Assembly (NCBI GenBank): GCA_024681515.1
Contig: JAILAR010000066.1
Span: 1 to 64,000 of the forward strand
Source: Eubacterium sp.
GTDB taxonomy: Bacteria > Bacillota > Clostridia > Lachnospirales > Lachnospiraceae
Direction of reading: 5' to 3'
Length of the DNA stretch: 64,000 nt
Shown: one piece after another, positions 1 to 64,000 of the stretch
How the letters are laid out: every line of letters starts with the position of its first letter
How positions within the stretch are numbered: position 1 is the stretch's first letter
Made by a program: the position numbers and the translations under genes
The notes under the pieces: model-generated
What the model saw: only the letters and a program-made list of their open reading frames with translations
The model's database searches: none
What the model was told of the DNA's origin: nothing

Positions 1-1199
1 CCGTTCTTATATCCCACGCTGATCTTGCCCTTGAACATTTCCGTAAAATGCTGTGCCATGGAAAGTCCGATCCCAAAGCCTTTCTTCTCGCTGTTATGTG
101 ACTCATCTTCCCGATAAAAGCGTTCAAAGAACCGGCTGTAGTCCACACCCTCCTTCTCCGGATAGGTGTTGGATACGGAAAGTACCGTACCGTGGCCCTT
201 CGGTTCCAGCGCAACTCGGATCGTTCCGCCCTCCGTACAGTATTTGACCGCATTGTCGATCAGAATGGATACCAGCTCTCGAAGACCGCCTTCATCCGCT
301 TTCACAAACCGATCTTTTGTGATCTCCGTCTCATAGGTGAATCCGTTCTTCTCCGCAAGAACCCGAAACTCTTCTGCCACCTTCTCAGTCACATCCGAGA
401 TCGACACATCCGTCAGTACGATCTCTTCCTTCTCCTGCAGTCGGGACAATGTAATGAGATGCGAGATCAGCTCCGTCATGCGCTTCACCTGCTCCAAAGT
501 GCTCTCGGTCCACTCATTCTTCCCTTCCGTCATTTCCAGCACTTCCGTATTTGCGGAAATGATCGCCAGCGGGGTTTTCAGTTCATGACTTGCATTCGTG
601 ATAAACATCTTCTGGCTCTCGATATTCCGGGCCAGAGGTGCAACCGCCCGATTTGCAAACGCGATCAGGAGCAGGAGCAGGAGCAGAAGGGAGCCCAGTC
701 CGATGAATACAGACGCCAGAATAAACATCTGTACGGTGTGGATCTGCCGCGTGCAGTCCATGATCACATGCAGGGTAAGTCCGTCTCCGAATTCCGTTTT
801 CTGAAAAGCAAATGTTGCCCCGTCGATTGAAAAAAAACCTTCATTCGAGCTCCGGTGTGAAGCTTTTTGCAGATAGGTCAGAGCTTCCGCTTCGGAGATC
901 GTTGCAACATGTCCCCGGTCCACACTGACTGCAGTGCCTTCCCCGTCCGTGATCACAGAGAAGAATCGAAGGCTGTACATGGATTCCTCCGTCAGTACGG
1001 ATTCCCCGATAGCTGTCCGGTATTCCAGCTTATCAGGAAGAAAACCTCCGTTTTCGGAGATCTTTGACATTACGGAGAAGATCTCCACCTTTGCGTTGAT
1101 ATAACTGAATCCGTTTACGATACCCAGCACCACAAGAAGCACCAGAAGCACGGAGACAAAGGAGGCCGTAACGAATTTAATTTTCAGTTTTCGTATCAT
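1..1199 (-). CDS. Two-component sensor histidine kinase, 3' end outside the window
   Basis: Membrane sensor kinase that phosphorylates the response regulator encoded just upstream. The translation starts MIRKLKIKFV. It has one membrane segment at about residues 8-30, an extracytoplasmic region of about 125 residues, a second membrane segment at about 156-182, then the H-box NASHELKTPL with the phospho-accepting His at 205, an N-box (LIDNAVKYC) and a G-box (KKGFGIGLSMA). The gene runs off the left edge of the window shortly after the G-box, so only the C-terminal end is missing. The ATG at 1199 is preceded by a GGAGG that is the last part of the family A repeat in the gap. The signal sensed cannot be told from the sequence. 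Position at the end of the fab/relQ operon suggests an envelope or lipid-related cue, which is inference. Confidence 0.93.
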   Translation of the reverse strand, partial: MIRKLKIKFVTASFVSVLLVLLVVLGIVNGFSYINAKVEIFSVMSKISENGGFLPDKLEYRTAIGESVLTEESMYSLRFFSVITDGEGTAVSVDRGHVATISEAEALTYLQKASHRSSNEGFFSIDGATFAFQKTEFGDGLTLHVIMDCTRQIHTVQMFILASVFIGLGSLLLLLLLLIAFANRAVAPLARNIESQKMFITNASHELKTPLAIISANTEVLEMTEGKNEWTESTLEQVKRMTELISHLITLSRLQEKEEIVLTDVSISDVTEKVAEEFRVLAEKNGFTYETEITKDRFVKADEGGLRELVSILIDNAVKYCTEGGTIRVALEPKGHGTVLSVSNTYPEKEGVDYSRFFERFYREDESHNSEKKGFGIGLSMAQHFTEMFKGKISVGYKN

Positions 1200-1203
1200 A
1201 GGG

Positions 1204-1318
1204 CCTCCATTCCACACTGCGCAACCTCCGTCGCTCCGTGCAATTATCTCTCCGCACGTGTCATCCGATCATTTGCTTTTTTGTATCGTTCGAGTCCGTG
1301 CTCCGCGATAATTGTCCC
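1204..1318 (-). repeat. Family A intergenic element, near full-length copy
   Basis: In the minus sense it has the GCACGGACTCGAA box, the ACGTGCGGAG box, a GATAATT box, a weak hairpin and a terminal GTGTGGAATGGAGG that serves as the ribosome-binding site of the kinase gene. It fills the gap between response regulator and kinase. Confidence 0.8.
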
Positions 1319-1335
1319 ACACTTCTTACATGGTT

Positions 1336-2004
1336 TCAGATTTCTATCAGCCGGAACGGACCCGTCTCTTCTCCTTCGATGGTCCGGTCAGCGGCGATGG
1401 CTTCCATCTTACTTTTCAGGTAAGAGATATAGATCCACACCACCTTATCATCCGCTTCTTCATCCCGCCATACACTGGCCGTCAGTTCCGCCGCGGTAAA
1501 CGTCTTTCCGGAATTAACGATCAGATATTCCATCAGGCGGGCTTCCTTCTTCGAAAGGCGAATGGAACTGTCCGCACGAAGTTCCTGATCCTCCACATCC
1601 AGGATCAGATTTCCCACCCGAAGTTCCTTCGGACGATACTCCGTGGATCTGCGGGTCAGCGAACGCAGCCGGGCCAGAAGTTCCTCCATCTGAACCGGTT
1701 TGGAAAGATAATCATCCGCTCCCGCATCCAGACCGCTTACCTTGTCTCCCAGCTGGGATTTTGCCGTCAGCATAAGGATCGGCGTGGTATTGCCTTCTGC
1801 CCGAAGTGTTTTCAGGACAGTGATCCCATCCATTTTCGGCATCATGATATCAAAGATGCATGCGTCATAGACATGTTCCCTTGCCGCCTGAAGTGCAGCT
1901 TCCCCGTCATAGACCGCATCCACCTGATAACCACCCTTACGTTCCAGCATTGCGGAATAAGCCCTGGAGAGTGCCTTTTCATCTTCTGCCAATAATAATT
2001 TCAT
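1336..2004 (-). CDS. OmpR-family response regulator
   Basis: DNA-binding partner of the kinase downstream; 222 aa. The receiver domain covers about residues 1-115, with acidic residues at positions 7-9, the phosphorylated Asp at about 52 (FDIMMPKMDG), TAKSQ and the conserved Lys in LSKP. A winged-helix output domain of the Trans_reg_C type follows (LSKKEARLMEYLI ... VWIYISYLKSKM). I chose the ATG at 2004 because MKLLLAEDE is the expected N terminus and GGAGAGGA lies just upstream; a longer reading frame only adds sequence that overlaps the relQ-like gene. The stop of the alarmone synthetase is 26 bp upstream, so the two are probably co-transcribed. Targets are unknown. Confidence 0.94.
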   Translation of the reverse strand: MKLLLAEDEKALSRAYSAMLERKGGYQVDAVYDGEAALQAAREHVYDACIFDIMMPKMDGITVLKTLRAEGNTTPILMLTAKSQLGDKVSGLDAGADDYLSKPVQMEELLARLRSLTRRSTEYRPKELRVGNLILDVEDQELRADSSIRLSKKEARLMEYLIVNSGKTFTAAELTASVWRDEEADDKVVWIYISYLKSKMEAIAADRTIEGEETGPFRLIEI

Positions 2005-2030
2005 ATCGATATATCCTCTCCGACGTCCGC

Positions 2031-2642
2031 TTACGAGTTGCGGATCAGATTTCTGATCGTCTCCATGGACACATCGCAAGCCGCCAGTTCATCGGCGCAG
2101 CGTTTCAGCTCCGCCTCGATCAATGCCTGATTCTTTACGTCCTTTTTATATTTCATCTTGTGTTCCAGGCTGGCCCAGGAATCCATGGCGATAGTCCTGA
2201 GCTGCACTTCCACAAAGAAGTGTCCGGGCACATTTCCTTCCACATCCTCAAAAGCCGTCTCTGCCGCCAGGATCAGATGGTAGCTCCGATATCCGTTGGA
2301 CTTTGCATGGCGGATATAATCCTTCTCCTCCACAACGATAAAACCGGGGAGGCTTCGGATATGTTCCAGAATTCCATAAATATCATCCCGAAACGCACAA
2401 ATGATCCGGATCCCGATGGCATCCTGCATCTCGTGCAGGGCACTGTACGCGGTTTCCGGAAGTCCCTTCCTTCTGCATTTTTCACGCATGCTTTCGTCTG
2501 ACTTGATCCTTGCGGTCAGATGCTCATATACGTGATCTCCCGTTTCCGCAAACCTAAGCTGTTCATAGGATTCCAGTTCCGTCTGAATTCTGGTCATCAC
2601 GTAAGAAAGACGCGGTTCGAATGCTCCGTAAATGCTGCTCAT
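2031..2642 (-). CDS. relQ: Small alarmone synthetase, RelQ/YjbM-like (p)ppGpp synthetase
   Basis: Cytosolic enzyme that transfers pyrophosphate from ATP to GDP or GTP. The 203-aa protein is a lone RelA/SpoT synthetase domain without the HD hydrolase, ACT or TGS domains, the size expected for the RelQ group. Visible family motifs are DAIGIRIIC, the substrate-stacking KSNGYRSYH, the catalytic-strand VEVQLRT and the DSWASLEHK helix. The start codon overlaps the stop of the MarR-type gene by 4 bp (ATGA), so translation is coupled to it. Its place at the end of a fatty-acid operon is noteworthy, because (p)ppGpp is known to be tied to lipid synthesis; here the link would be transcriptional (inference). 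RelP is the alternative subgroup; the C-terminal length fits RelQ better. Confidence 0.9.
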   Translation of the reverse strand: MSSIYGAFEPRLSYVMTRIQTELESYEQLRFAETGDHVYEHLTARIKSDESMREKCRRKGLPETAYSALHEMQDAIGIRIICAFRDDIYGILEHIRSLPGFIVVEEKDYIRHAKSNGYRSYHLILAAETAFEDVEGNVPGHFFVEVQLRTIAMDSWASLEHKMKYKKDVKNQALIEAELKRCADELAACDVSMETIRNLIRNS

Positions 2643-3169
2643 TCCGCGTCCTCCTTCGTTTCATCAACATTTGCGGAGATATCGATCCCCTCCGAGGAAG
2701 GGATCGGTACCTCTGGCATCATTTCCGTGGAGATCTTCCGCATGATGCGGTTAAAAAGTTCAAATTCCTCCGGAGAGAGACTCTTCTCCAGGCGGTCCTC
2801 CACGATGTCCATATACTTCTTGTTGATGTTCCAGTATTTGTAGTATTTATCCGTCACCTGCAGAATGAATTCACGCTTATCCGTTCCGGACTGCACCTTT
2901 TTCAGGTACCCTTTTTTGATCAGGGAGCTCACCTTATAGGTCGCATTCGGTGCGGAAATGTCAATAAAGTCCGCGAATTCATTAATGGTCGGAGTACCTA
3001 ATGCACCGATCACTTCGATGCAGTAGGCTTCCGTTGTTGTAAGTGACAGTTCCCGGCTCTGAATCCTCCTGAAGACATCCCTGTAGTAGTATACACGGAA
3101 CTTCGAATATACTTCATGCAGAGGATTCTGCCTGATATTCTCTGTTGTCGTCTGATCCGGTCCGGACAT
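2639..3169 (-). CDS. fabT: MarR-family regulator, probable FabT-like repressor of the fab operon
   Basis: DNA-binding regulator of 176 aa. A MarR-type winged helix is visible at about residues 40-115: LTTTEAYCIEVIG, the recognition helix around SAPNATYKVSSLIKKGYLKK, and the wing with DKREFILQVTDK. In many Firmicutes a MarR protein in this position (FabT) represses fatty-acid synthesis genes with acyl-ACP as co-repressor; the assignment here rests on family and context. The gene follows fabZ after 41 bp, unlike streptococci where fabT leads the cluster. The C terminus carries an acidic tail of about 30 residues. Candidate operators are the palindromes in front of acpP. The start at 3169 has GGAAAGGGG upstream. 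Confidence 0.85.
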   Translation of the reverse strand: MSGPDQTTTENIRQNPLHEVYSKFRVYYYRDVFRRIQSRELSLTTTEAYCIEVIGALGTPTINEFADFIDISAPNATYKVSSLIKKGYLKKVQSGTDKREFILQVTDKYYKYWNINKKYMDIVEDRLEKSLSPEEFELFNRIMRKISTEMMPEVPIPSSEGIDISANVDETKEDAE

Positions 3170-3210
3170 ACATAACCCCTTTCCTGCTTCGCAGTGTGAA
3201 TCGTGCTCCT

Positions 3211-3639
3211 TTATTCACCGATAACAAATGATATTTCTGCCTGAGCGGCAACCTTATCTCCAACCTTTGCAACCGCCTTGCCGAAGCCGACAGGCCCCTT
3301 CCTCTCCGTGATCTCACAGCGGAGATTCAGTACGTCACCGGGACGTACCTGCTGACGAAAGCGAGCGTTTTTGATGCCTCCGAAGAAAGCGATCTTCCCC
3401 TTGAATTCCTCCTGGGAAAGGATGGCTACCGCACCGGTCTGTGCCAGAGCTTCGATGATGAGAACTCCCGGCATTACATGAGCTTCAGGGAAATGTCCCT
3501 GGAAGAATGGTTCATTTACGGTTACGCACTTGATCCCTTCTGCCCAGACGCCCGGCTCAAAATCTACGATCTTATCTACCAGCTGCATCGGATAACGATG
3601 CGGCAGGATCTCCTGAATCTGATTGGAATTCAGTTCCAT
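3211..3639 (-). CDS. fabZ: 3-hydroxyacyl-ACP dehydratase FabZ
   Basis: Dehydrates 3-hydroxyacyl-ACP to trans-2-enoyl-ACP in type II fatty-acid synthesis. It is a 142-aa single hot-dog fold. The N-terminal LPHRYPMQLVDKI and the active-site stretch GHFPEAHVMPGVLIIEALAQ hold the catalytic His (GHFP) and the Glu on the following helix. Its start directly abuts the fabF stop with no spacer, so translation is probably coupled. FabZ acts on all chain lengths; nothing here suggests the FabA-type isomerase, and no fabM-like gene is present in the window. Confidence 0.97.
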   Translation of the reverse strand: MELNSNQIQEILPHRYPMQLVDKIVDFEPGVWAEGIKCVTVNEPFFQGHFPEAHVMPGVLIIEALAQTGAVAILSQEEFKGKIAFFGGIKNARFRQQVRPGDVLNLRCEITERKGPVGFGKAVAKVGDKVAAQAEISFVIGE

Positions 3640-4881
3640 CTATTCTTCCTCCCACTTCTTAAATGCTGTTGTTGCGTTGTGTCCGCCGAAGCCCAGGGAG
3701 TTGCTGAGTGCCACCTTGATGTCTGCATTTCTGCCCTCGTTCGGTACGATGTCCAGATCACAATTGGGATCCGGAACCTGATAGTTGATAGTAGCTGGAA
3801 CGAATCCCTCCTGCAGCGCCTTGGTCGTAATGATAGCTTCTACGGCGCCGCTGCCGCCCAGCAGATGTCCGGTCATGGATTTTGTAGAGCTTACCATCAG
3901 CTTATATGCATGATCCCCGAAGGCTGCCTTGATGGCCTTGGTCTCCCCTGCATCATTCAGCGGAGTAGAGGTTCCGTGTGCATTGATATAATCCACATCC
4001 TCCGGACGAAGCCCCGCATCCGCCACCGCCATCTTCATGCAGTTTGCGGCTCCCAGGCCCTCCGGATCCGGTGCAGTGATATGATGTGCATCACAGGTTG
4101 CGCCATAGCCCACGATCTCACCGTAGATCTTCGCGCCACGCTTCTTCGCATGCTCAAGTTCTTCCAGCATCAGGATCCCGGCACCCTCGCCCATAACGAA
4201 TCCGGAACGCTCCGCATCAAAGGGAATGGATGCCCGGTTCTTATCCGTGGACAGGTTCAGTGCATGCATAACGGTGAATCCGCCGATGCCCATCTCGCAG
4301 ATGCAGCCCTCGGAACCGCCGCACATCATTACATCCGTATAACCGTCACGGATGTTGCGGAATGCCTCGCCGATGGCGTTATTGCCGCTGGCACAGGCTG
4401 TAACCACGCAGGTGCAGATTCCCTTGAATCCGGTCTCGATAGCGATCTGTCCCGCAGCCATATTGGCAATGGTCATGGGAATATAGAACGGAGAGATCTT
4501 CTCAAATCCACGCTCCAGACCACGGGAATGCTCGTTGCTGTTGGTGATCAGTCCGCCGATGCCACTGGAAATGATGGTTCCGCAGCGATACGGATCCTCT
4601 TCCTCGATATTGATGCCGCTGTCCTTCATAGCTTCCCGTGCTGCGATGGTGGCAAACTGGGTGTAGCGGTCCATCTTCTTTGCTTCCTTCTTATCCAGGA
4701 ATTCCTCCGGTGTATAATCTTTTACTTCTGCCGCCAGCTTCAGCTTGAAGTTGGTGGTATCTACATTTTTGATCTCATCGATGCCACAGACCCCGGCCTT
4801 TACATTTGCCCAGGTCTCCTCAAGATTATGTCCGATGGGATTGATGGTTCCCATACCCGTGATAACGACTCTTCTTTTCAT
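3640..4881 (-). CDS. fabF: 3-oxoacyl-ACP synthase II FabF
   Basis: Condensing enzyme that elongates acyl-ACP with malonyl-ACP. The 413-aa protein has the KAS I/II triad: Cys in VTACASGNNAIGEA, His in NAHGTSTPLND and His in STKSMTGHLLGGSGAVEA. The N terminus KRRVVITGMGTINPIGH is typical. It lies between fabG and fabZ in the operon. A second KAS gene sits at 12344-13603 on the other strand; this copy is the one embedded in the main operon and is presumably the housekeeping elongation enzyme. Confidence 0.97.
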   Translation of the reverse strand: MKRRVVITGMGTINPIGHNLEETWANVKAGVCGIDEIKNVDTTNFKLKLAAEVKDYTPEEFLDKKEAKKMDRYTQFATIAAREAMKDSGINIEEEDPYRCGTIISSGIGGLITNSNEHSRGLERGFEKISPFYIPMTIANMAAGQIAIETGFKGICTCVVTACASGNNAIGEAFRNIRDGYTDVMMCGGSEGCICEMGIGGFTVMHALNLSTDKNRASIPFDAERSGFVMGEGAGILMLEELEHAKKRGAKIYGEIVGYGATCDAHHITAPDPEGLGAANCMKMAVADAGLRPEDVDYINAHGTSTPLNDAGETKAIKAAFGDHAYKLMVSSTKSMTGHLLGGSGAVEAIITTKALQEGFVPATINYQVPDPNCDLDIVPNEGRNADIKVALSNSLGFGGHNATTAFKKWEEE

Positions 4882-4913
4882 TGTTAATCCTTTCCTGTAT
4901 CTGTCTGTACATT

Positions 4914-5010
4914 ATCATCCTGAGCGGATGCGAAGGATCCCTTCACTGATACTCCGAAAGGATTCTTCGCATGCAGGCTGCGCTGCGCTTGCCTCGCATG
5001 CTCAGAATGA
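4914..5010. repeat. Family B inverted repeat between fabG and fabF
   Basis: The ends TCATCCTGAGCGGATGCGAAGG and, on the other strand, GTCATTCTGAGCATGCGAGG pair into a long imperfect stem. No U-tract follows, so it is not an ordinary terminator. Similar sequences lie at 5791-5831, 6814-6882 and 57165-57199. Confidence 0.7.
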
Positions 5011-5021
5011 CATGCGGTTTG

Positions 5022-5765
5022 TTACATCAATCCTCCGGCGACTTCAAGCACCTGTCCGGTCACATAGGAGGCTACATCACTCGCGAGGTATGCAACGGCT
5101 TCCGCCACATCCTCTACCTGTCCCAGACGTCCCAGCGTGATCTGAGCCTTCAGTTTCTCCTTCACATCCTCCGGAAGAGCTGCTGTCATATCCGTCTCGA
5201 TAAATCCGGGAGCCACTGCGTTACAGGTGATCCCTCTGCTGCCCAGCTCCTTTGCCACGGACTTCGTCATGCCGATGACTCCGGCCTTGGCGGCCGCGTA
5301 ATTCACCTGACCTGCATTTCCGTAAACACCGACAATGCTGCTGATATTCACGATCCGTCCGTAACGCGCTTTCATCATAGGCTTGGACACCGCCTTCATC
5401 ATGGCATACACACCACGAAGATTGGTGTTGATCACAGCATCGAATTCCTCATCTTTCATTCGCATCAGAAGGTTGTCCCGGGTGATCCCTGCATTGTTCA
5501 CAAGGATATCCACGGTTCCTCCCAGCTCAGTAGCGGCTGCCACCACAGCCGCAGCAGATGTCAGATCTGCCGCATCTGCCTGCACTGCCTGCGCCTTCAC
5601 ACCCAGGGCCGTCATCTCAGCCGCCGCTTCCTGCGCCGCTGCTGCATTTCCGGCATAGGTGATCACAACATTCGCACCGCCCTTTGCCAGACGCAGCGCG
5701 ATCCCACGACCGATCCCACGGCTTCCGCCGGTGACGATGGCCGTCTTTCCCTCAAATTCTTTCAT
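5022..5765 (-). CDS. fabG: 3-oxoacyl-ACP reductase FabG
   Basis: NADPH-dependent short-chain dehydrogenase that reduces 3-oxoacyl-ACP. The 247-aa protein shows the cofactor motif TGGSRGIGRGIA, NNAGITRDNLLMRM, the catalytic Ser in NISSIVGVYGN and the YAAAKAG motif with Tyr and Lys. The end APGFIETDM...YVTGQVLEVAGGLM is characteristic of FabG rather than of other short-chain dehydrogenases. It lies between fabD and fabF with repeat-filled gaps on both sides. Confidence 0.97.
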   Translation of the reverse strand: MKEFEGKTAIVTGGSRGIGRGIALRLAKGGANVVITYAGNAAAAQEAAAEMTALGVKAQAVQADAADLTSAAAVVAAATELGGTVDILVNNAGITRDNLLMRMKDEEFDAVINTNLRGVYAMMKAVSKPMMKARYGRIVNISSIVGVYGNAGQVNYAAAKAGVIGMTKSVAKELGSRGITCNAVAPGFIETDMTAALPEDVKEKLKAQITLGRLGQVEDVAEAVAYLASDVASYVTGQVLEVAGGLM

Positions 5766-5790
5766 TCCTTAAACTCCTTGTTTCCTGGTG

Positions 5791-5831
5791 TATCCTGGGA
5801 TTCTTTGTGCTTCGCACTCAGAATGTATCAG
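5791..5831. repeat. Family B-like repeat between fabD and fabG
   Basis: Short sequence GGATTCTTTGTGCTTCGCAC followed by TCAGAATGTATCAG, matching the right half of the copy at 4914-5010. Confidence 0.55.
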
Positions 5832-5863
5832 TCATTCAAATTTTGTCATTACCGGCCTATGGA

Positions 5864-6799
5864 TCATTCGCCCGCCAGGACCTTCCTTAGCGCATCGATA
5901 TCCTCTGCCTTCTCCACGTTGTAGCAGGGAAGATCCACGGTCTTCTGCACGAATTTGGACAGCGTCTTTCCGGGACCGATCTCTACGCAAGCATCGATGC
6001 CCTGCTCTGCCATGTACCGGATGGTATCTTCAAAGAGCACGGAAGTCTGTACCTGCTGCTCCAGAAGCTCCGGAATGCTCTCTTCCTCCGTCTTCGGACG
6101 TCCCACGGCATTGAAGATCACCGGAAACTGCATCTCCCCGAAGTTCTCGTTTTGGAACCGCCTGGCCAGCGCATCTCCAGCCGGCTTCATCAGGGAAGTA
6201 TGGAAAGGACCGCTGACCTTTACCGGAAGCACACGTTTGGCGCCCAGTTCCTTCATCACCTCGGTGGCAGCATCCACAGCCTGCGCATCACCGGAGACCG
6301 TGATCTGTCCCGGGCAGTTAAAGTTTGCCGGTTCACAGACAAGATCCGGGAACTGCGCCTGTACCTTTTTACAGCCCTCGTAGATCTTTTCCCGCTTAAG
6401 TCCCAGCACTGCGATCATCTTGCACTCTCTGCCCTGTACTGCGGACTGCATGGCATTTCCACGGAAAGCTACCAGGTCGATGACCTGCTGCTCTGTGAAG
6501 ACGCCGGCTGCATACAGCGCACTGTACTCACCCAGAGACAGACCTGCCGCGATCTCGGGCACGATTCCCGCCTCTGCCAGTACCTTGGTCATACCCACCG
6601 CAAATGCAACCATGCAGGGCTGGGTATATTTTGTTTCATTCAACACTTCCGCGGGTCCCCCGAAGGAAACCTCTTTAACATCAAAGCCCGGCGTCGCGCT
6701 GTCCAGTACCTCGCGGAATGCAGGAAATGTCTCATAGAGATCCTTTCCCATTCCTACGGCCTGACTGCCCTGACCGGCATACAAAAAACCTAGCTTCAT
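5864..6799 (-). CDS. fabD: Malonyl-CoA:ACP transacylase FabD
   Basis: Loads malonyl groups from CoA onto ACP. The 311-aa protein has the N-terminal YAGQGSQAVGMG, the nucleophile Ser in GLSLGEYSAL, the malonate-binding Arg in VAFRGNAMQ, and the catalytic His in VSGPFHTSLM. All expected residues are present and the length matches the family. It sits between fabK and fabG, as in other Firmicute fab operons. Confidence 0.97.
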   Translation of the reverse strand: MKLGFLYAGQGSQAVGMGKDLYETFPAFREVLDSATPGFDVKEVSFGGPAEVLNETKYTQPCMVAFAVGMTKVLAEAGIVPEIAAGLSLGEYSALYAAGVFTEQQVIDLVAFRGNAMQSAVQGRECKMIAVLGLKREKIYEGCKKVQAQFPDLVCEPANFNCPGQITVSGDAQAVDAATEVMKELGAKRVLPVKVSGPFHTSLMKPAGDALARRFQNENFGEMQFPVIFNAVGRPKTEEESIPELLEQQVQTSVLFEDTIRYMAEQGIDACVEIGPGKTLSKFVQKTVDLPCYNVEKAEDIDALRKVLAGE

Positions 6800-6813
6800 G
6801 ACTTATCTCCTCT

Positions 6814-6882
6814 TATCAGGATCCTTCGCTTCGCTCAGGATGACAGGATATCGGTATGTCATCCTAAGCAACGCGAAATATC
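6814..6882. repeat. Family B repeat between fabK and fabD
   Basis: Contains GATCCTTCGCTTCGCTCAGG followed by GGATGACA and the inverted TGTCATCC, which together can form a stem-loop. Similar to the copy at 4914-5010. Confidence 0.65.
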
Positions 6883-6891
6883 CGTAACGAT

Positions 6892-7830
6892 CTACAGCTC
6901 GATAGCTCTCGTCTCTTCCAGCACCTTCTTTGCGCCCTGATACATATCCGCCAGAATATCCGCAAGGGGCCGAACTTCCTTAAGCTGTCCGCAGACCTGA
7001 CCGGCCATCACGGAACCGTTCTTCATATCTCCGTCAAAAACCGCCCTGCGGAGACCGCCAAGTGTGATCTGCTCCAGTTCATCTCTGGAAGCCGCAGCAG
7101 CCTCCAGTTTCAGATATTCCCTGGCCATGGGATTTTTGATGATCCGGACCGGTGCCCCCAGGCTGCGGCCGGTTACGGTCGTACTGTTGTCTCTGGCCTT
7201 AATAAGCTCTGCTTTATAATTATCATGGATCGGGCACTCTTCGGATACCAGAAGGCTCGTTCCGATCTGGATACCCGCCGCACCGAGACACAGTGCCGCG
7301 GCAAACTGGCGTCCGTCAGCGATACCGCCGGCAGCAATGACAGGAATTTCCACACTGTCGATCACCTGCGGAACCAGTGCCATGGTCGTCATATCTCCCA
7401 CATGGCCGCCACTCTCACCGCCTTCGGCGATGACCGCATCCACGCCCTGTTTTTCAACCTTTTTGGCAAGAGCGCAACTGGCAACAACCGGGATCACGAT
7501 TGCTCCGGTCTCTTTCCATTTTTCGATGTATTTTCCGGGTGTTCCCGCACCGGTGGTGATGATCTGAATCTTCTCCCGCGCCAGCAGATCCGCGATATTG
7601 TCCGCATCCGGATTCATCAGCATCAGATTTACACCGAACGGCTTATCCGTAGCTTCTCTGGCATCATGAATTTCTTTTTCCAGCGCCTCCGCCGGCATTC
7701 CGCCGGAAGCGATCAGGCCCAGTGCACCGGCATTGGAAACCGCAGCGGCAAATTTACCCGTGGCGATATTTGCCATACCGCCCTGGATAATGGGATACTT
7801 TATTTCAAGTAATTTATTGATCAATTCCAT
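6892..7830 (-). CDS. fabK: FMN-dependent enoyl-ACP reductase FabK
   Basis: Reduces trans-2-enoyl-ACP using FMN and NAD(P)H; it replaces FabI in this operon. The 312-aa protein belongs to the nitronate monooxygenase-like TIM-barrel family: the N terminus NKLLEIKYPIIQGGMANIAT, PFGVNLMLM, AEGGESGGHVG, IPVIAAGGIADGRQFAAAL and GAAGIQIGTSLLVSEE, which includes the FMN phosphate-binding loop. Fab context separates it from true nitronate monooxygenases. The upstream gap holds a large composite of family A and family C repeats, yet both neighbours are fab/acc genes on the same strand. Confidence 0.95.
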   Translation of the reverse strand: MELINKLLEIKYPIIQGGMANIATGKFAAAVSNAGALGLIASGGMPAEALEKEIHDAREATDKPFGVNLMLMNPDADNIADLLAREKIQIITTGAGTPGKYIEKWKETGAIVIPVVASCALAKKVEKQGVDAVIAEGGESGGHVGDMTTMALVPQVIDSVEIPVIAAGGIADGRQFAAALCLGAAGIQIGTSLLVSEECPIHDNYKAELIKARDNSTTVTGRSLGAPVRIIKNPMAREYLKLEAAAASRDELEQITLGGLRRAVFDGDMKNGSVMAGQVCGQLKEVRPLADILADMYQGAKKVLEETRAIEL

Positions 7831-7850
7831 ATTATGCTCCTCTCTCTGCC

Positions 7851-7956
7851 TTATGAGCCGGCCAAGGAAGCCGGCTCATAACCCTCACTTCGTTCGGGCA
7901 TCACCCTCGGTGATGGGCGCATACGGATTCGATTCTCCTAATGGAGAATCGAATCC
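7851..7956 (-). repeat. Family C modular palindrome, three hairpins
   Basis: Hairpin 1: 12-bp perfect stem, 7-nt loop (7851-7862/7870-7881). Hairpin 2: CATCACC-CTC-GGTGATG (7899-7915). Hairpin 3: 14-bp perfect stem, 4-nt loop (7925-7938/7943-7956). None is followed by a U-tract. It joins directly to a family A copy at 7957. Confidence 0.85.
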
Positions 7957-8063
7957 TATTCCATACTTCGCGCCTTCCGGCGCTCCGTGAAATCATCACT
8001 CCGCACGTGTTTACTGATTATATGCTTTACTCTTTTATTCGAGGCCGTGCTACGTTCTGATTT
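7957..8063 (-). repeat. Family A intergenic element, full-length copy
   Basis: Minus-sense order: ATCAGAACGTAGCACGG, CTCGAAT, ACGTGCGGAGTGATGATT, ACGGAGCGCC-GGAA-GGCGC hairpin, GAAGTATGGAATAGG. It starts at the accA stop codon. Here the family C module is inserted between the element's end and the fabK start. Confidence 0.85.
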
Positions 8064-8990
8064 TTACTTTCTTACCAGCTTGTCGATATTCCGGAACTTC
8101 TCATATCTGGACCGGGCGATCTCCGCCGGAGAATTTCTCTTCATGGCATTGAATTCCTTCACCAGCATCCGGTCGATGGACTTGAACACCTCGTCCGGAT
8201 TATGGTGTGCGCCGCAGGGCGGTTCAGGGATGATCCCGTCGATCACACCGAATTTATACAGATCCTGCGCCGTCAGTTTCATCAGATCACAGGCCTCTGC
8301 CGCACGTGAGGAATCCTTCCAGAGGATCGATGCGAAGCCTTCCGGAGAAAGCACGGAATATACCGCATGCTCCAGCATATAAACTTTATTTGCAACACCA
8401 ATGGCAAGGGCTCCTCCGGAGCTGCCTTCCCCTGTTACAATTGAGAAAATGGGCGTCTTGATCGCACTCATTTCCGCAAGATTCTTCGCAATGGCGTTAC
8501 TCTGTCCGTGCTCCTCCGCTTCCAGTCCCGGATATGCGCCCGGTGTGTCGATAAATGTAATGATCGGCCGCCCGAACTTTTCCGCCTGCTTCATCATACG
8601 AAGCGCCTTCCGATAGCCTTCCGGTTCCGGCATACCGAAATTGTACTTCATGTTCTCGTTGATATTTTTACCCTTCCGATGTCCCAGAACCGTTACGGGG
8701 ATACCATGGAACATGGCGATCCCACCGTAAATGCTCTGGTCTTCCTTTGACAGAAAGTCTCCTCTCTGTACAAAAAAATCCGAGAACAATGCATTGATAT
8801 AATCATCGATCTTCGGGCGATGCCTGTGCCGCGCCAGATACACGTTGTCATGTGCGGTTAACGTCTCGCACTGTTTGCAAAGAGCCGCATATTCCTGCGT
8901 CAGCGCAGCGGCGTACTCGTCCGAAAGACCGTCTTGTTTTCGTTCTTCCTCGATGGCCGTCATCCGCTCATCGATCTCTCTGATGGTCAT
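8064..8990 (-). CDS. accA: Acetyl-CoA carboxylase carboxyltransferase, alpha subunit
   Basis: Alpha half of the carboxyltransferase that makes malonyl-CoA from carboxybiotin and acetyl-CoA. The 308-aa protein has the crotonase-type fold: PRIDDYINALF-like start, MPEPEGYRKALRMMKQAEKF, PIITFIDTPGAYPG, VTGEGSSGGALAIGVANKV and YSVLSPEGFASILWKD, all typical of AccA. Its start overlaps the accD stop by 4 bp (ATGA). The biotin carrier (accB) and biotin carboxylase (accC) genes that usually accompany it are absent from this window and must be elsewhere. Confidence 0.96.
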   Translation of the reverse strand: MTIREIDERMTAIEEERKQDGLSDEYAAALTQEYAALCKQCETLTAHDNVYLARHRHRPKIDDYINALFSDFFVQRGDFLSKEDQSIYGGIAMFHGIPVTVLGHRKGKNINENMKYNFGMPEPEGYRKALRMMKQAEKFGRPIITFIDTPGAYPGLEAEEHGQSNAIAKNLAEMSAIKTPIFSIVTGEGSSGGALAIGVANKVYMLEHAVYSVLSPEGFASILWKDSSRAAEACDLMKLTAQDLYKFGVIDGIIPEPPCGAHHNPDEVFKSIDRMLVKEFNAMKRNSPAEIARSRYEKFRNIDKLVRK

Positions 8991-9991
8991 AATGTCGGCC
9001 TCCTTTTCTTCTGATGCAGCCGGAGGAGCTGGGACAGCTTTCCTCGGATCTCATCTCTTTTTACGATCTCATCAACAAAGCCGTGGGTCTCCAGATACTC
9101 TGCCCTTTGGAAACCTTCCGGCAGTTTCTGTCCGATGGTCTGTTCAATTACACGTGGTCCCGCAAATCCGATCAGCGCACCGGGTTCTGCCAAAGTGATA
9201 TCTGCCAGAGTTGCAAAGCTGGCACTGACACCACCCGTAGTCGGATGTGTTAAAACCGCAATGTAAAGTCCGCCGCTCTCACTGAAATGCTTTGCCGCAG
9301 CCGAGGTCTTCGCCATCTGCATCAGGGACAGGATTCCTTCCTGCATTCTGGCACCGCCGCTGGCAGTAAAAATAATGACCGGAAGCCGAAGCTTCTCAGC
9401 CACCTCAAACGCCGTGGTGATCATCTCTCCCACCGCGATCCCCATGCTTCCCATGAGGAACTCACTTCCCATAACGGCGATCACGGCCTTCTGACCTTCG
9501 ATCTCACCGACCCCGGCCAGAACACCTTCATTCATTCCTGTCTTCTCCCGAAGTGCAGCGATCTTCTCTTCATATTCCGGATAATCCAAAGGATTCACAT
9601 CCGTGATATTCGTTTTCAATTTCCGGAATGTGCCCGGATCCACCAGATTTCTCATTCGTCTTCTGGCAGATATCTTGTGGTGTTTTCCGCAATTCGGACA
9701 GATATAAAGCGCTTTACGCATCTCTGTGATCACGTACTCGCTTCCGCATTCCGTACAGGTAAACATATCCGATCCGTGCGGATCCGGTCCTTTCTTATAT
9801 ACGAAAGGTTCTTCCGTAGCCCGGTTCAGGATTGCCGCCATCTCCTCTGCGTTCTGTTCACCTGCCAAAGCAGCAGCCTTCTCTGCGGAAACAGCAGTTG
9901 TCGCCTCCGTGGAAACACTCTGCGGATTCGCCGTTTTTTTTGCGTCCTGTTTTTTCCGTATCTTATTGATAAAATTCATTGATAAAGTCAT
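8987..9991 (-). CDS. accD: Acetyl-CoA carboxylase carboxyltransferase, beta subunit
   Basis: Beta half of the carboxyltransferase. The zinc ribbon CTECGSEYV...CPNCGKHHKI lies at about residues 78-100, followed by the carboxyltransferase core with GSEFLMGSMGIAVGEMI, SGGARMQEG, LTHPTTGGVSASFA and GFAGPRVIEQT. At 334 aa it is longer than usual because about 60 Ala/Glu-rich residues precede the zinc ribbon. A GAGG lies 12 nt before the ATG at 9991; an alternative in-frame ATG lies four codons further in (MNFINKIRKK). Confidence 0.95.
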   Translation of the reverse strand: MTLSMNFINKIRKKQDAKKTANPQSVSTEATTAVSAEKAAALAGEQNAEEMAAILNRATEEPFVYKKGPDPHGSDMFTCTECGSEYVITEMRKALYICPNCGKHHKISARRRMRNLVDPGTFRKLKTNITDVNPLDYPEYEEKIAALREKTGMNEGVLAGVGEIEGQKAVIAVMGSEFLMGSMGIAVGEMITTAFEVAEKLRLPVIIFTASGGARMQEGILSLMQMAKTSAAAKHFSESGGLYIAVLTHPTTGGVSASFATLADITLAEPGALIGFAGPRVIEQTIGQKLPEGFQRAEYLETHGFVDEIVKRDEIRGKLSQLLRLHQKKRRPTL

Positions 9992-10046
9992 TTTGTCATC
10001 AGCCTCACTGATCTTTATATTGATCTTAATGTGCCATCACACAGTT

Positions 10047-10084
10047 CGACGCGAGCGGATCACAAAAATGAACCGCTCGCGTCG
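10047..10084 (-). other. Strong stem-loop between acpP and accD
   Basis: Perfect 12-bp stem (10047-10058/10073-10084) with a 14-nt loop. In the minus sense no U-run follows. It could protect the 3' end of an acpP message or partly attenuate transcription, giving more ACP than acetyl-CoA carboxylase; that role is inference. Confidence 0.7.
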
Positions 10085-10103
10085 CGCTCAAAACAAATGA
10101 TTC

Positions 10104-10328
10104 TTATTTGTGTGCCTCAACATAATCGATCAGATCCTGGACGGTCTTGATCTTCGGAAGATCCTCATCCTCGATGGTCACCCCAACTGCCTCTTCGATC
10201 GCCATACCAAGTTCTACGGCATCCAGAGAATCCGCACCCAGATCATCCGTCAGGGAAGCTTCCGGTGTTACCTTGTCCTCATCACAGCTCAGTGTGTCAA
10301 CGATTACCTTCTTGATCTCTTCAAACAT
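10104..10328 (-). CDS. acpP: Acyl carrier protein
   Basis: Carries growing acyl chains on a 4'-phosphopantetheine arm. The 74-aa acidic four-helix protein has the attachment Ser in [16 protein letters not shown]. It is the first gene of the fab operon, 75 bp from the proposed promoter -10 box. The start ATG at 10328 has GGAGAGGAAAG upstream. No holo-ACP synthase gene is visible in the window. Confidence 0.98.
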
Positions 10329-10368
10329 CTTTCCTCTCCTTTTTCTTCACTTTTCTTGTTTTTGCTTA

Positions 10369-10391
10369 AAAAGTTTTACTTAAAAACTTTT
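10369..10391. promoter_or_regulatory. Perfect palindrome in the acpP leader, candidate FabT-type operator
   Basis: AAAAGTTTT-ACTTA-AAAACTTTT: two 9-bp arms with a 5-bp spacer, just downstream of the proposed transcription start. Its placement would suit a repressor such as the MarR-type protein of the same operon; binding is inference. Confidence 0.5.
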
Positions 10392-10402
10392 AACTACCCC
10401 CC

Positions 10403-10430
10403 ATTATAACGATGATTCATCGCTTGTCAA
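10403..10430 (-). promoter_or_regulatory. Sigma-A promoter of the fab operon, with a palindromic spacer
   Basis: On the minus strand TTGACA (10430-10425), a 16-bp spacer and TATAAT (10408-10403), both perfect consensus. The spacer holds CGATGA-T-TCATCG (10410-10422), another possible operator. Predicted start is near 10396, giving a leader of about 68 nt. Confidence 0.85.
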
Positions 10431-10445
10431 TAAGGAAATTTGTGC

Positions 10446-10464
10446 ATTTTTGTCAAACAAAAAT
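10446..10464. promoter_or_regulatory. Palindrome upstream of the acpP -35 box
   Basis: ATTTTTGT-CAA-ACAAAAAT, 8-bp arms. It lies between the two divergent transcription units, about 16 bp from the acpP -35 box, and could be a regulator site for either direction. The rest of the 334-bp gap 10329-10662 shows a TTGACA at 10524-10529 on the plus strand without a convincing -10 at normal spacing. Confidence 0.4.
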
Positions 10465-10662
10465 GGTCAAGCTGTCCATACCAAAATCCAAGCGAAACAT
10501 CACATAGATACCGGTCTTTTCTCTTGACATTCTCCACTCAATGTATCATAGTAATAATAGCTGCCATGATGTAGTATTGAAAACCACATCACATAAATAC
10601 ACGCACCATAAAAAAGCAGTCAAACGCTCATAAATAAAAGCACCATAAAAGGAGCATTCTGA

Positions 10663-12354
10663 ATGATACAAACCTATGCGCCGGAGCCGGGTATCGCAGG
10701 GCACTATATTGATGCCTCTCACGATGAGACAGGCAACCTGCTCGGAATCCGTTTTCATGACACGGAAAATTTTAATTTTGCATATGATATTGTGGACCGG
10801 CTTGCCGAAAGCAGTCCGACAAAGACCGCCATGCTTCATATTTCAAAGACAGGAAAGGAACGACGGATCACATTTGCGGATATGAAGGCTTTCTCGAATC
10901 GAACCGCCAATTATCTGACATATCTCGGAATCAAGAAGGGCGACCGCGTCATGCTGATCCTGAAACGGCATTACCAGTTCTGGTTTACCATCCTTGCACT
11001 GCATAAGATCGGAGCCGTTGCGGTTCCTGCATCTTTTCTTCTCACAAGGAAGGATTTTGAATACCGCATCAAGGCCGGGAACATCCGTGCGGTCATCTGT
11101 ACCGCGGACGGTGAGACCGCAGACGAGATCGATAAGGCAACAAAATGGAACGAAACTCTCAAAACAAAGATTATTGTTGGCGGCACCCGAAGCGGCTGGG
11201 ATTCCTACAACCGCTCCATCCGTTTTTTTGCTTCCTCCTTTGAGCGCCCGGAAGATTCTGCCGGAGGAGAGGATCCGATGCTGATGTATTTCACATCCGG
11301 AACCACCTCCTATCCGAAGATGGCAACCCACAGTTTCAAGTATCCTCTCGGGCACTATGTGACCGCACGGTACTGGCACGGTGTTGATCCAAACGGCCTT
11401 CATTTCACCATCAGTGATACCGGCTGGGGCAAGGCTGTCTGGGGCAAGCTCTACGGACAGTGGCTCTGTGAAGCTCCGGTCTTTACCTATGATTATACGG
11501 ATTTCTATGCGAAAGAGATCCTGAGCATGATCCAGAAATACAAGATCACCACCTTCTGTGCGCCGCCTACCGTCTATCGGTTCCTGGTACACATCGACCT
11601 TTCGCATTACGATCTGTCTTCTCTGAAAAATGTGACCACTGCCGGAGAGGCACTGAATCCTGAGATCTTCCGAAGGTTTCTCTCCGCCACCGGTCTTTCC
11701 ATCATGGAAGGCTACGGACAAACTGAAACAACATTGGTTGCCGCTTCCATGAAAGGCACACAGCCACGGCCCGGTTCCATGGGAAAACCGAACCCGCAGT
11801 TCGATGTTCACATCCTCCGGCCGGACGGAACCGACTGTGATCCGGGTGAGGTCGGCGAGATCTGCATCCGCACATCGGAGTCTGTCCCCAACGGCCTGTT
11901 CATGGGGTATTATCAGGATCCGGAGAAGACACAGGCCGTATGGCATGACGGCTTTTATCACACAGGTGATACGGCGCAGGTAGACAAAGACGGATATTTG
12001 TGGTATGTTGGTCGGGTTGACGACGTCATCAAATCCGCCGGCTACCGGGTAGGCCCCTTTGAGATCGAAAACGAGATCATGCGTCTGCCCTATGTACTGG
12101 AGTGCGCTGCTACCAGTGTTCCCGACACCCTGCGCGGTCAGGCCATCAAGGCCTCCATCGTTCTGGCAGAGGGAACCCAGGCCTCTGACAGTCTGAAGAA
12201 GGAGATCATGAAATATCTCCGTAACTCGCTTGCTTCCTACAAGCGCCCGAAGACCATCGAGTTCGTGGATGCGCTTCCGAAAACTACCAGCGGCAAGATC
12301 CGCCGGGCGGAAATAAAAGAAAAGGATTGGAACAGAAAAAAAGATGAATCATAA
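10663..12354 (+). CDS. AMP-forming acyl-CoA synthetase, medium-chain/acetyl type
   Basis: Activates a carboxylic acid through an acyl-adenylate, probably to the CoA thioester; substrate unknown. The 563-aa protein has the P-loop motif MYFTSGTTSYPKMATHS, YGQTETT, the hinge YHTGDTAQVDKDGYLWYVGRVDD and the C-terminal catalytic Lys in LPKTTSGKIRRAEI. GFYHTGD and KSAGYRVGPFEIE match acetyl-CoA synthetase and medium-chain (AcsM-like) synthetases. It is divergent from acpP and overlaps the downstream ketoacyl synthase by 11 bp, so the two are probably translated together. A role in feeding acyl groups to fatty-acid synthesis is suggested by context only. Transfer to ACP instead of CoA cannot be excluded. 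Confidence 0.88.
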   Translation: MIQTYAPEPGIAGHYIDASHDETGNLLGIRFHDTENFNFAYDIVDRLAESSPTKTAMLHISKTGKERRITFADMKAFSNRTANYLTYLGIKKGDRVMLILKRHYQFWFTILALHKIGAVAVPASFLLTRKDFEYRIKAGNIRAVICTADGETADEIDKATKWNETLKTKIIVGGTRSGWDSYNRSIRFFASSFERPEDSAGGEDPMLMYFTSGTTSYPKMATHSFKYPLGHYVTARYWHGVDPNGLHFTISDTGWGKAVWGKLYGQWLCEAPVFTYDYTDFYAKEILSMIQKYKITTFCAPPTVYRFLVHIDLSHYDLSSLKNVTTAGEALNPEIFRRFLSATGLSIMEGYGQTETTLVAASMKGTQPRPGSMGKPNPQFDVHILRPDGTDCDPGEVGEICIRTSESVPNGLFMGYYQDPEKTQAVWHDGFYHTGDTAQVDKDGYLWYVGRVDDVIKSAGYRVGPFEIENEIMRLPYVLECAATSVPDTLRGQAIKASIVLAEGTQASDSLKKEIMKYLRNSLASYKRPKTIEFVDALPKTTSGKIRRAEIKEKDWNRKKDES

Positions 12355-13603
12355 GATCGTAGTCACCGGTATCGGTGCCATGACACCGCTTGGCGTCGGT
12401 GTTGACGCCTATTGGAACAATTTGCTTACCGGAAAGTCCGGTATCGTCCCCATCTCCAGATTTGACGCCTCTGAGCTCCCGGTTCAGATTGCCGGAGAGG
12501 TTCCGGATTTCAATCCGGAGGATTTCATGACGAAGAAACAGGTGAAAGAGATGGAACTGTTCATGCAGTTCGGTTACGCATCCGCCCAGGAAGCCATGAC
12601 CGACGCCGGACTGATCGAGGACGCGGACGGAAATCTTCCGATCGCAAAAGAGCGGATCGGCGTTGTCCTCGGAAATGTATTCGCCGGCATCATTGACATT
12701 GCAGATACACAGGATAAGTTCAGTACCGGCAGTGCCTCCCGTGTGAATCCCCGGTTCATCACCAGGATCATCGGAAATATCGCCGCGGCACAGATCGCTA
12801 TTTCCAAAGGACTGAAGGGACCCAGCCTGACGGTATCCACCGCCTGCTCCTCCGGTATCGATGCGATCTCCACCGGGATCATGCTGATCGAGCAGGATCT
12901 GGCAGACGCCGTGATCTGTGTCGGTGCAGAGGCAGCCACCTCTCCTCTCACGATCCTCGGACTCTCTTCCATCCATGCACTGTCCAGAAACAATGACCAT
13001 CCTACAGAAGCCAGCCGGCCCTTCGATCTTGCCCGTGACGGTTTCGTCATGGCAGAAGGCGGTGGAGCCGTGATCATCGAAAAAGAAGAATCCGCACTTC
13101 GCAGAGATGCGAAGATCCGCTGCACGGTTGCCGGCTATGCAAACAGCACCGACGGTTATCACGTTACCAGCCCCCATCCGGAAGGGATCGCAGCTGTCTT
13201 CTGTATGAAGCAGGCGCTGGCAGTTGCCGGTCTTCCCTTTACCGCCGTAGATTATATCAACGCTCACGGCACCTCCACACCGAAGGGAGACGTGATCGAA
13301 GTAAGCGCCATCAAGACCCTTTTCGGAGAACATGCTTATAAACTGGCGGTATCCTCTACCAAAGCATCTACCGGTCATCTGATGGGAGCAGGCGGTGTCA
13401 CAGAGACCATCGCATGCATCAAGGCCATCGAGGAAGACATCCTTCCGCCGACCATCAATCAGACCACTCCCGATCCGGAATGTGATCTGGATTTTGTACC
13501 GAACACCGCACGGAAAGCCACTGTAAATGTGGCAATGTGCAACGCCTTCGGATTCGGCGGACAGAATGCAAGTCTTCTGCTTACAAAGTATCAGGCATTA
13601 TAA
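12344..13603 (+). CDS. Second beta-ketoacyl-ACP synthase, FabF-like
   Basis: Condensing enzyme of the KAS I/II family, 419 aa. The Cys-His-His triad is intact: VSTACSSGIDAIS, NAHGTSTPKGD and SSTKASTGHLMGAGG. It differs clearly from the operon's FabF (for example CSSGID against CASGNN). Its start lies inside the end of the acyl-CoA synthetase gene. No fabH is present in the window, so this protein may have a special role such as using particular primers or unsaturated intermediates, as reported for extra FabF paralogues in other Firmicutes; for this gene that is inference. A terminator hairpin follows directly. Confidence 0.92.
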   Translation: MNHKIVVTGIGAMTPLGVGVDAYWNNLLTGKSGIVPISRFDASELPVQIAGEVPDFNPEDFMTKKQVKEMELFMQFGYASAQEAMTDAGLIEDADGNLPIAKERIGVVLGNVFAGIIDIADTQDKFSTGSASRVNPRFITRIIGNIAAAQIAISKGLKGPSLTVSTACSSGIDAISTGIMLIEQDLADAVICVGAEAATSPLTILGLSSIHALSRNNDHPTEASRPFDLARDGFVMAEGGGAVIIEKEESALRRDAKIRCTVAGYANSTDGYHVTSPHPEGIAAVFCMKQALAVAGLPFTAVDYINAHGTSTPKGDVIEVSAIKTLFGEHAYKLAVSSTKASTGHLMGAGGVTETIACIKAIEEDILPPTINQTTPDPECDLDFVPNTARKATVNVAMCNAFGFGGQNASLLLTKYQAL

Positions 13604-13605
13604 AA

Positions 13606-13660
13606 ACAGCGTGGAACAGGGATCCAAACGGAGCTCAGTTCCACGCTGTATTATTTTTTT
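13606..13660. terminator. Bidirectional terminator between convergent genes
   Basis: A 12-bp stem, ACAGCGTGGAAC/GTTCCACGCTGT (13606-13617/13638-13649), followed by ATTATTTTTTT on the plus strand. It ends the ketoacyl synthase transcript; the A-run at 13602-13606 also gives a short U-run on the minus strand. Confidence 0.85.
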
Positions 13661-15782
13661 ACCTTCTTCTACGAAGAAACCAGACAGACACCCCCACCAT
13701 CAGCAGGATCCCAGGGATCACACCTGACAGGATCACTCCGAAGAATAACGCATCTGAATTCGGAACCGTCACATACTGTACGCTGTAGGATTTGGCCGGC
13801 ACATAGATCAGTGCAGGCCGGGTGACCATATGATCCATGATATTGATGAACAGCTTCCGGTTCATTCCCGAGACATACTGATCTACCGCATCCTGTGTCA
13901 TGTAAGGCGATCCAAAGACCGTCAGCTGTGCGCTCCTCGTCACAGTGCCTGTCCCTTCTGCCGCATTCGCCGGCGTCAGGTCTACTGTCCACTTGCGGAA
14001 AACGCCAAGCAGGAATTCACCCGTCTCATCCCCTTCTTCTTTGGCAGAACTCTCCGCCTTCTCCGGATTCCTTTTCAGGAACGCCGAAGTCGTGGTTTTC
14101 AGGATCGTTTCCACCGCCGGATCCTCTGATCTCAGTCCCACAGACATGGCCGAAAGCGCCATATTTCCGGCGTATTCTTCCGTTACCGTCGTAGGCAGGA
14201 TCTCAGGGATCAGATAATACGGTTCCTGGAAATAAAGATCCGCATCCGATTCCGACACGATCCCGTTTTCAACCTCAATCCCATATTCGGAAAGTAATCC
14301 GTGCAGACGTGTCTGCTCCGTCTCCGTCCACTGCAGCATCACATACAGATGGCCGCCGCCCTCCAGATAATCCCGCAGCGCACCGATTTCCGCCTCACTG
14401 TAATCCTCTCTTGGCGCCAGGATCAGAACACAGTCCGCATCCTTCGGGACATAACCCGCCGTGAGCAGGCTGATCTCCTGCAGCTTTACATTTTCACGGG
14501 AAAGTGCCGACTCAAACTCCCCCGAAAGCAGGAGCTCTCCATGACCGGAGATCTCATAGACCATAGGAATCCGTTCCGTGGTGACATAGTCAATGGCCGA
14601 GGATAAAAGCCCTTCCAGATCAAATCCGTCCGGAGCCGCACCGTATTCCGCCATACCTGCATCCGTGTAGGTGTAGATGGACTCTGCGTTGATCACCCGA
14701 AATGCCGTATCCGAGGTTACCACAAGGCTGCCCTCGCTGAATCCGTTTGCCGTATAATTCATCGGAAAACGCGGTGACAGCGCCGGGTCCACATATTCCA
14801 CCGTGACATGTTCATACGCCTCATAGTTCTTCAGGAGCTTCACGGTATTAATATCTGCCTCGGACTCCTTCTGATATACATGGATCGTTATATCCCGTTT
14901 CAGCTCCGCAAGAAACTTCTTTGTCTGATCCGTCAGCAAATGAAACTCCCGCATGGTAACATCATGCTCCGTCACACTGTCCGGGAGATATACCATACCG
15001 ACATTCAGCCCAATGACCAAAACCACCGTTCCCGCCAGCCAGATAAGCCTTCGACGGAGCTCAATGCGGTTTCCTCCTCTTCCGTTTTGAACGCCCCTCA
15101 GACGCAGAACCGTGAAGATCAGGAAAGCGACTGCAATGGACAGGAAATAAACCACGGACCGAAGGGAGATCACACCGTTTTCCATCACCACAAACCGCGC
15201 CTGCAGATGGAACGCACCGAGGAGATTCTTCAGTACGGACACACCCAGCAGTTCTCCGAAACCGCCCATGGTATAACCGAGAAACAGTACCACTGCCGTC
15301 AGTACCGCTGCGACCACCACATTATTCGTAAGTGCAGACAGGAAGATGCCGATGGCGATGGCCGCAAGACCATACAGCACATACGCCAGAAGTGTCGTAT
15401 AGGCCTCGGCCACTGCCACATCCCCGTATCCCGTAAGGATCACGGGGAAAGCCGCCGCAACGACCACCGGAATCAGAAACAGTGTCACACAGGCCAGATA
15501 CTTTCCCAAAACGATCTTACGAAGTGAGACCGGCGCCGTAAAAAGGAGCTGGTCCGTTCTGTCCCGAAACTCCTGCGCAAAGCTCCGCATCGTCAGGATC
15601 GGGACCGTAATGGAGAACAGATAAAGTGCGGAAGTATATGCATAATTTACATGTGCCGATCCGCCGTACAGATTCAGGACATAGAAATACACCCCGAAAA
15701 AGAACAAAGACGAGGCAAGATACAGAAAGCCCACAACACTGAAAAGCGAGGACCGGAGTTCTTTTTTCCAGATACTGATCAT
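13659..15782 (-). CDS. GldF-GldG type ABC transporter permease fused to its extracytoplasmic auxiliary domain
   Basis: Membrane component of an ABC system related to the gliding-type GldA/F/G family. The 707-aa protein begins with an ABC-2 permease of six membrane segments (about residues 1-240; ITVPILTMRSFAQEFRDRTDQLL is the typical loop). After a seventh segment at about 250-270 (LIWLAGTVVLVIGLNVGMVYL) comes a large extracytoplasmic domain of the GldG type (ITIHVYQKESEADIN, a region starting ADCVLILAPREDYSE) and a C-terminal membrane anchor (FGVILSGVIPGILLMVGVSVW) ending in RRRR. GldF and GldG are often separate; here they form one protein. In non-gliding Firmicutes the role and substrate of such systems are unknown. 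The start overlaps the ATPase stop by 4 bp. Confidence 0.85.
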   Translation of the reverse strand: MISIWKKELRSSLFSVVGFLYLASSLFFFGVYFYVLNLYGGSAHVNYAYTSALYLFSITVPILTMRSFAQEFRDRTDQLLFTAPVSLRKIVLGKYLACVTLFLIPVVVAAAFPVILTGYGDVAVAEAYTTLLAYVLYGLAAIAIGIFLSALTNNVVVAAVLTAVVLFLGYTMGGFGELLGVSVLKNLLGAFHLQARFVVMENGVISLRSVVYFLSIAVAFLIFTVLRLRGVQNGRGGNRIELRRRLIWLAGTVVLVIGLNVGMVYLPDSVTEHDVTMREFHLLTDQTKKFLAELKRDITIHVYQKESEADINTVKLLKNYEAYEHVTVEYVDPALSPRFPMNYTANGFSEGSLVVTSDTAFRVINAESIYTYTDAGMAEYGAAPDGFDLEGLLSSAIDYVTTERIPMVYEISGHGELLLSGEFESALSRENVKLQEISLLTAGYVPKDADCVLILAPREDYSEAEIGALRDYLEGGGHLYVMLQWTETEQTRLHGLLSEYGIEVENGIVSESDADLYFQEPYYLIPEILPTTVTEEYAGNMALSAMSVGLRSEDPAVETILKTTTSAFLKRNPEKAESSAKEEGDETGEFLLGVFRKWTVDLTPANAAEGTGTVTRSAQLTVFGSPYMTQDAVDQYVSGMNRKLFINIMDHMVTRPALIYVPAKSYSVQYVTVPNSDALFFGVILSGVIPGILLMVGVSVWFLRRRR

Positions 15783-16690
15783 CTGCCGGATCCTCCTTTT
15801 TTTGATCGATTCTTCCCCTTTTCGTTCAGGTCCTTAGCCTCACCCAAATCCCCGCCGGAAAGAGAATCCTCGTCCTCACGCACATTCCTGTATGCTTCCT
15901 TCGTCACCCGAAGAAAGAGACGTTCCAGACCGGCCGTCTCGAGATATCTGCGAACATCCTCCTCCGATGCTTTGTATTGTTCTTCTGCCGTTTTATCAGA
16001 TGCCGCAATTTTTGCAGGCTGCATACTCTCCGCAAGAAGCTCTTCCACGGTTCCGGAAAGAACCAGTCTTCCTGCAGCCAGGATCAGAAGTTCATCCGCT
16101 TCCTGCATGATCTCCGACAGGACATGGGAACTCACAAGAACGACGCACTTCTTCCCAAGCTCCCGGATCATGCGGCGCATTTCCATCATTTGAATCGGAT
16201 CCAGACCATTTGTGGGTTCGTCCAGGATCAGGATCTCCGGATCTCCCATCAGCGTCGCAGCCAGGGCCACGCGCTGCCGAAAGCCCTTGGACAGCTGACC
16301 GATCAGCCGTTCTTTAACACTGCTGAGTCTGCCTGTTCTCACCGCACTGCGATAAGCTGCTTCCCGCTCCTTCTTCGGAATCCCTCTGATCTCAGCCTGA
16401 AAATGCAGGAACTCTCTTACCGTAAGTTCCGGATAAAGCGGCGGAACCTCCGGAAGGTACCCGATCTTTTTCTTCAGCATTTCCGGTTTTTTTGCCATGG
16501 ACATTCCATCGATCAAAACTTCTCCCGAGGTCGGGATCAGATACCCTGTCAGCAGCTGCATGGTGGTCGTCTTCCCTGCTCCGTTCACGCCAAGAAGCCC
16601 GTAAACCCGTCCGGGTTCGAGCGTAAAGCTGACATCCTGCAGCACCACATTGGGTCCGTATGCTTTTGTGAGATTTCTAACTTCGATCAT
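15779..16690 (-). CDS. ABC transporter ATPase, GldA/NatA-like
   Basis: Powers the GldF-GldG-like membrane protein downstream. The 303-aa protein has Walker A GVNGAGKTT, a Q-loop IGYLPE, the signature LSKGFRQRV (a variant of LSGGQ usual in this subfamily), Walker B LILDEPTNGLDP and the switch His in SSHVLSEI. About 70 charged residues extend the C terminus, ending in a Lys/Gly-rich tail (KGKNRSKKGGSGR). The ATPase and permease genes overlap by 4 bp. The 127-bp gap upstream (16691-16817) shows no clear promoter. Confidence 0.92.
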   Translation of the reverse strand: MIEVRNLTKAYGPNVVLQDVSFTLEPGRVYGLLGVNGAGKTTTMQLLTGYLIPTSGEVLIDGMSMAKKPEMLKKKIGYLPEVPPLYPELTVREFLHFQAEIRGIPKKEREAAYRSAVRTGRLSSVKERLIGQLSKGFRQRVALAATLMGDPEILILDEPTNGLDPIQMMEMRRMIRELGKKCVVLVSSHVLSEIMQEADELLILAAGRLVLSGTVEELLAESMQPAKIAASDKTAEEQYKASEEDVRRYLETAGLERLFLRVTKEAYRNVREDEDSLSGGDLGEAKDLNEKGKNRSKKGGSGR

Positions 16691-16817
16691 ACGCCCTATA
16701 CCTGGTTATCAGTCTCGTGCACTTTGCGCCTTTCGGTCTCTGTACCATGCACTCACACTTCCGTTAACCTGTCCTTTACCCGGATATAAGTCCTTGCCCC
16801 ATACGAAATTCGCGTTT

Positions 16818-17576
16818 CTATATGTCAAGTAACAACTCCACCGGGCAGTGGTCGGAACCGAGAATATCACTGTGGATCTTCGCATCCACGATCTTCGGCT
16901 CCAATTCCGAAGAAACCAGGAAATAATCAATCCGCCAACCCGCATTTCTTGCCCTTGCATTGAATCTGTAAGACCACCAGGAGTAGGCGTCCGTCAGATC
17001 CGGATATTTGTACCGGAACGTATCGATGAATCCGCTGCCCAGAAGCTCCGTCATCTTTCCGCGTTCCTCATCCGTAAAACCTGGATTATGATGATTCGAC
17101 GCCGGATTCTTAATATCGATCTCCTGATGTGCCACATTCATATCCCCGCAGATCACCACAGGCTTCTCCTGACGGAGCCGGCCCACAAAGCTTCTGAAGT
17201 CATCCTCCCACTCCATACGGTAATCCAACCGTTTCAGTTCATTCTGGGAATTCGGAACATAAGCCGTGATCATATACCAGTCCCCCATATCCAGGGTGAT
17301 CAGCCGTCCCTCCTGATCATGCTTCGCGATTCCCATGCCCAAAGTCACGGACTTCGGTTCTTCCTTCGTAAAAATGGCCGTTCCCGAATACCCTTTTTTC
17401 TCGGCATAATTCCAGTACTGGTGATATCCCGGAAGTTCCAACGCAAGCTGTCCCTCCTGCATTTTGCTTTCCTGAATACAGAACACATCTGCATCCGCCT
17501 GGCGGAAGAAATTCTCAAATCCCTTTCCTGCACAGGCCCGGATCCCGTTTACGTTCCATGAGATCAGTTTTTTCAT
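16818..17576 (-). CDS. xth: Exodeoxyribonuclease III / AP endonuclease
   Basis: Removes 3' blocking groups and cuts at abasic sites in base-excision repair. The 252-aa protein has the full family pattern: SWNVNGIRAC, the metal ligand Glu in CIQESKM, YSGTAIFTKE, CGDMNVAHQEID, the WWSYRFNARARNAGWRIDYF stretch and the catalytic SDHCPVEL. The start follows a composite of family C and family A repeats, whose end gives the AATAGGAGC ribosome-binding site. Confidence 0.96.
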   Translation of the reverse strand: MKKLISWNVNGIRACAGKGFENFFRQADADVFCIQESKMQEGQLALELPGYHQYWNYAEKKGYSGTAIFTKEEPKSVTLGMGIAKHDQEGRLITLDMGDWYMITAYVPNSQNELKRLDYRMEWEDDFRSFVGRLRQEKPVVICGDMNVAHQEIDIKNPASNHHNPGFTDEERGKMTELLGSGFIDTFRYKYPDLTDAYSWWSYRFNARARNAGWRIDYFLVSSELEPKIVDAKIHSDILGSDHCPVELLLDI

Positions 17577-17587
17577 ATATAAGCTCC

Positions 17588-17612
17588 TATTCCACTCTTC
17601 GTGTTTCCCAGC
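17588..17612 (-). repeat. Family A terminal box fused to a family C module
   Basis: The minus sense reads AAACACGAAGAGTGGAATAGGAG just before the xth start, the same ending as other family A copies. The upstream part is replaced by the palindromes at 17613-17735. Confidence 0.7.
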
Positions 17613-17735
17613 CTTTGTGACCGCCTATTGTGGGCGGTCACAAATCCTCCCTTCGGTCGGACACCAACACCTTCGGTGTTGGTGGGCGCAGGCACAGGAA
17701 ACGGGTAGCGGATCGCTACCCGTTCATTATCGTGC
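17613..17735 (-). repeat. Family C modular palindrome, three hairpins
   Basis: Hairpin 1: 12-bp stem, 7-nt loop (17614-17625/17633-17644). Hairpin 2: 10-bp stem closed by a UUCG-type loop (17662-17684). Hairpin 3: 11-bp stem, 3-nt loop (17700-17710/17714-17724). Module order matches 7851-7956, but the stem sequences of hairpins 1 and 3 are unrelated to it. Confidence 0.85.
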
Positions 17736-17756
17736 TTATTTCGTCATCTGTTCAGA

Positions 17757-18800
17757 CTATACTTCGGACGGTTTCTCACTCAAATCCACCGGCTTTGGTT
17801 CTTCCTTCTTTTCTTCCGGAAGGGTAAGATCCAGCGACGAAGCGATCTCTTTCAGCGCATTTGCGGATTTCATCAGATTGGTGATCTCATCCTCATCCAG
17901 AGAGATCGGGATCTTCTCCTCAACACCGTCAGCTCCGACGATGGCCGGCATGGACAGGCACACATCCGTGAGTCCGTACTGTCCTTCCATCAGGCTGGAT
18001 ACGGACAGGATGGATTTTTCATCTCTGGCGATCACTTCGCAGATCCTGCGGACTGCCATAGCTACACCGTAATAGGTAGCTTTCTTCCGCTCGATGATCT
18101 CATAAGCAGCATTCTTAACCATTTCCTGAATATGACGCTCGGACTGATCATGGTTGAAATGTCCGCGCATCTCACAGAATTTGGAAAGGGGTACGCCGCT
18201 GACCATGGCACTGCTCCACGCAGCCAGCTCACTGTCGCCATGCTCACCGATGATAAATGCGTGAACGGCACGGTTGTCTACCGACAGATGCTCACCCAGT
18301 TTGGATTTCAGTCTTGCGGTATCCAGAACGGTACCGGAACCGATGACACGGTGTACCGGGAAACCGGACAGTTTCTGAGCCACATAGGTCAGGATATCCA
18401 CCGGATTGGATACGATGAGGAGAACGCCCTCACATTTCCGCTTCGCGATCTCCGGAATAATGCTCTTAAAGATTGCCACATTCTTCTGAACCAGCTGCAG
18501 ACGGGTCTCGCCCGGTTTTTGCGCCGCACCGGCCGTAATGATGATGATGGAGGCATCTACGATATCATCATACGTACCTGCATAAATCTTCATCGGCTTT
18601 GCGAAGGGAACGCCATGGCTGATATCCATCGCCTCGCCTTCTGCACGGTTATGATCCACATCGATCAGAACCATTTCCGAAAAGATACCACCCTCCATCA
18701 ACGCAAATGCGGTGGAAGATCCTACAAATCCGCAGCCAATGATGGCCACCTTGCGGATGTCGACATTTTTCTCAACTGAGTTTTCACGAAGTTTCTTCAA
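17757..18800 (-). CDS. ldh: L-lactate dehydrogenase
   Basis: NADH-dependent reduction of pyruvate to L-lactate, re-oxidising NADH in fermentation. It has the NAD fold GCGFVGSSTAFAL, VLIDVDHNRAEGEAMD (Asp for NAD), TAGAAQKPGETRLQL with the substrate loop Arg, VSNPVDILT, GSGTVLDTARLK and the catalytic His in IIGEHGDSE. I propose a TTG start at 18800 because AAGGAGG lies 5 nt before it; an ATG ten codons upstream has no such site. The protein is then 347 aa, with about 20 charged residues after the usual LDH end (EEKKEEPKPVDLSEKPSEV). Malate dehydrogenase is less likely given the GETRLQLVQ loop. Confidence 0.92.
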   Translation of the reverse strand: MKKLRENSVEKNVDIRKVAIIGCGFVGSSTAFALMEGGIFSEMVLIDVDHNRAEGEAMDISHGVPFAKPMKIYAGTYDDIVDASIIIITAGAAQKPGETRLQLVQKNVAIFKSIIPEIAKRKCEGVLLIVSNPVDILTYVAQKLSGFPVHRVIGSGTVLDTARLKSKLGEHLSVDNRAVHAFIIGEHGDSELAAWSSAMVSGVPLSKFCEMRGHFNHDQSERHIQEMVKNAAYEIIERKKATYYGVAMAVRRICEVIARDEKSILSVSSLMEGQYGLTDVCLSMPAIVGADGVEEKIPISLDEDEITNLMKSANALKEIASSLDLTLPEEKKEEPKPVDLSEKPSEV

Positions 18801-18954
18801 AGTAACCTCCTTCTTCTGCCGCTTGGGCAAGTCATTGCTTGAAGGGATCTAAATCCCATCTAAATCCCATCCATATCCGTAACCCCATATCTGATTCGAC
18901 AATCATTTCATGTCGTTTACTCTCTACACACTTCGATAATACCTGACATGCCGT

Positions 18955-19659
18955 TTACTCTCTGTTCGGTTCGGGCGATCGCTGCACGTGCTGCATAAAC
19001 GCCCACATCATCATCAGGAAACCGAAAGAAACCATACATGCCGTGAAATCCGTGATCAGATAAACCTTGAGCAGTCGAAGAAGCCAACCCACGATCCAGA
19101 ACACCAGCGGATTCAGAAGCATAAACCAACGTGGTATCCGAAGCCTTCCCTGAAAAACCTGATACACAAACGGCACGGACGTAAATACGATCATAATGAT
19201 GAGCAGCACATAATGAGGAACCGCCAGATGGAAATTCACTGTATCCACGATGGAGTACATATCTGCTTCCATCAAAGAAGAGGCATAGAGTTTTCCATAC
19301 AGGATCGGGAGGATACATCCCTTCATATGGAGGAAAAGTTCGGAGACCATGGCTGCGGTACATCCGAGTTCAAACACCTTAGCTCCGCGGACTCCCCAGG
19401 CATCCCTTTTGCTTCTGGACAGCTTCATCAGCCGGATCATTTCCTTAAGTCCGGAAAACATGAAGAAAACCGCAACGCAGCAGATCAGGATCGCTGCTTC
19501 GTACCGCCATCCGGCAGCCTTTGCCCAGTTACTCTGAACAACTCCGTTGGACACGTTGTCTTTTCCACACGCTCCCATCAGCCAGTCACTGAACATGAGC
19601 AGGGCACAGCCAAGCATCCCCCGCATCAACCCCACCAAGATCCGCTGTTTGTTCTTCAT
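18955..19659 (-). CDS. Unknown integral membrane protein
   Basis: I do not recognise the family with certainty (it may be a DUF6796-type protein). The 234-aa protein has about six hydrophobic stretches: LMRGMLGCALLMFSDWLMG, AAILICCVAVFFMFSG, a middle stretch around TAAMVSELFLHM, YVLLIIMIVFTSVPFVYQV, LNPLVFWIVGWLLRLL and FTACMVSFGFLMMMWAF. The ATG at 19659 has GGAGGGG upstream; an earlier in-frame ATG adds 11 residues that lie in the repeat. Two 17-bp near-identical stretches (18909-18925 and 18947-18963) cover its stop codon region, a small direct duplication. Confidence 0.75.
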   Translation of the reverse strand: MKNKQRILVGLMRGMLGCALLMFSDWLMGACGKDNVSNGVVQSNWAKAAGWRYEAAILICCVAVFFMFSGLKEMIRLMKLSRSKRDAWGVRGAKVFELGCTAAMVSELFLHMKGCILPILYGKLYASSLMEADMYSIVDTVNFHLAVPHYVLLIIMIVFTSVPFVYQVFQGRLRIPRWFMLLNPLVFWIVGWLLRLLKVYLITDFTACMVSFGFLMMMWAFMQHVQRSPEPNRE

Positions 19660-19673
19660 TTTTCGCCCCTCCG

Positions 19674-19720
19674 ATTCCACACTTTGCGCCATAGCGCTCC
19701 GTGGATTATCACTTCTTCTA
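19674..19720 (-). repeat. Family A intergenic element, shortened copy
   Basis: In the minus sense GATAATCCACGGAGCGC, a TATG loop, GGCGCAAAGTGTGGAATCGGAGG and then the start of the membrane protein gene. The 5' box is missing. Confidence 0.75.
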
Positions 19721-19781
19721 TCATACTATTTTCACAGTTTTCGGTCAATTAAAAAATGCCCCTGCGGGGCATTTTTATGGG

Positions 19782-20546
19782 TTATTCAACTAAAAGCCGC
19801 GTCACATGATCCGCTGCGTCATCGATCGTATCATCTCCCTGCAATGTATATGTCAGTAAGATGATCAGATCACTCTTTCGGATGGCAAACTGGATCCTGC
19901 GTCCGTCTCCCTCTATCTCCGGAAATGTTGCGCTTGCGAAGGTCTGACCCAGATAGTCCATATTCTGAACGATCACATCCGGGTATTCCCTTGCAGAAAG
20001 CTCCAGATACTCTCTTGCAGACATATTCTGCATATAATACAGCTTCGGGTTGATGTAGGAAACGATCAGGTTTGAACCTGTAGATTTCTTATATGCAATG
20101 GCACAGGTCATGGTCTTAACGGAATAAGGGCTGACCACACCATACCAGAGATCATTCACTTCATCCTCTGTGAGTCCCGTTACCTCTGCAACCTCTGCTG
20201 CTCCGTAAAGTCTCCAGGAAGAATCCGATTTGATAGCCAGTCCGATAAACGGATTGTAATAATCTCCGTTCTCATAACTTCCCGCAATGGTAGTATTCGT
20301 GGAGACGTCTGTTTCCAGATCCGACGTTTTCACAGGTTCACCTGTCGAAAGCTCCGACGGAACCACATCCGGATCCTCTGTCGATTCGGTTGCTCCCGGT
20401 TTTCCGGCCTCCGTCACGACTTCGGTGTTGAAATTCGGAGAAGTGTACTTTTCTTCGGTCGTATCTGTTCCTGCGCAGGCGGTCAGTCCCAGCAAACATG
20501 CTGCTGTAATGATCGCTGCTGTAAATCCGTTTCGTCTGCTGCGCAT
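19782..20546 (-). CDS. Putative lipoprotein of unknown function
   Basis: A 254-aa protein with a lipoprotein signal: positive start MRSRRNGF, hydrophobic core AAIITAACLLG and the lipobox LTAC, so it is probably anchored on the outer face of the membrane. A Thr/Glu/Ser-rich linker of about 65 residues follows, then a globular domain with WRLYGAAEVAEVTGLTEDEVNDLWYG. I recognise no catalytic motif. The ATG at 20546 follows GGGAGGAAGAG; a longer reading frame upstream would hide the signal peptide. It is preceded by yajC after 57 bp. Confidence 0.8.
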   Translation of the reverse strand: MRSRRNGFTAAIITAACLLGLTACAGTDTTEEKYTSPNFNTEVVTEAGKPGATESTEDPDVVPSELSTGEPVKTSDLETDVSTNTTIAGSYENGDYYNPFIGLAIKSDSSWRLYGAAEVAEVTGLTEDEVNDLWYGVVSPYSVKTMTCAIAYKKSTGSNLIVSYINPKLYYMQNMSAREYLELSAREYPDVIVQNMDYLGQTFASATFPEIEGDGRRIQFAIRKSDLIILLTYTLQGDDTIDDAADHVTRLLVE

Positions 20547-20603
20547 TCTCTCTTCCTCCCTGGCATATCCTGTCTGCATGCAAAGGAAGCTCAAAAGGAC
20601 CGA

Positions 20604-21023
20604 TTATTTCTTCTTGGAGTCCTTCTTGGAATCCTTCTCGTCCTTTGCGTCAGACTTATTATCATTCTTATCTTCGATCGCAGGTGTCTCGTCCTTCACC
20701 TCAGCGGTACCGGCCTTTTCAACCTCGGCAATGGCACGCTTGTGCATGGGGATCCGGCAGTTCTTGTTGTTACCGAACTCAACGATAACCGTTGTCTCAT
20801 CAACCACATCCAGGATGGTTCCGAAGAAACCGCTGGTGGTCATGATATTATCGCCCGGCTCCAGCGAATTCTGCAGCTCCTCTGCCTTTTTTGCCTGCTT
20901 CTTCTGCGGACGGATCATCAGGAAATACATCAGTCCGATAAAGAATGCCAGATACAGCACGATCATCAGGATACTGCCGCCAGTGGAACCGCCTGTCTGT
21001 GTTAAGAGTAAACTTCCGTTCAT
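20604..21023 (-). CDS. yajC: Preprotein translocase subunit YajC
   Basis: Small single-pass accessory protein of the Sec/SecDF translocon. The 139-aa protein has a membrane segment at about residues 18-38 (ILMIVLYLAFFIGLMYFLMI), the hallmark RPQKKQAKKAEEL and the cytosolic domain GDNIMTTSGFFGTI. It is longer than average because of a 40-residue tail rich in Lys and Asp. The tgt-yajC order is classic, although secDF genes do not follow here. The 160-bp gap upstream contains an 11-bp tandem repeat, TGTATTGATTA (21047-21068). Confidence 0.95.
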   Translation of the reverse strand: MNGSLLLTQTGGSTGGSILMIVLYLAFFIGLMYFLMIRPQKKQAKKAEELQNSLEPGDNIMTTSGFFGTILDVVDETTVIVEFGNNKNCRIPMHKRAIAEVEKAGTAEVKDETPAIEDKNDNKSDAKDEKDSKKDSKKK

Positions 21024-21184
21024 TCATGTTCTCCTTTATTATTATTTGTATTGATTATGTATTGATTACATTGGCATATGCATTTCATACTCGTCCCTCG
21101 TTAATACAGAAACAACCGCGAAAAAACATACGGGATATATCTTACTTGATTTCGCCGAAAAGTGCAACCTGTTTTTTTATAGTA

Positions 21185-22324
21185 TTATTGCGTCTCATCT
21201 CCCGATTTCATACGATCCAGCGTCTCCGCCTTAAAACTCTCATATCTTCCTTCCCGGATGGCTGCCCGGATCTCCTCCATCAGATGGTTATAAAAATACA
21301 GATTATGCAGCACCGCCAGCCGAAGTGCGAGCATTTCTCCTGCCTTCAGCAAATGACGGATATATGCACGGCTGAACCTCCGGCAGACCGGGCACTGACA
21401 GCCTTCCTCGATCGGACGCATATCCTTTTCGAAGCACTGATTTTTCAGATTCAGTTTGCCGAAATGTGTGTAAACCTGCCCGTGCCGGCCATTCCGGCTC
21501 GGGTAAACACAGTCAAAAAAGTCCACGCCCCGATCCACGGCCTCCAGGATATTTTCAGGTGTTCCGACTCCCATCAGGTAGATCGGTCTGTCCTGCGGCA
21601 GATGGGGAACGGTAACATCCAAAATGTGATACATCTCCTCATGCGTTTCCCCGACAGCCAGACCCCCGATGGCATAACCGGGCAGATCCAGCTCGGATAT
21701 CCTCTTTGCGTGATCGATCCGGATATCATCGATCACTCCGCCCTGATTGATTCCAAACAGATATTGCATGGGATTGATCGTACCCGGCTGACGGTTTAAC
21801 TCCTCCAGTTTTTCCTTGCAGCGCAGAAGCCAGCGGTAAGTCCGGTCCACGGACGGCTGAATATAAGCCCGATCCGCTTTTGCGGGAGGACACTCGTCAA
21901 AAGCCATGGCGATCGTGGAGCCGAGATTGGACTGGATCGTCATGCTTTCCTCCGGTCCCATAAAAATCTTTCTTCCGTCGATGTGGGAACGGAAAGAAAC
22001 TCCCTCCTCTTTAATGGCACGAAGTTTGGCAAGGGAATAAACCTGGAACCCGCCCGAATCCGTAAGGATCGGTCTCCTCCAGGTAGTCATCTCCTGCAGT
22101 CCGCCCAGTTCCTTCACCAGTTCATCTCCCGGCCGGACATGCAAATGATAGGTATTGCAGAGCAGAACCTGCGTGTCGATCTGTTCCAGATCTTCGGCAG
22201 AGAGCGCCCCCTTAATAGCCGCCACGGTTCCTACATTCATAAAAACCGGCGTTTCGATGATTCCGTGAGGCGTAGCAAACGTACCGCTCCGCGCCCTGCC
22301 GTCCTGTGCGATCAATTTATACAT
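21185..22324 (-). CDS. tgt: Queuine tRNA-ribosyltransferase
   Basis: Exchanges guanine 34 in tRNAs with GUN anticodons for the queuosine precursor. The 379-aa protein has TDSGGFQVYSLAKLR with the active-site Asp, MAFDECPPAKADRAY, GGLAVGE, YLMGVGTPENI, the nucleophile region DCVYPSRNGRHG, and the zinc site CQCPVC...HNLYFYNHL. All are typical of bacterial Tgt. The start follows a family A element and the spacer ATTAAGAGG-like region. No queA is present next to it. Confidence 0.97.
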   Translation of the reverse strand: MYKLIAQDGRARSGTFATPHGIIETPVFMNVGTVAAIKGALSAEDLEQIDTQVLLCNTYHLHVRPGDELVKELGGLQEMTTWRRPILTDSGGFQVYSLAKLRAIKEEGVSFRSHIDGRKIFMGPEESMTIQSNLGSTIAMAFDECPPAKADRAYIQPSVDRTYRWLLRCKEKLEELNRQPGTINPMQYLFGINQGGVIDDIRIDHAKRISELDLPGYAIGGLAVGETHEEMYHILDVTVPHLPQDRPIYLMGVGTPENILEAVDRGVDFFDCVYPSRNGRHGQVYTHFGKLNLKNQCFEKDMRPIEEGCQCPVCRRFSRAYIRHLLKAGEMLALRLAVLHNLYFYNHLMEEIRAAIREGRYESFKAETLDRMKSGDETQ

Positions 22325-22334
22325 TCTTAAACCT

Positions 22335-22440
22335 CTATTCTATTCCATACTGCGCGCCTAAGGCGCTCCGTACATCATCACTTCGCACGTATTTATCATC
22401 AATACGCTTTACAACATCATTTGAGTCCGTGATTCACCAT
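22335..22440 (-). repeat. Family A intergenic element, near full-length copy
   Basis: In the minus sense: CACGGACTCAAATGATGTTG, TAAAGCG, ACGTGCGAAGTGATGATG, ACGGAGCGCC-TTA-GGCGC hairpin and CAGTATGGAATAG. It lies upstream of tgt. Confidence 0.85.
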
Positions 22441-22520
22441 ATGCTGTTCTATCATACGCCTGAATCTGTCAGAATGCAATCCCACCGGACAGGAACCAAG
22501 CCCTGCTTTCCTCAACGCAA

Positions 22521-22561
22521 CATCGACGCAGCCCATCCGCTGCTATGGGTCTGCGTCGATG
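22521..22561. other. Large intergenic hairpin between htrA and tgt
   Basis: An 11-bp perfect stem (22521-22531/22551-22561) continues with a 5-bp inner stem (22532-22536/22545-22549) and one bulged base. Neither strand has a U-tract after it, so it is probably not an intrinsic terminator. It could be an RNA-processing or stabilising structure. Confidence 0.55.
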
Positions 22562-22608
22562 TGACGATCAATAACCGTATGCATTTTTATGTTTCATAAG
22601 TCATTTGA

Positions 22609-24351
22609 TCACTCTTCTGCCGTTACCACGCTGACAGTCGTTTTCTCATACCGTCCCATGGAGTTAGCTCGATATACCTCGATCTGCACCTCTGTTCCTG
22701 CCGGATAAGACTGCAGCATTTCCTTGAATTCCTCCATGGTCGTTACGGTCTTGCCTTCCAGTCTGGTAATGATATCGCCTTCATGAAGACCACCGCGCTC
22801 TGCAGGGCCTCCGCTGGTGATACTCTTGATATACACACCTTCCGGGAATCCGTAGATCTGGGAATACTCCGAATTGATGGTTGCTCCGCTGATACCGATA
22901 TATACGGTTCCTGTGGATCCGCCGTTGTTGATGATACCGTCTATGATCCGCATTGCAGTGTTGATCGGGATGGAGAAGCCCATACCTTCAACCTTGCTGT
23001 CCACATATTTAATAGAGTTGATACCGATGACCTCACCCTTGGAATTGATCAGGGCGCCGCCGCTGTTACCGGGGTTTATGGCTGCATCTGTCTGAATGTA
23101 GCTTCCGTCGCTTCCGGAAATGGAGCGGTTCAGTGCGCTGATATATCCGACTGTTACGGACTGTCCGTAACCCAGGGCATTTCCGATGGCGATGGCCGGC
23201 TCACCGACCTGCAGCTGGTCCGAATCACCGGGAACCGCTACGCTGATGGCATCTGCCGTGCTCGCCGGGATATCCGTGAGCGGGATCTCAACGACCGCAA
23301 CGTCATTGCTCTTATCCGAGCCTGTAACCTTTGCCTTCAGGATCTGACCGTCATTAAAGCCGACGTTGATCTCCTTTGCGCCCTCAATTACGTGATAATT
23401 GGTCGCAATATACAACTTGTCTTCCGACTCACCGATAATGATACCGGAACCCGCACCCGTTGATTCCTGCTCAAACTGCTGATAGAAATACTGATACTGG
23501 GTTGTTACCTTTGTAGTGATGGATACGATGGACGGCTGCGCCTTCTTCACGATCTCAGCCACATCATAATTGATAGTCGTGCTCGCACCGTCACTGGAGA
23601 CAGTATCCTGGGTCTTGATCTGATCTCCCGTATTCATGTTGGTCTGTGTAGAACCGGTCTCCGTATTCCCGGGGTTATTCGATGCGCTGACACTGGATTT
23701 TTCTTCTTTTCCGGAATCACCGAAGGCTTTATTCAACCCGATAAATGCACCTCCGCCGACCAGGCCGAAGACCAGTCCGAGAACGCCCGTGAGAAGTACC
23801 TTACGTCCGAAAGAATCATTCTTCTCTTTCTTTTTCTTTGTCTCATTTTTCGTCTCATGAGTCGGTTTTTCCGGCTCCGGCCCCGATGTCGGAGCCTTCG
23901 GAGTCAGGCCGTAGCCGCCCTGCACACCTGTATAAGGCGCTCTCGCATAGGAGGTACCGGTGCTCTGTGCACCTGTGTATGGTGTCCCCGTGCTCTGCGT
24001 TCCCGCGTACGATGTCCCCGTGCTCTGCGTTCCCGCGTACGATGTCCCCGTGCTCTGGGTCCCTGCGTACGTTGCGCCCGTGCTTTGCGCTCCTGTATAC
24101 GTTGTTCCCGTACTCTGCGGCTGGGCCGTCCTCGGCTGCGGATACACCGGCTGACTGCCCGATCCGACCCGAGATTCCGACGGCTTCAGATAATCCTGCC
24201 GGGAATAATCTGTTTTTGAATAATTCGGAGCTGCGTAAACGCTCTCCTTATATGGTTCCGGAGTCCAGCGCTTCTTCGGCTGCTCCGCTGTCTCTCTGCC
24301 TGTTTCTTTCTTCTCCCCTCCATAGGAAAAGGTTCCGAAATCATCATTCAT
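22609..24351 (-). CDS. HtrA/DegP-like membrane serine protease with PDZ domain
   Basis: Surface-facing quality-control protease. The 580-aa protein has a cytoplasmic N-terminal region of about 175 residues rich in Tyr, Gln and Thr, a single membrane segment (LLTGVLGLVFGLVGGGAFIG), a Ser/Thr-rich linker, a trypsin-like domain with the triad His in IATNYHVIEG, Asp in KSNDVAVVEI and Ser in INPGNSGGALINSKG, and a C-terminal PDZ domain (GVYIKSITSGGPAERGGLHEGDI is the family pattern, in parts). The N-terminal region contains six 10-residue repeats of the TGxxYAGTQS type, encoded by 30-bp DNA repeats. Such proteases are often under two-component control in Firmicutes; no operator is recognisable here. 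The 296-bp divergent gap 24352-24647 shows no convincing promoter. Confidence 0.94.
   Translation of the reverse strand: MNDDFGTFSYGGEKKETGRETAEQPKKRWTPEPYKESVYAAPNYSKTDYSRQDYLKPSESRVGSGSQPVYPQPRTAQPQSTGTTYTGAQSTGATYAGTQSTGTSYAGTQSTGTSYAGTQSTGTPYTGAQSTGTSYARAPYTGVQGGYGLTPKAPTSGPEPEKPTHETKNETKKKKEKNDSFGRKVLLTGVLGLVFGLVGGGAFIGLNKAFGDSGKEEKSSVSASNNPGNTETGSTQTNMNTGDQIKTQDTVSSDGASTTINYDVAEIVKKAQPSIVSITTKVTTQYQYFYQQFEQESTGAGSGIIIGESEDKLYIATNYHVIEGAKEINVGFNDGQILKAKVTGSDKSNDVAVVEIPLTDIPASTADAISVAVPGDSDQLQVGEPAIAIGNALGYGQSVTVGYISALNRSISGSDGSYIQTDAAINPGNSGGALINSKGEVIGINSIKYVDSKVEGMGFSIPINTAMRIIDGIINNGGSTGTVYIGISGATINSEYSQIYGFPEGVYIKSITSGGPAERGGLHEGDIITRLEGKTVTTMEEFKEMLQSYPAGTEVQIEVYRANSMGRYEKTTVSVVTAEE
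23951..24130 (-). repeat. Six 30-bp tandem repeats inside the htrA-like gene
   Basis: Units are GxTGTCCCCGTGCTCTGCGT-like on the plus strand; units 2 and 3 differ at one base. They encode a 10-residue period, TGxxYAGTQS. The middle units are nearly identical, a sign of recent duplication or slippage, and all keep the frame. Confidence 0.9.
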
Positions 24352-24647
24352 ACTCGAATCCTCCTTGTTTCACGGTTTATCCAAAGCACTCTTTGTATTG
24401 TCATACGTTTGGAGCTCTCCGTTTTATGGTTGTAACTTTAGTCTTTCTTTATGTTGATTTTGTGATATACTTGTTGAGAATTATTAAACCTTTTATTAAC
24501 GATCCGCGTAACGCTTTGTTCAAATTCGGCTCTGATTCAGCCGAAATGTGAACATCCCTCCCCGATCGTTCAATTCGGTTTTCTATCAACATCCATGATA
24601 GTACAAATCAAAACTGAAATCAAACTGAAACCAACGGAGAAATATCT

Positions 24648-24920
24648 ATGTTCCGAGTCTGGATGAAAATAATAAAAGACACGCGCCTTCTCAGGGATAC
24701 CGTGATCGCCATCGACGATCCGGCAGAAACCCGTACGCACAAGGTCTACAAAGCTCTGGAGGACGGATGTCATGAACTGAACCTTTCCATTCCCATATGG
24801 CTGGAACTGAACAAAAAGGACTTCATCCGCTACGCAAGAACCCGTTTTACCCAGGACAGCTTCATTGAGACCATAGATTTCGATTATCTGGAATTCCGTG
24901 TGATCGAAGAAGATACATGA
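24648..24920 (+). CDS. Small conserved-looking protein of unknown function
   Basis: A 90-aa soluble protein beginning MFRVWMKIIKDTRLLRDTVI and ending DFDYLEFRVIEEDT. It has no signal peptide, membrane segment or cysteine pair. I recall similar small proteins in other Lachnospiraceae with the same ARTRFTQDSFIETIDFDYLE ending, which supports a real gene, but no function is known to me. It precedes an ABC exporter operon by 70 bp on the same strand and is divergent from htrA. GGAGAAATATC precedes the ATG. Confidence 0.75.
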   Translation: MFRVWMKIIKDTRLLRDTVIAIDDPAETRTHKVYKALEDGCHELNLSIPIWLELNKKDFIRYARTRFTQDSFIETIDFDYLEFRVIEEDT

Positions 24921-24990
24921 AACAGCTGATCCACGGAGTAAACATACAGGAACCATATGAGTAATACGGAACGAGGATAAAGGAGATCCC

Positions 24991-25668
24991 ATGATAGAGA
25001 TCGATCATGTCACATTAAAATACAGAAAGCATGTGGTGCTGTCCGATGTAACCTTTCAGGCAGAGCCCGGTCACACCATCGGACTGCTGGGTCTGAACGG
25101 TTCCGGGAAATCCACGCTTCTGTCCGCCATCGCCGGTGCAAAGCATCCGGAAAGCGGACGGATTCTTCTGAATGGCAAGACCTGCAAAGAAGACTCAAAA
25201 ACCTACCTTTCTCAGGTGGGCTATGTCACACAGGAAAACGCACTCATCGAAGAACTCTCCGCCATGGACAATCTGCGTCTCTGGACCTCCAGCAGCCGGG
25301 AAGAGATCATGAAAACCCTGCAGGACACAATCCTGTCCATCTTGGGAGTCCATACATTTCTGGACATTCCCGTACGGCGGATGTCCGGCGGTATGAAGAA
25401 ACGGCTTTCCATCGCCACGGTTCTGATCAATCAGCCCCGGGTCCTTCTTTTGGACGAACCTCTGGCCGCATTGGACATCCTGGCAAAACAGGCGATCCTG
25501 TCCTATATCAACACCTTCCGCGCCGGAGGCGGTCTGACCTTTGTAGCCTCCCATGAAGAACGGCTCTTTGAATTCTGCGATGATGTCTATCTGCTGAAGA
25601 ACGGAAGCTGCAAGAGCCTACGGGAATATCCTGCGGATGCTTCCATCCCACAGCTTTTGGCAGAGTGA
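24991..25668 (+). CDS. ABC transporter ATPase
   Basis: Nucleotide-binding subunit of the exporter whose two permeases follow. The 225-aa protein has Walker A GLNGSGKST, the Q-loop GYVTQE, the signature RMSGGMKKRLS, Walker B VLLLDEPLAALD and the switch His in ASHEE. AAAGGAGATCCC precedes the ATG at 24991. Between this gene and the first permease lies a 136-bp gap filled by a repeat composite. Substrate unknown. Confidence 0.92.
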   Translation: MIEIDHVTLKYRKHVVLSDVTFQAEPGHTIGLLGLNGSGKSTLLSAIAGAKHPESGRILLNGKTCKEDSKTYLSQVGYVTQENALIEELSAMDNLRLWTSSSREEIMKTLQDTILSILGVHTFLDIPVRRMSGGMKKRLSIATVLINQPRVLLLDEPLAALDILAKQAILSYINTFRAGGGLTFVASHEERLFEFCDDVYLLKNGSCKSLREYPADASIPQLLAE

Positions 25669-25675
25669 TACACCG

Positions 25676-25803
25676 AACACGGACTTGAATGATGTTGCAC
25701 GGCGAATTAACGATAATTCGACCGAAGGGATACTTTGTGACCGTCCACAATAGGCGGTCACAAATGCCATGAAACACGAAGTGTTAAATAAATAAGAAAC
25801 GAC
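25676..25803 (+). repeat. Composite family A/C element between exporter genes
   Basis: Plus-sense order: CACGGACTTGAATGATGTTG (18 of 20 bases match the copy upstream of tgt), a 7-bp hairpin with 4-nt loop (25703-25720), ACCGAAGGGA, a 12-bp stem with 7-nt loop and one G-U pair (25734-25745/25753-25764), then AAACACGAAGTGTT. It is the only clear plus-strand copy and its downstream gene is also on the plus strand. Confidence 0.8.
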
Positions 25804-25804
25804 T

Positions 25805-26911
25805 ATGAACATACCACAACTCAGAAGAACTATACGCATGGACCTGCAGCGGGCAGTACGCATATTGCCCGCCACGCTCCTTTATACCCTTCTGTTCCTG
25901 CTGGTTTCTCTGATCGTCATCAAAAATGCGGAAAAACTCTTCTTTGATCCGAACAAATACGGCCAGGTTCCCGTGGGACTCGTTATGCCGCTGGACTCCG
26001 ACAAAAATCAGTTCGGACTGAAACTGGTCACGGATATGCAGAGTTTCCGGGAAGCCATGGACATACGACAGTTCAATACGGAAAGCGAGGGAAAGGCCGC
26101 TCTGGACGCTTCCGAAGTAACGGCCCTGATCCTGATTCCTGAAGATTTCGTGGACGCGCTTTACCGCGGAGAGAACAAACCCATCCGAATCATTTTCAAG
26201 GAAAATAATACGCTGGAGGAGCATATCATCAATGACCTCCTGCTTTCCAGTGCAAACATGCTGGGAACTTCCCAGGGTGCCTCCTTCTCGGTCAAGGCAC
26301 TGGGAGATGCCGCCGGCGTGGATGCAGAACTGACCGCAAAGCTTGTGGACGCTCTGGAAAGCTACAACTTCACCTACATCATCGGCAGGGAGTCCCTGTT
26401 CCAAACGAAATCCTTCGACTCACTCACCGGTCTCTCCCTGAAGGAACAGCTGGCCGGAAGCTACGGTCTGCTGGTTCTTTCTTTTCTGTGTTTTATCCTG
26501 ACCGCTTTCTATCAGGGCAAACGTCCTGCCTATCAGATCCGTCAAAAATGCAGTGGCGTCAGCCGTCTCGGGATCGGGATCTCCGAATGGATCAGCACCG
26601 TGGTGCTGCTGTATGCGGCATTTCTGCTTGTGTTCCTCGGATTTACCATTGCAAAACTGCAGCCGAAGGCCACGGCCCTCTTTATGATCATCCCGGTACT
26701 GATGATCCTGGGTCTGTTTATCCTTCTGCTTTCTTACTCGGTGCACAGTCCGGTCTATTCCAATCTGGCGATCCTGGTGAGCATCGTGCTTTTGATGTAT
26801 CTGGCCGGCGGTCTGATTCCGGCAGAATTCCTGCCCAAGTTCCTGCAGGATCTGTCAAAATACAATCCGGTATCCTGGCTGATCCGCTTCACGCAACATG
26901 TATTATTCTAG
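25805..26911 (+). CDS. ABC-2 type transporter permease
   Basis: Membrane subunit of the exporter, 368 aa. The first membrane segment at about residues 20-38 (LPATLLYTLLFLLVSLIVI) is followed by an extracytoplasmic domain of about 190 residues (NKYGQVPVGLVMPLDSD ...), then five more segments including LLVLSFLCFILTAFYQ and LAILVSIVLLMYLAGGLIP. This layout is that of the ABC2_membrane_3/YhgE-like permeases. The predicted topology suits export of a hydrophobic compound or peptide, but the substrate is unknown. The next permease starts 12 bp after its stop. Confidence 0.85.
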   Translation: MNIPQLRRTIRMDLQRAVRILPATLLYTLLFLLVSLIVIKNAEKLFFDPNKYGQVPVGLVMPLDSDKNQFGLKLVTDMQSFREAMDIRQFNTESEGKAALDASEVTALILIPEDFVDALYRGENKPIRIIFKENNTLEEHIINDLLLSSANMLGTSQGASFSVKALGDAAGVDAELTAKLVDALESYNFTYIIGRESLFQTKSFDSLTGLSLKEQLAGSYGLLVLSFLCFILTAFYQGKRPAYQIRQKCSGVSRLGIGISEWISTVVLLYAAFLLVFLGFTIAKLQPKATALFMIIPVLMILGLFILLLSYSVHSPVYSNLAILVSIVLLMYLAGGLIPAEFLPKFLQDLSKYNPVSWLIRFTQHVLF

Positions 26912-26923
26912 GAGGTATGTGAG

Positions 26924-27973
26924 ATGAAACTCTTTTTCAATCGATTCTTCATACTTCTGAAGCGCAGCATGCGGCAGCCCGTAAATCTGGCCATGCTGGT
27001 GATCCTGCTGACCCTGGCCGTCATTTACCGACAGGTGCCCTCTTCCGAGAAGACACTGTATATGCCGGTGGCTCTCCTGTGCGAGGACAGCGATCCCGTG
27101 ATGCAGAAAACGGTGGATGACCTGATCCATGCCAATTCGATCTTCCACTTTTACACCGTAGACAGCCGGGAGCAGATGTATGAAGACATTTCCTCCGGGG
27201 CAGCCAATTCCGGATTCGTGATCCCCGCAGAGTTTACGAAAAATGCACTCTCTACCGATACGAAAACACCCATCGAGGTATATACGACACAGGCCTCGAT
27301 GCTCCCATCACTCAGCAGAGACGAGGTTTTCAGCCATTTTATAAGGTATTATGCACTGGAGATCGCAGTATTCCAGATCAAAGAAAGTCAAGCCTATTCC
27401 GGAGAAGCCATGCAAAGCCGGCTGCCCGAAATCCTGGAGAATCTACATGAGATTTACGAACGGTTTATAAACAGTTCTGATATCTTCCGTGTCGAGGACG
27501 CTTCGGGAGGTGTCTATAACGAGCTGACCCGCGAAGAAAAAGTGGATATCCCCGTTCGGAAGCTGGCAGGTCTCTTCATTCTGGTCGCCGGACTGATCGG
27601 GATCGCAACCTATCTGAAGGACTCCGAGGAAAGGCTTTACATGCGGCTTCGTGGCTCCGAACGGTATGTGATGCGTCTGCTTCACATCGTCTCCTGCATC
27701 CTGCCCATGTCGATCATCACCTGGCCCGTCCTGTGGATCACAGAAGGCGGGAACGGACTGATCCTCCTGGGACAGGTCGCACTCTATACTCTGATGTGTA
27801 CGGTCTATGCATATCTGTTCAGCATGATCCTGCGGACCAGCGCGATCTACCAGAAGGTACTTCCCATCCTTCTGACGATGGCCATCATTTTCGGCGGGGT
27901 ACTGTTCGATATTTCTTCATTTGACAATACCTTCAAGATCGTATCCATGTGCCTGCCGACCTATTATTTTTGA
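26924..27973 (+). CDS. ABC-2 type transporter permease, second subunit
   Basis: A 349-aa protein with the same layout as its neighbour: an N-terminal segment (VNLAMLVILLTLAVIY), an extracytoplasmic domain (TLYMPVALLCEDSDPVM ...) and five C-terminal segments (LAGLFILVAGLIGIATYL, LHIVSCILPMSIITWPVLWI, LILLGQVALYTLMCTVYAYLF, VLPILLTMAIIFGGVLF and a short end). The two permeases probably form a heterodimer with the ATPase encoded upstream. GGAGGTATGTG precedes the ATG. The C terminus MCLPTYYF is short but plausible. Confidence 0.85.
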   Translation: MKLFFNRFFILLKRSMRQPVNLAMLVILLTLAVIYRQVPSSEKTLYMPVALLCEDSDPVMQKTVDDLIHANSIFHFYTVDSREQMYEDISSGAANSGFVIPAEFTKNALSTDTKTPIEVYTTQASMLPSLSRDEVFSHFIRYYALEIAVFQIKESQAYSGEAMQSRLPEILENLHEIYERFINSSDIFRVEDASGGVYNELTREEKVDIPVRKLAGLFILVAGLIGIATYLKDSEERLYMRLRGSERYVMRLLHIVSCILPMSIITWPVLWITEGGNGLILLGQVALYTLMCTVYAYLFSMILRTSAIYQKVLPILLTMAIIFGGVLFDISSFDNTFKIVSMCLPTYYF

Positions 27974-28006
27974 TCCGTATCATTTTATTGTAAAGAGAAT
28001 CAAACC

Positions 28007-29416
28007 ATGAGTCAGGAAAACGACAACCGAAAACTGAATACTTCCGGCCGAAAGAAAACCCTGAATGCCAGGCGGGAGATTGCCCGGCAGCGGATCGCAG
28101 CGGAGAAAGCCCGCCGGCGCCGCAGGAAGCAGATCCGAATTGGGATCATCGCAGGAGCGACCCTGCTCCTGATCGGACTGATTCTTTTTTTCATGCTCCG
28201 TTCAAAGGATAAAGATGGGAATGACGATAAGAATACGGCTGCCGATACAACTTCCGTATCCGAAGATTCTTCCAGACAGGAGGGACAAAGCGTTCAGGAA
28301 GCAACCGAGTCAAAGGGGCCCTGGCGCACCATCAACGGAAAGACCTGTTACACCGATGCCAGCGGCAATCCGGTAATCAATAAGATCATCACCGATACCG
28401 ACGGACAGAAATATTATCTGGGAGAAGACGGCGGACTTCTCGTTTCGGCCAATCTCCTGCGGGATGGAAAGCTGTATACCGCAGATACCTCCGGCGTGCT
28501 CTCTCCTGCCTCCGGCTGGACGGAGGTAAACGGAGTCCGCTATCTTGCCGAAGACGGAGCCGTGGTAACCGACCGGATCGTTACTGAAGACGGGACCGTA
28601 GTAACCGATCAGGCTGCCAGCAGGTCCGATGCCATATTCTACCTTGACCTCTCCGGTAAGGTCGTGACCGATCGACTGGTGTCCTACAGCGGCTACCTCT
28701 ACTCTGCCGCTGCCGACGGAACGCTTTCCACGGTCTCCGGATGGCAGGAGCAGGATGGATATTCCTACTACGCCGAAGATGACGGGAAGCTGTATATCAG
28801 CCAAAATGTCACCATCGACGGGGATGATTATTTCATGGACCAGTACGGCGCCGTAGTGCACGGAACCCCTACCATTGACCAGTATCTGGGAAGCGCCCAT
28901 CTGCTGAACTGGATGGAGACCCATTTCAATGATTATTACCTGAAGACGCCCTACGACGGGATCTGGACGCATCTGGATGATCCGGAAGCTCTGCTCCGTC
29001 CGTATGGTGAATACGGAGAAAACGGCGGCATGAACTGCTCCGGCTTCATCTCCCATCTCATCCAGTCCACCGGCGGTGATCTGGAGAAGGTGAATGCCAT
29101 GGGTCTGGAAGGCGGCTTCATCGATGCCGACAGTTACCTCTATCTCGGACTTCGGGAGTATGTACAGTGCAGGACCTACGATTCCGTGGAGGAACTTCTG
29201 GACAGCGGAGAGGCAAAAAAAGGCGACATCCTCTATCTCTATCCGGACAAGTCCGAGAATGAGGATGCCGACTGTCATCTGGGTATCTTCTGGGGTGATA
29301 CCCCATCCGAAAATAAGTTTTGGAGTCAGGCACAGGATACCGGCTGCGGCGTTACGGAGATCCGGATGCTGAACCCCATCAAAAAGATCTACCTGCTGCC
29401 GATAGATGAAAGGTAG
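28007..29416 (+). CDS. Membrane-anchored NlpC/P60-like cysteine peptidase with cell-wall-binding-like repeats
   Basis: Probable cell-wall hydrolase of 469 aa. A very basic cytoplasmic start (AEKARRRRRKQIR) is followed by one membrane segment (GIIAGATLLLIGLILFFML), an acidic/Ser-rich linker, then about five repeats of roughly 20 residues with aromatic/Gly-Asp pattern (DGQKYYLGEDGGLL, NGVRYLAEDGAVV, DGYSYYAEDDGKL), resembling choline/glucan-binding repeats. The C-terminal domain has the likely catalytic Cys in GGMNCSGFISHLI and His in DADCHLGIFWG, as in NlpC/P60-type enzymes. The orientation puts the catalytic domain outside the cell. It follows the exporter genes by 33 bp and may be part of the same transcript. 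The repeats diverge from the standard choline-binding pattern, so their ligand is open. Confidence 0.8.
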   Translation: MSQENDNRKLNTSGRKKTLNARREIARQRIAAEKARRRRRKQIRIGIIAGATLLLIGLILFFMLRSKDKDGNDDKNTAADTTSVSEDSSRQEGQSVQEATESKGPWRTINGKTCYTDASGNPVINKIITDTDGQKYYLGEDGGLLVSANLLRDGKLYTADTSGVLSPASGWTEVNGVRYLAEDGAVVTDRIVTEDGTVVTDQAASRSDAIFYLDLSGKVVTDRLVSYSGYLYSAAADGTLSTVSGWQEQDGYSYYAEDDGKLYISQNVTIDGDDYFMDQYGAVVHGTPTIDQYLGSAHLLNWMETHFNDYYLKTPYDGIWTHLDDPEALLRPYGEYGENGGMNCSGFISHLIQSTGGDLEKVNAMGLEGGFIDADSYLYLGLREYVQCRTYDSVEELLDSGEAKKGDILYLYPDKSENEDADCHLGIFWGDTPSENKFWSQAQDTGCGVTEIRMLNPIKKIYLLPIDER

Positions 29417-29443
29417 GCGCCGATATCGGTCGGACATCCGAAA

Positions 29444-30334
29444 TCAGTTTTGTCCCTCCCACTGTTTACGGTAGGCCCGTGGGGAGCTTCCGAAAAACTT
29501 CCGGAAGGTCTCGGACATGTAACTGACTCCGTTGAATCCCGTCATCTGCGCGATCTCCGTCAGTGTCATGGGGCTGGAGCGAAGATACTCCGCCACCTTC
29601 CGGCACCTAAGATGCATAAGATAATTAATGGGAGATTCTCCCACGTACTGGTTGAACAGTGCGTTGCATAAGGATTTACTGATGTTGGCGCTGGCTGCGA
29701 TCTCGGCCAGCGTCACATTTCCTTTATAGGATTGCGAGAGGAAATGCATCATGGTCTTGAACAGCTGCATCCGGGGATCCGAAGCCATCTCCTCTTCTCC
29801 GTTCATGTAATGGCTGGCCTGCTTTCGAATGATCTCCCAGATCCTGAAAAAATGCATGGTCACCTGGAACACATCGTGCCGGATGTCCGGCATTTCCAGC
29901 ATGAGCCGGTGGATATCCTGTGAATATTCATTGGTTCCCCAGAACTTTAAGTACGGAAGATCCGAATTATCTATGATAGGCCTTACCGCCTGCATTTCCA
30001 CAGCCACGGTAGACATGAGCACACTGGGATGGATTACAAAGATCACATACCGCACCTTCTCGGGATAGATACTGAAATGGATCTGGTTGGAATTCACCAT
30101 GATCGTATCTCCTGCGTAGAGCTTAATTTCATTTCCGTTGACGGAATAAGCCATATTGCCTTCCTTCACGGAAATAAACTCGATATCCTCGTGGAAATGG
30201 GGCACCTTCTCCCAGGTAACGTGGGGCCGCCCCCACCCGTCATAGATATAAGACGGAAAAGAAGCATTATCGTAATTGACGATCTCAGATCCGTCATCCC
30301 GCTTGACGATGAGTCCTCTCACATCTTTATTCAT
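29444..30334 (-). CDS. AraC-family transcription regulator
   Basis: A 296-aa regulator with an N-terminal cupin-like sensing domain (VPHFHEDIEFISVKEGNMAY; GDTIMVNSNQIHFS) and a C-terminal double helix-turn-helix: VTLAEIAASANISKSLCNALF and MTLTEIAQMTGFNGVSYMSETFRKFFG, then SPRAYRKQW. This is the usual layout for sugar-responsive AraC proteins in Firmicutes. It is convergent with the NlpC/P60 gene (27 bp apart) and divergent from the next ABC operon, which is the obvious candidate target. A strong hairpin lies in its leader at 30431-30464. Confidence 0.93.
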   Translation of the reverse strand: MNKDVRGLIVKRDDGSEIVNYDNASFPSYIYDGWGRPHVTWEKVPHFHEDIEFISVKEGNMAYSVNGNEIKLYAGDTIMVNSNQIHFSIYPEKVRYVIFVIHPSVLMSTVAVEMQAVRPIIDNSDLPYLKFWGTNEYSQDIHRLMLEMPDIRHDVFQVTMHFFRIWEIIRKQASHYMNGEEEMASDPRMQLFKTMMHFLSQSYKGNVTLAEIAASANISKSLCNALFNQYVGESPINYLMHLRCRKVAEYLRSSPMTLTEIAQMTGFNGVSYMSETFRKFFGSSPRAYRKQWEGQN

Positions 30335-30430
30335 CCCGACTCCTTTCCTGATTCCTTTCCTGATTCAATCATTTCACCCAAAATAAAAATATTGGAAAAA
30401 TACCAAAAATCTTACATTTTTCAAAAAACA

Positions 30431-30464
30431 ATAACAATCTTCCACTACAAAGGAAGATTGTTAT
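30431..30464. promoter_or_regulatory. Perfect 13-bp inverted repeat between araC-type gene and ABC operon
   Basis: Arms ATAACAATCTTCC (30431-30443) and GGAAGATTGTTAT (30452-30464), 8-nt loop. On the minus strand TGTTTTTT follows, so it could be an attenuator in the regulator's leader, or an operator. Also present: a 12-bp tandem repeat CCTTTCCTGATT near 30343-30366. Confidence 0.55.
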
Positions 30465-30561
30465 AAAATTCAATGATTTTCTCGGTAGTATTTCGCATCT
30501 ACATACAATATACTTGTATTCAGAAAGAAAATCAAGTAAAAAAAGTGATAATTTTTACATC

Positions 30562-30587
30562 GCGCCGAAAGGCGCAGCACGGAGGTA
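30562..30587 (+). other. GNRA-type hairpin and ribosome-binding site upstream of ABC ATPase
   Basis: GCGCC-GAAA-GGCGC followed by AGCACGGAGG. The hairpin core equals that of family A copies, but the flanking boxes are not in the family A order, so I list it as related only. Confidence 0.5.
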
Positions 30588-30593
30588 ATGACT

Positions 30594-31664
30594 ATGGCAA
30601 ACCAGGCACTCATCATGAAAAATGTATGCAAGGATTTTAAGGTCCTGAACCGCCACGAGGGATTAAAGGGAAGCCTGAAGGATCTTTTCTCCAGAGACTA
30701 TAAGATCGTCTCTGCAGTCAAGGACGTGTCTCTGACCATCGAGCAGGGAGAGATCATCGGTTACCTGGGTCCCAACGGCGCAGGCAAGTCCACGACCATC
30801 AAAATGATGACCGGCGTGCTGGAGCCAACCTCCGGCGAGATCCTGGTCAACGGCGTGGTACCCTACAAAAACCGCACTAAGAACGCCGAGAATATCGGCG
30901 TTGTCTTCGGCCAGCGGAGCCAGCTCTGGTGGGCACTGCCGCTGATCGAATCCTTCAAGATCCTGAAGGATATCTACATGATCCCGGACAAGGATTATGA
31001 GGAAATGCTGAAGCTCTACCGCTCTCTTGTAGACATCGAAGACCTGCTCCACAAACCGGTGCGGCAGATGTCTCTGGGTCAGAGGACTCTCAGTGACATT
31101 CTGGCAGCCTTCCTGCACAATCCGAAGATCGTCTTCCTGGACGAGCCCACCATCGGGCTGGATGTGTCCATGAAGTCCAAGATCCGGATCCTGATCCATG
31201 CTCTGAATCAGCAGAAAGGCACCACCGTTATCCTCACCACCCATGACATGGGGGATGTAGATGCACTCTGCCGCAGGATCGTCATCATCGATCACGGCAA
31301 GATGCTGTATGACAATGATATCGAGCACCTGCGCCGGTTCTTCGGTTCCTACCGGACGCTGAAGCTTCGTCTCGCAGGTGACATGAAAAAGCAGCGGGAA
31401 GCGATCGCAAAAGAACTGCCGGAATGCTCCGTAGGAATGACCGAAGACGAGGAATGGATCACCGTTCTGGTAGATGAGGAAAAGCGCAAGGTCATGGATG
31501 TTCTCGGACAGCTCCAGAACACCTACGCCATCCGCGATATGCAGCTGGAAGAAATCTCCACAGAGGAAGTCATCCGGAAGATCTATGAAGGCGCAAGCAC
31601 CGGAAATCAGGATACTTCTGAAACATCTGCTACGGAACAAAGCGAAGGAGGCGGTGCACAGTGA
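30594..31664 (+). CDS. ABC transporter ATPase, NatA-like with DUF990-type permeases
   Basis: ATPase of a three-gene exporter, 356 aa. It has Walker A GPNGAGKST, GVVFGQRSQLWWALP (the QLWW signature of this subfamily), the signature MSLGQRTLSDI, Walker B IVFLDEPTIGLDV and the switch His in TTHDMGD, then a C-terminal domain of about 90 residues. I place the start at the second ATG (30594), because GGAGG is 8 nt before it and only 2 nt before the ATG at 30588. Such systems have been linked to resistance or lipid export in actinobacteria and Firmicutes; the substrate here is unknown. Confidence 0.92.
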   Translation: MANQALIMKNVCKDFKVLNRHEGLKGSLKDLFSRDYKIVSAVKDVSLTIEQGEIIGYLGPNGAGKSTTIKMMTGVLEPTSGEILVNGVVPYKNRTKNAENIGVVFGQRSQLWWALPLIESFKILKDIYMIPDKDYEEMLKLYRSLVDIEDLLHKPVRQMSLGQRTLSDILAAFLHNPKIVFLDEPTIGLDVSMKSKIRILIHALNQQKGTTVILTTHDMGDVDALCRRIVIIDHGKMLYDNDIEHLRRFFGSYRTLKLRLAGDMKKQREAIAKELPECSVGMTEDEEWITVLVDEEKRKVMDVLGQLQNTYAIRDMQLEEISTEEVIRKIYEGASTGNQDTSETSATEQSEGGGAQ

Positions 31665-32461
31665 GACTGAAGAAATATCTTACGCTCCTGAAAGCAGGAC
31701 TTACCGAATCGGTACAGTACCGTATGTCCCTCTTCGTAATGATCATCGGAAACCTTCTGTACCTCATTCTGGTATATTTCCTGTGGAAGGCGATCTACGC
31801 CTCTGCCGGAACCGAAGAGGTAAACGGAATGACCTTCTCCGATACACTGATCTATCTGGTACTGGCCACGGCGCTGTACACCTTTCTGGAGATCTATGCG
31901 GTCTGGGAGATCGGCCGCGACATCCAGAGCGGTCAGATGGTGCTGAACCTTCTGAAACCCATGAAATACCGGAACTATCTGTTCTGGTCCTACTCCGGAA
32001 CGCTGGTTACCCATTTTGTCGTAACCTTTATCCCGACACTGATCATCGTGCGGTGCGTGACCGGAGACACCATCCCGCTCAGCTGGAACCTGCTGGTATT
32101 CGTGGCGGCGGTGATCATGGCCATCGAGATCAATTACAGTATCGACTTCATCGTCGGGACCATCTGCCTCTTTACGGAATCCATCTGGGGCATCAACATC
32201 ATGAAGCAGGTGATCGTGCTTCTGCTTTCCGGTGCGACCATCCCGGTTGCTTTCTTCCCGGAAGGACTGAAAACGGTGGTTTACTTCCTGCCGTTCCAGT
32301 CCATTTACAACACACCGCTGACCATCCTGCTGGGCAAGGAGCCCACAGGGGACGTGTTCATGATGCTGGGTGTGCAGCTGTTCTGGTGTCTGTTCCTGGG
32401 AACTCTGAGCCGGGTATTCTGGAACCGTTCCGTAAGACAGATCACGGTAAACGGGGGGTGA
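31661..32461 (+). CDS. ABC-2 permease, DUF990 type, first subunit
   Basis: A 266-aa integral membrane protein with about six segments (LFVMIIGNLLYLILVYFLW, LIYLVLATALYTFLEIYAVW, VVTFIPTLIIVRCV, LLVFVAAVIMAIEINYSIDF ...). The N-terminal MRLKKYLTLLKAGLTESVQYR and the GRDIQSGQMVLNLLKP loop are typical of this family. It starts with GTG at 31661, overlapping the ATPase stop by 4 bp; GGAGGCGG is upstream. It pairs with the next gene to form the heterodimeric membrane part. Confidence 0.9.
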   Translation: MRLKKYLTLLKAGLTESVQYRMSLFVMIIGNLLYLILVYFLWKAIYASAGTEEVNGMTFSDTLIYLVLATALYTFLEIYAVWEIGRDIQSGQMVLNLLKPMKYRNYLFWSYSGTLVTHFVVTFIPTLIIVRCVTGDTIPLSWNLLVFVAAVIMAIEINYSIDFIVGTICLFTESIWGINIMKQVIVLLLSGATIPVAFFPEGLKTVVYFLPFQSIYNTPLTILLGKEPTGDVFMMLGVQLFWCLFLGTLSRVFWNRSVRQITVNGG

Positions 32462-32465
32462 TGAC

Positions 32466-33296
32466 ATGGGAAATGAATTAACAAAAGAAATCACAAGAAA
32501 AAGAGGTCTCAGGTTCTACCTCCGCATTTACAGAAAGATCCTAGTTCAGGACTTAAAGAGCAAGATGAGTTACCGCTCGGACTTCATCATTTCCACCCTG
32601 GGAATGATCGCAACAAATGTCACCGGCTTCATCAGCTTCTGGATCCTGTTCCGAAACTTCCCGTCCATCAACGGCTGGGATTATTATGAAATGTTATTCC
32701 TGTACGGGTTCTCTCTGGTGTCTCTGACGCCGGTGCAGTGCCTCTTTGATAACAACTGGAGTCTCCGAATCAATGTATACCGGGGTGATTTCATCAAATA
32801 CTGCTTCCGGCCCATTAACCTCTTCTTTTACTATCAGTCAGAGGTCTTCGATGTAAAGGGTCTGGGGCAGCTGGCATTCGGGATCGGAACCATCGCCTAT
32901 GCCTGGAGCAAGATCGCACTGCCCTTCACGTTCCTGGCGTTGCTGAAACTGATCCTGTTCCTGATCACCGCATCGCTGATCATGATCGCACTGCAAAATG
33001 CCGCTGCGGCCACCTGCTTTTGGCTCACGAATTCCTTCTACATTCTGGATTTGGCCTATAAGTTCAGGGATTTCGCGAAGTATCCGATCACGATCTTCAG
33101 TCCGGTGTTCCGGTTCATCTTCACCTTCGTGATACCGATCGCATTTATCGCGTATTATCCGAGTCTGGTGATCCTGCGGCCGGATGAGATCCCGGTACTG
33201 ACATGGCTGTCGCCGGTGATCGGGATCATCTTCTTCGCGCTCAGCGTGAAGTTCTGGATGTATGGGGCGCGGAAATACAATGGAACGGGGTCGTAA
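32466..33296 (+). CDS. ABC-2 permease, DUF990 type, second subunit
   Basis: A 276-aa membrane protein, paralogous in layout to the previous one: RKILVQDLKSKMSYRSDFII, FLYGFSLVSLTPVQCLFDN, the INVYRGDFIKYCFRPINLFF loop (matching the GxxLxxLLxP loop of its partner) and a typical end YYPSLVILRPD...FFALSVKFWMYGARKYNGTGS. It begins 5 bp after the first permease stop and ends the operon. The downstream 124 bp (33297-33420) lies between convergent genes and holds an imperfect inverted repeat (TGATTGAGTGACG near 33313 and its partner near 33402) plus a GC-rich hairpin, possibly the terminator region, although no U-run is seen. Confidence 0.9.
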   Translation: MGNELTKEITRKRGLRFYLRIYRKILVQDLKSKMSYRSDFIISTLGMIATNVTGFISFWILFRNFPSINGWDYYEMLFLYGFSLVSLTPVQCLFDNNWSLRINVYRGDFIKYCFRPINLFFYYQSEVFDVKGLGQLAFGIGTIAYAWSKIALPFTFLALLKLILFLITASLIMIALQNAAAATCFWLTNSFYILDLAYKFRDFAKYPITIFSPVFRFIFTFVIPIAFIAYYPSLVILRPDEIPVLTWLSPVIGIIFFALSVKFWMYGARKYNGTGS

Positions 33297-33420
33297 ATAG
33301 CCGTAAGTAACCTGATTGAGTGACGTCGGCAGACGGAGTTTATGACAGGTTCCACGCGCGACATCGCTCGCGCTGCAATTCACGACGTAGCGGTTTACAC
33401 ATCGTCGTTCAATCACCCAG

Positions 33421-34014
33421 TCACTCTAGAGATTCGTTGTAAACTGCGCGAATTCCTCCAACATACTTGGGGCGATGGCGGGCAGCGATGATGACTGCCT
33501 GGCCGATGTGTTTGGATTCGAGCCGGAGGGGTACAACGACAGGGTGGATGTGCATGCCCACAAGCACGCCTCCGATATCCATGCCTGCGTCGGCGCGGGC
33601 GTTGATGTTTTCGACGACTACGGGGTCCTGCAGATTGTTATAATGAGTGACTGCAAAGGCTCCGCCTGCATGGTACTGAGGGATCACATTTACCTGTTCA
33701 AAGCCATAGCGGTCCATTACTTCGCGGCTTACCACCAGTGCGCGGTTCAGGTGTTCGCAGCATTGTACGGCCATGGATACTCCCCGATTCTTCAAGGCAT
33801 TTGATATTACCTCGTACACGGTCTCTGCCGCCACGCAGCTGGAGGCTGTTCCCATATGATGTCCGATCATTTCGCTGGATGAGCCGCCCAATACAAAGAG
33901 CATGCCTTCCTTCAGTTTTGCTTTGTCGCAGATCTCTGCGATCACGGCTTCCGCATCTCTGCGGAGGGTTTCGATCTCTTTTTCTGTCAGTTCTACACCT
34001 GTCTCAGCACTCAT
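33421..34014 (-). CDS. UPF0340 / TIGR01440 family protein, YwlG-like
   Basis: Conserved Firmicute protein of unknown function, 197 aa. The stretch LFVLGGSSSEMIGHHMGTASS, CCEHLNRALVVSREV and the Gly-rich GMDIGGVLVGMHIHPVVVPLR identify the family. I chose the ATG at 34014 (MSAETGVEL), because the family A element's GAACAGGAG ribosome-binding site lies just before it and the upstream ATG (34044) falls inside the element. It is the last gene of the run nrdR - IMPACT - metallopeptidase - this gene. Confidence 0.9.
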   Translation of the reverse strand: MSAETGVELTEKEIETLRRDAEAVIAEICDKAKLKEGMLFVLGGSSSEMIGHHMGTASSCVAAETVYEVISNALKNRGVSMAVQCCEHLNRALVVSREVMDRYGFEQVNVIPQYHAGGAFAVTHYNNLQDPVVVENINARADAGMDIGGVLVGMHIHPVVVPLRLESKHIGQAVIIAARHRPKYVGGIRAVYNESLE

Positions 34015-34028
34015 TTCTTTTATATCTC

Positions 34029-34062
34029 CTGTTCCATACTTCATGTTTTTCGGTGCTCCGTC
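34029..34062 (-). repeat. Family A element, degenerate short copy
   Basis: Minus sense: GATATGACGGAGCACCG, decayed hairpin, CATGAAGTATGGAACAGGAG. It gives the ribosome-binding site of the UPF0340 gene and overlaps the stop of the gene upstream. Confidence 0.65.
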
Positions 34063-34618
34063 ATATCATCCGGCTCATCAGCAGTGTTCCGTTCTCATTC
34101 AGCCATTTGTCCCATTTCTTATAGTCCGGATACACGCGCTGTACTTCCGCGTAAAATGCTTTCGAATGGTTCATATGCTTTCTGTGGCAAAGCTCGTGCA
34201 CCACCACCCCATCCAGGACTTCCGGCGGTGCCAGCATCAGAAGGCAGTTGAAATTCAGGTTTCCCTTTCCGGTGCAGCTGCCCCATTTAGACCGTTGATT
34301 CCGGATCGTGATCCTGCCGTAAGTCACTCCCACCAGAGGCGCATAATGCCTTACGCGTTCGGGGATCACTTTCATCGCTTTGTCCGCCAGCTCCCGGATC
34401 TCATCCATGGTAAGTTTCGGAAGGGCGTCGGTCTTTGCCTTTAGTTCTTCAGCTTTTTTCAGATGTTTTTCGATCCAATCCAGATGTTCCCGGATGAATC
34501 CGTCGATATCTGCCTGCGTAGCCTGCATAGGCGCTCGGACGATCACACCTTCCGGACGGATCTCCAGTCCGATGGTCCGCCGCTTACTGCGGATCAGTTT
34601 ATATTTCAAACTTTCCAT
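34061..34618 (-). CDS. YgjP-like zinc metallopeptidase (M48/SprT-related)
   Basis: A 185-aa cytosolic protein of the YgjP (DUF45) family. The zinc site VVHELCHRKHMNHSKAFY gives HExxH and the third ligand His in NHSKAF. Upstream it has SKRRTIGLEIRPEGVIVRAP and NQRSKWGSCTGKGNLNFN, both family hallmarks. Substrate unknown. The start is immediately after a family A element whose end, GTGTGGAATAA, provides only a weak ribosome-binding site. Confidence 0.92.
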   Translation of the reverse strand: MESLKYKLIRSKRRTIGLEIRPEGVIVRAPMQATQADIDGFIREHLDWIEKHLKKAEELKAKTDALPKLTMDEIRELADKAMKVIPERVRHYAPLVGVTYGRITIRNQRSKWGSCTGKGNLNFNCLLMLAPPEVLDGVVVHELCHRKHMNHSKAFYAEVQRVYPDYKKWDKWLNENGTLLMSRMI

Positions 34619-34620
34619 AT

Positions 34621-34696
34621 TTATTCCACACTTTGCACGTTTTTTCTGATTGTCCGCTTTACTCTGTTATTCGAGTCCGTGCTACGTTCTGATTTC
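34621..34696 (-). repeat. Family A element lacking the central GCGCC hairpin
   Basis: Minus sense: ATCAGAACGTAGCACGGACT, CGAATAACAGAGTAAAGCG, ACGTGCAAAGTGTGGAATAA. The 5' half is nearly identical to the copy at 7957-8063; the GATAATT box and the GNRA hairpin are missing. It begins at the stop of the IMPACT gene. Confidence 0.8.
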
Positions 34697-35305
34697 TCAC
34701 CCGATATACATGTCTCCGATCTGCAGATCTGCCTTCCCGGCCGTTGCTTCCGTAATGTCCTTGGTCAGCTTTGCCACCTGCTCTTCCGGCACCTCTGCGG
34801 TCAGTATGATCTGCTCCTGATAATCCGTTGCCGGTTCCAGTCCTGCCTCTCGAAAAAGATACTGTACCCGGCCCAGATCCGTATACTGTACGGTACATGT
34901 CACGGTCCTTCGCGGCCGGATCTCCGTAACCTTGCTGTTCTTTACGGCTTCTTTGGCAGCTTCCGTATAAGCCCGCACCAGTCCGCCGGTTCCCAGAAGG
35001 GTTCCACCGAAATATCTGGTCACTACCACCAGCGCACCTGTCAGTCCCTCACCGGTGAGCACATCCAGCATGGGCTTTCCGGCTGTCTGACTGGGTTCTC
35101 CGTCATCGGAAAATTTTTCCGCACCCACCAGACGCCAGGCATAGCAATTATGCCGGGCATCGTAATATTTCTTACGAATCCCGGCAATCCGCTCTGCGGC
35201 TTCTTCGGCCGTCTCGATCGGAAATGTGATTCCCAGAAATCTGGATTTTTTCACGATCACCTCGGAAGTCCCACCCTCGATCAGTTTGAACACTTTCTCT
35301 GCCAT
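34697..35305 (-). CDS. IMPACT/YigZ family protein
   Basis: A 202-aa protein of the YigZ group. The UPF0029 N-terminal domain has SRFLGITFPIETAEEA, ARHNCYAWRLV, SDDGEPSQTAGKPMLDVL and VVVTRYFGGTLLGTGGLVRAY; a DUF1949 C-terminal domain follows. The eukaryotic relative IMPACT acts in translation control and bacterial YigZ has been linked to translation or peptidase functions; the exact role is unsettled. It is encoded 44 bp after nrdR. Confidence 0.94.
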   Translation of the reverse strand: MAEKVFKLIEGGTSEVIVKKSRFLGITFPIETAEEAAERIAGIRKKYYDARHNCYAWRLVGAEKFSDDGEPSQTAGKPMLDVLTGEGLTGALVVVTRYFGGTLLGTGGLVRAYTEAAKEAVKNSKVTEIRPRRTVTCTVQYTDLGRVQYLFREAGLEPATDYQEQIILTAEVPEEQVAKLTKDITEATAGKADLQIGDMYIG

Positions 35306-35349
35306 ATCTCACCATCCTGTCAGGATACGACGCACTGCCTGATGACAGA

Positions 35350-35799
35350 TCATTTCAGAAGCTTCTTCAGCTCATCCATAAAGGTATTTACATCCTTGAA
35401 TTCGCGGTACACGGATGCAAAACGTACGTACGCTACTTCATCCAGATCGCGGATTTTATCCATGACGATATTTCCGACCTCGCGGCTTTCCACTTCACGC
35501 AGCCCCATGTTATAGATCTCTCCCTCGATCTCATCGACGCATGCATCGATCTGATCCATGGTAACCGGACGCTTATGGCAAGACTGCACCAAACCGTTTA
35601 CCAGCTTGGAACGGTCGTAAGCTTCACGGGTACGATCCTTCTTGATGATCATCAGCGGAACCGTCTCCACCTTCTCATACGTCGTAAATCTTTTTCCACA
35701 CACGTCGCACTGACGGCGGCGACGGATGGAATTATTATCCTCCGCCGGTCGGGAATCGATGACACGTGTATTATCATCTCCGCAAAATGGACACTTCAT
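35350..35799 (-). CDS. nrdR: Transcriptional repressor NrdR
   Basis: ATP/dATP-sensing repressor of ribonucleotide reductase genes, 149 aa. The zinc ribbon MKCPFCGDDNTRVIDSRP...CDVCGKRFTTYE is followed by the ATP-cone domain (MIIKKDRTREAYDRSKLVNG and RVRFASVYREF-like end). All four Cys are present. It follows rnfB by 21 bp and is thus probably on the Rnf transcript. No nrd genes or NrdR boxes were noticed in the window. Confidence 0.97.
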   Translation of the reverse strand: MKCPFCGDDNTRVIDSRPAEDNNSIRRRRQCDVCGKRFTTYEKVETVPLMIIKKDRTREAYDRSKLVNGLVQSCHKRPVTMDQIDACVDEIEGEIYNMGLREVESREVGNIVMDKIRDLDEVAYVRFASVYREFKDVNTFMDELKKLLK

Positions 35800-35820
35800 A
35801 TACTCCTCCTCACTATTCTC

Positions 35821-36615
35821 TTATGAAATCGACTTTGCCGGGCATTTCTTTGCACAGAGCCCGCAGTTAACGCATTTTCCGTAATTGATCACCGGAAGAT
35901 TCCCCTTCATCTCGATGGCTTCCTTCGGGCACTGCTTTACGCACATGGTACAACCGAGGCAGCCCACCGTGCAGGCTTTCTTCACCTCCAACCCCTTTTC
36001 CTGGGAACTGCACATGATATGATGAGCTTTCGATGCAGGAACAAGGGAGATCAGGTGCCGGGGACAGGTGGCAACGCATTTGCCGCAGGCCACGCATTTC
36101 TCCGGATCGATCACTGCGATCCCGTCCTGAAGAGAGATCGCTCCGAACTCGCATACGGACACGCATTCACCATATCCCAGACATCCGAACCTGCAGGCTT
36201 TGGGTCCGCTGTTCGGCGCATTCACGGCGATGCTGCACACTTCCGGTCCCACATAGGCATAAGCGTCCTGCGCCTTATCGCAGTCCCCTTTGCAATGGAC
36301 CAGTGCCACGTTCCGCTCTGTCGGCTGCTCTGCCCCGCCGCCGACGATGGCAGCTACCTTTTCCGCAACGGGAGCTCCGCCCACGGGGCAGGCATTTGTC
36401 GGTGCCTGTCCTTCGGCGATAGCCTTCGCCAGACCGTCACAGCCGGGATATCCGCAGGCTCCGCAGTTGTTGCCCGGGAGCACTTCACGCACGGCTTTCT
36501 CTGTTTCATTTTCTTCTACGTGGAAGACCTTGCTGGCTCTGCCAAGCAGGATCCCCACAAGGATTCCAACTCCGCCGATGATACCGGCGGCGATCAGTAT
36601 TCCGTTTACATCCAT
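35821..36615 (-). CDS. rnfB: Rnf complex subunit B, polyferredoxin
   Basis: Cytosolic-side electron entry subunit of the ferredoxin:NAD oxidoreductase (Na+ or H+ pump). The 264-aa protein has an N-terminal membrane segment (ILIAAGIIGGVGILVGILLG), the Fe-S domain motif NNCGACGYPGCDGL with a fourth Cys in TNACPVG, and then ferredoxin-type Cys clusters including CRFGCLGYGECVSVC, CVACGKCVATCP, CTVGCLGCTMCVKQCP and CVNCGLCAKKCP. It is the last rnf gene, separated from rnfA by a 202-bp gap filled with palindromes, unlike the tight spacing of the other rnf genes. Confidence 0.97.
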   Translation of the reverse strand: MDVNGILIAAGIIGGVGILVGILLGRASKVFHVEENETEKAVREVLPGNNCGACGYPGCDGLAKAIAEGQAPTNACPVGGAPVAEKVAAIVGGGAEQPTERNVALVHCKGDCDKAQDAYAYVGPEVCSIAVNAPNSGPKACRFGCLGYGECVSVCEFGAISLQDGIAVIDPEKCVACGKCVATCPRHLISLVPASKAHHIMCSSQEKGLEVKKACTVGCLGCTMCVKQCPKEAIEMKGNLPVINYGKCVNCGLCAKKCPAKSIS

Positions 36616-36652
36616 GTATGTTACCTCTGTACTATATGCAGGATTGGGGATA

Positions 36653-36818
36653 AGGCATCACCTTCGGTGATGGGCATGTACGGAACCGAAATTTCTGATG
36701 AAATTTCGGTGGCCTTTCGAATCGGCTTCGGTGGCCGATTCGAAACCCCACTTCGTGGGGCATCACCTTCGGTGATGGGCATGTACGGAACCGAAATTTC
36801 TGATGAAATTTCGGTTCC
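36653..36818 (-). repeat. Family C modular palindrome, tandem double copy between rnfA and rnfB
   Basis: Two copies of the CATCACC-TTC-GGTGATG hairpin and of the ACCGAAATTTC-TGAT-GAAATTTCGGT hairpin (36685-36710; extended to 14 bp at 36787-36818), flanking a hairpin with 12-bp stem and 7-nt loop (36715-36726/36734-36745) and CCCCAC-TTC-GTGGGG (36746-36760). The array ends on the rnfA stop codon. Confidence 0.88.
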
Positions 36819-37390
36819 TACATCAATCCTGAGAACCCCTGGAAGGCCAGTGCCATAAGGCCTGCTGCGATCAGGATGATCGGCCCGCCCTGGAACGCCT
36901 TCGGCACATTGTTTCTTTCCATCTTCTCCCGGATACTTGCCAGGATCGTGATGGCGATGGCAAACCCGACTGCTGAGAAAAATCCGTTCAGGATGCTGTG
37001 CCATACGGACAGATCCGACTGCACATTACTGATGGCGATGCCCAGCACCGCACAGTTCGTTGTGATCAGCGGCAGGTACACACCCAGCGCACGATAAAGT
37101 GACGGCACCTTCTTTTTCAGGAACATTTCCACAAACTGTACCAGTCCCGCAATGATCAGGATAAATGCGATGGTATTCAGGTATTCCACGTTCAGCGGTG
37201 TCAGCACGTAATAGTAGATCAGGCTGGTAACGGTGCTGGCCAGCGTCATAACGAAAATGACCGCGCCGCCCATACCTGCTGCCGTCTTCGTATTCTTCGA
37301 AACACCGAGGAACGGGCAAAGTCCCTGAAACTGCACCAGGACCACGTTATTCACGAGGGCGGCTGATATTGCAAAGAGAAATATATTCAT
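36818..37390 (-). CDS. rnfA: Rnf complex subunit A
   Basis: Integral membrane subunit of 190 aa with six hydrophobic segments. It has the conserved half-motifs QGLCPFLGVSKN and LITTNCAVLG, whose Cys residues are known in this family to hold an intramembrane iron-sulfur cluster together with RnfE. VGFAIAITILASIREKMER is also typical. The start overlaps the rnfE stop by 4 bp. Confidence 0.96.
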   Translation of the reverse strand: MNIFLFAISAALVNNVVLVQFQGLCPFLGVSKNTKTAAGMGGAVIFVMTLASTVTSLIYYYVLTPLNVEYLNTIAFILIIAGLVQFVEMFLKKKVPSLYRALGVYLPLITTNCAVLGIAISNVQSDLSVWHSILNGFFSAVGFAIAITILASIREKMERNNVPKAFQGGPIILIAAGLMALAFQGFSGLM

Positions 37391-38352
37391 TCTTCACCCT
37401 CCTCCTTCGGCGATGTATAGGTAACCTTGCCGGTCGTCATATCCAGCGTCATGGTTCCTTCGATGGGATCATTTTCCACCGGCGCAGCCGCATCCGGCCG
37501 ATCGACCGCCGCCTTTACGTCCACATCATTGTCGATATCGTAAAATTCCTTTTTTTCTGATTCCTTCTTCTCCGGCTCCTTTTTATCCGGTTCTTTCTTC
37601 ACCGATTCCTTTGCCCTGCTTCCGGCAGCAACATCCGTCTTATCTGCCGCAGCACCCTCTTCCGGACACTCCGAAAGCTTCCGTCCGGCACATGCAAAAT
37701 TCGTACAGCCCGCACATCCGTCGAGCCTGCGAAGTTTCGGCTTCTCACCTTTCTTCTTTGCCTTCCGGATCGCAAATGCATTGATCCCTGCGATCAGAAA
37801 TGCAAGTACAAAGAACGCACCCGGATTCGAGGTGAAGATCGCGATGGGATCCCAAAGCTCCGTGGTAACTTCAAATCCGAAGATCTTCCCGGCTCCCAGG
37901 AACTCACGGATCATACCGATCAGCGTCAGTCCCACAGTGAAACCAAGGCCCATGCCCAGACCATCAAAGACTGAAGGCAGCACCGGGTTCTTGGATGCAT
38001 AAGCCTCCGCACGCCCCAGAATGATACAGTTTACAACGATCAGTGAGATAAAGACACCTAAACTGTCGTACAGATCCGGTGTATAGGCCTGCATCAGGAA
38101 ACTGATGATGGTCACAAAGGAAGCAATGATGGTAATAAATGCAGGGATCCGCACTTTATCCGGGATATGCTTCCGAAGAGCCGAGATCATCAGGTTGCTG
38201 GCCGTAAGGACCGCCGTGGTGGCAAGTCCCATGCCCAGACCGTTGATGGCCGTAGACGTAACCGCCAGTGTCGGACACATACCCAGCATCTGAACAAAGG
38301 TCGGATTCTCTTTAATGATACCGTTATAGAGGCGCTCTGCATACTTATTCAT
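37387..38352 (-). CDS. rnfE: Rnf complex subunit E with a long cysteine-bearing C-terminal tail
   Basis: Membrane subunit homologous to RnfA: MLGMCPTLAVTSTAINGLGM and IVVNCIILGRAEAYASKN carry the cluster Cys (26 and 109), followed by the usual membrane segments up to about residue 195. A tail of about 125 residues follows. It contains Cys 213, 216, 221 and 229 (CAGCTNFACAG...CP), then a Lys/Glu-rich stretch (KKEPDKKEPEKKESEKKEF) and an acidic end. RnfE is usually near 200-230 aa, so 321 aa is long. I chose the ATG at 38352 (MNKYAERLY), preceded by GGAGGTGCGG; it overlaps the rnfDG end by 8 bp. Confidence 0.95.
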   Translation of the reverse strand: MNKYAERLYNGIIKENPTFVQMLGMCPTLAVTSTAINGLGMGLATTAVLTASNLMISALRKHIPDKVRIPAFITIIASFVTIISFLMQAYTPDLYDSLGVFISLIVVNCIILGRAEAYASKNPVLPSVFDGLGMGLGFTVGLTLIGMIREFLGAGKIFGFEVTTELWDPIAIFTSNPGAFFVLAFLIAGINAFAIRKAKKKGEKPKLRRLDGCAGCTNFACAGRKLSECPEEGAAADKTDVAAGSRAKESVKKEPDKKEPEKKESEKKEFYDIDNDVDVKAAVDRPDAAAPVENDPIEGTMTLDMTTGKVTYTSPKEEGEE

Positions 38353-40027
38353 GATCCGCACCTCCTTCCCCATATACCGCACGATCCGCGGCAAGCACGG
38401 CATTTACCGCACCCGTCACCGCCTTCGACGTAATGGTCGCACCGGTGATGGCCTGGATCTCACTGTCAGCGGACGGCGCAGTCTTTACGACCGTGAAGGA
38501 CTCTGCCGCCTTATCCTTATACTGCTCCGTAAATGCCGGATTATCCCGGGCTTCCATACCGAGTCCGGTGGTCTCACCGATGGACAGCATGGTGATACCG
38601 GTCACCTTATGATCCTTGATTCCGACGGCCATCATAATATCGCCTGCATATCCCTCATGGGTCGTAACGATCCAGATGTCACCCACTGCTTTTCCGTCCA
38701 CAGCTGCCAGAGTCCGATCCTCCAGAGTCACTCCGGTATACCCATCCTCTGCAAGCATCTCATTCAGCGTATCGACCTCATCCATGCCTTCCGATGCAAC
38801 CAGATCACCCCAGTCACCCGCTGTCGCATCACGGTAACTGTCTCCCTCCGGCATTACGGCCCGGTAGGATTCCTGAAGTTTTCGCTCCGCCGTATCTTCG
38901 ATCGGTTTCTTGGTCACCGCATATACCAGTCCCAGCATGGCTCCGGAGATCACGGCGATCAGGCAGATCGCGATAACGATCCTGAAAGGCTTCTCTTTCT
39001 TATCCGCCTTGGACGGAGGCATTACATTTCCCTCTTCGTCCAGAACCACAGGTTCAAGCCAGCCCCGGTTCTCGGACAGCGTCTTCTTTTCAAAGCCCTC
39101 TCCGAAGGCCTTCGGTTTGGTGATCATTTCGATCATCGGAACCAGCAGGTTACTGATGATGATGGCAAAGGACACGCCCTCCGCACTGTTCCCGTAGATC
39201 CGGAAACAGAAGGTAAGCACGCCCAGCAGGATGCCGTACAGCACCTTGCCCTTCTCAGTAATGGGGGACGTGGTGTAGTCCGTCGCCATAAAGAAGGCTC
39301 CCAGCGCCAGTCCGCCGCCACATACATGGGCCAATATGAACCGAAGCGTATCCCAGGCACTCATATCCTTTGTCAGACAGTAGATCGTGATGCAGACCGC
39401 AAAGGTGGCCAGATAGAAAAATGGGATCGTCAGCCGGATCACCCGCCGGATCAGAAGATATGCCGCACCGATCAGCAGCGCCGCTACGGACGTTTCTCCG
39501 ATAGTTCCGGCTTCCGTTCCGAGGAACATCTTCCACACGCTGACCGCACCCACACCCTGCTCCCGAAGAACAGCCAGCGGGGTAGCCGTGGTCACTGCAT
39601 CATACGTGAATTTCGTCATGGGCCCCACAAAGGACATAACAAGAAAACACCGCGCCGCAAGGGCCGGGTTCATGAAGTTCTGCCCGATGCCGCCGAAGAG
39701 CTGCTTTACCACAACTATGGCGAAACAGCTGCCGAGGATCGCCATCCAGAAGGGAAGGGATACCGGCAGGTTCAATGCGATGAGAAGTCCCGTGACCGCT
39801 GCGGAGAGATCCCGCACCGTACTCCGGCGCTTCATCACAAGCTCAGACAGGTATTCAAATACCATACAGGAAATGACGCAGACCAGGATCATCAGGGCTG
39901 CGCGGAATCCGAAATTATAGACCCCCATGGCAGATGCCGGAAGCAGTGCGATCAGCACATCTCCCATGATGGAGGTGGTGCTGTTTCGGCTTCGAATATG
40001 AGGGGAGGCGGAGATCTTCATATCCAT
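38345..40027 (-). CDS. rnfD: RnfD-RnfG fusion protein
   Basis: One 560-aa reading frame contains both flavoprotein subunits. Residues 1-310 are RnfD: ISASPHIRSRNSTTSIM, KQLFGGIGQNFMNPALAAR and the covalent-FMN motif region TTATPL with Thr149. Residues 311-347 form a hydrophilic linker. Residues 348-371 are a membrane segment (RIVIAICLIAVISGAMLGLV), and 372-560 are RnfG, ending in the flavin-binding domain with the flavinylation motif ITGATITSKAV. Topology is consistent: RnfD ends in the cytosol and RnfG re-crosses. The ATG at 40027 lies 4 bp after the rnfC stop, with GAGGGGGTGAG before it. An internal ATG at 39022 (residue 336) has GAGGG 7 nt upstream and could also yield a separate RnfG. Confidence 0.93.
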   Translation of the reverse strand: MDMKISASPHIRSRNSTTSIMGDVLIALLPASAMGVYNFGFRAALMILVCVISCMVFEYLSELVMKRRSTVRDLSAAVTGLLIALNLPVSLPFWMAILGSCFAIVVVKQLFGGIGQNFMNPALAARCFLVMSFVGPMTKFTYDAVTTATPLAVLREQGVGAVSVWKMFLGTEAGTIGETSVAALLIGAAYLLIRRVIRLTIPFFYLATFAVCITIYCLTKDMSAWDTLRFILAHVCGGGLALGAFFMATDYTTSPITEKGKVLYGILLGVLTFCFRIYGNSAEGVSFAIIISNLLVPMIEMITKPKAFGEGFEKKTLSENRGWLEPVVLDEEGNVMPPSKADKKEKPFRIVIAICLIAVISGAMLGLVYAVTKKPIEDTAERKLQESYRAVMPEGDSYRDATAGDWGDLVASEGMDEVDTLNEMLAEDGYTGVTLEDRTLAAVDGKAVGDIWIVTTHEGYAGDIMMAVGIKDHKVTGITMLSIGETTGLGMEARDNPAFTEQYKDKAAESFTVVKTAPSADSEIQAITGATITSKAVTGAVNAVLAADRAVYGEGGADHE

Positions 40028-40031
40028 CTTC

Positions 40032-41354
40032 TCACCCCCTCTTCCTGTTTGCAAGAACCTGTTTTCTGGTTCCTGCGATAGTCTGTGTCAGATGGCGCTT
40101 TGCCGGGCACACATAGGAGCAGCACCCGCACTCACAGCATTCCATACCGTTATTCTTCAAAAAGCCGTCCGTATCCTTCGCCTCGGCAAGATCAGCCAGC
40201 AGATAAGGTTCCACACGGCCCGGACAGATGGAGACACATTTCCCGCACTTGATACACTGGGTCGGCGTGCTCTCTGCCACCGCATCCCGGCTGAGCGCCA
40301 GGATCGAAGATGTGCCCTTTACCACCGGAACATCCAGCGTATACAGGGCCTTACCCATCATGGGGCCGCCGGAAATCACCTTCGCCGGCTCCTTCGTGAA
40401 TCCGCCGGCCGCCTCGATCAGTTCCAGGTAAGACGTTCCGATGGGCACGATAAAATTGCAGGGATCCGCGATGCAGTCCCCGGTCACTGTCACCACACGG
40501 GAGATCACGGGCCGTCCCAGGATCACCGCTTCATAGATGGAAATGATGGTATCCACATTATGCACGATGCAGCCTGCATCCGCCGGCAGCATATTGGAAT
40601 TCACATATCTGCCGGTGTTCGCATAGATCAGCTGACGCTCCGCTCCCTGTGGGTACTTGGTCTTTAACTTATTGACACGGATCCTCGGCTGGTCCTCCAC
40701 CTTTTCACGCAGAAGCCGGATCGCTTCCGGCTTATTGTCCTCGATGGCAATGATGCCCTGTGCTCCCTTGAATAGTCCAAGAACAATGGCCAGTCCTTCC
40801 ACCAGTTTTTCCGGTTCTTCCATCATGCGCCGGTAATCGGAGGTAAGATAAGGCTCGCACTCTGCACCGTTCACGATGATGCAGTCGATGGCAGATTCAT
40901 TTCTCGGAGACAGCTTCACATCCGTCGGGAAACCTGCCCCGCCCATGCCGACCACGCCGGCCTCGCGGATCACGGAGATCACATCCTCACGGAACAGTTT
41001 CTCCAGCGGACGCACCTTCGATGCAAAATCCGCCTCCTCAAACATGCCGTCATTGTCGATCACGATACAATCCATCCTTCCGCTGCCCGGAACCTCACGT
41101 TTTTCCAACGCCTTTACGGTTCCGGAAACTGCAGAATGAATATTCGCCGAGACAAGTCCACTCGCCTCGGCAATCTTCTGTCCGGCCACGACCCGGTCTC
41201 CTTTTTTTACAAGAGGTTTTGCGGGCGCGCCTATATGCTGGCTGAGAGGATACACCGCTTCGCCGCGCGTAACATACGCACGGACCGGTTTCTCCGCCGT
41301 CAGCCTTTTTCCGTCATCCGGGTGAATACCTCCCCGGAAGGTAAACTTCGCCAT
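40032..41354 (-). CDS. rnfC: Rnf complex subunit C
   Basis: Soluble peripheral subunit that carries the NAD(H)/FMN site and two iron-sulfur clusters; first gene of the operon. The 440-aa protein has FRGGIHPDDGKRLT at the start, the nucleotide/FMN-binding stretch GVVGMGGAGFPTDVKL, NGAECEPYLTSDYRRM, and two ferredoxin motifs: CIKCGKCVSICP and CCECGCCSYVCP. In the 229-bp gap upstream the minus strand has a repeated TGTTTATAAAT-like stretch (about 41515-41540) and a possible near-palindrome, but I cannot define a promoter there. Confidence 0.97.
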   Translation of the reverse strand: MAKFTFRGGIHPDDGKRLTAEKPVRAYVTRGEAVYPLSQHIGAPAKPLVKKGDRVVAGQKIAEASGLVSANIHSAVSGTVKALEKREVPGSGRMDCIVIDNDGMFEEADFASKVRPLEKLFREDVISVIREAGVVGMGGAGFPTDVKLSPRNESAIDCIIVNGAECEPYLTSDYRRMMEEPEKLVEGLAIVLGLFKGAQGIIAIEDNKPEAIRLLREKVEDQPRIRVNKLKTKYPQGAERQLIYANTGRYVNSNMLPADAGCIVHNVDTIISIYEAVILGRPVISRVVTVTGDCIADPCNFIVPIGTSYLELIEAAGGFTKEPAKVISGGPMMGKALYTLDVPVVKGTSSILALSRDAVAESTPTQCIKCGKCVSICPGRVEPYLLADLAEAKDTDGFLKNNGMECCECGCCSYVCPAKRHLTQTIAGTRKQVLANRKRG

Positions 41355-41583
41355 TGTTATGCCTTTCTCAAGTACTCTGATTTCAAGCGTGAAAAGTACG
41401 AGTATTCAATCTTCAAGTATTCCATGTTATGTCGACACAAAATGTCAGACATTCCATGCAGGAAGCCCCTACATGTAGTTATTTTAAACGATAAGAAGGT
41501 ACGGTGCAACCTTATTTATAAACAATTTATAAACATTTTCACGTTTTTCGAAAATAGGTTTTCACTTTCATGGCAGTTATGGT

Positions 41584-41829
41584 ATGATGTGCAGTGAAAT
41601 GTATCTCGCAAAAGCATGGAACATGGCCATCATCCACCGCCTGTTCTATCATCTGGAAAGCCTGGAGATTCCGGAACTGGGCGACAGAAAAGTCACTGCC
41701 AGCGTCGGGGTCGTGCTGTTCACAGGAAAGAAGGCGGCATCCTTCGACGAACTGTACGCGGCCGTGGATCCCGCCATGTATACGAGCAAGAAGAAATCAG
41801 GCAACAGCCTGACCTTCGGCTCGTTATAA
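41584..41829 (+). pseudogene. Remnant of a GGDEF (diguanylate cyclase) domain, C-terminal end only
   Basis: The 81-aa frame contains VTASVGVVLFTGKKAASFDELYAAVDPAMYTSKKKSGN, in which the first and last parts match the C-terminal third of GGDEF domains (SxGVxxF, LYxxAD.AMYxAKxxG). The GGDEF signature and everything upstream are missing, so it cannot make c-di-GMP. Asp replaces the usual Ala-Asp pattern (VDPAMY). It lies alone on the plus strand between rnfC and the Gx gene and is followed by a good terminator, which suggests a decayed gene end rather than a new short gene. Confidence 0.8.
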
Positions 41830-41860
41830 TTACTAACTGCCGCCAGGCGGCAATAACGGC

Positions 41861-41900
41861 AAAAGCTGACCAGGAAAATGAATCCCGGTCAGCTTTTTTA
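41861..41900 (+). terminator. Rho-independent terminator
   Basis: An 11-bp stem AAAAGCTGACC/GGTCAGCTTTT (41861-41871/41887-41897) with a 15-nt loop and a T-rich end TTTTTTATTT. It is oriented for the GGDEF remnant. Confidence 0.85.
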
Positions 41901-41927
41901 TTTGAGTATCATTTATCAGCTTTTCGA

Positions 41928-42419
41928 TCACTCGATCGGCACCCTTCGGATCAGGATCCCTGCCAGGATCCCGATTACCGCCCCTGCAACGGCTCCCACC
42001 GGAAGCAGCACGGCCAGAATGGTCAGAAGCCCTCCGGTCTTAAACAGAAAGGCCGCTGCCACAACCTGTCCTACGTTATGGAACAAACCGCCCAACACAC
42101 TGACTCCCATAGCCGACAGCTTCGGTATGGGCTTTGCCAGAAGCATGACTCCCATGCTGAGGGCTGCGCCCGCCAGACTGTAGATCATGGTCATGACATT
42201 TCCGAAAAGCAGCACGGACAGCAGGATCCGTCCGACGGATACAAAGCAGGCGTCAAGGGTGGACAGACGATACAGCGTATAAACCGTAACGATATTGGCC
42301 AGTCCCAGACGAAGCCCGGGGATCCCGTAGAATACGGGGATCAGGCTTTCCAGATAAGACAGGACCAGCGCCAGCGCCAGCAGGCAGCCGCGATATGCGA
42401 TTCTCTTATTTCTGCTCAT
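41928..42419 (-). CDS. Gx transporter family membrane protein
   Basis: A 163-aa membrane protein of the family also labelled heptaprenyl diphosphate synthase component I-like (Hpre_diP_synt_I). It has about five segments: GCLLALALVLSYLESLIP, LGLANIVTVYTLYRLS, VGRILLSVLLFGNVMTMIYS, GVSVLGGLFHNVGQVVAAA and a final Gly/Ala-rich stretch GAVAGAVIGILAGILIRR. Genes of this family commonly sit beside NusG-II and ApbE genes near Rnf clusters, as here; an ECF-type transport role has been suggested for the family, and its part in Rnf maturation is inference. Confidence 0.9.
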   Translation of the reverse strand: MSRNKRIAYRGCLLALALVLSYLESLIPVFYGIPGLRLGLANIVTVYTLYRLSTLDACFVSVGRILLSVLLFGNVMTMIYSLAGAALSMGVMLLAKPIPKLSAMGVSVLGGLFHNVGQVVAAAFLFKTGGLLTILAVLLPVGAVAGAVIGILAGILIRRVPIE

Positions 42420-42497
42420 TGTTCTCCTGTCCTAATCTGATTCATCGCCCGGTGATCCGATCGCAGAAAGGATCTCCAAAAGATCTCCAATACAGCT

Positions 42498-42851
42498 TCA
42501 CTCCACCTCTATCACAAGTTGATGCGGCAGACAGATGATCGTCTCCCCGACGGTATCGATGGCACTGTGGTGTACGCAGACCCGCTCAGGGCAGTCAGCG
42601 GAGATAACGCTGACTTTTCCGTCTTTGATCTGAACCACATTCCATCCGTCTCCGGAGTAAAACCTCTGCTCCATATCCTCATCCAGCGGCAGCGTGATCC
42701 GTGTTTTATCCGCATCAGTGATCACCACTTTTTTCCCCGCGGGGCTCAGAAAATGCACCGCTGCCCAGATGGCTCCGCATAGGGCCAAGACCCCAAGCAG
42801 CAGAAGGAAATCTCCTTTTTTCAGTTTTCCACCCTGCCGCTTATCTTCCAT
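42498..42851 (-). CDS. NusG domain II-containing protein
   Basis: A 117-aa protein with one N-terminal membrane segment (FLLLLGVLALCGAIWAAVHFL) and an extracytoplasmic NusG-II-like beta domain (WNVVQIKDGKVSVISADCPERVCVHHSAI in parts, ending CLPHQLVIEVE). The CPERVCVHHG-type motif and CLPH ending are diagnostic. It is a companion of the Gx gene and of apbE. Its start overlaps the glgX stop by 11 bp. Function unknown; the Cys residues could be redox-active. Confidence 0.93.
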   Translation of the reverse strand: MEDKRQGGKLKKGDFLLLLGVLALCGAIWAAVHFLSPAGKKVVITDADKTRITLPLDEDMEQRFYSGDGWNVVQIKDGKVSVISADCPERVCVHHSAIDTVGETIICLPHQLVIEVE

Positions 42852-44922
42852 CTGACTTCCTCGCCACCAGTACCATCAGACTCCTCGGCATCAGCTGCAC
42901 TTCATTTCCGGATGCAGAGCCCTCGCACCTGCCCTCCGGATCTCCGGTGTACGCATAGATCTTCCACGTATAATCCTCCGGCAGTTTCGGAAGTCCAAAG
43001 CTTTTCTCCTCCCAGAACGCATTCACCGCACAGTAAAGAAATGCATCCTCTCCGGTATGATAATCCGCATCCGGCTCCGCATACAGCATCCCGAAACAGA
43101 GCGCCGGACCGTTTAGATCCACATCCCAGGGAACCGTACCGTGGAAGGACAGCTCCGGATACCCGCTGGCATTCTCCTCCTTCCGGAACGCGCTGCTCCG
43201 CAGCACCGGATGTTCACGCCGCAACTGAAGAAGTCGCTTCACAAAACGGAACATATCCTGATTTTCGGTCAGCCGATCCCACTGCAGCCATGCGGTGGGA
43301 TTGTCCTGACAATACACATTGTTATTTCCGCCCTGGGTATTCAGGAACTCATCTCCCGCCAGCAGCATGGGAACGCCGCGGGACATAAGGAGCAGTCCCA
43401 CCGCATTCTTCGCCTGCCTCCTGCGCAGCGCCAGGATCTCCGGATCCTCCGTCGGACCCTCCACGCCGCAGTTCCAGCTGAGATTATCGTTTGATCCGTC
43501 CCGGTTCTCCTCTCCGTTTGCCTCGTTGTGCTTTTCGTTATAGGAGAACAGATCATACAGCGTAAATCCGTCATGACAGGTAATGAAATTGATGGAGGCG
43601 CTGGTTTCCCGGCTTCCATAGAGATCCGGGGATCCCTGCAAACGGAGCGCCAGCTCCGGCCAGGCCTTTGCATCACTCTTTACGAACCGCCGAACGCAGT
43701 CCCTGTATTTTCCGTTCCATTCCGCCCATCTGCCCCAGGCCTGAAAATGTCCCACCTGGTACAGTCCGGCCGCATCCCATGCCTCTGCGATCAGCTTGGT
43801 ATGTCCCAGGATCACGTCCTGTGCCAGGGCTTCCAGAAGCGGCGGGTTCTGCATGGGTTCACCCGTCTCATCCCTCGACAGGATGGACGCAAGATCGAAC
43901 CGGAAACCGTCAATATGATAATCCGTCACCCAGTACCGGAGCGCATCCAGAATAAAGCCCAGTACCACGGGATTATTGCAGTTCATTGTATTTCCACAGC
44001 CGCTGTAATTACAGTAATCCCCCTCCGGCGTCAGCAGATAGTAAGTCCTGTTATCTACGCCACGGAAGGAAATATACGGCCCGTCCGCGCCCTGCTCCGC
44101 CGTGTGATTGAATACCACATCCAGGATCACTTCGATCCCGGCTTTATGCAACCGCTTCACGGTACCCTTCAGTTCTTCTGCCGCAAGCCCCCAGGAGCCC
44201 GTAGCCGCATAGGCGGATTTCGGTGCATAGAAACCGAAACTGGAATATCCCCAGTAATTCAGGAGCTGCTCTCCCTCATTACTCCTGGGATTCTCCAGTT
44301 CATTAAACTCAAAGATCGGAAGCAGTTCGACGCAGTTGACTCCCAGCTCTTTCAGATAAGGGATCTTCTCCACCAATCCTCCATAGGTTCCGCTGAAACG
44401 GACCCCCGATGACGGATCCTTCGTAAAACCCCGTACATGGGCCTCATAGATCACCAGATCCTTCATGGGAAGTTCCAACGGCTTATCATCATCCCAGTCA
44501 TAATCCAGCGGGATCACGCGCCCACGGATGTGGCCGGTCTCCTCTCCCCAACGGTCGCGTCCGCTGACCAGACGCGCATACGGATCCAGCAGCACCTTCG
44601 TATGATCGAACCGAAGGCCCCTTTCCGGAACAAACGGCCCGTCCATACAGTAGCCGTATTCCAGCTCCTCATAGTTCAGGTCATAAATGAGGATGGAATA
44701 GACATTTCCGATCCGGAATTCCTCCGGTAATGTAATCCGGAAGAAAGGCTCCACTTCTCCCGAATGATACAGCAGCAGATCGCAGCTGGTAGCATCCTTG
44801 GAATAAATGGAGAAGTTCACGGCTCCGTTGGAATGGATCATGGCTCCGAAAGGGTATACGTGTCCCCGCCGGTACCGGATCCCGTCCTTTTCATGTGTGG
44901 GAAAACTGTCTAATCGTAGCAT
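42841..44922 (-). CDS. glgX: Glycogen debranching enzyme / isoamylase, GlgX family
   Basis: Hydrolyses alpha-1,6 branches in glycogen. The 693-aa protein has an N-terminal CBM48-like domain (YPFGAMIHSNGAVNFSIYSK), a GH13 barrel with DVVFNHTAEQG, the nucleophile Asp in DGFRFDLASIL, the acid Glu in LIAEAWDAAG and the transition-state Asp in FITCHDGFTLYDL. A C-terminal beta domain ends in LMPRSLMVLVARK. No other glycogen genes are nearby; it sits between apbE and the NusG-II gene, splitting an otherwise typical Rnf accessory set. Confidence 0.95.
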   Translation of the reverse strand: MLRLDSFPTHEKDGIRYRRGHVYPFGAMIHSNGAVNFSIYSKDATSCDLLLYHSGEVEPFFRITLPEEFRIGNVYSILIYDLNYEELEYGYCMDGPFVPERGLRFDHTKVLLDPYARLVSGRDRWGEETGHIRGRVIPLDYDWDDDKPLELPMKDLVIYEAHVRGFTKDPSSGVRFSGTYGGLVEKIPYLKELGVNCVELLPIFEFNELENPRSNEGEQLLNYWGYSSFGFYAPKSAYAATGSWGLAAEELKGTVKRLHKAGIEVILDVVFNHTAEQGADGPYISFRGVDNRTYYLLTPEGDYCNYSGCGNTMNCNNPVVLGFILDALRYWVTDYHIDGFRFDLASILSRDETGEPMQNPPLLEALAQDVILGHTKLIAEAWDAAGLYQVGHFQAWGRWAEWNGKYRDCVRRFVKSDAKAWPELALRLQGSPDLYGSRETSASINFITCHDGFTLYDLFSYNEKHNEANGEENRDGSNDNLSWNCGVEGPTEDPEILALRRRQAKNAVGLLLMSRGVPMLLAGDEFLNTQGGNNNVYCQDNPTAWLQWDRLTENQDMFRFVKRLLQLRREHPVLRSSAFRKEENASGYPELSFHGTVPWDVDLNGPALCFGMLYAEPDADYHTGEDAFLYCAVNAFWEEKSFGLPKLPEDYTWKIYAYTGDPEGRCEGSASGNEVQLMPRSLMVLVARKSDGR

Positions 44923-44931
44923 TGGCGACTC

Positions 44932-45035
44932 CTATTCCATACTTCGCGCCTAAAGCGCTCCGTAGATTATCGCTTCGCATGTATGTACAGATTTTTTACT
45001 TTTCTCCTCTGGTTCGAGTCCATGCTTTGCGATAA
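44932..45035 (-). repeat. Family A element with compensatory stem change
   Basis: Minus sense: GATTATCGCAAAGCATGGAC, TCGAACC, ACATGCGAAGCGATAATC, ACGGAGCGC-hairpin, GAAGTATGGAATAGGAG. The outer stem is GCATG/CATGC here, whereas other copies have GCACG/CGTGC. Confidence 0.85.
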
Positions 45036-46166
45036 TCACTTCAGTTCATGCCACGCGTCCTTCAGTCCGTCCGTTACAGAGATGCTTCCGTCTTCGCGGA
45101 TAAAGACTGCTTCCGCGTGATAATATGCCAGCAGTTCCTCAGTGTCATCCTCTCCGAGAATAAAGAGCGCGGTGGAAAGTCCGTCGCTGACCAGCCCGTT
45201 CTCGCACACCACAGTTACGGATTTAAGACCGCTGTCCGCCGGCTTCAGTGTCCGTGGATCAATGATATGATGATACCGAACTCCGTCTTTCTCAATATAT
45301 TTCTCATATCCGCCGGAGGTGGATACACAGATCCGGCCGGCTCCGGGTGAGAGTGTGAGCGTTCCAAGGATGTCATCCGGCTGACCTTCGGGATCCCGGA
45401 CACCTACCTGAAAGCTACCTCCTTCCGGCTTGCTTCCGAATACCATCACGCTTCCGCCTACAGCAAGCACCCCGCCGGTAACCGTGCTTTCCCTGCCGCT
45501 TCTCAGTTCATTCACATTAAAATCCGGTGCTGAATGATCTCCCAGCGTCAGGAAGTCGTAAGCAATATCCAGGGCATACCCCTTACCGACAGCGCCCAGA
45601 TCCAGTATGATATCCTCGTGTCCTCTGGACATTTCCTTCTCTTCGGCATAGATCTCCCACATTCCGAAGTGCTCCGCGGCAGCCTCGAGCTCCTCTTTCG
45701 TGGGTACCTGAAATGTTCCCGGATCTCCGGATTCGATCCCCCAGACATCCAGCAGCGGACGGATCGTCAGATCCAGCACATATCCGCTTTTTTCCCAGAG
45801 AAGTATACCGCTGCTTACCGCCTTGCAGAGCATGTTACTGATCTGTACCTTTTCCCCTTCCTTTGCGGTCCGGTTCCACTTTGCCAGTTCCGAATTATCT
45901 GACCGCCAGGAGATCACATTTTCGTCCAGATCCCGGATCTTCTCCATGAGCTTTTGAGACACCGATTCCAGCTGATCTGTCTCTCCGTACAGCGTAACGG
46001 ACAAAGCACTTCCCATGGCAAAATCCCGCATTGTCAGGCTGTTCCCGGATCCATCCTTTTCCGATGCGCCATCTCCCCGCGTCAGGATCGCAACAACGAT
46101 CAGCACGGCTGCCGCGGCCGCCATGGCCAGGATCCCCAGGACGCGTTTCACGGTATCATTTTTCAC
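45036..46166 (-). CDS. apbE: FAD:protein FMN transferase ApbE
   Basis: Attaches FMN covalently to Thr residues, in this genome probably to RnfD and RnfG. The 376-aa protein has an N-terminal membrane/signal segment (VLGILAMAAAAAVLIVVAIL), FAMGSALSVTLYG, DENVISWRSDNSELAKWN, LDLTIRPLLDVWG, the metal/FAD motif DLGAVGKGYALDIA, GGVLAVGGSVMVFGSK, STSGGYEKY, HHIIDPRTLKP and VSDGLSTALFILG. I place the start at the GTG at 46166, preceded by GGAGGCAAAGG; a longer frame runs antisense-like into the Nudix gene. It overlaps the Nudix stop by 11 bp. Confidence 0.95.
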   Translation of the reverse strand: MKNDTVKRVLGILAMAAAAAVLIVVAILTRGDGASEKDGSGNSLTMRDFAMGSALSVTLYGETDQLESVSQKLMEKIRDLDENVISWRSDNSELAKWNRTAKEGEKVQISNMLCKAVSSGILLWEKSGYVLDLTIRPLLDVWGIESGDPGTFQVPTKEELEAAAEHFGMWEIYAEEKEMSRGHEDIILDLGAVGKGYALDIAYDFLTLGDHSAPDFNVNELRSGRESTVTGGVLAVGGSVMVFGSKPEGGSFQVGVRDPEGQPDDILGTLTLSPGAGRICVSTSGGYEKYIEKDGVRYHHIIDPRTLKPADSGLKSVTVVCENGLVSDGLSTALFILGEDDTEELLAYYHAEAVFIREDGSISVTDGLKDAWHELK

Positions 46167-46713
46167 CCTTTGCCTCCGCCTGTTTTGTAGGATCCTTATG
46201 CGTAAATGCCCCATTATGATTTCTGAGGAAGAACAGCAGCGAGATAAAGGAAGACTTGTAGAGAACGAATTCCTTCTGTTTGAGCATCTCCAGGATCTCC
46301 TCTTCCGTCGCCCAGCGCACCTGCTCCACCTCTGTAGGCTGGAGTTTGAGGCTGTCGATATCAACATCCATATTCACCGTATAAATGTCATTGAACCCGC
46401 CGTCGAAATAAATGGTCATGGCCGGCCGCATTCCTTCCAGGGAATAGTCGATCCCCACTTCTTCCAGGAGTTCTCTGCTGGCTGCCTGCTGACTGCTGTC
46501 TCCGGCCAGAGCACTGCCACCCGCCGTGATATCCCACATCCCGGACCAGCCGCTTTTGTTCGGCAGACGTTTCTGGATCAGCATCCTGCCGTCACTGCCG
46601 AAGATACATACATGCACCACAAGCCTGTAAAAACCTTCCGGCACCTTGTTTCCCCGTTCCAGAACCTTACCGGTCCGATTCCGATTCACATCATACAGAT
46701 CAAAACATTCCAT
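46156..46713 (-). CDS. Nudix hydrolase
   Basis: A 185-aa hydrolase of nucleoside diphosphate-type substrates. The start MECFDLYDVNRNRTGK resembles the Idi/YfcD-like Nudix group. The Nudix box reads G-SALAG-D-SSQQAAS-RELLEEVGI, so the first conserved Glu is Asp while the metal-binding REUxEE part is intact. About 15 residues beyond the domain end are charged (HKDPTKQAEAKGEK). It overlaps apbE, but a shared function is not implied. GAATAGGAGACC from the short family A copy is its ribosome-binding site. Confidence 0.92.
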   Translation of the reverse strand: MECFDLYDVNRNRTGKVLERGNKVPEGFYRLVVHVCIFGSDGRMLIQKRLPNKSGWSGMWDITAGGSALAGDSSQQAASRELLEEVGIDYSLEGMRPAMTIYFDGGFNDIYTVNMDVDIDSLKLQPTEVEQVRWATEEEILEMLKQKEFVLYKSSFISLLFFLRNHNGAFTHKDPTKQAEAKGEK

Positions 46714-46725
46714 ACATCCGGTCTC

Positions 46726-46746
46726 CTATTCCATATTTTGTGCTGA
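46726..46746 (-). repeat. Family A terminal box only
   Basis: Minus sense CACAAAATATGGAATAGGAG directly before the Nudix start. Only the final ribosome-binding-site box of the family is left. Confidence 0.5.
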
Positions 46747-46998
46747 CTATCTGTTCCGTTTTCTCCGGTCTTTCTCGGGATGATCACGGTAATACGCCGC
46801 TTTATCCGCGTACATGGTTTCATCTGCCACTTTGATCGCCGCCGGAAGATCATATTCTCCCACACAATATGCGGTTCCTACAGCGAAGCTGACATCCGGG
46901 GTGTTATCTGCCAGTCCACGAAGCTGCTGCACCCGAAGGTCCAGCTGCTCCTTTGCGATTTCCGGGCAGAATACCATGAATTCATCTCCGCCTTTCAC
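46747..46998 (-). pseudogene. Remnant of a GGDEF domain, cut at the GGDEF motif
   Basis: The 83-aa frame begins, after a GTG, with KGGDEFMVFCPEIA and continues through VSFAVGTAYC and AIKVADETMYADKAAYY, which is the C-terminal half of a GGDEF domain. The first half, including the substrate-binding N-terminal part, is missing: a stop codon and then family A sequence lie directly upstream, and only 27 bp separate it from the ABC-F gene. An inactive fragment. Translation could also begin at the ATG after GGDEF. Confidence 0.8.
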
Positions 46999-47025
46999 AC
47001 TTCACACTGATGCGCGTTCCGTAAA
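46999..47025 (-). repeat. Degenerate family A element at the break point of a GGDEF gene
   Basis: Minus sense GATAATTTACGGAACGCGC followed by CAGTGTGAAGTGTGAAAGG. It lies exactly where the upstream half of the GGDEF gene is lost. Confidence 0.6.
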
Positions 47026-48987
47026 TTATCCCAGTTCCTCTATCTCTTCATACCATGCCAGAAGCTGCTCTTCCAGCTCCTGCTGGCGTATGGTAAGCTC
47101 TGTCAGCAGCGTTGCATTGGTTCCGTTCTCCGGCAGGTTCAGCTGACGGTCGACCTCCTCCAGTTCCTCCTCTGCTTCCGATATCTTTTTTTCCAGCTTC
47201 CGCTTATCGCTGGCACGCTTCCGCTCCGCAGCATAGGCTTCCTTCCGCTTCAGGTACTCCTCCTTGCTGTTTCCGGAGTTTTCCTTTGCGAAGGCCGCCG
47301 TGGATACGATGGAGAACCCGTCCCGCGTCGTGGTCTGTGCCGTATCCGCATTGGGATTGTCCGCATTCTGCAGCTGGAACAGCCGCTCCCGGTTTTCCTC
47401 ATAATCGTCGTAGTTCCCCGGATAATTCGTCAGCACTTTATGCCGGAGCTCCAGGATCCGTGTTGCCGTGCGATTGATGAAATACCGGTCATGGCTGACG
47501 TACAGGACCGTTCCGGTATAATCGCGGATGGCATCCTCCAGGATCTCCTTCGACTGGATATCCAGATGATTGGTGGGCTCATCGAGAAGCAGCAGATTCG
47601 CCGGTGACAGCATCAGCTTTGCCAGAGACAGCCGTCCCCGCTCCCCACCGGAGAGGTCGGCGATCTTCTGGAACACCTTGTCTCCCGTAAAGAGAAATGC
47701 CGCCAGTGTGTTTCGGATGCGTGTGTTATTCATGTCCGGGAAAGCGTCAGACATTTCATCAAAGAGTGTCTTCTCCGGATCCAGATCCTGATTTTCCTGA
47801 TCGAAATATCCCATGCGGACCCTGGCTCCCAGCGTCACGGTTCCCGCATCCTTAGCCAGTTTCCGCGCCAGGATTTTGAGAAGTGTCGTCTTCCCGGTTC
47901 CGTTTCCGCCGATCAGCGCTACATGCTCACCGCGTTTGATATCGATCCCCAGTTCCTGGAAGAGCAGGTTGTCGCCGTAGGCTTTTTTCAGATGCTCCGC
48001 AAAGAGTACATCCTCTCCGGATTCCGTTACCGGCGTCAGCGTAAGACGCATATCTGCCCGCAGCTCTTCGGGTTTCTCGATGCGGTCGATCCGATCCAGC
48101 ATCTTCTCCCGGCTTTCCGCCCGTTTAATGGATTTCTCACGGTTAAAGGATTTCAGCTTTCGGATCACATCTTCTTCATGAGCGATCTCCGCCTGCTGGT
48201 TCAGATATGCTTTCAGTTCGTCCTGACGCTTCTTCTCCCGCTTCTCACGATAGAAGGAATAGTTTCCTCGATACAGCGTCGACTTTCCGAATTCGATCTC
48301 CAGAATCTGATTCGACACACGGTCGATAAAATACCGGTCATGGCTGACCACGATCACCGCTCCGGAGTATCCGGCCAGGAATCCCTCCAGCCAGGTGATG
48401 CTGCTCATATCAAGATGGTTCGTTGGCTCGTCCAGAAGGATCACATCCGGTCGGGAAAGCAGCAGCCGTCCCAGTGCGATCCGCATCTTCTGCCCTCCGG
48501 ACAGAGAGTTGATATCCCGGTCATAATCACTTTCCGCAAATCCCAGGCCCTTTAAGACACCTGTGATCTCACTCTCATAAGCGTAGCCGTTCTCATGATC
48601 ATACCGGGTCGACAGACGGTTGTAGGTCTCCAGGATCTTTGAGAGTTCCTCACCCTCCGCGTGCTTCATTTCCGCTTCCAGTTCCCGGAGCCGTCGTTCC
48701 ATATCGATCAGGTACTGCTTGGCCTGCTCCATCTCCTGATAGACCGTATTGTCGAAGGAGATGTCCTGGTGCTGCGACAGATACCCTATGCGGATATCCC
48801 TCGCACGGACTACCTGTCCGTTATCCGCCTCCTCCTCGCCCAGAATGATCCGAAGCAGGGTCGTCTTCCCCGCACCGTTCACACCGACGATGGCCAGCTT
48901 ATCATGTTCCTCTATATGAAAATTTATGCTTTTAAGTATTTCGACATCTCCAAAGGATTTGGAAATGTTCTGACATGCAAGTATCAT
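47026..48987 (-). CDS. ABC-F family ATPase
   Basis: Soluble duplicated ATPase of the ABC-F group, which acts on ribosomes (EttA-, Uup- or YdiF-like). The 653-aa protein has two nucleotide-binding domains: Walker A GVNGAGKTT and GGNGTGKTT, signatures LSGGQKMR and LSGGERGRLS, and two Walker B motifs (ILLDEPTNHLDMSS, LLLDEPTNHLDIQS). The linker with two helices lies at about residues 240-310, and a C-terminal coiled coil (KLEKKISEAEEELEEVDRQL) resembles that of Uup/YdiF. No membrane domain, so not a transporter. Resistance function is not indicated. Confidence 0.94.
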   Translation of the reverse strand: MILACQNISKSFGDVEILKSINFHIEEHDKLAIVGVNGAGKTTLLRIILGEEEADNGQVVRARDIRIGYLSQHQDISFDNTVYQEMEQAKQYLIDMERRLRELEAEMKHAEGEELSKILETYNRLSTRYDHENGYAYESEITGVLKGLGFAESDYDRDINSLSGGQKMRIALGRLLLSRPDVILLDEPTNHLDMSSITWLEGFLAGYSGAVIVVSHDRYFIDRVSNQILEIEFGKSTLYRGNYSFYREKREKKRQDELKAYLNQQAEIAHEEDVIRKLKSFNREKSIKRAESREKMLDRIDRIEKPEELRADMRLTLTPVTESGEDVLFAEHLKKAYGDNLLFQELGIDIKRGEHVALIGGNGTGKTTLLKILARKLAKDAGTVTLGARVRMGYFDQENQDLDPEKTLFDEMSDAFPDMNNTRIRNTLAAFLFTGDKVFQKIADLSGGERGRLSLAKLMLSPANLLLLDEPTNHLDIQSKEILEDAIRDYTGTVLYVSHDRYFINRTATRILELRHKVLTNYPGNYDDYEENRERLFQLQNADNPNADTAQTTTRDGFSIVSTAAFAKENSGNSKEEYLKRKEAYAAERKRASDKRKLEKKISEAEEELEEVDRQLNLPENGTNATLLTELTIRQQELEEQLLAWYEEIEELG

Positions 48988-48990
48988 AGT

Positions 48991-50343
48991 TTATATTCTC
49001 TCCAATGCTTCCAGGATCGTGGACACATATACCAGCTCTGCCTTCAGATCCGGAATGCTACCGGCTTTTCCCGCCTTGGGCAGGATCACGCGTCTGTAAC
49101 CGAGTTTATCGGCTTCCTTTACCCGCTGCAGGATGTTCTGCACGCCGCGGATCTCACCGGCCAGACCGACTTCGCCGATGATCACGGTATCATCTCCCAC
49201 CGGACGGTTTCGATAGCTGGATGCAATGGCGCAAATGATCCCGAGATCGGACGCGGGATCGCTGACCTTCAGGCCCCCGGCTATGCTGACATAGCAGTCG
49301 CAGCCGGACAGGTTGATCCCGCCTCTTTTCTCCAGCACAGCCATCAGCAGATTCACCCGGTTATAGTCCACGCCCAGGGAGGTTCTCCGGGGCATGTTGA
49401 AATTCGAATCACTGACCAGGGCCTGAAGTTCCAGCAGCACGGCTCTGGTTCCTTCCATGGAACTGATGACCACAGAGCCCGGTGCCTCCACCGGACGTCC
49501 TGTCAGGAACATCTGAGAAGGATTGGACACCTCTTCCAGACCGGTCTCCGTCATGTTGAAGACACCGATCTCATTCGTGGAACCGAAACGGTTTTTCACT
49601 GCCCGAAGCATCCGGAAACCGGAATTGTCATCCCCTTCGAAATACAGCACACAGTCCACCATATGCTCCAAGGTTCTGGGGCCTGCCACCGTTCCTTCCT
49701 TGGTCACATGACCGACGATGAACACCGCAACGTTCAGACGTTTTGCGATCTGCATGAGACGGCTGGTCACCTCACGAACCTGTGTCACGCTTCCCGGAAC
49801 ATTGTCCAGCTCCGGCACAAACATGGTCTGGATGGAGTCGATCACCACCACATCCGGACTGTTCTTCTCGATGGCCTGCTCCGCATTGGAGAGGTCTCCA
49901 TCCGACAGCAGAAGGATCTTCTCATCATAAGCCCCCAGCCGGACGCCCCGCATCTTGATCTGGGACAGCGACTCCTCGCCGGAGACGTAGAGCACCTTCT
50001 CCTCATCCGCCACAAGACATTTGCACATTTCCAGAAGCAGGGTAGACTTCCCGATGCCCGGATCACCACCCACCAGCACCAGCGAACCCCGGACGATACC
50101 ACCGCCCAGCACACGGTCCAGCTCTCCGATATTCGTGAACATCCGGCTCTCCTGAGCTGAGGTAACCTCGGTAATGCTCACGGCCTCCGGTCTCTCACCG
50201 GTGGGAACCGTGTTGCTCCTTTTTTTAATTGTGATCTTCTCTTCCGCAAAGGTGTTCCACTGCCGGCAGCCCGGGCACTGGCCCATCCATTTAGCGGATT
50301 CATAGCCGCATTCCTTGCAGAAGAAAACTTGCTTTTCCTTCAC
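48991..50343 (-). CDS. radA: DNA repair protein RadA
   Basis: RecA-like branch-migration helicase for recombination repair. The 450-aa protein has the zinc finger CKECGYESAKWMGQCPGC, Walker A GGDPGIGKSTL, the RadA-specific KNRFGSTNEIGVF and a Lon-type C-terminal domain (GCDCYVSIAGGLKVSDPASD and GLAGEIRGV). It follows the MuiA-like gene by 58 bp; that gap has a small hairpin near 50376-50398. Only 3 bp separate it from the ABC-F gene. Confidence 0.97.
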   Translation of the reverse strand: MKEKQVFFCKECGYESAKWMGQCPGCRQWNTFAEEKITIKKRSNTVPTGERPEAVSITEVTSAQESRMFTNIGELDRVLGGGIVRGSLVLVGGDPGIGKSTLLLEMCKCLVADEEKVLYVSGEESLSQIKMRGVRLGAYDEKILLLSDGDLSNAEQAIEKNSPDVVVIDSIQTMFVPELDNVPGSVTQVREVTSRLMQIAKRLNVAVFIVGHVTKEGTVAGPRTLEHMVDCVLYFEGDDNSGFRMLRAVKNRFGSTNEIGVFNMTETGLEEVSNPSQMFLTGRPVEAPGSVVISSMEGTRAVLLELQALVSDSNFNMPRRTSLGVDYNRVNLLMAVLEKRGGINLSGCDCYVSIAGGLKVSDPASDLGIICAIASSYRNRPVGDDTVIIGEVGLAGEIRGVQNILQRVKEADKLGYRRVILPKAGKAGSIPDLKAELVYVSTILEALERI

Positions 50344-50401
50344 ACTACTACCTCTTGTATCATCTTATTCTCTTCGTCACCCTGCTTTACAGAGTGACCT
50401 T

Positions 50402-52021
50402 TCACTCTACGACACTTCCGCACTCCGGGCAGAATTTTCCTGCCACCGGCGTTCCACAGTTCGGACAGAAGCGGGTCTTCGCCTTGATGACTCTTCTTCG
50501 CTCCGAAAGATTCTTGTCCTTCGGCCAGGAGATGCTGTACTCGATCACCAGCTCCAAAGTCTGATCCGGCTCCGCCTTGATCTCCCATTTTACCTCACCG
50601 CTGTCCTCATCCAAAATACCCTCGGAAAGATTCAGCTTTTCCACCTCGATGGATTTCTCGGTGGATACCGGAACCTGATCCTTGATCAGTGCACTGACCG
50701 GTTCCGAAGAAGTATTGACGATTTTGATCTCGGTTCGGCAGAGCTGTTTTTTGCTGCTCTTCAGGAAGCCTTCCTGGGTCTTCTTCGGTGCCTCGGTTCG
50801 AACCACCGTGAGGCGTTCGTCCTGCCCGAGCGACAACGTCAGAAGGTCGGTATCCGCATTCGGATCCACCCAGACTTCTCCCGCAAATGCATCACGGAGA
50901 TAAACCGCCGCATCAGCCGGAGGAAGCGGCCATTCCGAAGCCACGATCTCCGCCGTAAGATAGCATTTATTGTCCACAGACGGAACCGCCAGCACATGAT
51001 AACCGGCTTTCACCGTGAAGAACTGCAGATCCGCGATATTTCCGTCCGTATCATTCAGGATGTCTCTCAGATTCGGCAGCTGAAATGCCGTCATGGTTTC
51101 TTCCTCAGAAACATCGGCCGTATCCATTTTCAGAGACGCCATGCCCATCAGCATCTGCGGAGCCGCAGCTCCTGCAGCCGCCTCTTCTTCCACGCAGCAA
51201 TCATCCATCGGCATTGCGCCCATGGCCTTCATACGGGAGCTCCGTCTCGGCGGCTCATAAGTATAGAGGGAGAGCTCACGACTGGGCAGTACCGGAAGAT
51301 CATTTGATACCGAGGGATTCCCGGTATAAAGCGACGTCTTCACCTGCAGCCAGTCCTCCCCTGAGTTTTGCAGGATCTGCCCCTTCATACGGACATCCAG
51401 AGGACTCTTGTCATCCGTATACTGGATCTCATACTTCGGCGTCCAGCAGGCCTGCGTCTCCTGATACTGCAGAAGGAAAGGTACCTTCATATCCTCTTCC
51501 ACATTCAGCTCCGCCATGATCAGCGGTTTCCTCTCCTTTGTCACCGCCTCATCATATTTCTCCTGCAGCTCTGCCTTCTTCTCCGACAGTGCATCCAGCT
51601 GACGATGCAAGTCCAGGAGCTGCTCCGGAAGCGCCGACATGATCTTCTCCTGCTCTTCGATGGAAATGTTTGTCCGATTGGAGAAGTCTCCGTTCTTCTT
51701 CCGAAGTTCCAGCATCATATTGCAGGTCTCGATCTGATACGCGACCTCATCCATCTGCTTTTTGAGGATCTCCGATTCCGTCTTTCCGATCCCATTCTCA
51801 GAGTCCTTGTCTTTTACCGCTTCCATATCCACGATCTGGATATTGATCGCACGGATTTTCTCCGGAAATTTCAGCTTAAAGCTTCCCGTGTCCGCACTGT
51901 TCGTCATACCCGCCACATAAAGCAGATTCCTGCCGGCTTTCAGTTCCGTCTCCCCCTGACGGATCACCATGGCGCTGCTGCGGTATACCTGCACTTCACT
52001 GACTTTCGTTTTTGCAACCAT
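50402..52021 (-). CDS. MuiA-like protein (DUF4139/DUF4140) with C-terminal zinc ribbon
   Basis: A 539-aa protein with an N-terminal DUF4140-like beta domain (VSEVQVYRSSAMVIRQGE), a coiled coil at about residues 75-145, and a DUF4139-type beta domain (TPKYEIQYTD, LYTGNPSVSND, AAVYLRDAFAGEVWVDPN, VVRTEAPKKTQEGF). The last 25 residues hold a double-Cys zinc ribbon, CPNCGTPVAGKFCPECG, not a usual part of MuiA proteins. The ATG at 52021 (MVAKTKVSEV) has GGGGGAGG upstream; a longer frame would run into a repeat-like hairpin. No signal peptide is seen, so it is probably cytosolic. Function unknown. Confidence 0.85.
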   Translation of the reverse strand: MVAKTKVSEVQVYRSSAMVIRQGETELKAGRNLLYVAGMTNSADTGSFKLKFPEKIRAINIQIVDMEAVKDKDSENGIGKTESEILKKQMDEVAYQIETCNMMLELRKKNGDFSNRTNISIEEQEKIMSALPEQLLDLHRQLDALSEKKAELQEKYDEAVTKERKPLIMAELNVEEDMKVPFLLQYQETQACWTPKYEIQYTDDKSPLDVRMKGQILQNSGEDWLQVKTSLYTGNPSVSNDLPVLPSRELSLYTYEPPRRSSRMKAMGAMPMDDCCVEEEAAAGAAAPQMLMGMASLKMDTADVSEEETMTAFQLPNLRDILNDTDGNIADLQFFTVKAGYHVLAVPSVDNKCYLTAEIVASEWPLPPADAAVYLRDAFAGEVWVDPNADTDLLTLSLGQDERLTVVRTEAPKKTQEGFLKSSKKQLCRTEIKIVNTSSEPVSALIKDQVPVSTEKSIEVEKLNLSEGILDEDSGEVKWEIKAEPDQTLELVIEYSISWPKDKNLSERRRVIKAKTRFCPNCGTPVAGKFCPECGSVVE

Positions 52022-52066
52022 AAGAAAATCTACCTCCCCCACAAAGTATGCTCTGTAAAACACAAG

Positions 52067-52110
52067 GGGGCAGACTCGCGGCGGCACTTCGGCCACAGAA
52101 GTCTGTCCCC
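52067..52110 (-). other. Hairpin in the leader of the MuiA-like gene
   Basis: GGGGCAGACT/AGTCTG-T-CCCC (52067-52076/52100-52110), one bulged base, GC-rich interior. It is probably an intergenic repeat type of this genome, but only one copy is present in the window. Confidence 0.5.
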
Positions 52111-52188
52111 TCCGGCTATCCATATGGATTTATAATTCTGTCAGTCATTTATCGAGTCAAATTCTGAGTCAATTATGAATTCGATCAT

Positions 52189-52605
52189 TTAATCGATCTT
52201 CTCAACAACCACAAGGATCTCATCCTTTTCTTCCAGCAGTGCCGAGATGATCAGCTTGCCGCCCAGATTCGTCTTCATGGTTCCTGCATCGGTTCCGTCT
52301 ACGGAGATCTTATATTCCTGCTCCGGCTCCAGTTCCAGTGTTACCTGTGCATCCTTGTGGCCTTCCACTGTGAATTCCACACGCTCTGCGGTAGCACGGA
52401 AGCCATGAACTGCCGTCCCCGGTACCGATTCATATACAAATGATCCGTTCTTCTCCAGCTTTGTGATCTCGTCAAATGTCTTGATCTTGTAGCTGTCCCC
52501 CATGTACATAAAGCCGTCCTTTTTCGTCTTCTCTGTCAGTGCATAGTTTCCGAAACTGAGCGTTCCGTCTTCTTCCTCGCGGATCAGTTCGTCAATAACT
52601 GCCAT
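52189..52605 (-). CDS. Small Lachnospiraceae-type protein, sometimes labelled endosialidase-like
   Basis: A 138-aa soluble protein starting MAVIDELIREEEDGTLSFGN and ending KLIISALLEEKDEILVVVE. I recall close relatives in Lachnospiraceae that databases label endosialidase; the sequence shows no sialidase motif (no Asp-box), so that name should not be trusted. The pattern suggests a small beta-rich protein. The start at 52605 has GGAGGATAC; a longer frame reads into the family A element. It lies between clpC and the MuiA-like gene. Confidence 0.8.
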   Translation of the reverse strand: MAVIDELIREEEDGTLSFGNYALTEKTKKDGFMYMGDSYKIKTFDEITKLEKNGSFVYESVPGTAVHGFRATAERVEFTVEGHKDAQVTLELEPEQEYKISVDGTDAGTMKTNLGGKLIISALLEEKDEILVVVEKID

Positions 52606-52620
52606 TTTAGTGTATCCTCC

Positions 52621-52695
52621 ATTCCATACTACTCCATACTTCGCACGCCAGCGTGCTCCGTGAACGATCACATCGCACGTATTATACGCTACGTA
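52621..52695 (-). repeat. Family A element with a compensatory change in the central hairpin
   Basis: Minus sense: ACGTAGCG-like start, ACGTGCGATGTGATCGTTC, ACGGAGCACG-CTGG-CGTGC, GAAGTATGGAGTAGTATGG. The hairpin is GCACG/CGTGC instead of GCGCC/GGCGC in the other copies, with base pairing kept. Confidence 0.8.
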
Positions 52696-52741
52696 ATGAT
52701 ATTATATCTGATTTCAGGCACTTTTTCCACCGTATTTCATA

Positions 52742-55201
52742 TTATTTTTTCGGCGTAAATGTGACCTTTCCCTGCTTCACTCCGACAGAGACCTTACTGT
52801 CTCTCGGGATTCTTCCCTGCAGCACTTCCTCCGCCAGCGGGTCCTCCACCCAGGTCTGGATCGCACGCCGAAGCGGACGTGCCCCGTATTTCTTATCGTA
52901 TCCTTTTTCGAAGATAAACTTCCGAAGGGTTTCCCCATACGTCAGCTTCAGGCCGAGCCCCTCCATGGCACGCTTTGCCAGATCCTTCAGCATGATATTC
53001 GTGATCTCACGGATGTTCTCTTCGCTCAGCATATGGAACACGATGATCTCATCCACGCGGTTCAGGAATTCCGGACGGAACATCTGTTTTACCTCTTCCA
53101 TCACCCGGTCCTTCATCTCATTGTGGTCCCGCTGCGCGGTATCTTCCGCCGTCACAAATCCCAGTGTCTTCGGATCCACGATCCGCTGCGCACCTGCATT
53201 GGAAGTCATGATGATGATCGTATTCTTGAAATTGATCACTCTGCCCTGCGCATCCGTGATCCGTCCGTCATCCAGCACCTGCAGCAGGATGTTAAAGACA
53301 TCCGGATGTGCCTTCTCGATCTCATCAAAAAGCAGAACGCTGTACGGTTTCTTCCTCACCTGTTCCGAGAGCTGACCGCCCTCATCATAGCCGACATAGC
53401 CCGGAGGCGAACCGATCAGCTTGGAGACGCTGTGCTTCTCCATATACTCCGACATGTCTACGCGGATGATACTGTTCTCATCCCCGAAGAGTGCCTGGGC
53501 CAGAGCCTTTGAAAGCTCCGTCTTCCCGACGCCGGTAGGGCCCAGGAAAAAAAATGTACCAATGGGGCGTTTGGGATCTTTTAATCCGACCCTGCCTCTG
53601 CGAATGGAACGTGCCACGGCCGTTACCGCCTCTTCCTGACCGACTACCCGCTGGTGCAGCACCTTTTCCAGAGACAGAAGTCTCTGCTGCTCCGACTGGG
53701 TCAGACGGGATACAGGGATCTTCGTCCAGAGAGAAACCACGTCCGCCACATCGGATTCCGTGATCACGGGCTCTTCCTTCCCACGCGCAGCTTCCAGCTG
53801 TCTGCGTACCAGATCCTGACGGATCTTTTCCGCCTGGATCTCCCTTTGGATCTTCTTTGCCTCTGCAAAATTCTCCGCAACCAGAGCTTCCTCCAGCTGA
53901 CGTCCCAGCTTCCGGAGATTCATATCCTTACTGCCGGCCGACAGAGACAGCGAATCATCGGACAGTCTTTTCTTTGCGGCCGCCTCATCCAGAAGATCGA
54001 TTGCCTTATCCGGAAGATACCGGTCATTGATATACCGAACAGACAGCCGTACGGCTGCTTCCATGGCCTCTTTCGGGATCGATACCCCATGATGCGCTTC
54101 ATATCTCGGAGCGATCCCTTCCAGGATCTCCATGGTTTCTTCTTCCGTCGGTTCTTCGATATATACCGGCTGGAAACGCCTTGCCAGCGCAGCATCCTTT
54201 TCGATATATTTCCGATATTCCACCCGCGTTGTTGCACCGATCACCTGGATCTGCCCACGGGAAAGCGCCGGTTTCAGGATATTGGAAGCATCCATGGCTC
54301 CCTCTGCCCCGCCGGCTCCGATAATGGTATGAAGTTCGTCGATGAACAGGATCACATTTCCGGCGTCGATCACTTCCTGGATCGTCCGTTTAATACGCTC
54401 TTCAAATTCTCCACGGTATTTCGAACCTGCCACCATACTGGTAAGATCCAGCGAAACGATCCGCTTGTCACGCAGGGACTCCGGAACATTTCCCTCATGG
54501 AGCAGCTGCGTGATTCCTTCCACAACGGCGGTCTTTCCGACACCCGCCTCACCCACAAGGCAGGCATTGTTCTTCATCCTGCGGCTGAGTACCTGCAGCA
54601 CCCGCTGCATCTCCCCTGTCCGTCCGATCACCGGATCCAGCTTTCCGCTCTCCGCTTCCGCGGTCATATCCCGGCTGAACTGATCCAGCGTCGGCGTTGC
54701 CGTACGCGACTTCAGTTTTCCTGAAGCAAATGCCTGATAAGCCCTTTCCGCTTCCTTCTCACGCATGCCGTCTGCCACAAGAATGTCCACGTAGATCCTC
54801 TTCCGGTTCACCTTCATCAGATCCAGCATCTGGGAAGCCGTAGTCTCCCGATGGGAAAGAAGGGACAGAAGGATATGTTCCGTCCCGATCTCACGCACTC
54901 CGTAGCGTCTGGCTTCCTCTCCGGCATCCCGCAGGATATCCAGAGTCTTCTCCGTCATTCCGCTTCCGTCCGCATGCCCTTCCATTTCCAGAGCCAGCTG
55001 TCTGGCATCCTCAAGCATAGAGGAAAACCGTTCCGTGGTAACGCCGTTCTTCTTCAGAACCTTCTCAGCCACTCCCTTATGTACGGCCATGAGCCCGAAC
55101 AGCAAATGCTGCGAACCCACAAACCCGCTGTTCATCTGTTTTGCAATTCTGCCAGCCTCCTGCAGAGCCTGCTCGGCGACCGCTGAATATTTTTCTTTCA
55201 T
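52742..55201 (-). CDS. clpC: ATP-dependent Clp protease ATP-binding subunit ClpC
   Basis: AAA+ unfoldase that feeds ClpP. The 819-aa protein has two Clp N repeats (residues about 5-140), AAA domain 1 with GEAGVGKT and [16 protein letters not shown], a short coiled M domain near residues 400-470, AAA domain 2 with [20 protein letters not shown] and [24 protein letters not shown], and a D2-small domain ([21 protein letters not shown]). The ATG at 55201 ([10 protein letters not shown]) has GAGGAACAG. Unlike in bacilli, ctsR, mcsA and mcsB are not adjacent; the gene follows purD by 30 bp. Confidence 0.96.
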
Positions 55202-55231
55202 TCTGTTCCTCTGTCGTATGTACACGAAATA

Positions 55232-56509
55232 TCAGACACCGGCCTCATCGATGGCCTTACCGATATCGTGACGCATATATTTATTGTCAAACTGTACCCA
55301 TTCCGTTGCAGCATAGGCATTGGCACGTGCCTCCGGAAGTGTATCTCCCAGCGCCGTTACGCCAAGCACGCGGCCACCGTTTGTTACAACCTTTCCGTCT
55401 TTCAGCTTGCTTCCGGAATGGAATGCATAATAACCGTCTCTGGTTTGGAACCGTTCCAGACCTTTGATCTCAAAGCCCTTCTCATAATGTACCGGGTATC
55501 CCTCCGACGCCAGCATGACACAGACTGCCGCATTGTCTTCAAACTGAAGATCGATCTGATCCAGTGTTCCGTTCACACAGGCTTCCATCACCGTCAGCAT
55601 ATCATTCTTCATCCGCGGGATCACAACCTGTGCCTCCGGATCTCCGAACCGTGCATTGAATTCCAGCACCTTCGGACCATCCGCCGTAAGCATCAGTCCG
55701 CAGAACAGCACGCCCTTGAACTCTCTGCCCTCTGCGCGCATGGCATCGATAGTCTTCTGGTACACATGCTTCTTGCAGAACCGATCCACTTCCTCTGTAT
55801 AAAATGGACTGGGTGAAAATGTACCCATGCCACCGGTATTCAGTCCGGTATCTCCGTCTCCGGCACGTTTGTGATCCTGTGCAGAAGTCATGGGAAGGAT
55901 GGTCTTTCCGTCGGAGAAACAGAGCACGGACACTTCGCGTCCGGTCATAAACTCCTCAATGACGATCTTGTCGCCGGCGCTTCCGAACTGTTTATCTACC
56001 ATAAGTGTCTTCACGCCTTCCACAGCTTCCTCTCTGGTCATACAGATCAGAACGCCCTTCCCCAGCGCCAGGCCGTCAGCCTTCAGTACGATGGGGATCT
56101 TTGCGGTCTTCAGATATTCCAGTGCAGCTTCCGGGTCATCAAATACCTCATACGCTGCCGAAGGAATGTCGTATTTCTTCATCAGTTCCTTGGAGAACGC
56201 CTTGGAAGCCTCGATGATGGCTGCATTCTTTCTGGGGCCGAAGGTCGGGAACCCGGCATCCAGAAAAGCATCTGCCACGCCGGCCGCCAGCGGATCATCC
56301 GGTCCTACGACCACGAAGTCCACTTCCTTCTCCTTTGCAAACGCCACGAGTTTTTCCGCATCCATCACGGAAATGTCAACGCACTCCGCAAGTTCGCCGA
56401 TACCTGCATTTCCGGGTGCTGCATAGATCTTGTCTACCCGCGGGCTTTTGGAAATCGCCCATGTGATGGCGTGTTCACGTCCGCCGCCGCCTACGATCAT
56501 AACCTTCAT
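55232..56509 (-). CDS. purD: Phosphoribosylamine-glycine ligase
   Basis: ATP-grasp enzyme that makes GAR from phosphoribosylamine and glycine in purine synthesis. The 425-aa protein has MKVMIVGGGGREHAI, FVVVGPDDPLAAGVAD, FGPRKNAAIIEASKAFSKELM, VLKADGLALGKGV, EEFMTGREVSVLCF and EFNARFGDPEAQVV. It is the third of three purine genes in the order purM-purN-purD. Confidence 0.97.
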   Translation of the reverse strand: MKVMIVGGGGREHAITWAISKSPRVDKIYAAPGNAGIGELAECVDISVMDAEKLVAFAKEKEVDFVVVGPDDPLAAGVADAFLDAGFPTFGPRKNAAIIEASKAFSKELMKKYDIPSAAYEVFDDPEAALEYLKTAKIPIVLKADGLALGKGVLICMTREEAVEGVKTLMVDKQFGSAGDKIVIEEFMTGREVSVLCFSDGKTILPMTSAQDHKRAGDGDTGLNTGGMGTFSPSPFYTEEVDRFCKKHVYQKTIDAMRAEGREFKGVLFCGLMLTADGPKVLEFNARFGDPEAQVVIPRMKNDMLTVMEACVNGTLDQIDLQFEDNAAVCVMLASEGYPVHYEKGFEIKGLERFQTRDGYYAFHSGSKLKDGKVVTNGGRVLGVTALGDTLPEARANAYAATEWVQFDNKYMRHDIGKAIDEAGV

Positions 56510-56552
56510 GTTTTATTCTCCTCTGATATTATTTCGATGATTATTATTTTGA

Positions 56553-57149
56553 TCACTTGATCTTCCCGGTCGCGATATCGTTGATCGCCTGCGGGAGCAG
56601 TTTCCACTCTGCCTCTTCCATGATCCGCCTCTGCAGTGTCTGCGGCGTATCATCCGGGCGGACCTCCACTGCCTTCTGCAGAAGGATCGGCCCGGTATCC
56701 GTACCGCTGTCCACAAAATGGACGGTAGCTCCGGAGACCTTAACGCCTCTGGCAAGAGCTGCTTCGTGCACCTTCAGACCATAGTATCCGGTTCCACAGA
56801 AAGACGGGATCAGGGACGGATGGATGTTGATGATCCTCCGTTCGTACTTTTCGATCATTTCCGGCGGGATCACTACCAGGAAGCCCGCCAGAACGATAAG
56901 GTCCGGCCGGTAAGCATCCACAGCCGTCAGAAACGCCTTGTGAAATGCAGCACGATCCGGGTAGTCCTTCGGACTGACCACTTCTGCCGGGATTTCGGCT
57001 CTCTTTGCACGTTCCAGTGCAAAAACACCCGGATTATTGCTGATGACACCCACCAGCTCCGTATTCTGAACGGTTCCGGCAGCAACCGCATCAATGATCG
57101 CCTGCAGGTTGGTACCTCCGCCGGACACCAGAACTAATACTTTAAGCAT
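56553..57149 (-). CDS. purN: Phosphoribosylglycinamide formyltransferase
   Basis: Transfers a formyl group from 10-formyl-THF to GAR. The 198-aa protein has VLVSGGGTNLQAIIDA, the catalytic Asn-His in IINIHPSLIPSFCG, and the catalytic Asp in HFVDSGTDTGPILLQK. All three residues are present. GAGGATAGATT precedes the ATG at 57149. It follows purM after an 83-bp gap with a family B copy. Confidence 0.97.
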   Translation of the reverse strand: MLKVLVLVSGGGTNLQAIIDAVAAGTVQNTELVGVISNNPGVFALERAKRAEIPAEVVSPKDYPDRAAFHKAFLTAVDAYRPDLIVLAGFLVVIPPEMIEKYERRIINIHPSLIPSFCGTGYYGLKVHEAALARGVKVSGATVHFVDSGTDTGPILLQKAVEVRPDDTPQTLQRRIMEEAEWKLLPQAINDIATGKIK

Positions 57150-57164
57150 AATCTATCCTCTTTT

Positions 57165-57199
57165 CAGAATTCTTCGCCCCTTCGGGCTCAGAATGACAA
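57165..57199. repeat. Family B repeat between purM and purN
   Basis: CAGAATTCTTCGCCCC, TTCGGGCTCAGAATGACA. The same CTCAGAATGACA end occurs at 4914-5010. Confidence 0.65.
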
Positions 57200-57232
57200 T
57201 CCATGATTAATAAACGATTCCTTTACAGCCGA

Positions 57233-58258
57233 TTATACAAGGATCACACCCTGATCGGATGCAACGGTCTCACCGATGATGTAACCCGTATCTCCTGCCT
57301 CTTTCAAAGCTGCAAGGGTTTTGTCCGCATCCTCGGAGCGAACAGCCAGCACCATACCGATACCCATGTTATAGGTATTGTACATCACCTGTTCTTCCAC
57401 CTTGCCCTCGCGTGCCATCATCCGGAAGATCGCGGGAACCTCGTAGCTGTCCTTCCGTACCTGCGCAGCGATTCCCTTCGGAAGCATCCGCGGAATATTC
57501 TCATAGAAACCACCGCCGGTAATGTGGCTGGTTCCCTTAATGGTCACACCGGCTTCCTTCACCTTCTTCAACGCATTAACGTAGATCCGGGTCGGGGTCA
57601 GAAGCGTTCCACCCAAAGTACCTCCCAGCTCCGGAACGTACCGGCTGAGGGACTTCTCTGACATATCAAAGATCTTCCGTACCAGAGAGAAACCATTAGA
57701 GTGAACACCGCTGGAGGCGATACCGATGAGCGTATCTCCGGGTACGATGGACGCGCCCGTGATCATTTCCTTTCTCTCAACCACGCCGACTGCAAAGCCG
57801 GCCAGATCATATTCATTTTCTTCCATCAGACCCGGATGCTCTGCCGTCTCACCACCGATGAGCGCTGCACCTGCCTGACGGCAACCCTCCGCTACACCGC
57901 TGACGATGGTAGCGATCTTCTCCGGGAAATTCTTACCACAAGCGATATAATCCAGGAAGAACAACGGTTCTCCGCCGGAGCATGCGATATCATTTACACA
58001 CATGGCCACTGCATCGATTCCGATGGTGTCATGCTTATCCATAACGAAAGCAAGCTTCACCTTGGTACCGCATCCATCGGTTCCGGACAGCAGAACAGGT
58101 TCCTCCATATTCTTGATCCTGGACAGATCAAAGGCGCCGGCAAATCCGCCGATCCCTCCCAGCACTTCCGCTCGCTGCGTTTTTTTGATGTGCTCCTTCA
58201 TCAGCTCCACTGACTTGTACCCTGCTTCGATATCTACTCCCGAGTTTTTGTAATCCAT
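57233..58258 (-). CDS. purM: Phosphoribosylformylglycinamidine cyclo-ligase
   Basis: Closes the imidazole ring to form AIR in purine synthesis. The 341-aa protein has DYKNSGVDIEAGYKSVELM, LLSGTDGCGTKVKLAF, AMCVNDIACSGGEPLFFLDY, ALIGGETAEHPG, GIASSGVHSNGFSLVRK and THITGGGFYENIPRML-like residues (SHITGGGFYENI). I place the start at the ATG at 58258, with GGAGGAACAG before it; a longer frame reads through a repeat. A sigma-A promoter is seen at 58329-58357. Confidence 0.97.
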   Translation of the reverse strand: MDYKNSGVDIEAGYKSVELMKEHIKKTQRAEVLGGIGGFAGAFDLSRIKNMEEPVLLSGTDGCGTKVKLAFVMDKHDTIGIDAVAMCVNDIACSGGEPLFFLDYIACGKNFPEKIATIVSGVAEGCRQAGAALIGGETAEHPGLMEENEYDLAGFAVGVVERKEMITGASIVPGDTLIGIASSGVHSNGFSLVRKIFDMSEKSLSRYVPELGGTLGGTLLTPTRIYVNALKKVKEAGVTIKGTSHITGGGFYENIPRMLPKGIAAQVRKDSYEVPAIFRMMAREGKVEEQVMYNTYNMGIGMVLAVRSEDADKTLAALKEAGDTGYIIGETVASDQGVILV

Positions 58259-58275
58259 CTGTTCCTCCTTAATTA

Positions 58276-58312
58276 ATAACTTCGCGCCTTTCGGCGCTCC
58301 GTGAATTACTAA
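58276..58312 (-). repeat. Family A element in the purM leader
   Basis: Minus sense GTAATTCACGGAGCGCC-GAAA-GGCGC-GAAGTTATTAATTAAGGAGG. Central GNRA hairpin intact, terminal box altered, 5' box missing. It lies between the purM promoter and start, so it is transcribed. Confidence 0.75.
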
Positions 58313-58328
58313 AGCCATAAGCCATTAC

Positions 58329-58357
58329 ATTATAGTTGAAAAACCGTATTTTGTAAA
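58329..58357 (-). promoter_or_regulatory. Sigma-A promoter of purM-purN-purD
   Basis: Minus strand TTTACA (58357-58352), 17-bp spacer, TATAAT (58334-58329). The leader would be about 65 nt. No purine riboswitch fold or PurR box is recognisable. Confidence 0.8.
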
Positions 58358-58379
58358 CCACGAACCAAAGACTGCTCGC

Positions 58380-58408
58380 TTGAATCTCTCCCCCTTTCAT
58401 GCTATAAT
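58380..58408 (+). promoter_or_regulatory. Sigma-A promoter of the ligand-binding/GGDEF gene
   Basis: TTGAAT (58380-58385), 17-bp spacer, TATAAT (58403-58408). The predicted leader is about 108 nt and contains CACGGCTGCGCCACGGC-like GC-rich sequence; it does not match the c-di-GMP riboswitch pattern I know. Confidence 0.7.
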
Positions 58409-58522
58409 TTTGACATGCTGTTGACCTGACTCGGGCAGGACTATGAGCGTGGGGTTTTGTTACAAAAAATATCATGGAACACGGCTGCGCCACGGCTTAA
58501 AACAAGGAACAGGGGTTACAAT

Positions 58523-60844
58523 ATGAAATCTGATCACCGTCTGAACATCGGTTTTTTCACGTGTCATCTTGATAACGATTACGCCTTTGAGATCACCAAA
58601 GGCGTTGAATTTGCAGCCAGGGAGGCAGATGTAAATCTGATCATCTTCCCGGGCATGTATCTGAACGCGTCCTACAACGATCCTGTGAACGCAAAATACG
58701 ATTATCAGTACAACTCCATTTTCTACTACGCTTCGCAGAAGACACTGGACGCTCTGATCGTGTCCATCGGCTCCATCGGAAGCTTTCTTTCCGTGGATGA
58801 CATCCACTCGTTCCTTCGTCAGTTCAACATCCCCATCCTCACCCTTGAGATTCCCGTTGAAGGCTACTCCTCTCTGTACACGGACGGACGCCCCGGAATG
58901 TTCGAGGAAGTGGAACACATGATCCGCCAGCACGGCAAATCGAAGATCGGTTTTGTCAGCGGACGTAAGGAAAATGACGATGCGCAGGAGCGCCTGGCCG
59001 TCTATCGCCAGGTATTGGAGGAAAATGGGATCGAATACGATCCGCGGCGGGTGGTCTACGGTGACTTCTCTGAATACAGCGAAGATGTGGTGGACACTCT
59101 GCTTGACCACAATCCCGATCTGGAAGCCATCATATTTGCAAATGATTCCATGACCGTCGGAGGATACAGATCTATCCAGCGGCATGGTCTGAAGATCGGC
59201 AAGGACATCCTGGTGGCCGGCTTTGACAATGCGCCCATCGCATCCGCGCACACTCCTTCGCTGACAACCGTTGATAACAAGATCCTTGAATTAGGTTATA
59301 ACTCCGTCTATCAGGTGATGGAGCTGTTGAAAACCGGAGAAAAGAAGGATATCACCCAGTCCTCCAGCATGATCCGCCGCAACTCCTGCGGCTGCGATTC
59401 CTCCGCGGATCCCACGATCCTGTCCCGTGTAAATGCGGCGCTTTCGGATATGAAGCCGGAAAACCTTCTGCATGAATTCAAGCGGCTCTTCCTGTCCCAC
59501 TACGAATCATGTTTTTATTCCGAGCGGCTCTTCGAGCTGCTGGACCCGTTCCTGCTGTCCTTCATCCAGCCCATTTACAGCCGAAAGACGGTCAGCATAG
59601 ACCAGCTGATAGATGACTTCCACGCGATCCTTGCTTCTGATGTGATACAGCTTTACTATTCCTACACCAAACTGGCCAGCACAATGAAGGTATTCTCCAA
59701 CTTTATGGCACATCTGATGATCCCCACTGCCAGGCGCGTGAAGATCAATGCCATGCTGAATGCGGTCCAGTCTGAAATGGCATTCTACATCTCCCGGGAA
59801 CTGAGCGAGGAGAATCATCAGCACAAGAGCAACATCTGGGGATCCGTTTATATCACCCGCGACACCCTGGTTTCCAGCGGAAACGAGAAGCTGGCCTTCT
59901 CCATGATCATGGATAAGCTCTACGACAAATGCGGATTCCAGAGCGCATACATTTATCTGTATGACAAACCGGCGTTCCAGCTTCCCGGCGGAATCTGGCA
60001 GATTCCGGACTTCCTGCTCTTCCAGGCCTGTGAACTGGACGGGAAAGTCACGGTCTTCACAGGAGACGACCGGATCCTTCCCGCATCCATGATCTTCCAG
60101 AACAAATACACTCCGAACAGCCGCAGACACACGCTGGTGGTCACGCCGATCTTCACAAACGAAGTTCAGCACGGTCTCTTCGTCAGTGAGACACCGCTTC
60201 AGAATTTCAGCCAGATCTACGCTACCACACTGCAGCTGGGAACCTCCATGAAATTCATGGATCTCATGCATCAGCAGATCGCCATCCAGAACCGGCTGGA
60301 ATCCAGCATGAACGAGATCCGCGAGAAGAACGACCTTCTGAACCACCTGTCCATCACGGACTCTCTGACAAACCTCTACAACCGCCGTGGATTCTTCGAG
60401 GCAGCGCAGGATCTGATCACCTCCCGCAAATGCCGCGGCTGTCAGGCAGTGATCGGATATGTCGATATGGACAATCTGAAACAGGTAAATGATATCTTCG
60501 GCCATAAGGAAGGGGACTACGCTCTCCGCGCCATCGGCGACACCCTGCGGGAAGTCATGCCTGAAGGCGCCGTGATCGCCCGCATCGGCGGTGATGAGTT
60601 TGCGATCTGCGTTGTAGACATCAGCGAAGCCGATACCAAAAAGTTAAAGGATGCACTGAACAAACAGGAAGCCAAACTGAACAAGTCCTGCGAAAAGCCC
60701 TACTACATCGAGTGCAGCATCGGTCTGATCAACTTCGAATGCAATGCATCGCAGGATGCGGAAGAGCTGATGATCAAGGCAGACGAAAAGCTGTACGTCA
60801 ACAAACGACGCAAGAGAAAGAACGTAGTCAAAGACTCAAAATAA
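58523..60844 (+). CDS. Diguanylate cyclase with LacI-type ligand-binding domain
   Basis: A 773-aa cytosolic protein that probably makes c-di-GMP in response to a small ligand. Residues 5-285 are a periplasmic-binding-protein-like domain of the LacI/GalR kind without the DNA-binding helix (RLNIGFFTCHLDNDYAFEI at the start; FANDSMTVGGYRSI; AGFDNAPIASAHTPSLTTVD), then the RRNSCGC motif at about 285-291. The middle region is helical and includes a GAF-like part at about 440-590. A coiled coil (RLESSMNEIREKNDLLNHL) leads into the GGDEF domain with SITDSLTNLYNRRGF and intact GGDEF at 689-693. No signal peptide or membrane segment is seen. The product-inhibition I-site (RxxD) is absent. ATG at 58523 with GGGG upstream; an earlier frame start lacks one. 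Confidence 0.88.
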   Translation: MKSDHRLNIGFFTCHLDNDYAFEITKGVEFAAREADVNLIIFPGMYLNASYNDPVNAKYDYQYNSIFYYASQKTLDALIVSIGSIGSFLSVDDIHSFLRQFNIPILTLEIPVEGYSSLYTDGRPGMFEEVEHMIRQHGKSKIGFVSGRKENDDAQERLAVYRQVLEENGIEYDPRRVVYGDFSEYSEDVVDTLLDHNPDLEAIIFANDSMTVGGYRSIQRHGLKIGKDILVAGFDNAPIASAHTPSLTTVDNKILELGYNSVYQVMELLKTGEKKDITQSSSMIRRNSCGCDSSADPTILSRVNAALSDMKPENLLHEFKRLFLSHYESCFYSERLFELLDPFLLSFIQPIYSRKTVSIDQLIDDFHAILASDVIQLYYSYTKLASTMKVFSNFMAHLMIPTARRVKINAMLNAVQSEMAFYISRELSEENHQHKSNIWGSVYITRDTLVSSGNEKLAFSMIMDKLYDKCGFQSAYIYLYDKPAFQLPGGIWQIPDFLLFQACELDGKVTVFTGDDRILPASMIFQNKYTPNSRRHTLVVTPIFTNEVQHGLFVSETPLQNFSQIYATTLQLGTSMKFMDLMHQQIAIQNRLESSMNEIREKNDLLNHLSITDSLTNLYNRRGFFEAAQDLITSRKCRGCQAVIGYVDMDNLKQVNDIFGHKEGDYALRAIGDTLREVMPEGAVIARIGGDEFAICVVDISEADTKKLKDALNKQEAKLNKSCEKPYYIECSIGLINFECNASQDAEELMIKADEKLYVNKRRKRKNVVKDSK

Positions 60845-60867
60845 AAATACCAATAATAAGCCATGAA

Positions 60868-60896
60868 AAAACGCGGGCCACAGTGCCCGCGTTTTC
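60868..60896. terminator. Bidirectional terminator
   Basis: Perfect 11-bp stem AAAACGCGGGC/GCCCGCGTTTT with a 6-nt loop; T-rich on the plus strand and six T on the minus strand. It lies between the convergent diguanylate cyclase and metF genes. Confidence 0.9.
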
Positions 60897-60934
60897 TGTA
60901 TCCTGCTTATATATCCACCAGTCCTGCAGTGCGG

Positions 60935-61792
60935 CTATATCACCGCCTGATAGATCTCTCTCGTAACATCCGCCTTGTTCATGGTATAAATGTGGATCCC
61001 CCTGATCCCGTGCTTCATCAGATCATCCACCTGCCGGATGGCATATTCGATACCGGCCTGCCGCATGCCTTCCGGATTCTCGGAGTACTTTGCGATCAGA
61101 TTTGACAGTTCCGTCGGAACGGAAGAACCGGAGAGCGACACGCTGGTTCCAAGCTGGTTAACCTTGGTGATAGGCATGATCCCCGCATGGAGCTCTGCCG
61201 CGATCCCATAGCGGTCCAGATTCTCACGGAACCGGTAAAACTTCTCATTGTCGAAGAACATCTGCGTGATCAGCTCACTGACCCCAAGGTCGCATTTTTC
61301 TTTCAGGAACCGGAGATCCGTCTCCACATCCGGAGATTCCGGATGCTTCTCCGGATAGCAGGCAGCTGCGATCCGAAAATCTCCGAACGCCTTGATCCCT
61401 TTGATCAGGTCAGAGGCATAACGATATTCCCGCGCCTCAAACTCTTCCTCTGACATCGCTCTCGGCTTATCACCGCGAAGAGCCAGGATCCGTCGAACAG
61501 CCTTCTTCTGAAGCTCCTGCAGCCGCTCATCCAGGCTTTCCGAAGTCATTCCGACCGCCGTCATATGTGCAAGAGCCTCCACATCACAAACATTCTGGAT
61601 GTAGGATGCGATCTTTGCCGTCTTCTTGCTGTTGCTCCCTCCGGCTCCGTAGGTCACACTGATGAAATCCGGCTTCAGGTCCTCGATGGCATCCAGGGTC
61701 TGGAAGATCTCATACATATCATCATCCCGTTTCGGAGGGAATACCTCGCAGGAGAATTCGATCTCCTCTCCCGTGTATTTGTTCTGAATCAT
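60935..61792 (-). CDS. metF: 5,10-methylenetetrahydrofolate reductase
   Basis: Flavoenzyme that reduces methylene-THF to methyl-THF for methionine synthesis. The 285-aa protein has CEVFPPKRDDDMYEIFQ, DFISVTYGAGGS, HMTAVGMTSESLDERL, RRILALRGDKP, ITQMFFDN and HAGIMPITKVNQL, a full MTHFR barrel. A zinc-finger extension typical of acetogen MetV/MetF pairs is not seen. The leader contains near-repeats of ACACGTTTTCC (about 61833-61864). Confidence 0.96.
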   Translation of the reverse strand: MIQNKYTGEEIEFSCEVFPPKRDDDMYEIFQTLDAIEDLKPDFISVTYGAGGSNSKKTAKIASYIQNVCDVEALAHMTAVGMTSESLDERLQELQKKAVRRILALRGDKPRAMSEEEFEAREYRYASDLIKGIKAFGDFRIAAACYPEKHPESPDVETDLRFLKEKCDLGVSELITQMFFDNEKFYRFRENLDRYGIAAELHAGIMPITKVNQLGTSVSLSGSSVPTELSNLIAKYSENPEGMRQAGIEYAIRQVDDLMKHGIRGIHIYTMNKADVTREIYQAVI

Positions 61793-61907
61793 TTTAATCT
61801 CCGTTATATTTCCAGCATTTTATTTGACTTATTCAACACGTTTTCCAACGCGTTTTTCCGACACGCGGTATCCAATCTGATTATGCTTTCCGGCAAACGA
61901 TATCGCG

Positions 61908-62333
61908 TCAGATCGGCGCATCCTCCACACATTGCAGCATATTCTCATAAATCTCCGGGAATCGCTTCTTCATGTTCATCGGCCGAAAGTCCGCATCCAC
62001 AAAGGCATGACTGGTCTCTGCCGTATGAAGCAGCTGCCCCTCCAAACTGCGGATCTCATATTTCAAAGTGAAACGTACCGGCGTCAGCCGCACGATATGC
62101 GGATAGATGTTGACCGTATCGCCGAAATGCAGTGCAAAGGTGTAGTAATCGTGCAGTTCCAGCACCGGAATTATGATCCCCAGTTCCTCCATCTTCGCAT
62201 AGGGCAGTCCCACCTGTTCCATCAGATCCAGCCGGGCTTCCTCCAGATATCTTGCATAATTCGAATGATGCACCACCTGCATCTGATCGGTTTCGTAATA
62301 GTTGATTTTCCTTCTGTATGGCTTTATCTCCAT
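61908..62333 (-). CDS. Acyl-CoA thioesterase, 4HBT/YbgC-like hot-dog protein
   Basis: A 141-aa thioesterase. The active-site stretch YYETDQMQVVHHSNYARYLEEAR has the catalytic Asp of the 4-hydroxybenzoyl-CoA/YbgC group. The ATG at 62333 (MEIKPYRRKI) has GAGG upstream; an upstream ATG would add 14 residues that are not typical. It could hydrolyse short-chain acyl-CoA; the true substrate is not predictable. It follows the coiled-coil gene by 73 bp. Confidence 0.92.
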   Translation of the reverse strand: MEIKPYRRKINYYETDQMQVVHHSNYARYLEEARLDLMEQVGLPYAKMEELGIIIPVLELHDYYTFALHFGDTVNIYPHIVRLTPVRFTLKYEIRSLEGQLLHTAETSHAFVDADFRPMNMKKRFPEIYENMLQCVEDAPI

Positions 62334-62406
62334 GATGACCTCAAATAATAAATCCCATTTAAATAAACTTCCCAAACACCGCCGTCATTCTGACATCATT
62401 CCCGCA

Positions 62407-63303
62407 TCACTCTGACATTTTGGGCGGCCGGATCGGAGTCTTCGGCCGATCTGTCCGAACCGGCGTACGATCCGGATTGATAGGTTCTCTCTCCGTCATC
62501 GGATTCGGCGAAGGATCCAGCATCACAGGAGTCCGGTCTTCCTTCGGCTGCTCCACGCCGGAATTTACAGTGGTCAGATCCGAATCAAAGCGGATCTCCA
62601 TCTGCGTCTGTTTTTCTTTTTCGATCGCCTTCTGCTTCTCCTTCTCCCGATACAATTCCATCGAAAGGAGTTGCGACAGTTCCACGATCTGGGCGTACCG
62701 GTCTTCCTTTGAAAGAGAATTCAGCGAATGCAGAAGCTCCGTTTTGTTGTCCGTAATGGCATCCATTTTTTCCTTCAGCATGATCTGCATCAGCTTGTAT
62801 TCCTGCTCCAGCTTATCATACGCATCCGCCAGAAGATGATCCACCTCCGTAAGCATTTCATCCGTATAAATGAGTGACGCAGCATAGATATCCCCCGCGG
62901 TCCGGAGTGCTTTTCTCTCTTCCGCGCTCATTTCCGACGGCGAGTAATTCAGAGGTTCTCCATCCCTTCGTTTGGTCACTCGGATCCGGCTGGAACTTTT
63001 CTCTGCCTCGAAAATGATCTGGTCCGCTTTCTTCTTCGCATCACTCAGAATCTTAGCCCGCTTATCCGTCACTTCCCGGAAAGCCTTCATCTCCTCCGTG
63101 ACATTTCCTTCCAGCTGATCCAGCAGTTCCAGTAATTCCGCCCTGCTGAGTACCACCTTGGACTGCTGAAGCGGGAAGCTCTGTCCTTCGATCACCATCT
63201 TTTTCAGTTTATCTATCATCGCCACGGAACGATCTATCTTCATGGCCGCTTCCATGGTCGCATCCATATTTTTTTCGGTAGTTTTTTCCGTAGATTTATC
63301 CAT
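62407..63303 (-). CDS. Coiled-coil protein encoded downstream of ftsZ, function unknown
   Basis: A 298-aa soluble, highly charged protein. Two coiled-coil regions are likely: about residues 40-110 (RAELLELLDQLEGNVTEEMK and RAKILSDAKKKADQIIFEAE) and 150-250 (YDKLEQEYKLMQIMLKEKMD and MELYREKEKQKAIEKEKQTQ), followed by a Pro/Arg/Thr-rich tail (NPDRTPVRTDRPKTPIRPP). The ADQIIFEAEKSSSRI stretch resembles DivIVA-type or ATP-synthase b-type helices. It may bind to the division machinery given ftsZ upstream, but this is inference. The start is uncertain: 63303 has better spacing from AAGGA than 63315. Confidence 0.75.
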   Translation of the reverse strand: MDKSTEKTTEKNMDATMEAAMKIDRSVAMIDKLKKMVIEGQSFPLQQSKVVLSRAELLELLDQLEGNVTEEMKAFREVTDKRAKILSDAKKKADQIIFEAEKSSSRIRVTKRRDGEPLNYSPSEMSAEERKALRTAGDIYAASLIYTDEMLTEVDHLLADAYDKLEQEYKLMQIMLKEKMDAITDNKTELLHSLNSLSKEDRYAQIVELSQLLSMELYREKEKQKAIEKEKQTQMEIRFDSDLTTVNSGVEQPKEDRTPVMLDPSPNPMTEREPINPDRTPVRTDRPKTPIRPPKMSE

Positions 63304-63385
63304 AATACCATCCATCCTTTACTATCATACAGTCAAAAACAGACAGTTGTATTCTACTACAAAAGCACCCAAATGGAAAGAGAAA

Positions 63386-63421
63386 ACGGGAGGAGGATTC
63401 CCTGGGGAATCTTCCTCCCGT
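63386..63421 (-). terminator. Rho-independent terminator of ftsZ
   Basis: A 15-bp stem with one G-U pair (63386-63400/63407-63421) and 6-nt loop; the minus strand continues TTTTCTCTTTCC. Confidence 0.85.
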
Positions 63422-63432
63422 GATGCTTATGA

Positions 63433-63469
63433 ATATCGTATGATAATAATATCGTATACTATATCGTAT
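63433..63469. repeat. Three copies of ATATCGTAT after ftsZ
   Basis: Exact 9-mers at 63433-63441, 63449-63457 and 63461-63469, with a related inverted TTACGAT just after. They lie between the ftsZ stop and its terminator. Purpose unknown. Confidence 0.5.
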
Positions 63470-63484
63470 GATCTTACGATCCGA

Positions 63485-64000
63485 TCAGCCTCTCTTCAGG
63501 AAATCCGGGATCTTAATTCCCTGGCTGCCGGACTTCATCGGCGGAACCGGATTATCTGCAATCGGATCTGCTGCGGGTGCACTCTCCGTCGGTGCCGGAG
63601 TTACGGGAACTGCAGCTACCTTCGGTGTCGGAGCGGCTGCCTGCGGCTGATTCAGGTTAATACCAAGCGGGATCGGCTGTGCTCCGGTCTTCGGCTTCGC
63701 TGTGAACGTCGGATTCTTTACTACGGGTTCCGAAAAACTCGGTGTCTTTACCGTCTGCGGCTGCGGCTTTCTGGTCGGTGCAGAGATCCTTCCGCCCTTT
63801 CCGTCTTCCTCCAGACCGGTTGCAATGATGGTGATGCTTACATCTTCACTGGTCACATCATTGTCAACGGTACCGAAGATAATATTTGCCTCGTCGCCGG
63901 CCTGCTCTGACAGGTAGGTGATTGCATCGTATGCCTCTACGATTCCCACATTTCCGGAGAAGTTTACAATGATATCGGATGCACCGCTCACTGTGGTCTC
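63485..64000 (-). CDS. ftsZ: Cell division protein FtsZ, C-terminal part
   Basis: Tubulin-like GTPase that forms the division ring; only the last 171 residues are inside the window, the 5' end lies beyond 64000. The visible part has the end of the C-terminal domain (SDIIVNFSGNVGIVEAYDAI, ANIIFGTVDNDVTSEDVSIT, IIATGLEED), a Pro/Ala-rich linker of about 85 residues, and the conserved C-terminal peptide IKIPDFLKRG that binds FtsA and SepF-type partners. The GTP-binding part cannot be checked here. Confidence 0.95.
   Translation of the reverse strand, partial: ETTVSGASDIIVNFSGNVGIVEAYDAITYLSEQAGDEANIIFGTVDNDVTSEDVSITIIATGLEEDGKGGRISAPTRKPQPQTVKTPSFSEPVVKNPTFTAKPKTGAQPIPLGINLNQPQAAAPTPKVAAVPVTPAPTESAPAADPIADNPVPPMKSGSQGIKIPDFLKRG

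What the first reader, a model, noticed from the sequence alone, without database searches (positions are those of the whole stretch)
1204..58312. Family A: a repeated, orientation-locked leader element with two covarying stems
Copies, by position: 1204, 7957, 17588, 19674, 22335, 25676, 34029, 34621, 44932, 46726, 46999, 52621 and 58276. In transcript sense the full form is GCACGGACTCGAA, about 35-45 variable nt, ACGTGCGAAGTGATAATT, ACGGAGCGCC-GNRA-GGCGC, GAAGTATGGAATAGGAG, then the start codon. All 13 have the same orientation as the gene just downstream, and the last box usually supplies its Shine-Dalgarno. Two stems covary: the outer GCACG/CGTGC becomes GCATG/CATGC at 44932, and the hairpin GCGCC/GGCGC becomes GCACG/CGTGC at 52621. 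Most copies lie between co-directional genes, and the purM copy lies inside the leader downstream of the promoter. This suggests a structured RNA, perhaps a translation control, processing or stability element, or a mobile repeat that carries its own ribosome-binding site. The outer pairing and orientation bias are seen; the function is inference.
Basis: partly seen in the sequence, partly recalled or inferred. Interest (0 to 1): 0.75.

Follow-up and report, generated by a model that had tools for sequence, protein, structure and literature searches.

The report
Hairpin repeats docked at ribosome-binding sites
One bacterium carries about 150 copies of a short repeat whose transcript should fold into two hairpins, which points the same way as the next gene and often ends exactly at that gene's ribosome-binding site; it looks like a mobile repeat that has spread in this species, and what it does for the genes, if anything, is not known.

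Summary
A covariance model from 20 full copies (four of them in the window) matches 11 of the 13 listed places at E<=0.051, 8 at E<=2.4e-5, 4 in full form. The own genome holds 149 matches (E<=0.1; a floor) on 56 contigs. Pairing is kept by compensatory change. Downstream DNA codes on the element's strand in 92 copies, the other in 1, unclear in 34 of 127. The 3' end GGAAT is followed at once by a Shine-Dalgarno-like (SD) pentamer in 66 of 127 (strict list 52). At 14 of 18 sites resolved in sister species the element is absent; at 9 of these a relative has its own SD at a similar distance (by eye), so the SD is probably native, not carried. Copies are 3'-anchored, 5'-variable and sometimes tandem, and content differs even between near-identical flanks. 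Among 61 genomes of the genus only this one shows the expansion. No Rfam, REP-transposase, reverse-transcriptase or CsrA match. Best reading: a BOX/REP-like repeat docked at the SD; regulation unproven, mobilising enzyme unknown.

The parts
1204..1317 (-). full copy (hairpin 1 + hairpin 2 + box) before a histidine kinase gene
   Evidence: R1 103.2 bits, E 6.2e-26; kinase domains; absent at the orthologous site in G017, G002, G036
7953..8066 (-). full copy, followed by a second repeat and then the nitronate monooxygenase-like gene
   Evidence: R1 111.4 bits; sequence; Pfam
22337..22448 (-). full copy before the queuine tRNA-ribosyltransferase gene
   Evidence: R1 92.1 bits; Pfam; no relative with both flanks
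44929..45041 (-). full copy; G017 and G036 have only a gap of 22-25 nt between the aligned flanks
   Evidence: R1 112.6 bits; empty sites
34598..34698 (-). hairpin-1 form without hairpin 2, ending GTGTGGAATAAATATG with no clear SD
   Evidence: R1 45.5 bits; in G019 the stop and start codons overlap
52626..52705 (-). 5'-shortened copy; hairpin 2 stem GCACG/CGTGC; followed by GGAATGGAGGATACA
   Evidence: R1 43.4 bits; absent in 4 relatives, G019 shares GGAGGATACA
19669..19732 (-). 5'-truncated copy keeping the 3' arm of hairpin 1, then hairpin 2, box and GGAGGGG
   Evidence: R1 41.4 bits; G019, G017 and G036 have GGAGGGG without the full element
58267..58362 (-). hairpin 2 only; box degenerate (GAAGTTATTAATTAAGGAGG)
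   Evidence: R1 26.8 bits, E 2.4e-5; sequence
34026..34060 (-). degenerate hairpin 2 + box + AGGAG
   Evidence: R1 19 bits, E 0.003 over 34026-34145; sequence
17584..17646 (-). box and SD joined to a different hairpin repeat (TTTGTGACCGCC...)
   Evidence: R1 16.8 bits, E 0.012
46987..47049 (-). weak, degenerate copy
   Evidence: R1 14.5 bits, E 0.051
46723..46739 (-). box + AGGAG only
   Evidence: 2 mismatches to the box; not found by R1
25677..25800 (+). mosaic: left motif ACACGGACTTGAA plus the TTTGTGACCG hairpin repeat before an ABC-2-type transporter gene
   Evidence: 2 mismatches; not found by R1; sequence; Pfam

Best explanation
A non-autonomous interspersed repeat (BOX/REP-like in life style) has multiplied in one Lachnospiraceae species to about 150 or more copies, which by position should be transcribed as parts of mRNA leaders. 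In about half the copies its fixed 3' end lies directly on a Shine-Dalgarno that is probably the host gene's own, so translation should survive; its 5' end is variable and tandem units occur. Shown by computation: copy number, covariation, orientation lock, SD adjacency, absence in sister species, graded 5' length, different content between near-identical flanks. Inferred: that it moves or is rewritten by copying between copies (template switching or conversion) with a factor encoded elsewhere; that docking at the SD is insertion preference and/or the only tolerated place; and that the hairpins are at least harmless and may shield the downstream cistron's 5' end.
For: Copies: 149 R1 matches in the own genome on 56 contigs. 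Structure: cells with both-side changes 46 vs 14.5 shuffled and <=8 slid; 148 vs 41 shuffled and <=35 slid on 57 copies in an alignment fitted to the model; G-T versus A-C mismatches in stems 54:27 in 71 copies (p 0.0036, copies not independent), favouring the sense strand. Orientation: 92:1, with 34 unclear, of 127. SD-like pentamers per offset after GGAAT: strict list 28 of 59 full and 24 of 68 short copies at offset 0, 12 and 12 at offset 1, 0-3 at each further offset up to 30. Element absent at 14 of 14 resolved sites, 18 tried. Burst: 143 box hits here versus 4-23 in 60 other genomes of the genus, whose reversed-pattern control is 6-27. 3'-anchored truncation. Content differs between near-identical flanks across species while the sequence after the 3' end is kept (3 of 14 relatives' copies could be compared). 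Mixed downstream functions.
Against: No mobilising enzyme was found, and no target-site duplication or terminal inverted repeat was seen, so movement is inferred from comparison only. Among 59 full copies only one pair on different contigs is nearly identical (96%; median 70%), so a very recent burst is not shown. Compensatory changes at diverged copies also fit selection for a leader function. 15 of 59 full and 25 of 68 short copies have no SD-like motif within 14 nt, partly because another copy or another repeat follows. That relatives have SDs near their starts is expected of any gene; shared SD strings were read at two sites only. The truncation measure is rough: its control scores reach 8.0, and some full copies also score as short.
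Confidence: 0.62

Rival explanations
1. A cis-regulatory or mRNA-stability RNA element kept by selection: hairpins directly upstream of the SD protect the downstream cistron from 5' exonucleases or bind a protein, and the many copies form a large post-transcriptional regulon.
For: Covariation maintained at 70% median identity; GGA/GAA internal loop in 45 of 55 hairpin-2 copies parsed out of 59 full copies; sense orientation 92:1; full copies raise predicted SD openness over element-removed flanks (0.571 vs 0.441, p 0.004, n=29).
Against: No significant effect against shuffled elements (0.571 vs 0.538, p 0.21), nor for short copies (0.434 vs 0.442 removed, p 0.53, vs 0.509 shuffled, p 0.11, n=27); downstream genes mixed; absent from sister species at the same genes; CsrA absent in 5 of 5 genomes searched.
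Confidence: 0.2
2. A REP/REPIN-type single-stranded DNA element moved by a Y1 transposase (RAYT or IS200/IS605 family), with hairpins as transposase sites and the SD complement (CTCCT) as target.
For: Hairpins close to a fixed end next to a short motif, no duplication seen, orientation set by the target (reasoning from recalled IS200/IS605 biology); REP-like GTCATCCTGAAC repeats in sister species.
Against: The own genome (97% complete) has only one contig-end fragment of a Y1 transposase, which looks IS200-like, with no element in the 1.6 kb held beside it; G017, G036 and G019 have none; tandem units are direct, not alternating.
Confidence: 0.1
3. 5'-truncated retro-insertions primed at the target, as in target-primed reverse transcription.
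For: Fixed 3' end, graded 5' length, sense orientation.
Against: No RVT_1 match in the own genome; erosion or deletion gives the same pattern.
Confidence: 0.04
4. Ordinary leader features (terminator hairpins and good SDs) that look alike by chance.
For: SD consensus is common.
Against: Box counts 20-fold over control and specific to one genome of 61; covariance-model E down to 9.4e-29; no U-run after hairpin 2 in the copies read.
Confidence: 0.01

Closest known systems
BOX elements of Streptococcus pneumoniae (PMC3049150, passages seen, including parts of the abstract)
   Same: Modular, tandem-prone interspersed repeat, predicted stem-loops when transcribed, judged parasitic by the authors, low transposition rate, clusters with other repeats
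   Different: BOX has boxA/boxB/boxC modules and terminal inverted repeats resembling an insertion sequence; here no such terminal repeats, and orientation is locked to the downstream gene with the 3' end often at the SD. Sequences were not compared.
REP elements with RAYT transposases (PMC2817692 passages seen; REPINs, PMC3116915, listing only)
   Same: >100 extragenic hairpin copies per genome
   Different: REPs occur in inverted or alternating arrangements and with a RAYT gene flanked by REPs; neither is found here
ERIC and Correia repeats (PMC2229807 and PMC3049150, passages seen)
   Same: Small repeats inside transcripts whose RNA folds can change mRNA stability
   Different: Small repeats of this class are described as mostly MITE-like with terminal repeats, TA ends and target duplications; none of these was seen here, and the SD-adjacent position is not mentioned in the passages seen
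Generic bacterial MITEs (PMC10969869, two passages seen)
   Same: Short, non-autonomous, repeated
   Different: No terminal inverted repeats across the unit, no related autonomous element found

Membership tests
REP/RAYT | Own RAYT (Y1) gene flanked by the repeats | tested here: not met
   Only one Y1 fragment at a contig end in a 97%-complete genome; looks IS200-like by eye; no element in the 1.6 kb held beside it
REP/RAYT | Inverted or alternating repeat pairs | tested here: not met
   Adjacent copies listed are direct repeats (e.g. on C5, C182, C191, C2, C165)
MITE | Terminal inverted repeats across the element | tested here: not met
   The 5' end pairs with an internal arm; the 3' box has no partner in the structure
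MITE | Target-site duplication | tested here: inconclusive
   None seen by eye at empty sites, but flanks are mostly 70-85% identical
BOX | Sequence homology to boxA/B/C | not tested
   BOX sequences were not fetched
Known Rfam RNA families | Covariance-model match | tested here: not met
   No match at gathering score nor at E<=1 in the window
CsrA/RsmA-controlled leader | CsrA gene present | tested here: not met
   0 of 5 genomes; 3 of 14 control genomes ring
Retro-inserted element | Reverse transcriptase in the genome | tested here: not met
   No RVT_1 match in G000; G002 has three

The most novel reading that the evidence does not exclude
A mobile repeat whose integration site is the Shine-Dalgarno itself: the machinery, or a template switch primed at AGGAG, docks the element's GGAAT end on the SD, so it colonises leaders genome-wide without stopping translation, and its content is then rewritten far faster than the flanking genes.
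Probability: 0.25. Interest if true: 0.85.

Novelty: new variant of a known kind. Interest (0 to 1): 0.57.

Why it matters
Small interspersed repeats are usually thought to survive where they do no harm. This one often ends in a translation-sensitive spot, in one orientation, as a foldable RNA. It offers natural pairs of loci with and without the element in sister species (14 resolved here, more to be had) for testing whether such repeats are neutral, are targeted to ribosome-binding sites, or have been recruited as leader RNAs, and for finding how repeats without a visible transposase spread.

Tried and rejected
Rfam: nothing in the window, at gathering score or at E<=1. Phage carriage: 0 matches in the viral collection with two exact patterns. 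Genome collection scan: one stringent pattern matched only three contigs of one uncultured Lachnospiraceae MAG (CAMPAX01) plus one contig each of a Gemmataceae and a Bacteroidales MAG that look like chance; the tool may leave out the window's own genome there. CsrA titration: no csrA. RAYT/IS200 and reverse transcriptase. SD sequestration or insulation: weak, mixed folding result. The naive test 'a start codon within 30 nt' (144 of 179) was poor, since random positions pass in 1696 of 3580 trials and the opposite strand in 45 of 179; the distance peak (103 of 144 at 5-12 nt) and the coding-strand test replaced it. Greedy ORF calling put 64 of 127 elements 'inside' genes because starts were over-extended, and was dropped. 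Deletion by recombination between two copies at L119 versus G019 was checked and is not clearly supported. Of the 68 short copies, at least four (window near 42639; L040, L093, L125) look like chance matches inside genes; they were not removed from the counts (without them offset-0 SD-like is 33 of 64). Literature searches listed no paper that by title or abstract start describes such an element; one search was for the GA loop. Only the open-access library was searched, and PMC8040213 (candidate structured RNAs of human microbiomes) was seen only in a listing.
Full report
Setting. The window is G000:C62:1-64000 of a 3.13-Mb, 197-contig assembly, 97% complete, 4.6% contamination. Its closest element-bearing relative in the collection, G019, matches by two contig numbers and lengths the MAG CAMPAX01, 'uncultured Lachnospiraceae bacterium'. 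The organism itself is unnamed here.

What is there. From the listed copies and 30 fetched loci I aligned 20 full copies. A box like GAAGTATGGAAT also often precedes hairpin 1 (by eye). That GGA/GAA loops form stacked sheared G-A pairs is recalled, not tested.

Covariation. On the 20 copies, 13 of 22 pairs have a change on both sides; 46 such cells against a shuffled mean of 14.5 (0 of 500 reach it) and at most 8 when partners are slid. On 57 model matches, 20 of 22 pairs and 148 cells against 41 shuffled and at most 35 slid (that alignment was fitted to the model). In the stems of 71 copies G-T exceeds A-C 54 to 27, as expected if the sense strand is the one that folds (p 0.0036, copies not independent). 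Neither control is tree-aware.

Number and distribution. R1 gives 149 matches at E<=0.1 in the own genome, where only 150 of 1087 candidates were scored. Over fetched stretches I kept 179 non-redundant hits at E<=1. In 60 other genomes of the genus the box count is 4-23 with a reversed control of 6-27, against 143 versus 7 here; G019 has 17 versus 7. R1 finds 10 matches in G019, 5 in G017, 3 in G036 and 2 in G002 at E<=0.01, one weak, probably chance hit in G022 (E 0.006), none in three further genus genomes under the laxer filters, and none in the 24 genomes of other families under the stricter ones. So a few hairpin-2 copies may be older in the genus, and the full form expanded in this species.

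Place and direction. I collected 190 box-like places without asking for an SD: 59 full, 68 with hairpin 2 only (at least four of them chance matches inside genes), 63 box only (many of the last are chance or 5' boxes; left out of the counts below). For the 127, a codon-usage score of the 180 nt downstream gave the same strand in 92, the opposite in 1, unclear in 34; just upstream 47, 2 and 78. With a loose list of ten SD-like pentamers, one starts exactly after GGAAT in 33 of 59 and 33 of 68. With AGGAG/GGAGG/GGGAG only, 28 and 24 at offset 0, 12 and 12 at offset 1, and 0-3 at each later offset up to 30. 15 and 25 have no SD-like motif within 14 nt. Start codons follow the modelled 3' end at 5-12 nt in 103 of the 144 (of 179) that have one within 30 nt.

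Empty sites. Using syntenic DNA, mostly 70-85% identical, from G017, G036, G002 and G019, 14 of 18 element sites had both flanks in at least one relative (four sites, 46723, 46987, 22337 and L223:1592, had none). No relative showed hairpin 1 plus hairpin 2 there by eye; two G019 sites (7953 and 19669) hold short box-like stretches. At 44929 G017 has TAAAGGAGGTTGACCATG where G000 has stop codon + element + AGGAG. At nine sites (1204, 19669, 44929, 52626, L222:1426, 3530 and 18447, L223:9305 and 18567) at least one element-free relative has an SD-like motif within about 4 nt of the same distance from the start; at 19669 GGAGGGG and at 52626 GGAGGATACA (G019) are shared. So the SD is probably the gene's own. 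I cannot exclude that an element-borne SD replaced it at some sites, and genes are expected to have SDs anyway.

Truncation and turnover. Short copies keep a graded length of hairpin 1's 3' arm: the 3' end is fixed and the 5' end varies. The measure is rough, since random control scores reach 8.0 and indels make some full copies look short. Of 14 relatives' copies compared with the G000 stretches held, 3 lie in segments almost identical to G000 (96-99% on both sides in G019:C196 and G019:C74; 98% upstream and 85% downstream in G017:C116), above the identities seen elsewhere, so they were probably exchanged between species. In these the element content differs strongly (two tandem units versus one truncated unit; different stems), while the sequence right after the 3' end is kept (AGAAAGGAGG; CAATCATAGG). 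In the G019:C74 case the two flanks lie about 3.5 kb apart in G000, so only the downstream junction is comparable. Between full copies in the genome the median identity is 70%; one pair on different contigs is 96% identical.

Function. Genes examined are mixed: 9 genes downstream of listed window copies (its tenth protein, a response regulator, lies upstream of the 1204 copy) all have Pfam matches, and 18 of 20 genes behind full copies do at 1e-8 (20 of the 44 with an open frame of 100 aa or more), with no shared theme. Predicted SD openness: full copies 0.571, element removed 0.441 (p 0.004), element shuffled 0.538 (p 0.21), n=29; short copies 0.434, 0.442 and 0.509, n=27, no significant difference. 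So neither masking nor a specific opening of the SD is supported. No U-run follows hairpin 2 in the copies read, so it is not an intrinsic terminator.

Mechanism. No REP-type Y1 transposase, no reverse transcriptase and no CsrA were found in this 97%-complete genome. The commitment is to a selfish, RNA-structured interspersed repeat docked at the native SD, spread and rewritten by copying between copies with an unidentified factor. A leader-stabilising role is the main rival, and the two can both be true.

Noticed in passing
window 7830-7952 (-): A second hairpin repeat (TCGATTCTCC..., then a GCCGGC hairpin) lies between the 7953 copy and its gene; related DNA occurs as a tandem array of about 113-nt units in G002:C1:2052353-2052983.
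   Followed up: no
window 6820-6845: A 26-base stretch matched at many places in all four relatives, including an array in G002 near 1962294-1962825 with mostly 46-base steps.
   Followed up: no
L223:4895-4989: A repeat of about 95 nt with more than 20 listed matches in G019, many 94-98% identical, also in G002 and G036.
   Followed up: no
window 17620-17690 and about 25740-25790: A different hairpin repeat, TTTGTGACCGCC...GGCGGTCACAAA, precedes a box-like end and a start codon at both places.
   Followed up: partly
G036 at the sites orthologous to L223:9305 and L223:18567; G017 at the latter: REP-like GTCATCCTGAAC-hairpin-GAAGGATC (or GTCATTCTGG...) repeats sit in the same leaders of sister species.
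   Followed up: no
L140, L143, L134, L163: A hairpin-1 variant with another loop (GCGCGAAACTGATAACC...GTAAGCGC or similar) before the same hairpin 2 and box.
   Followed up: no
L137 near 1254-1312 and L075: Short tandem arrays of hairpin 2 plus box, with stems that change in step (GCGC/GCGC versus GCAC/GTGC).
   Followed up: no
L035, L119, L099 versus G019:C196, G019:C74, G017:C116: Flanks 96-99% identical between species (one flank 85%) where other compared segments are mostly 70-85%: probably recent exchange of genes.
   Followed up: partly
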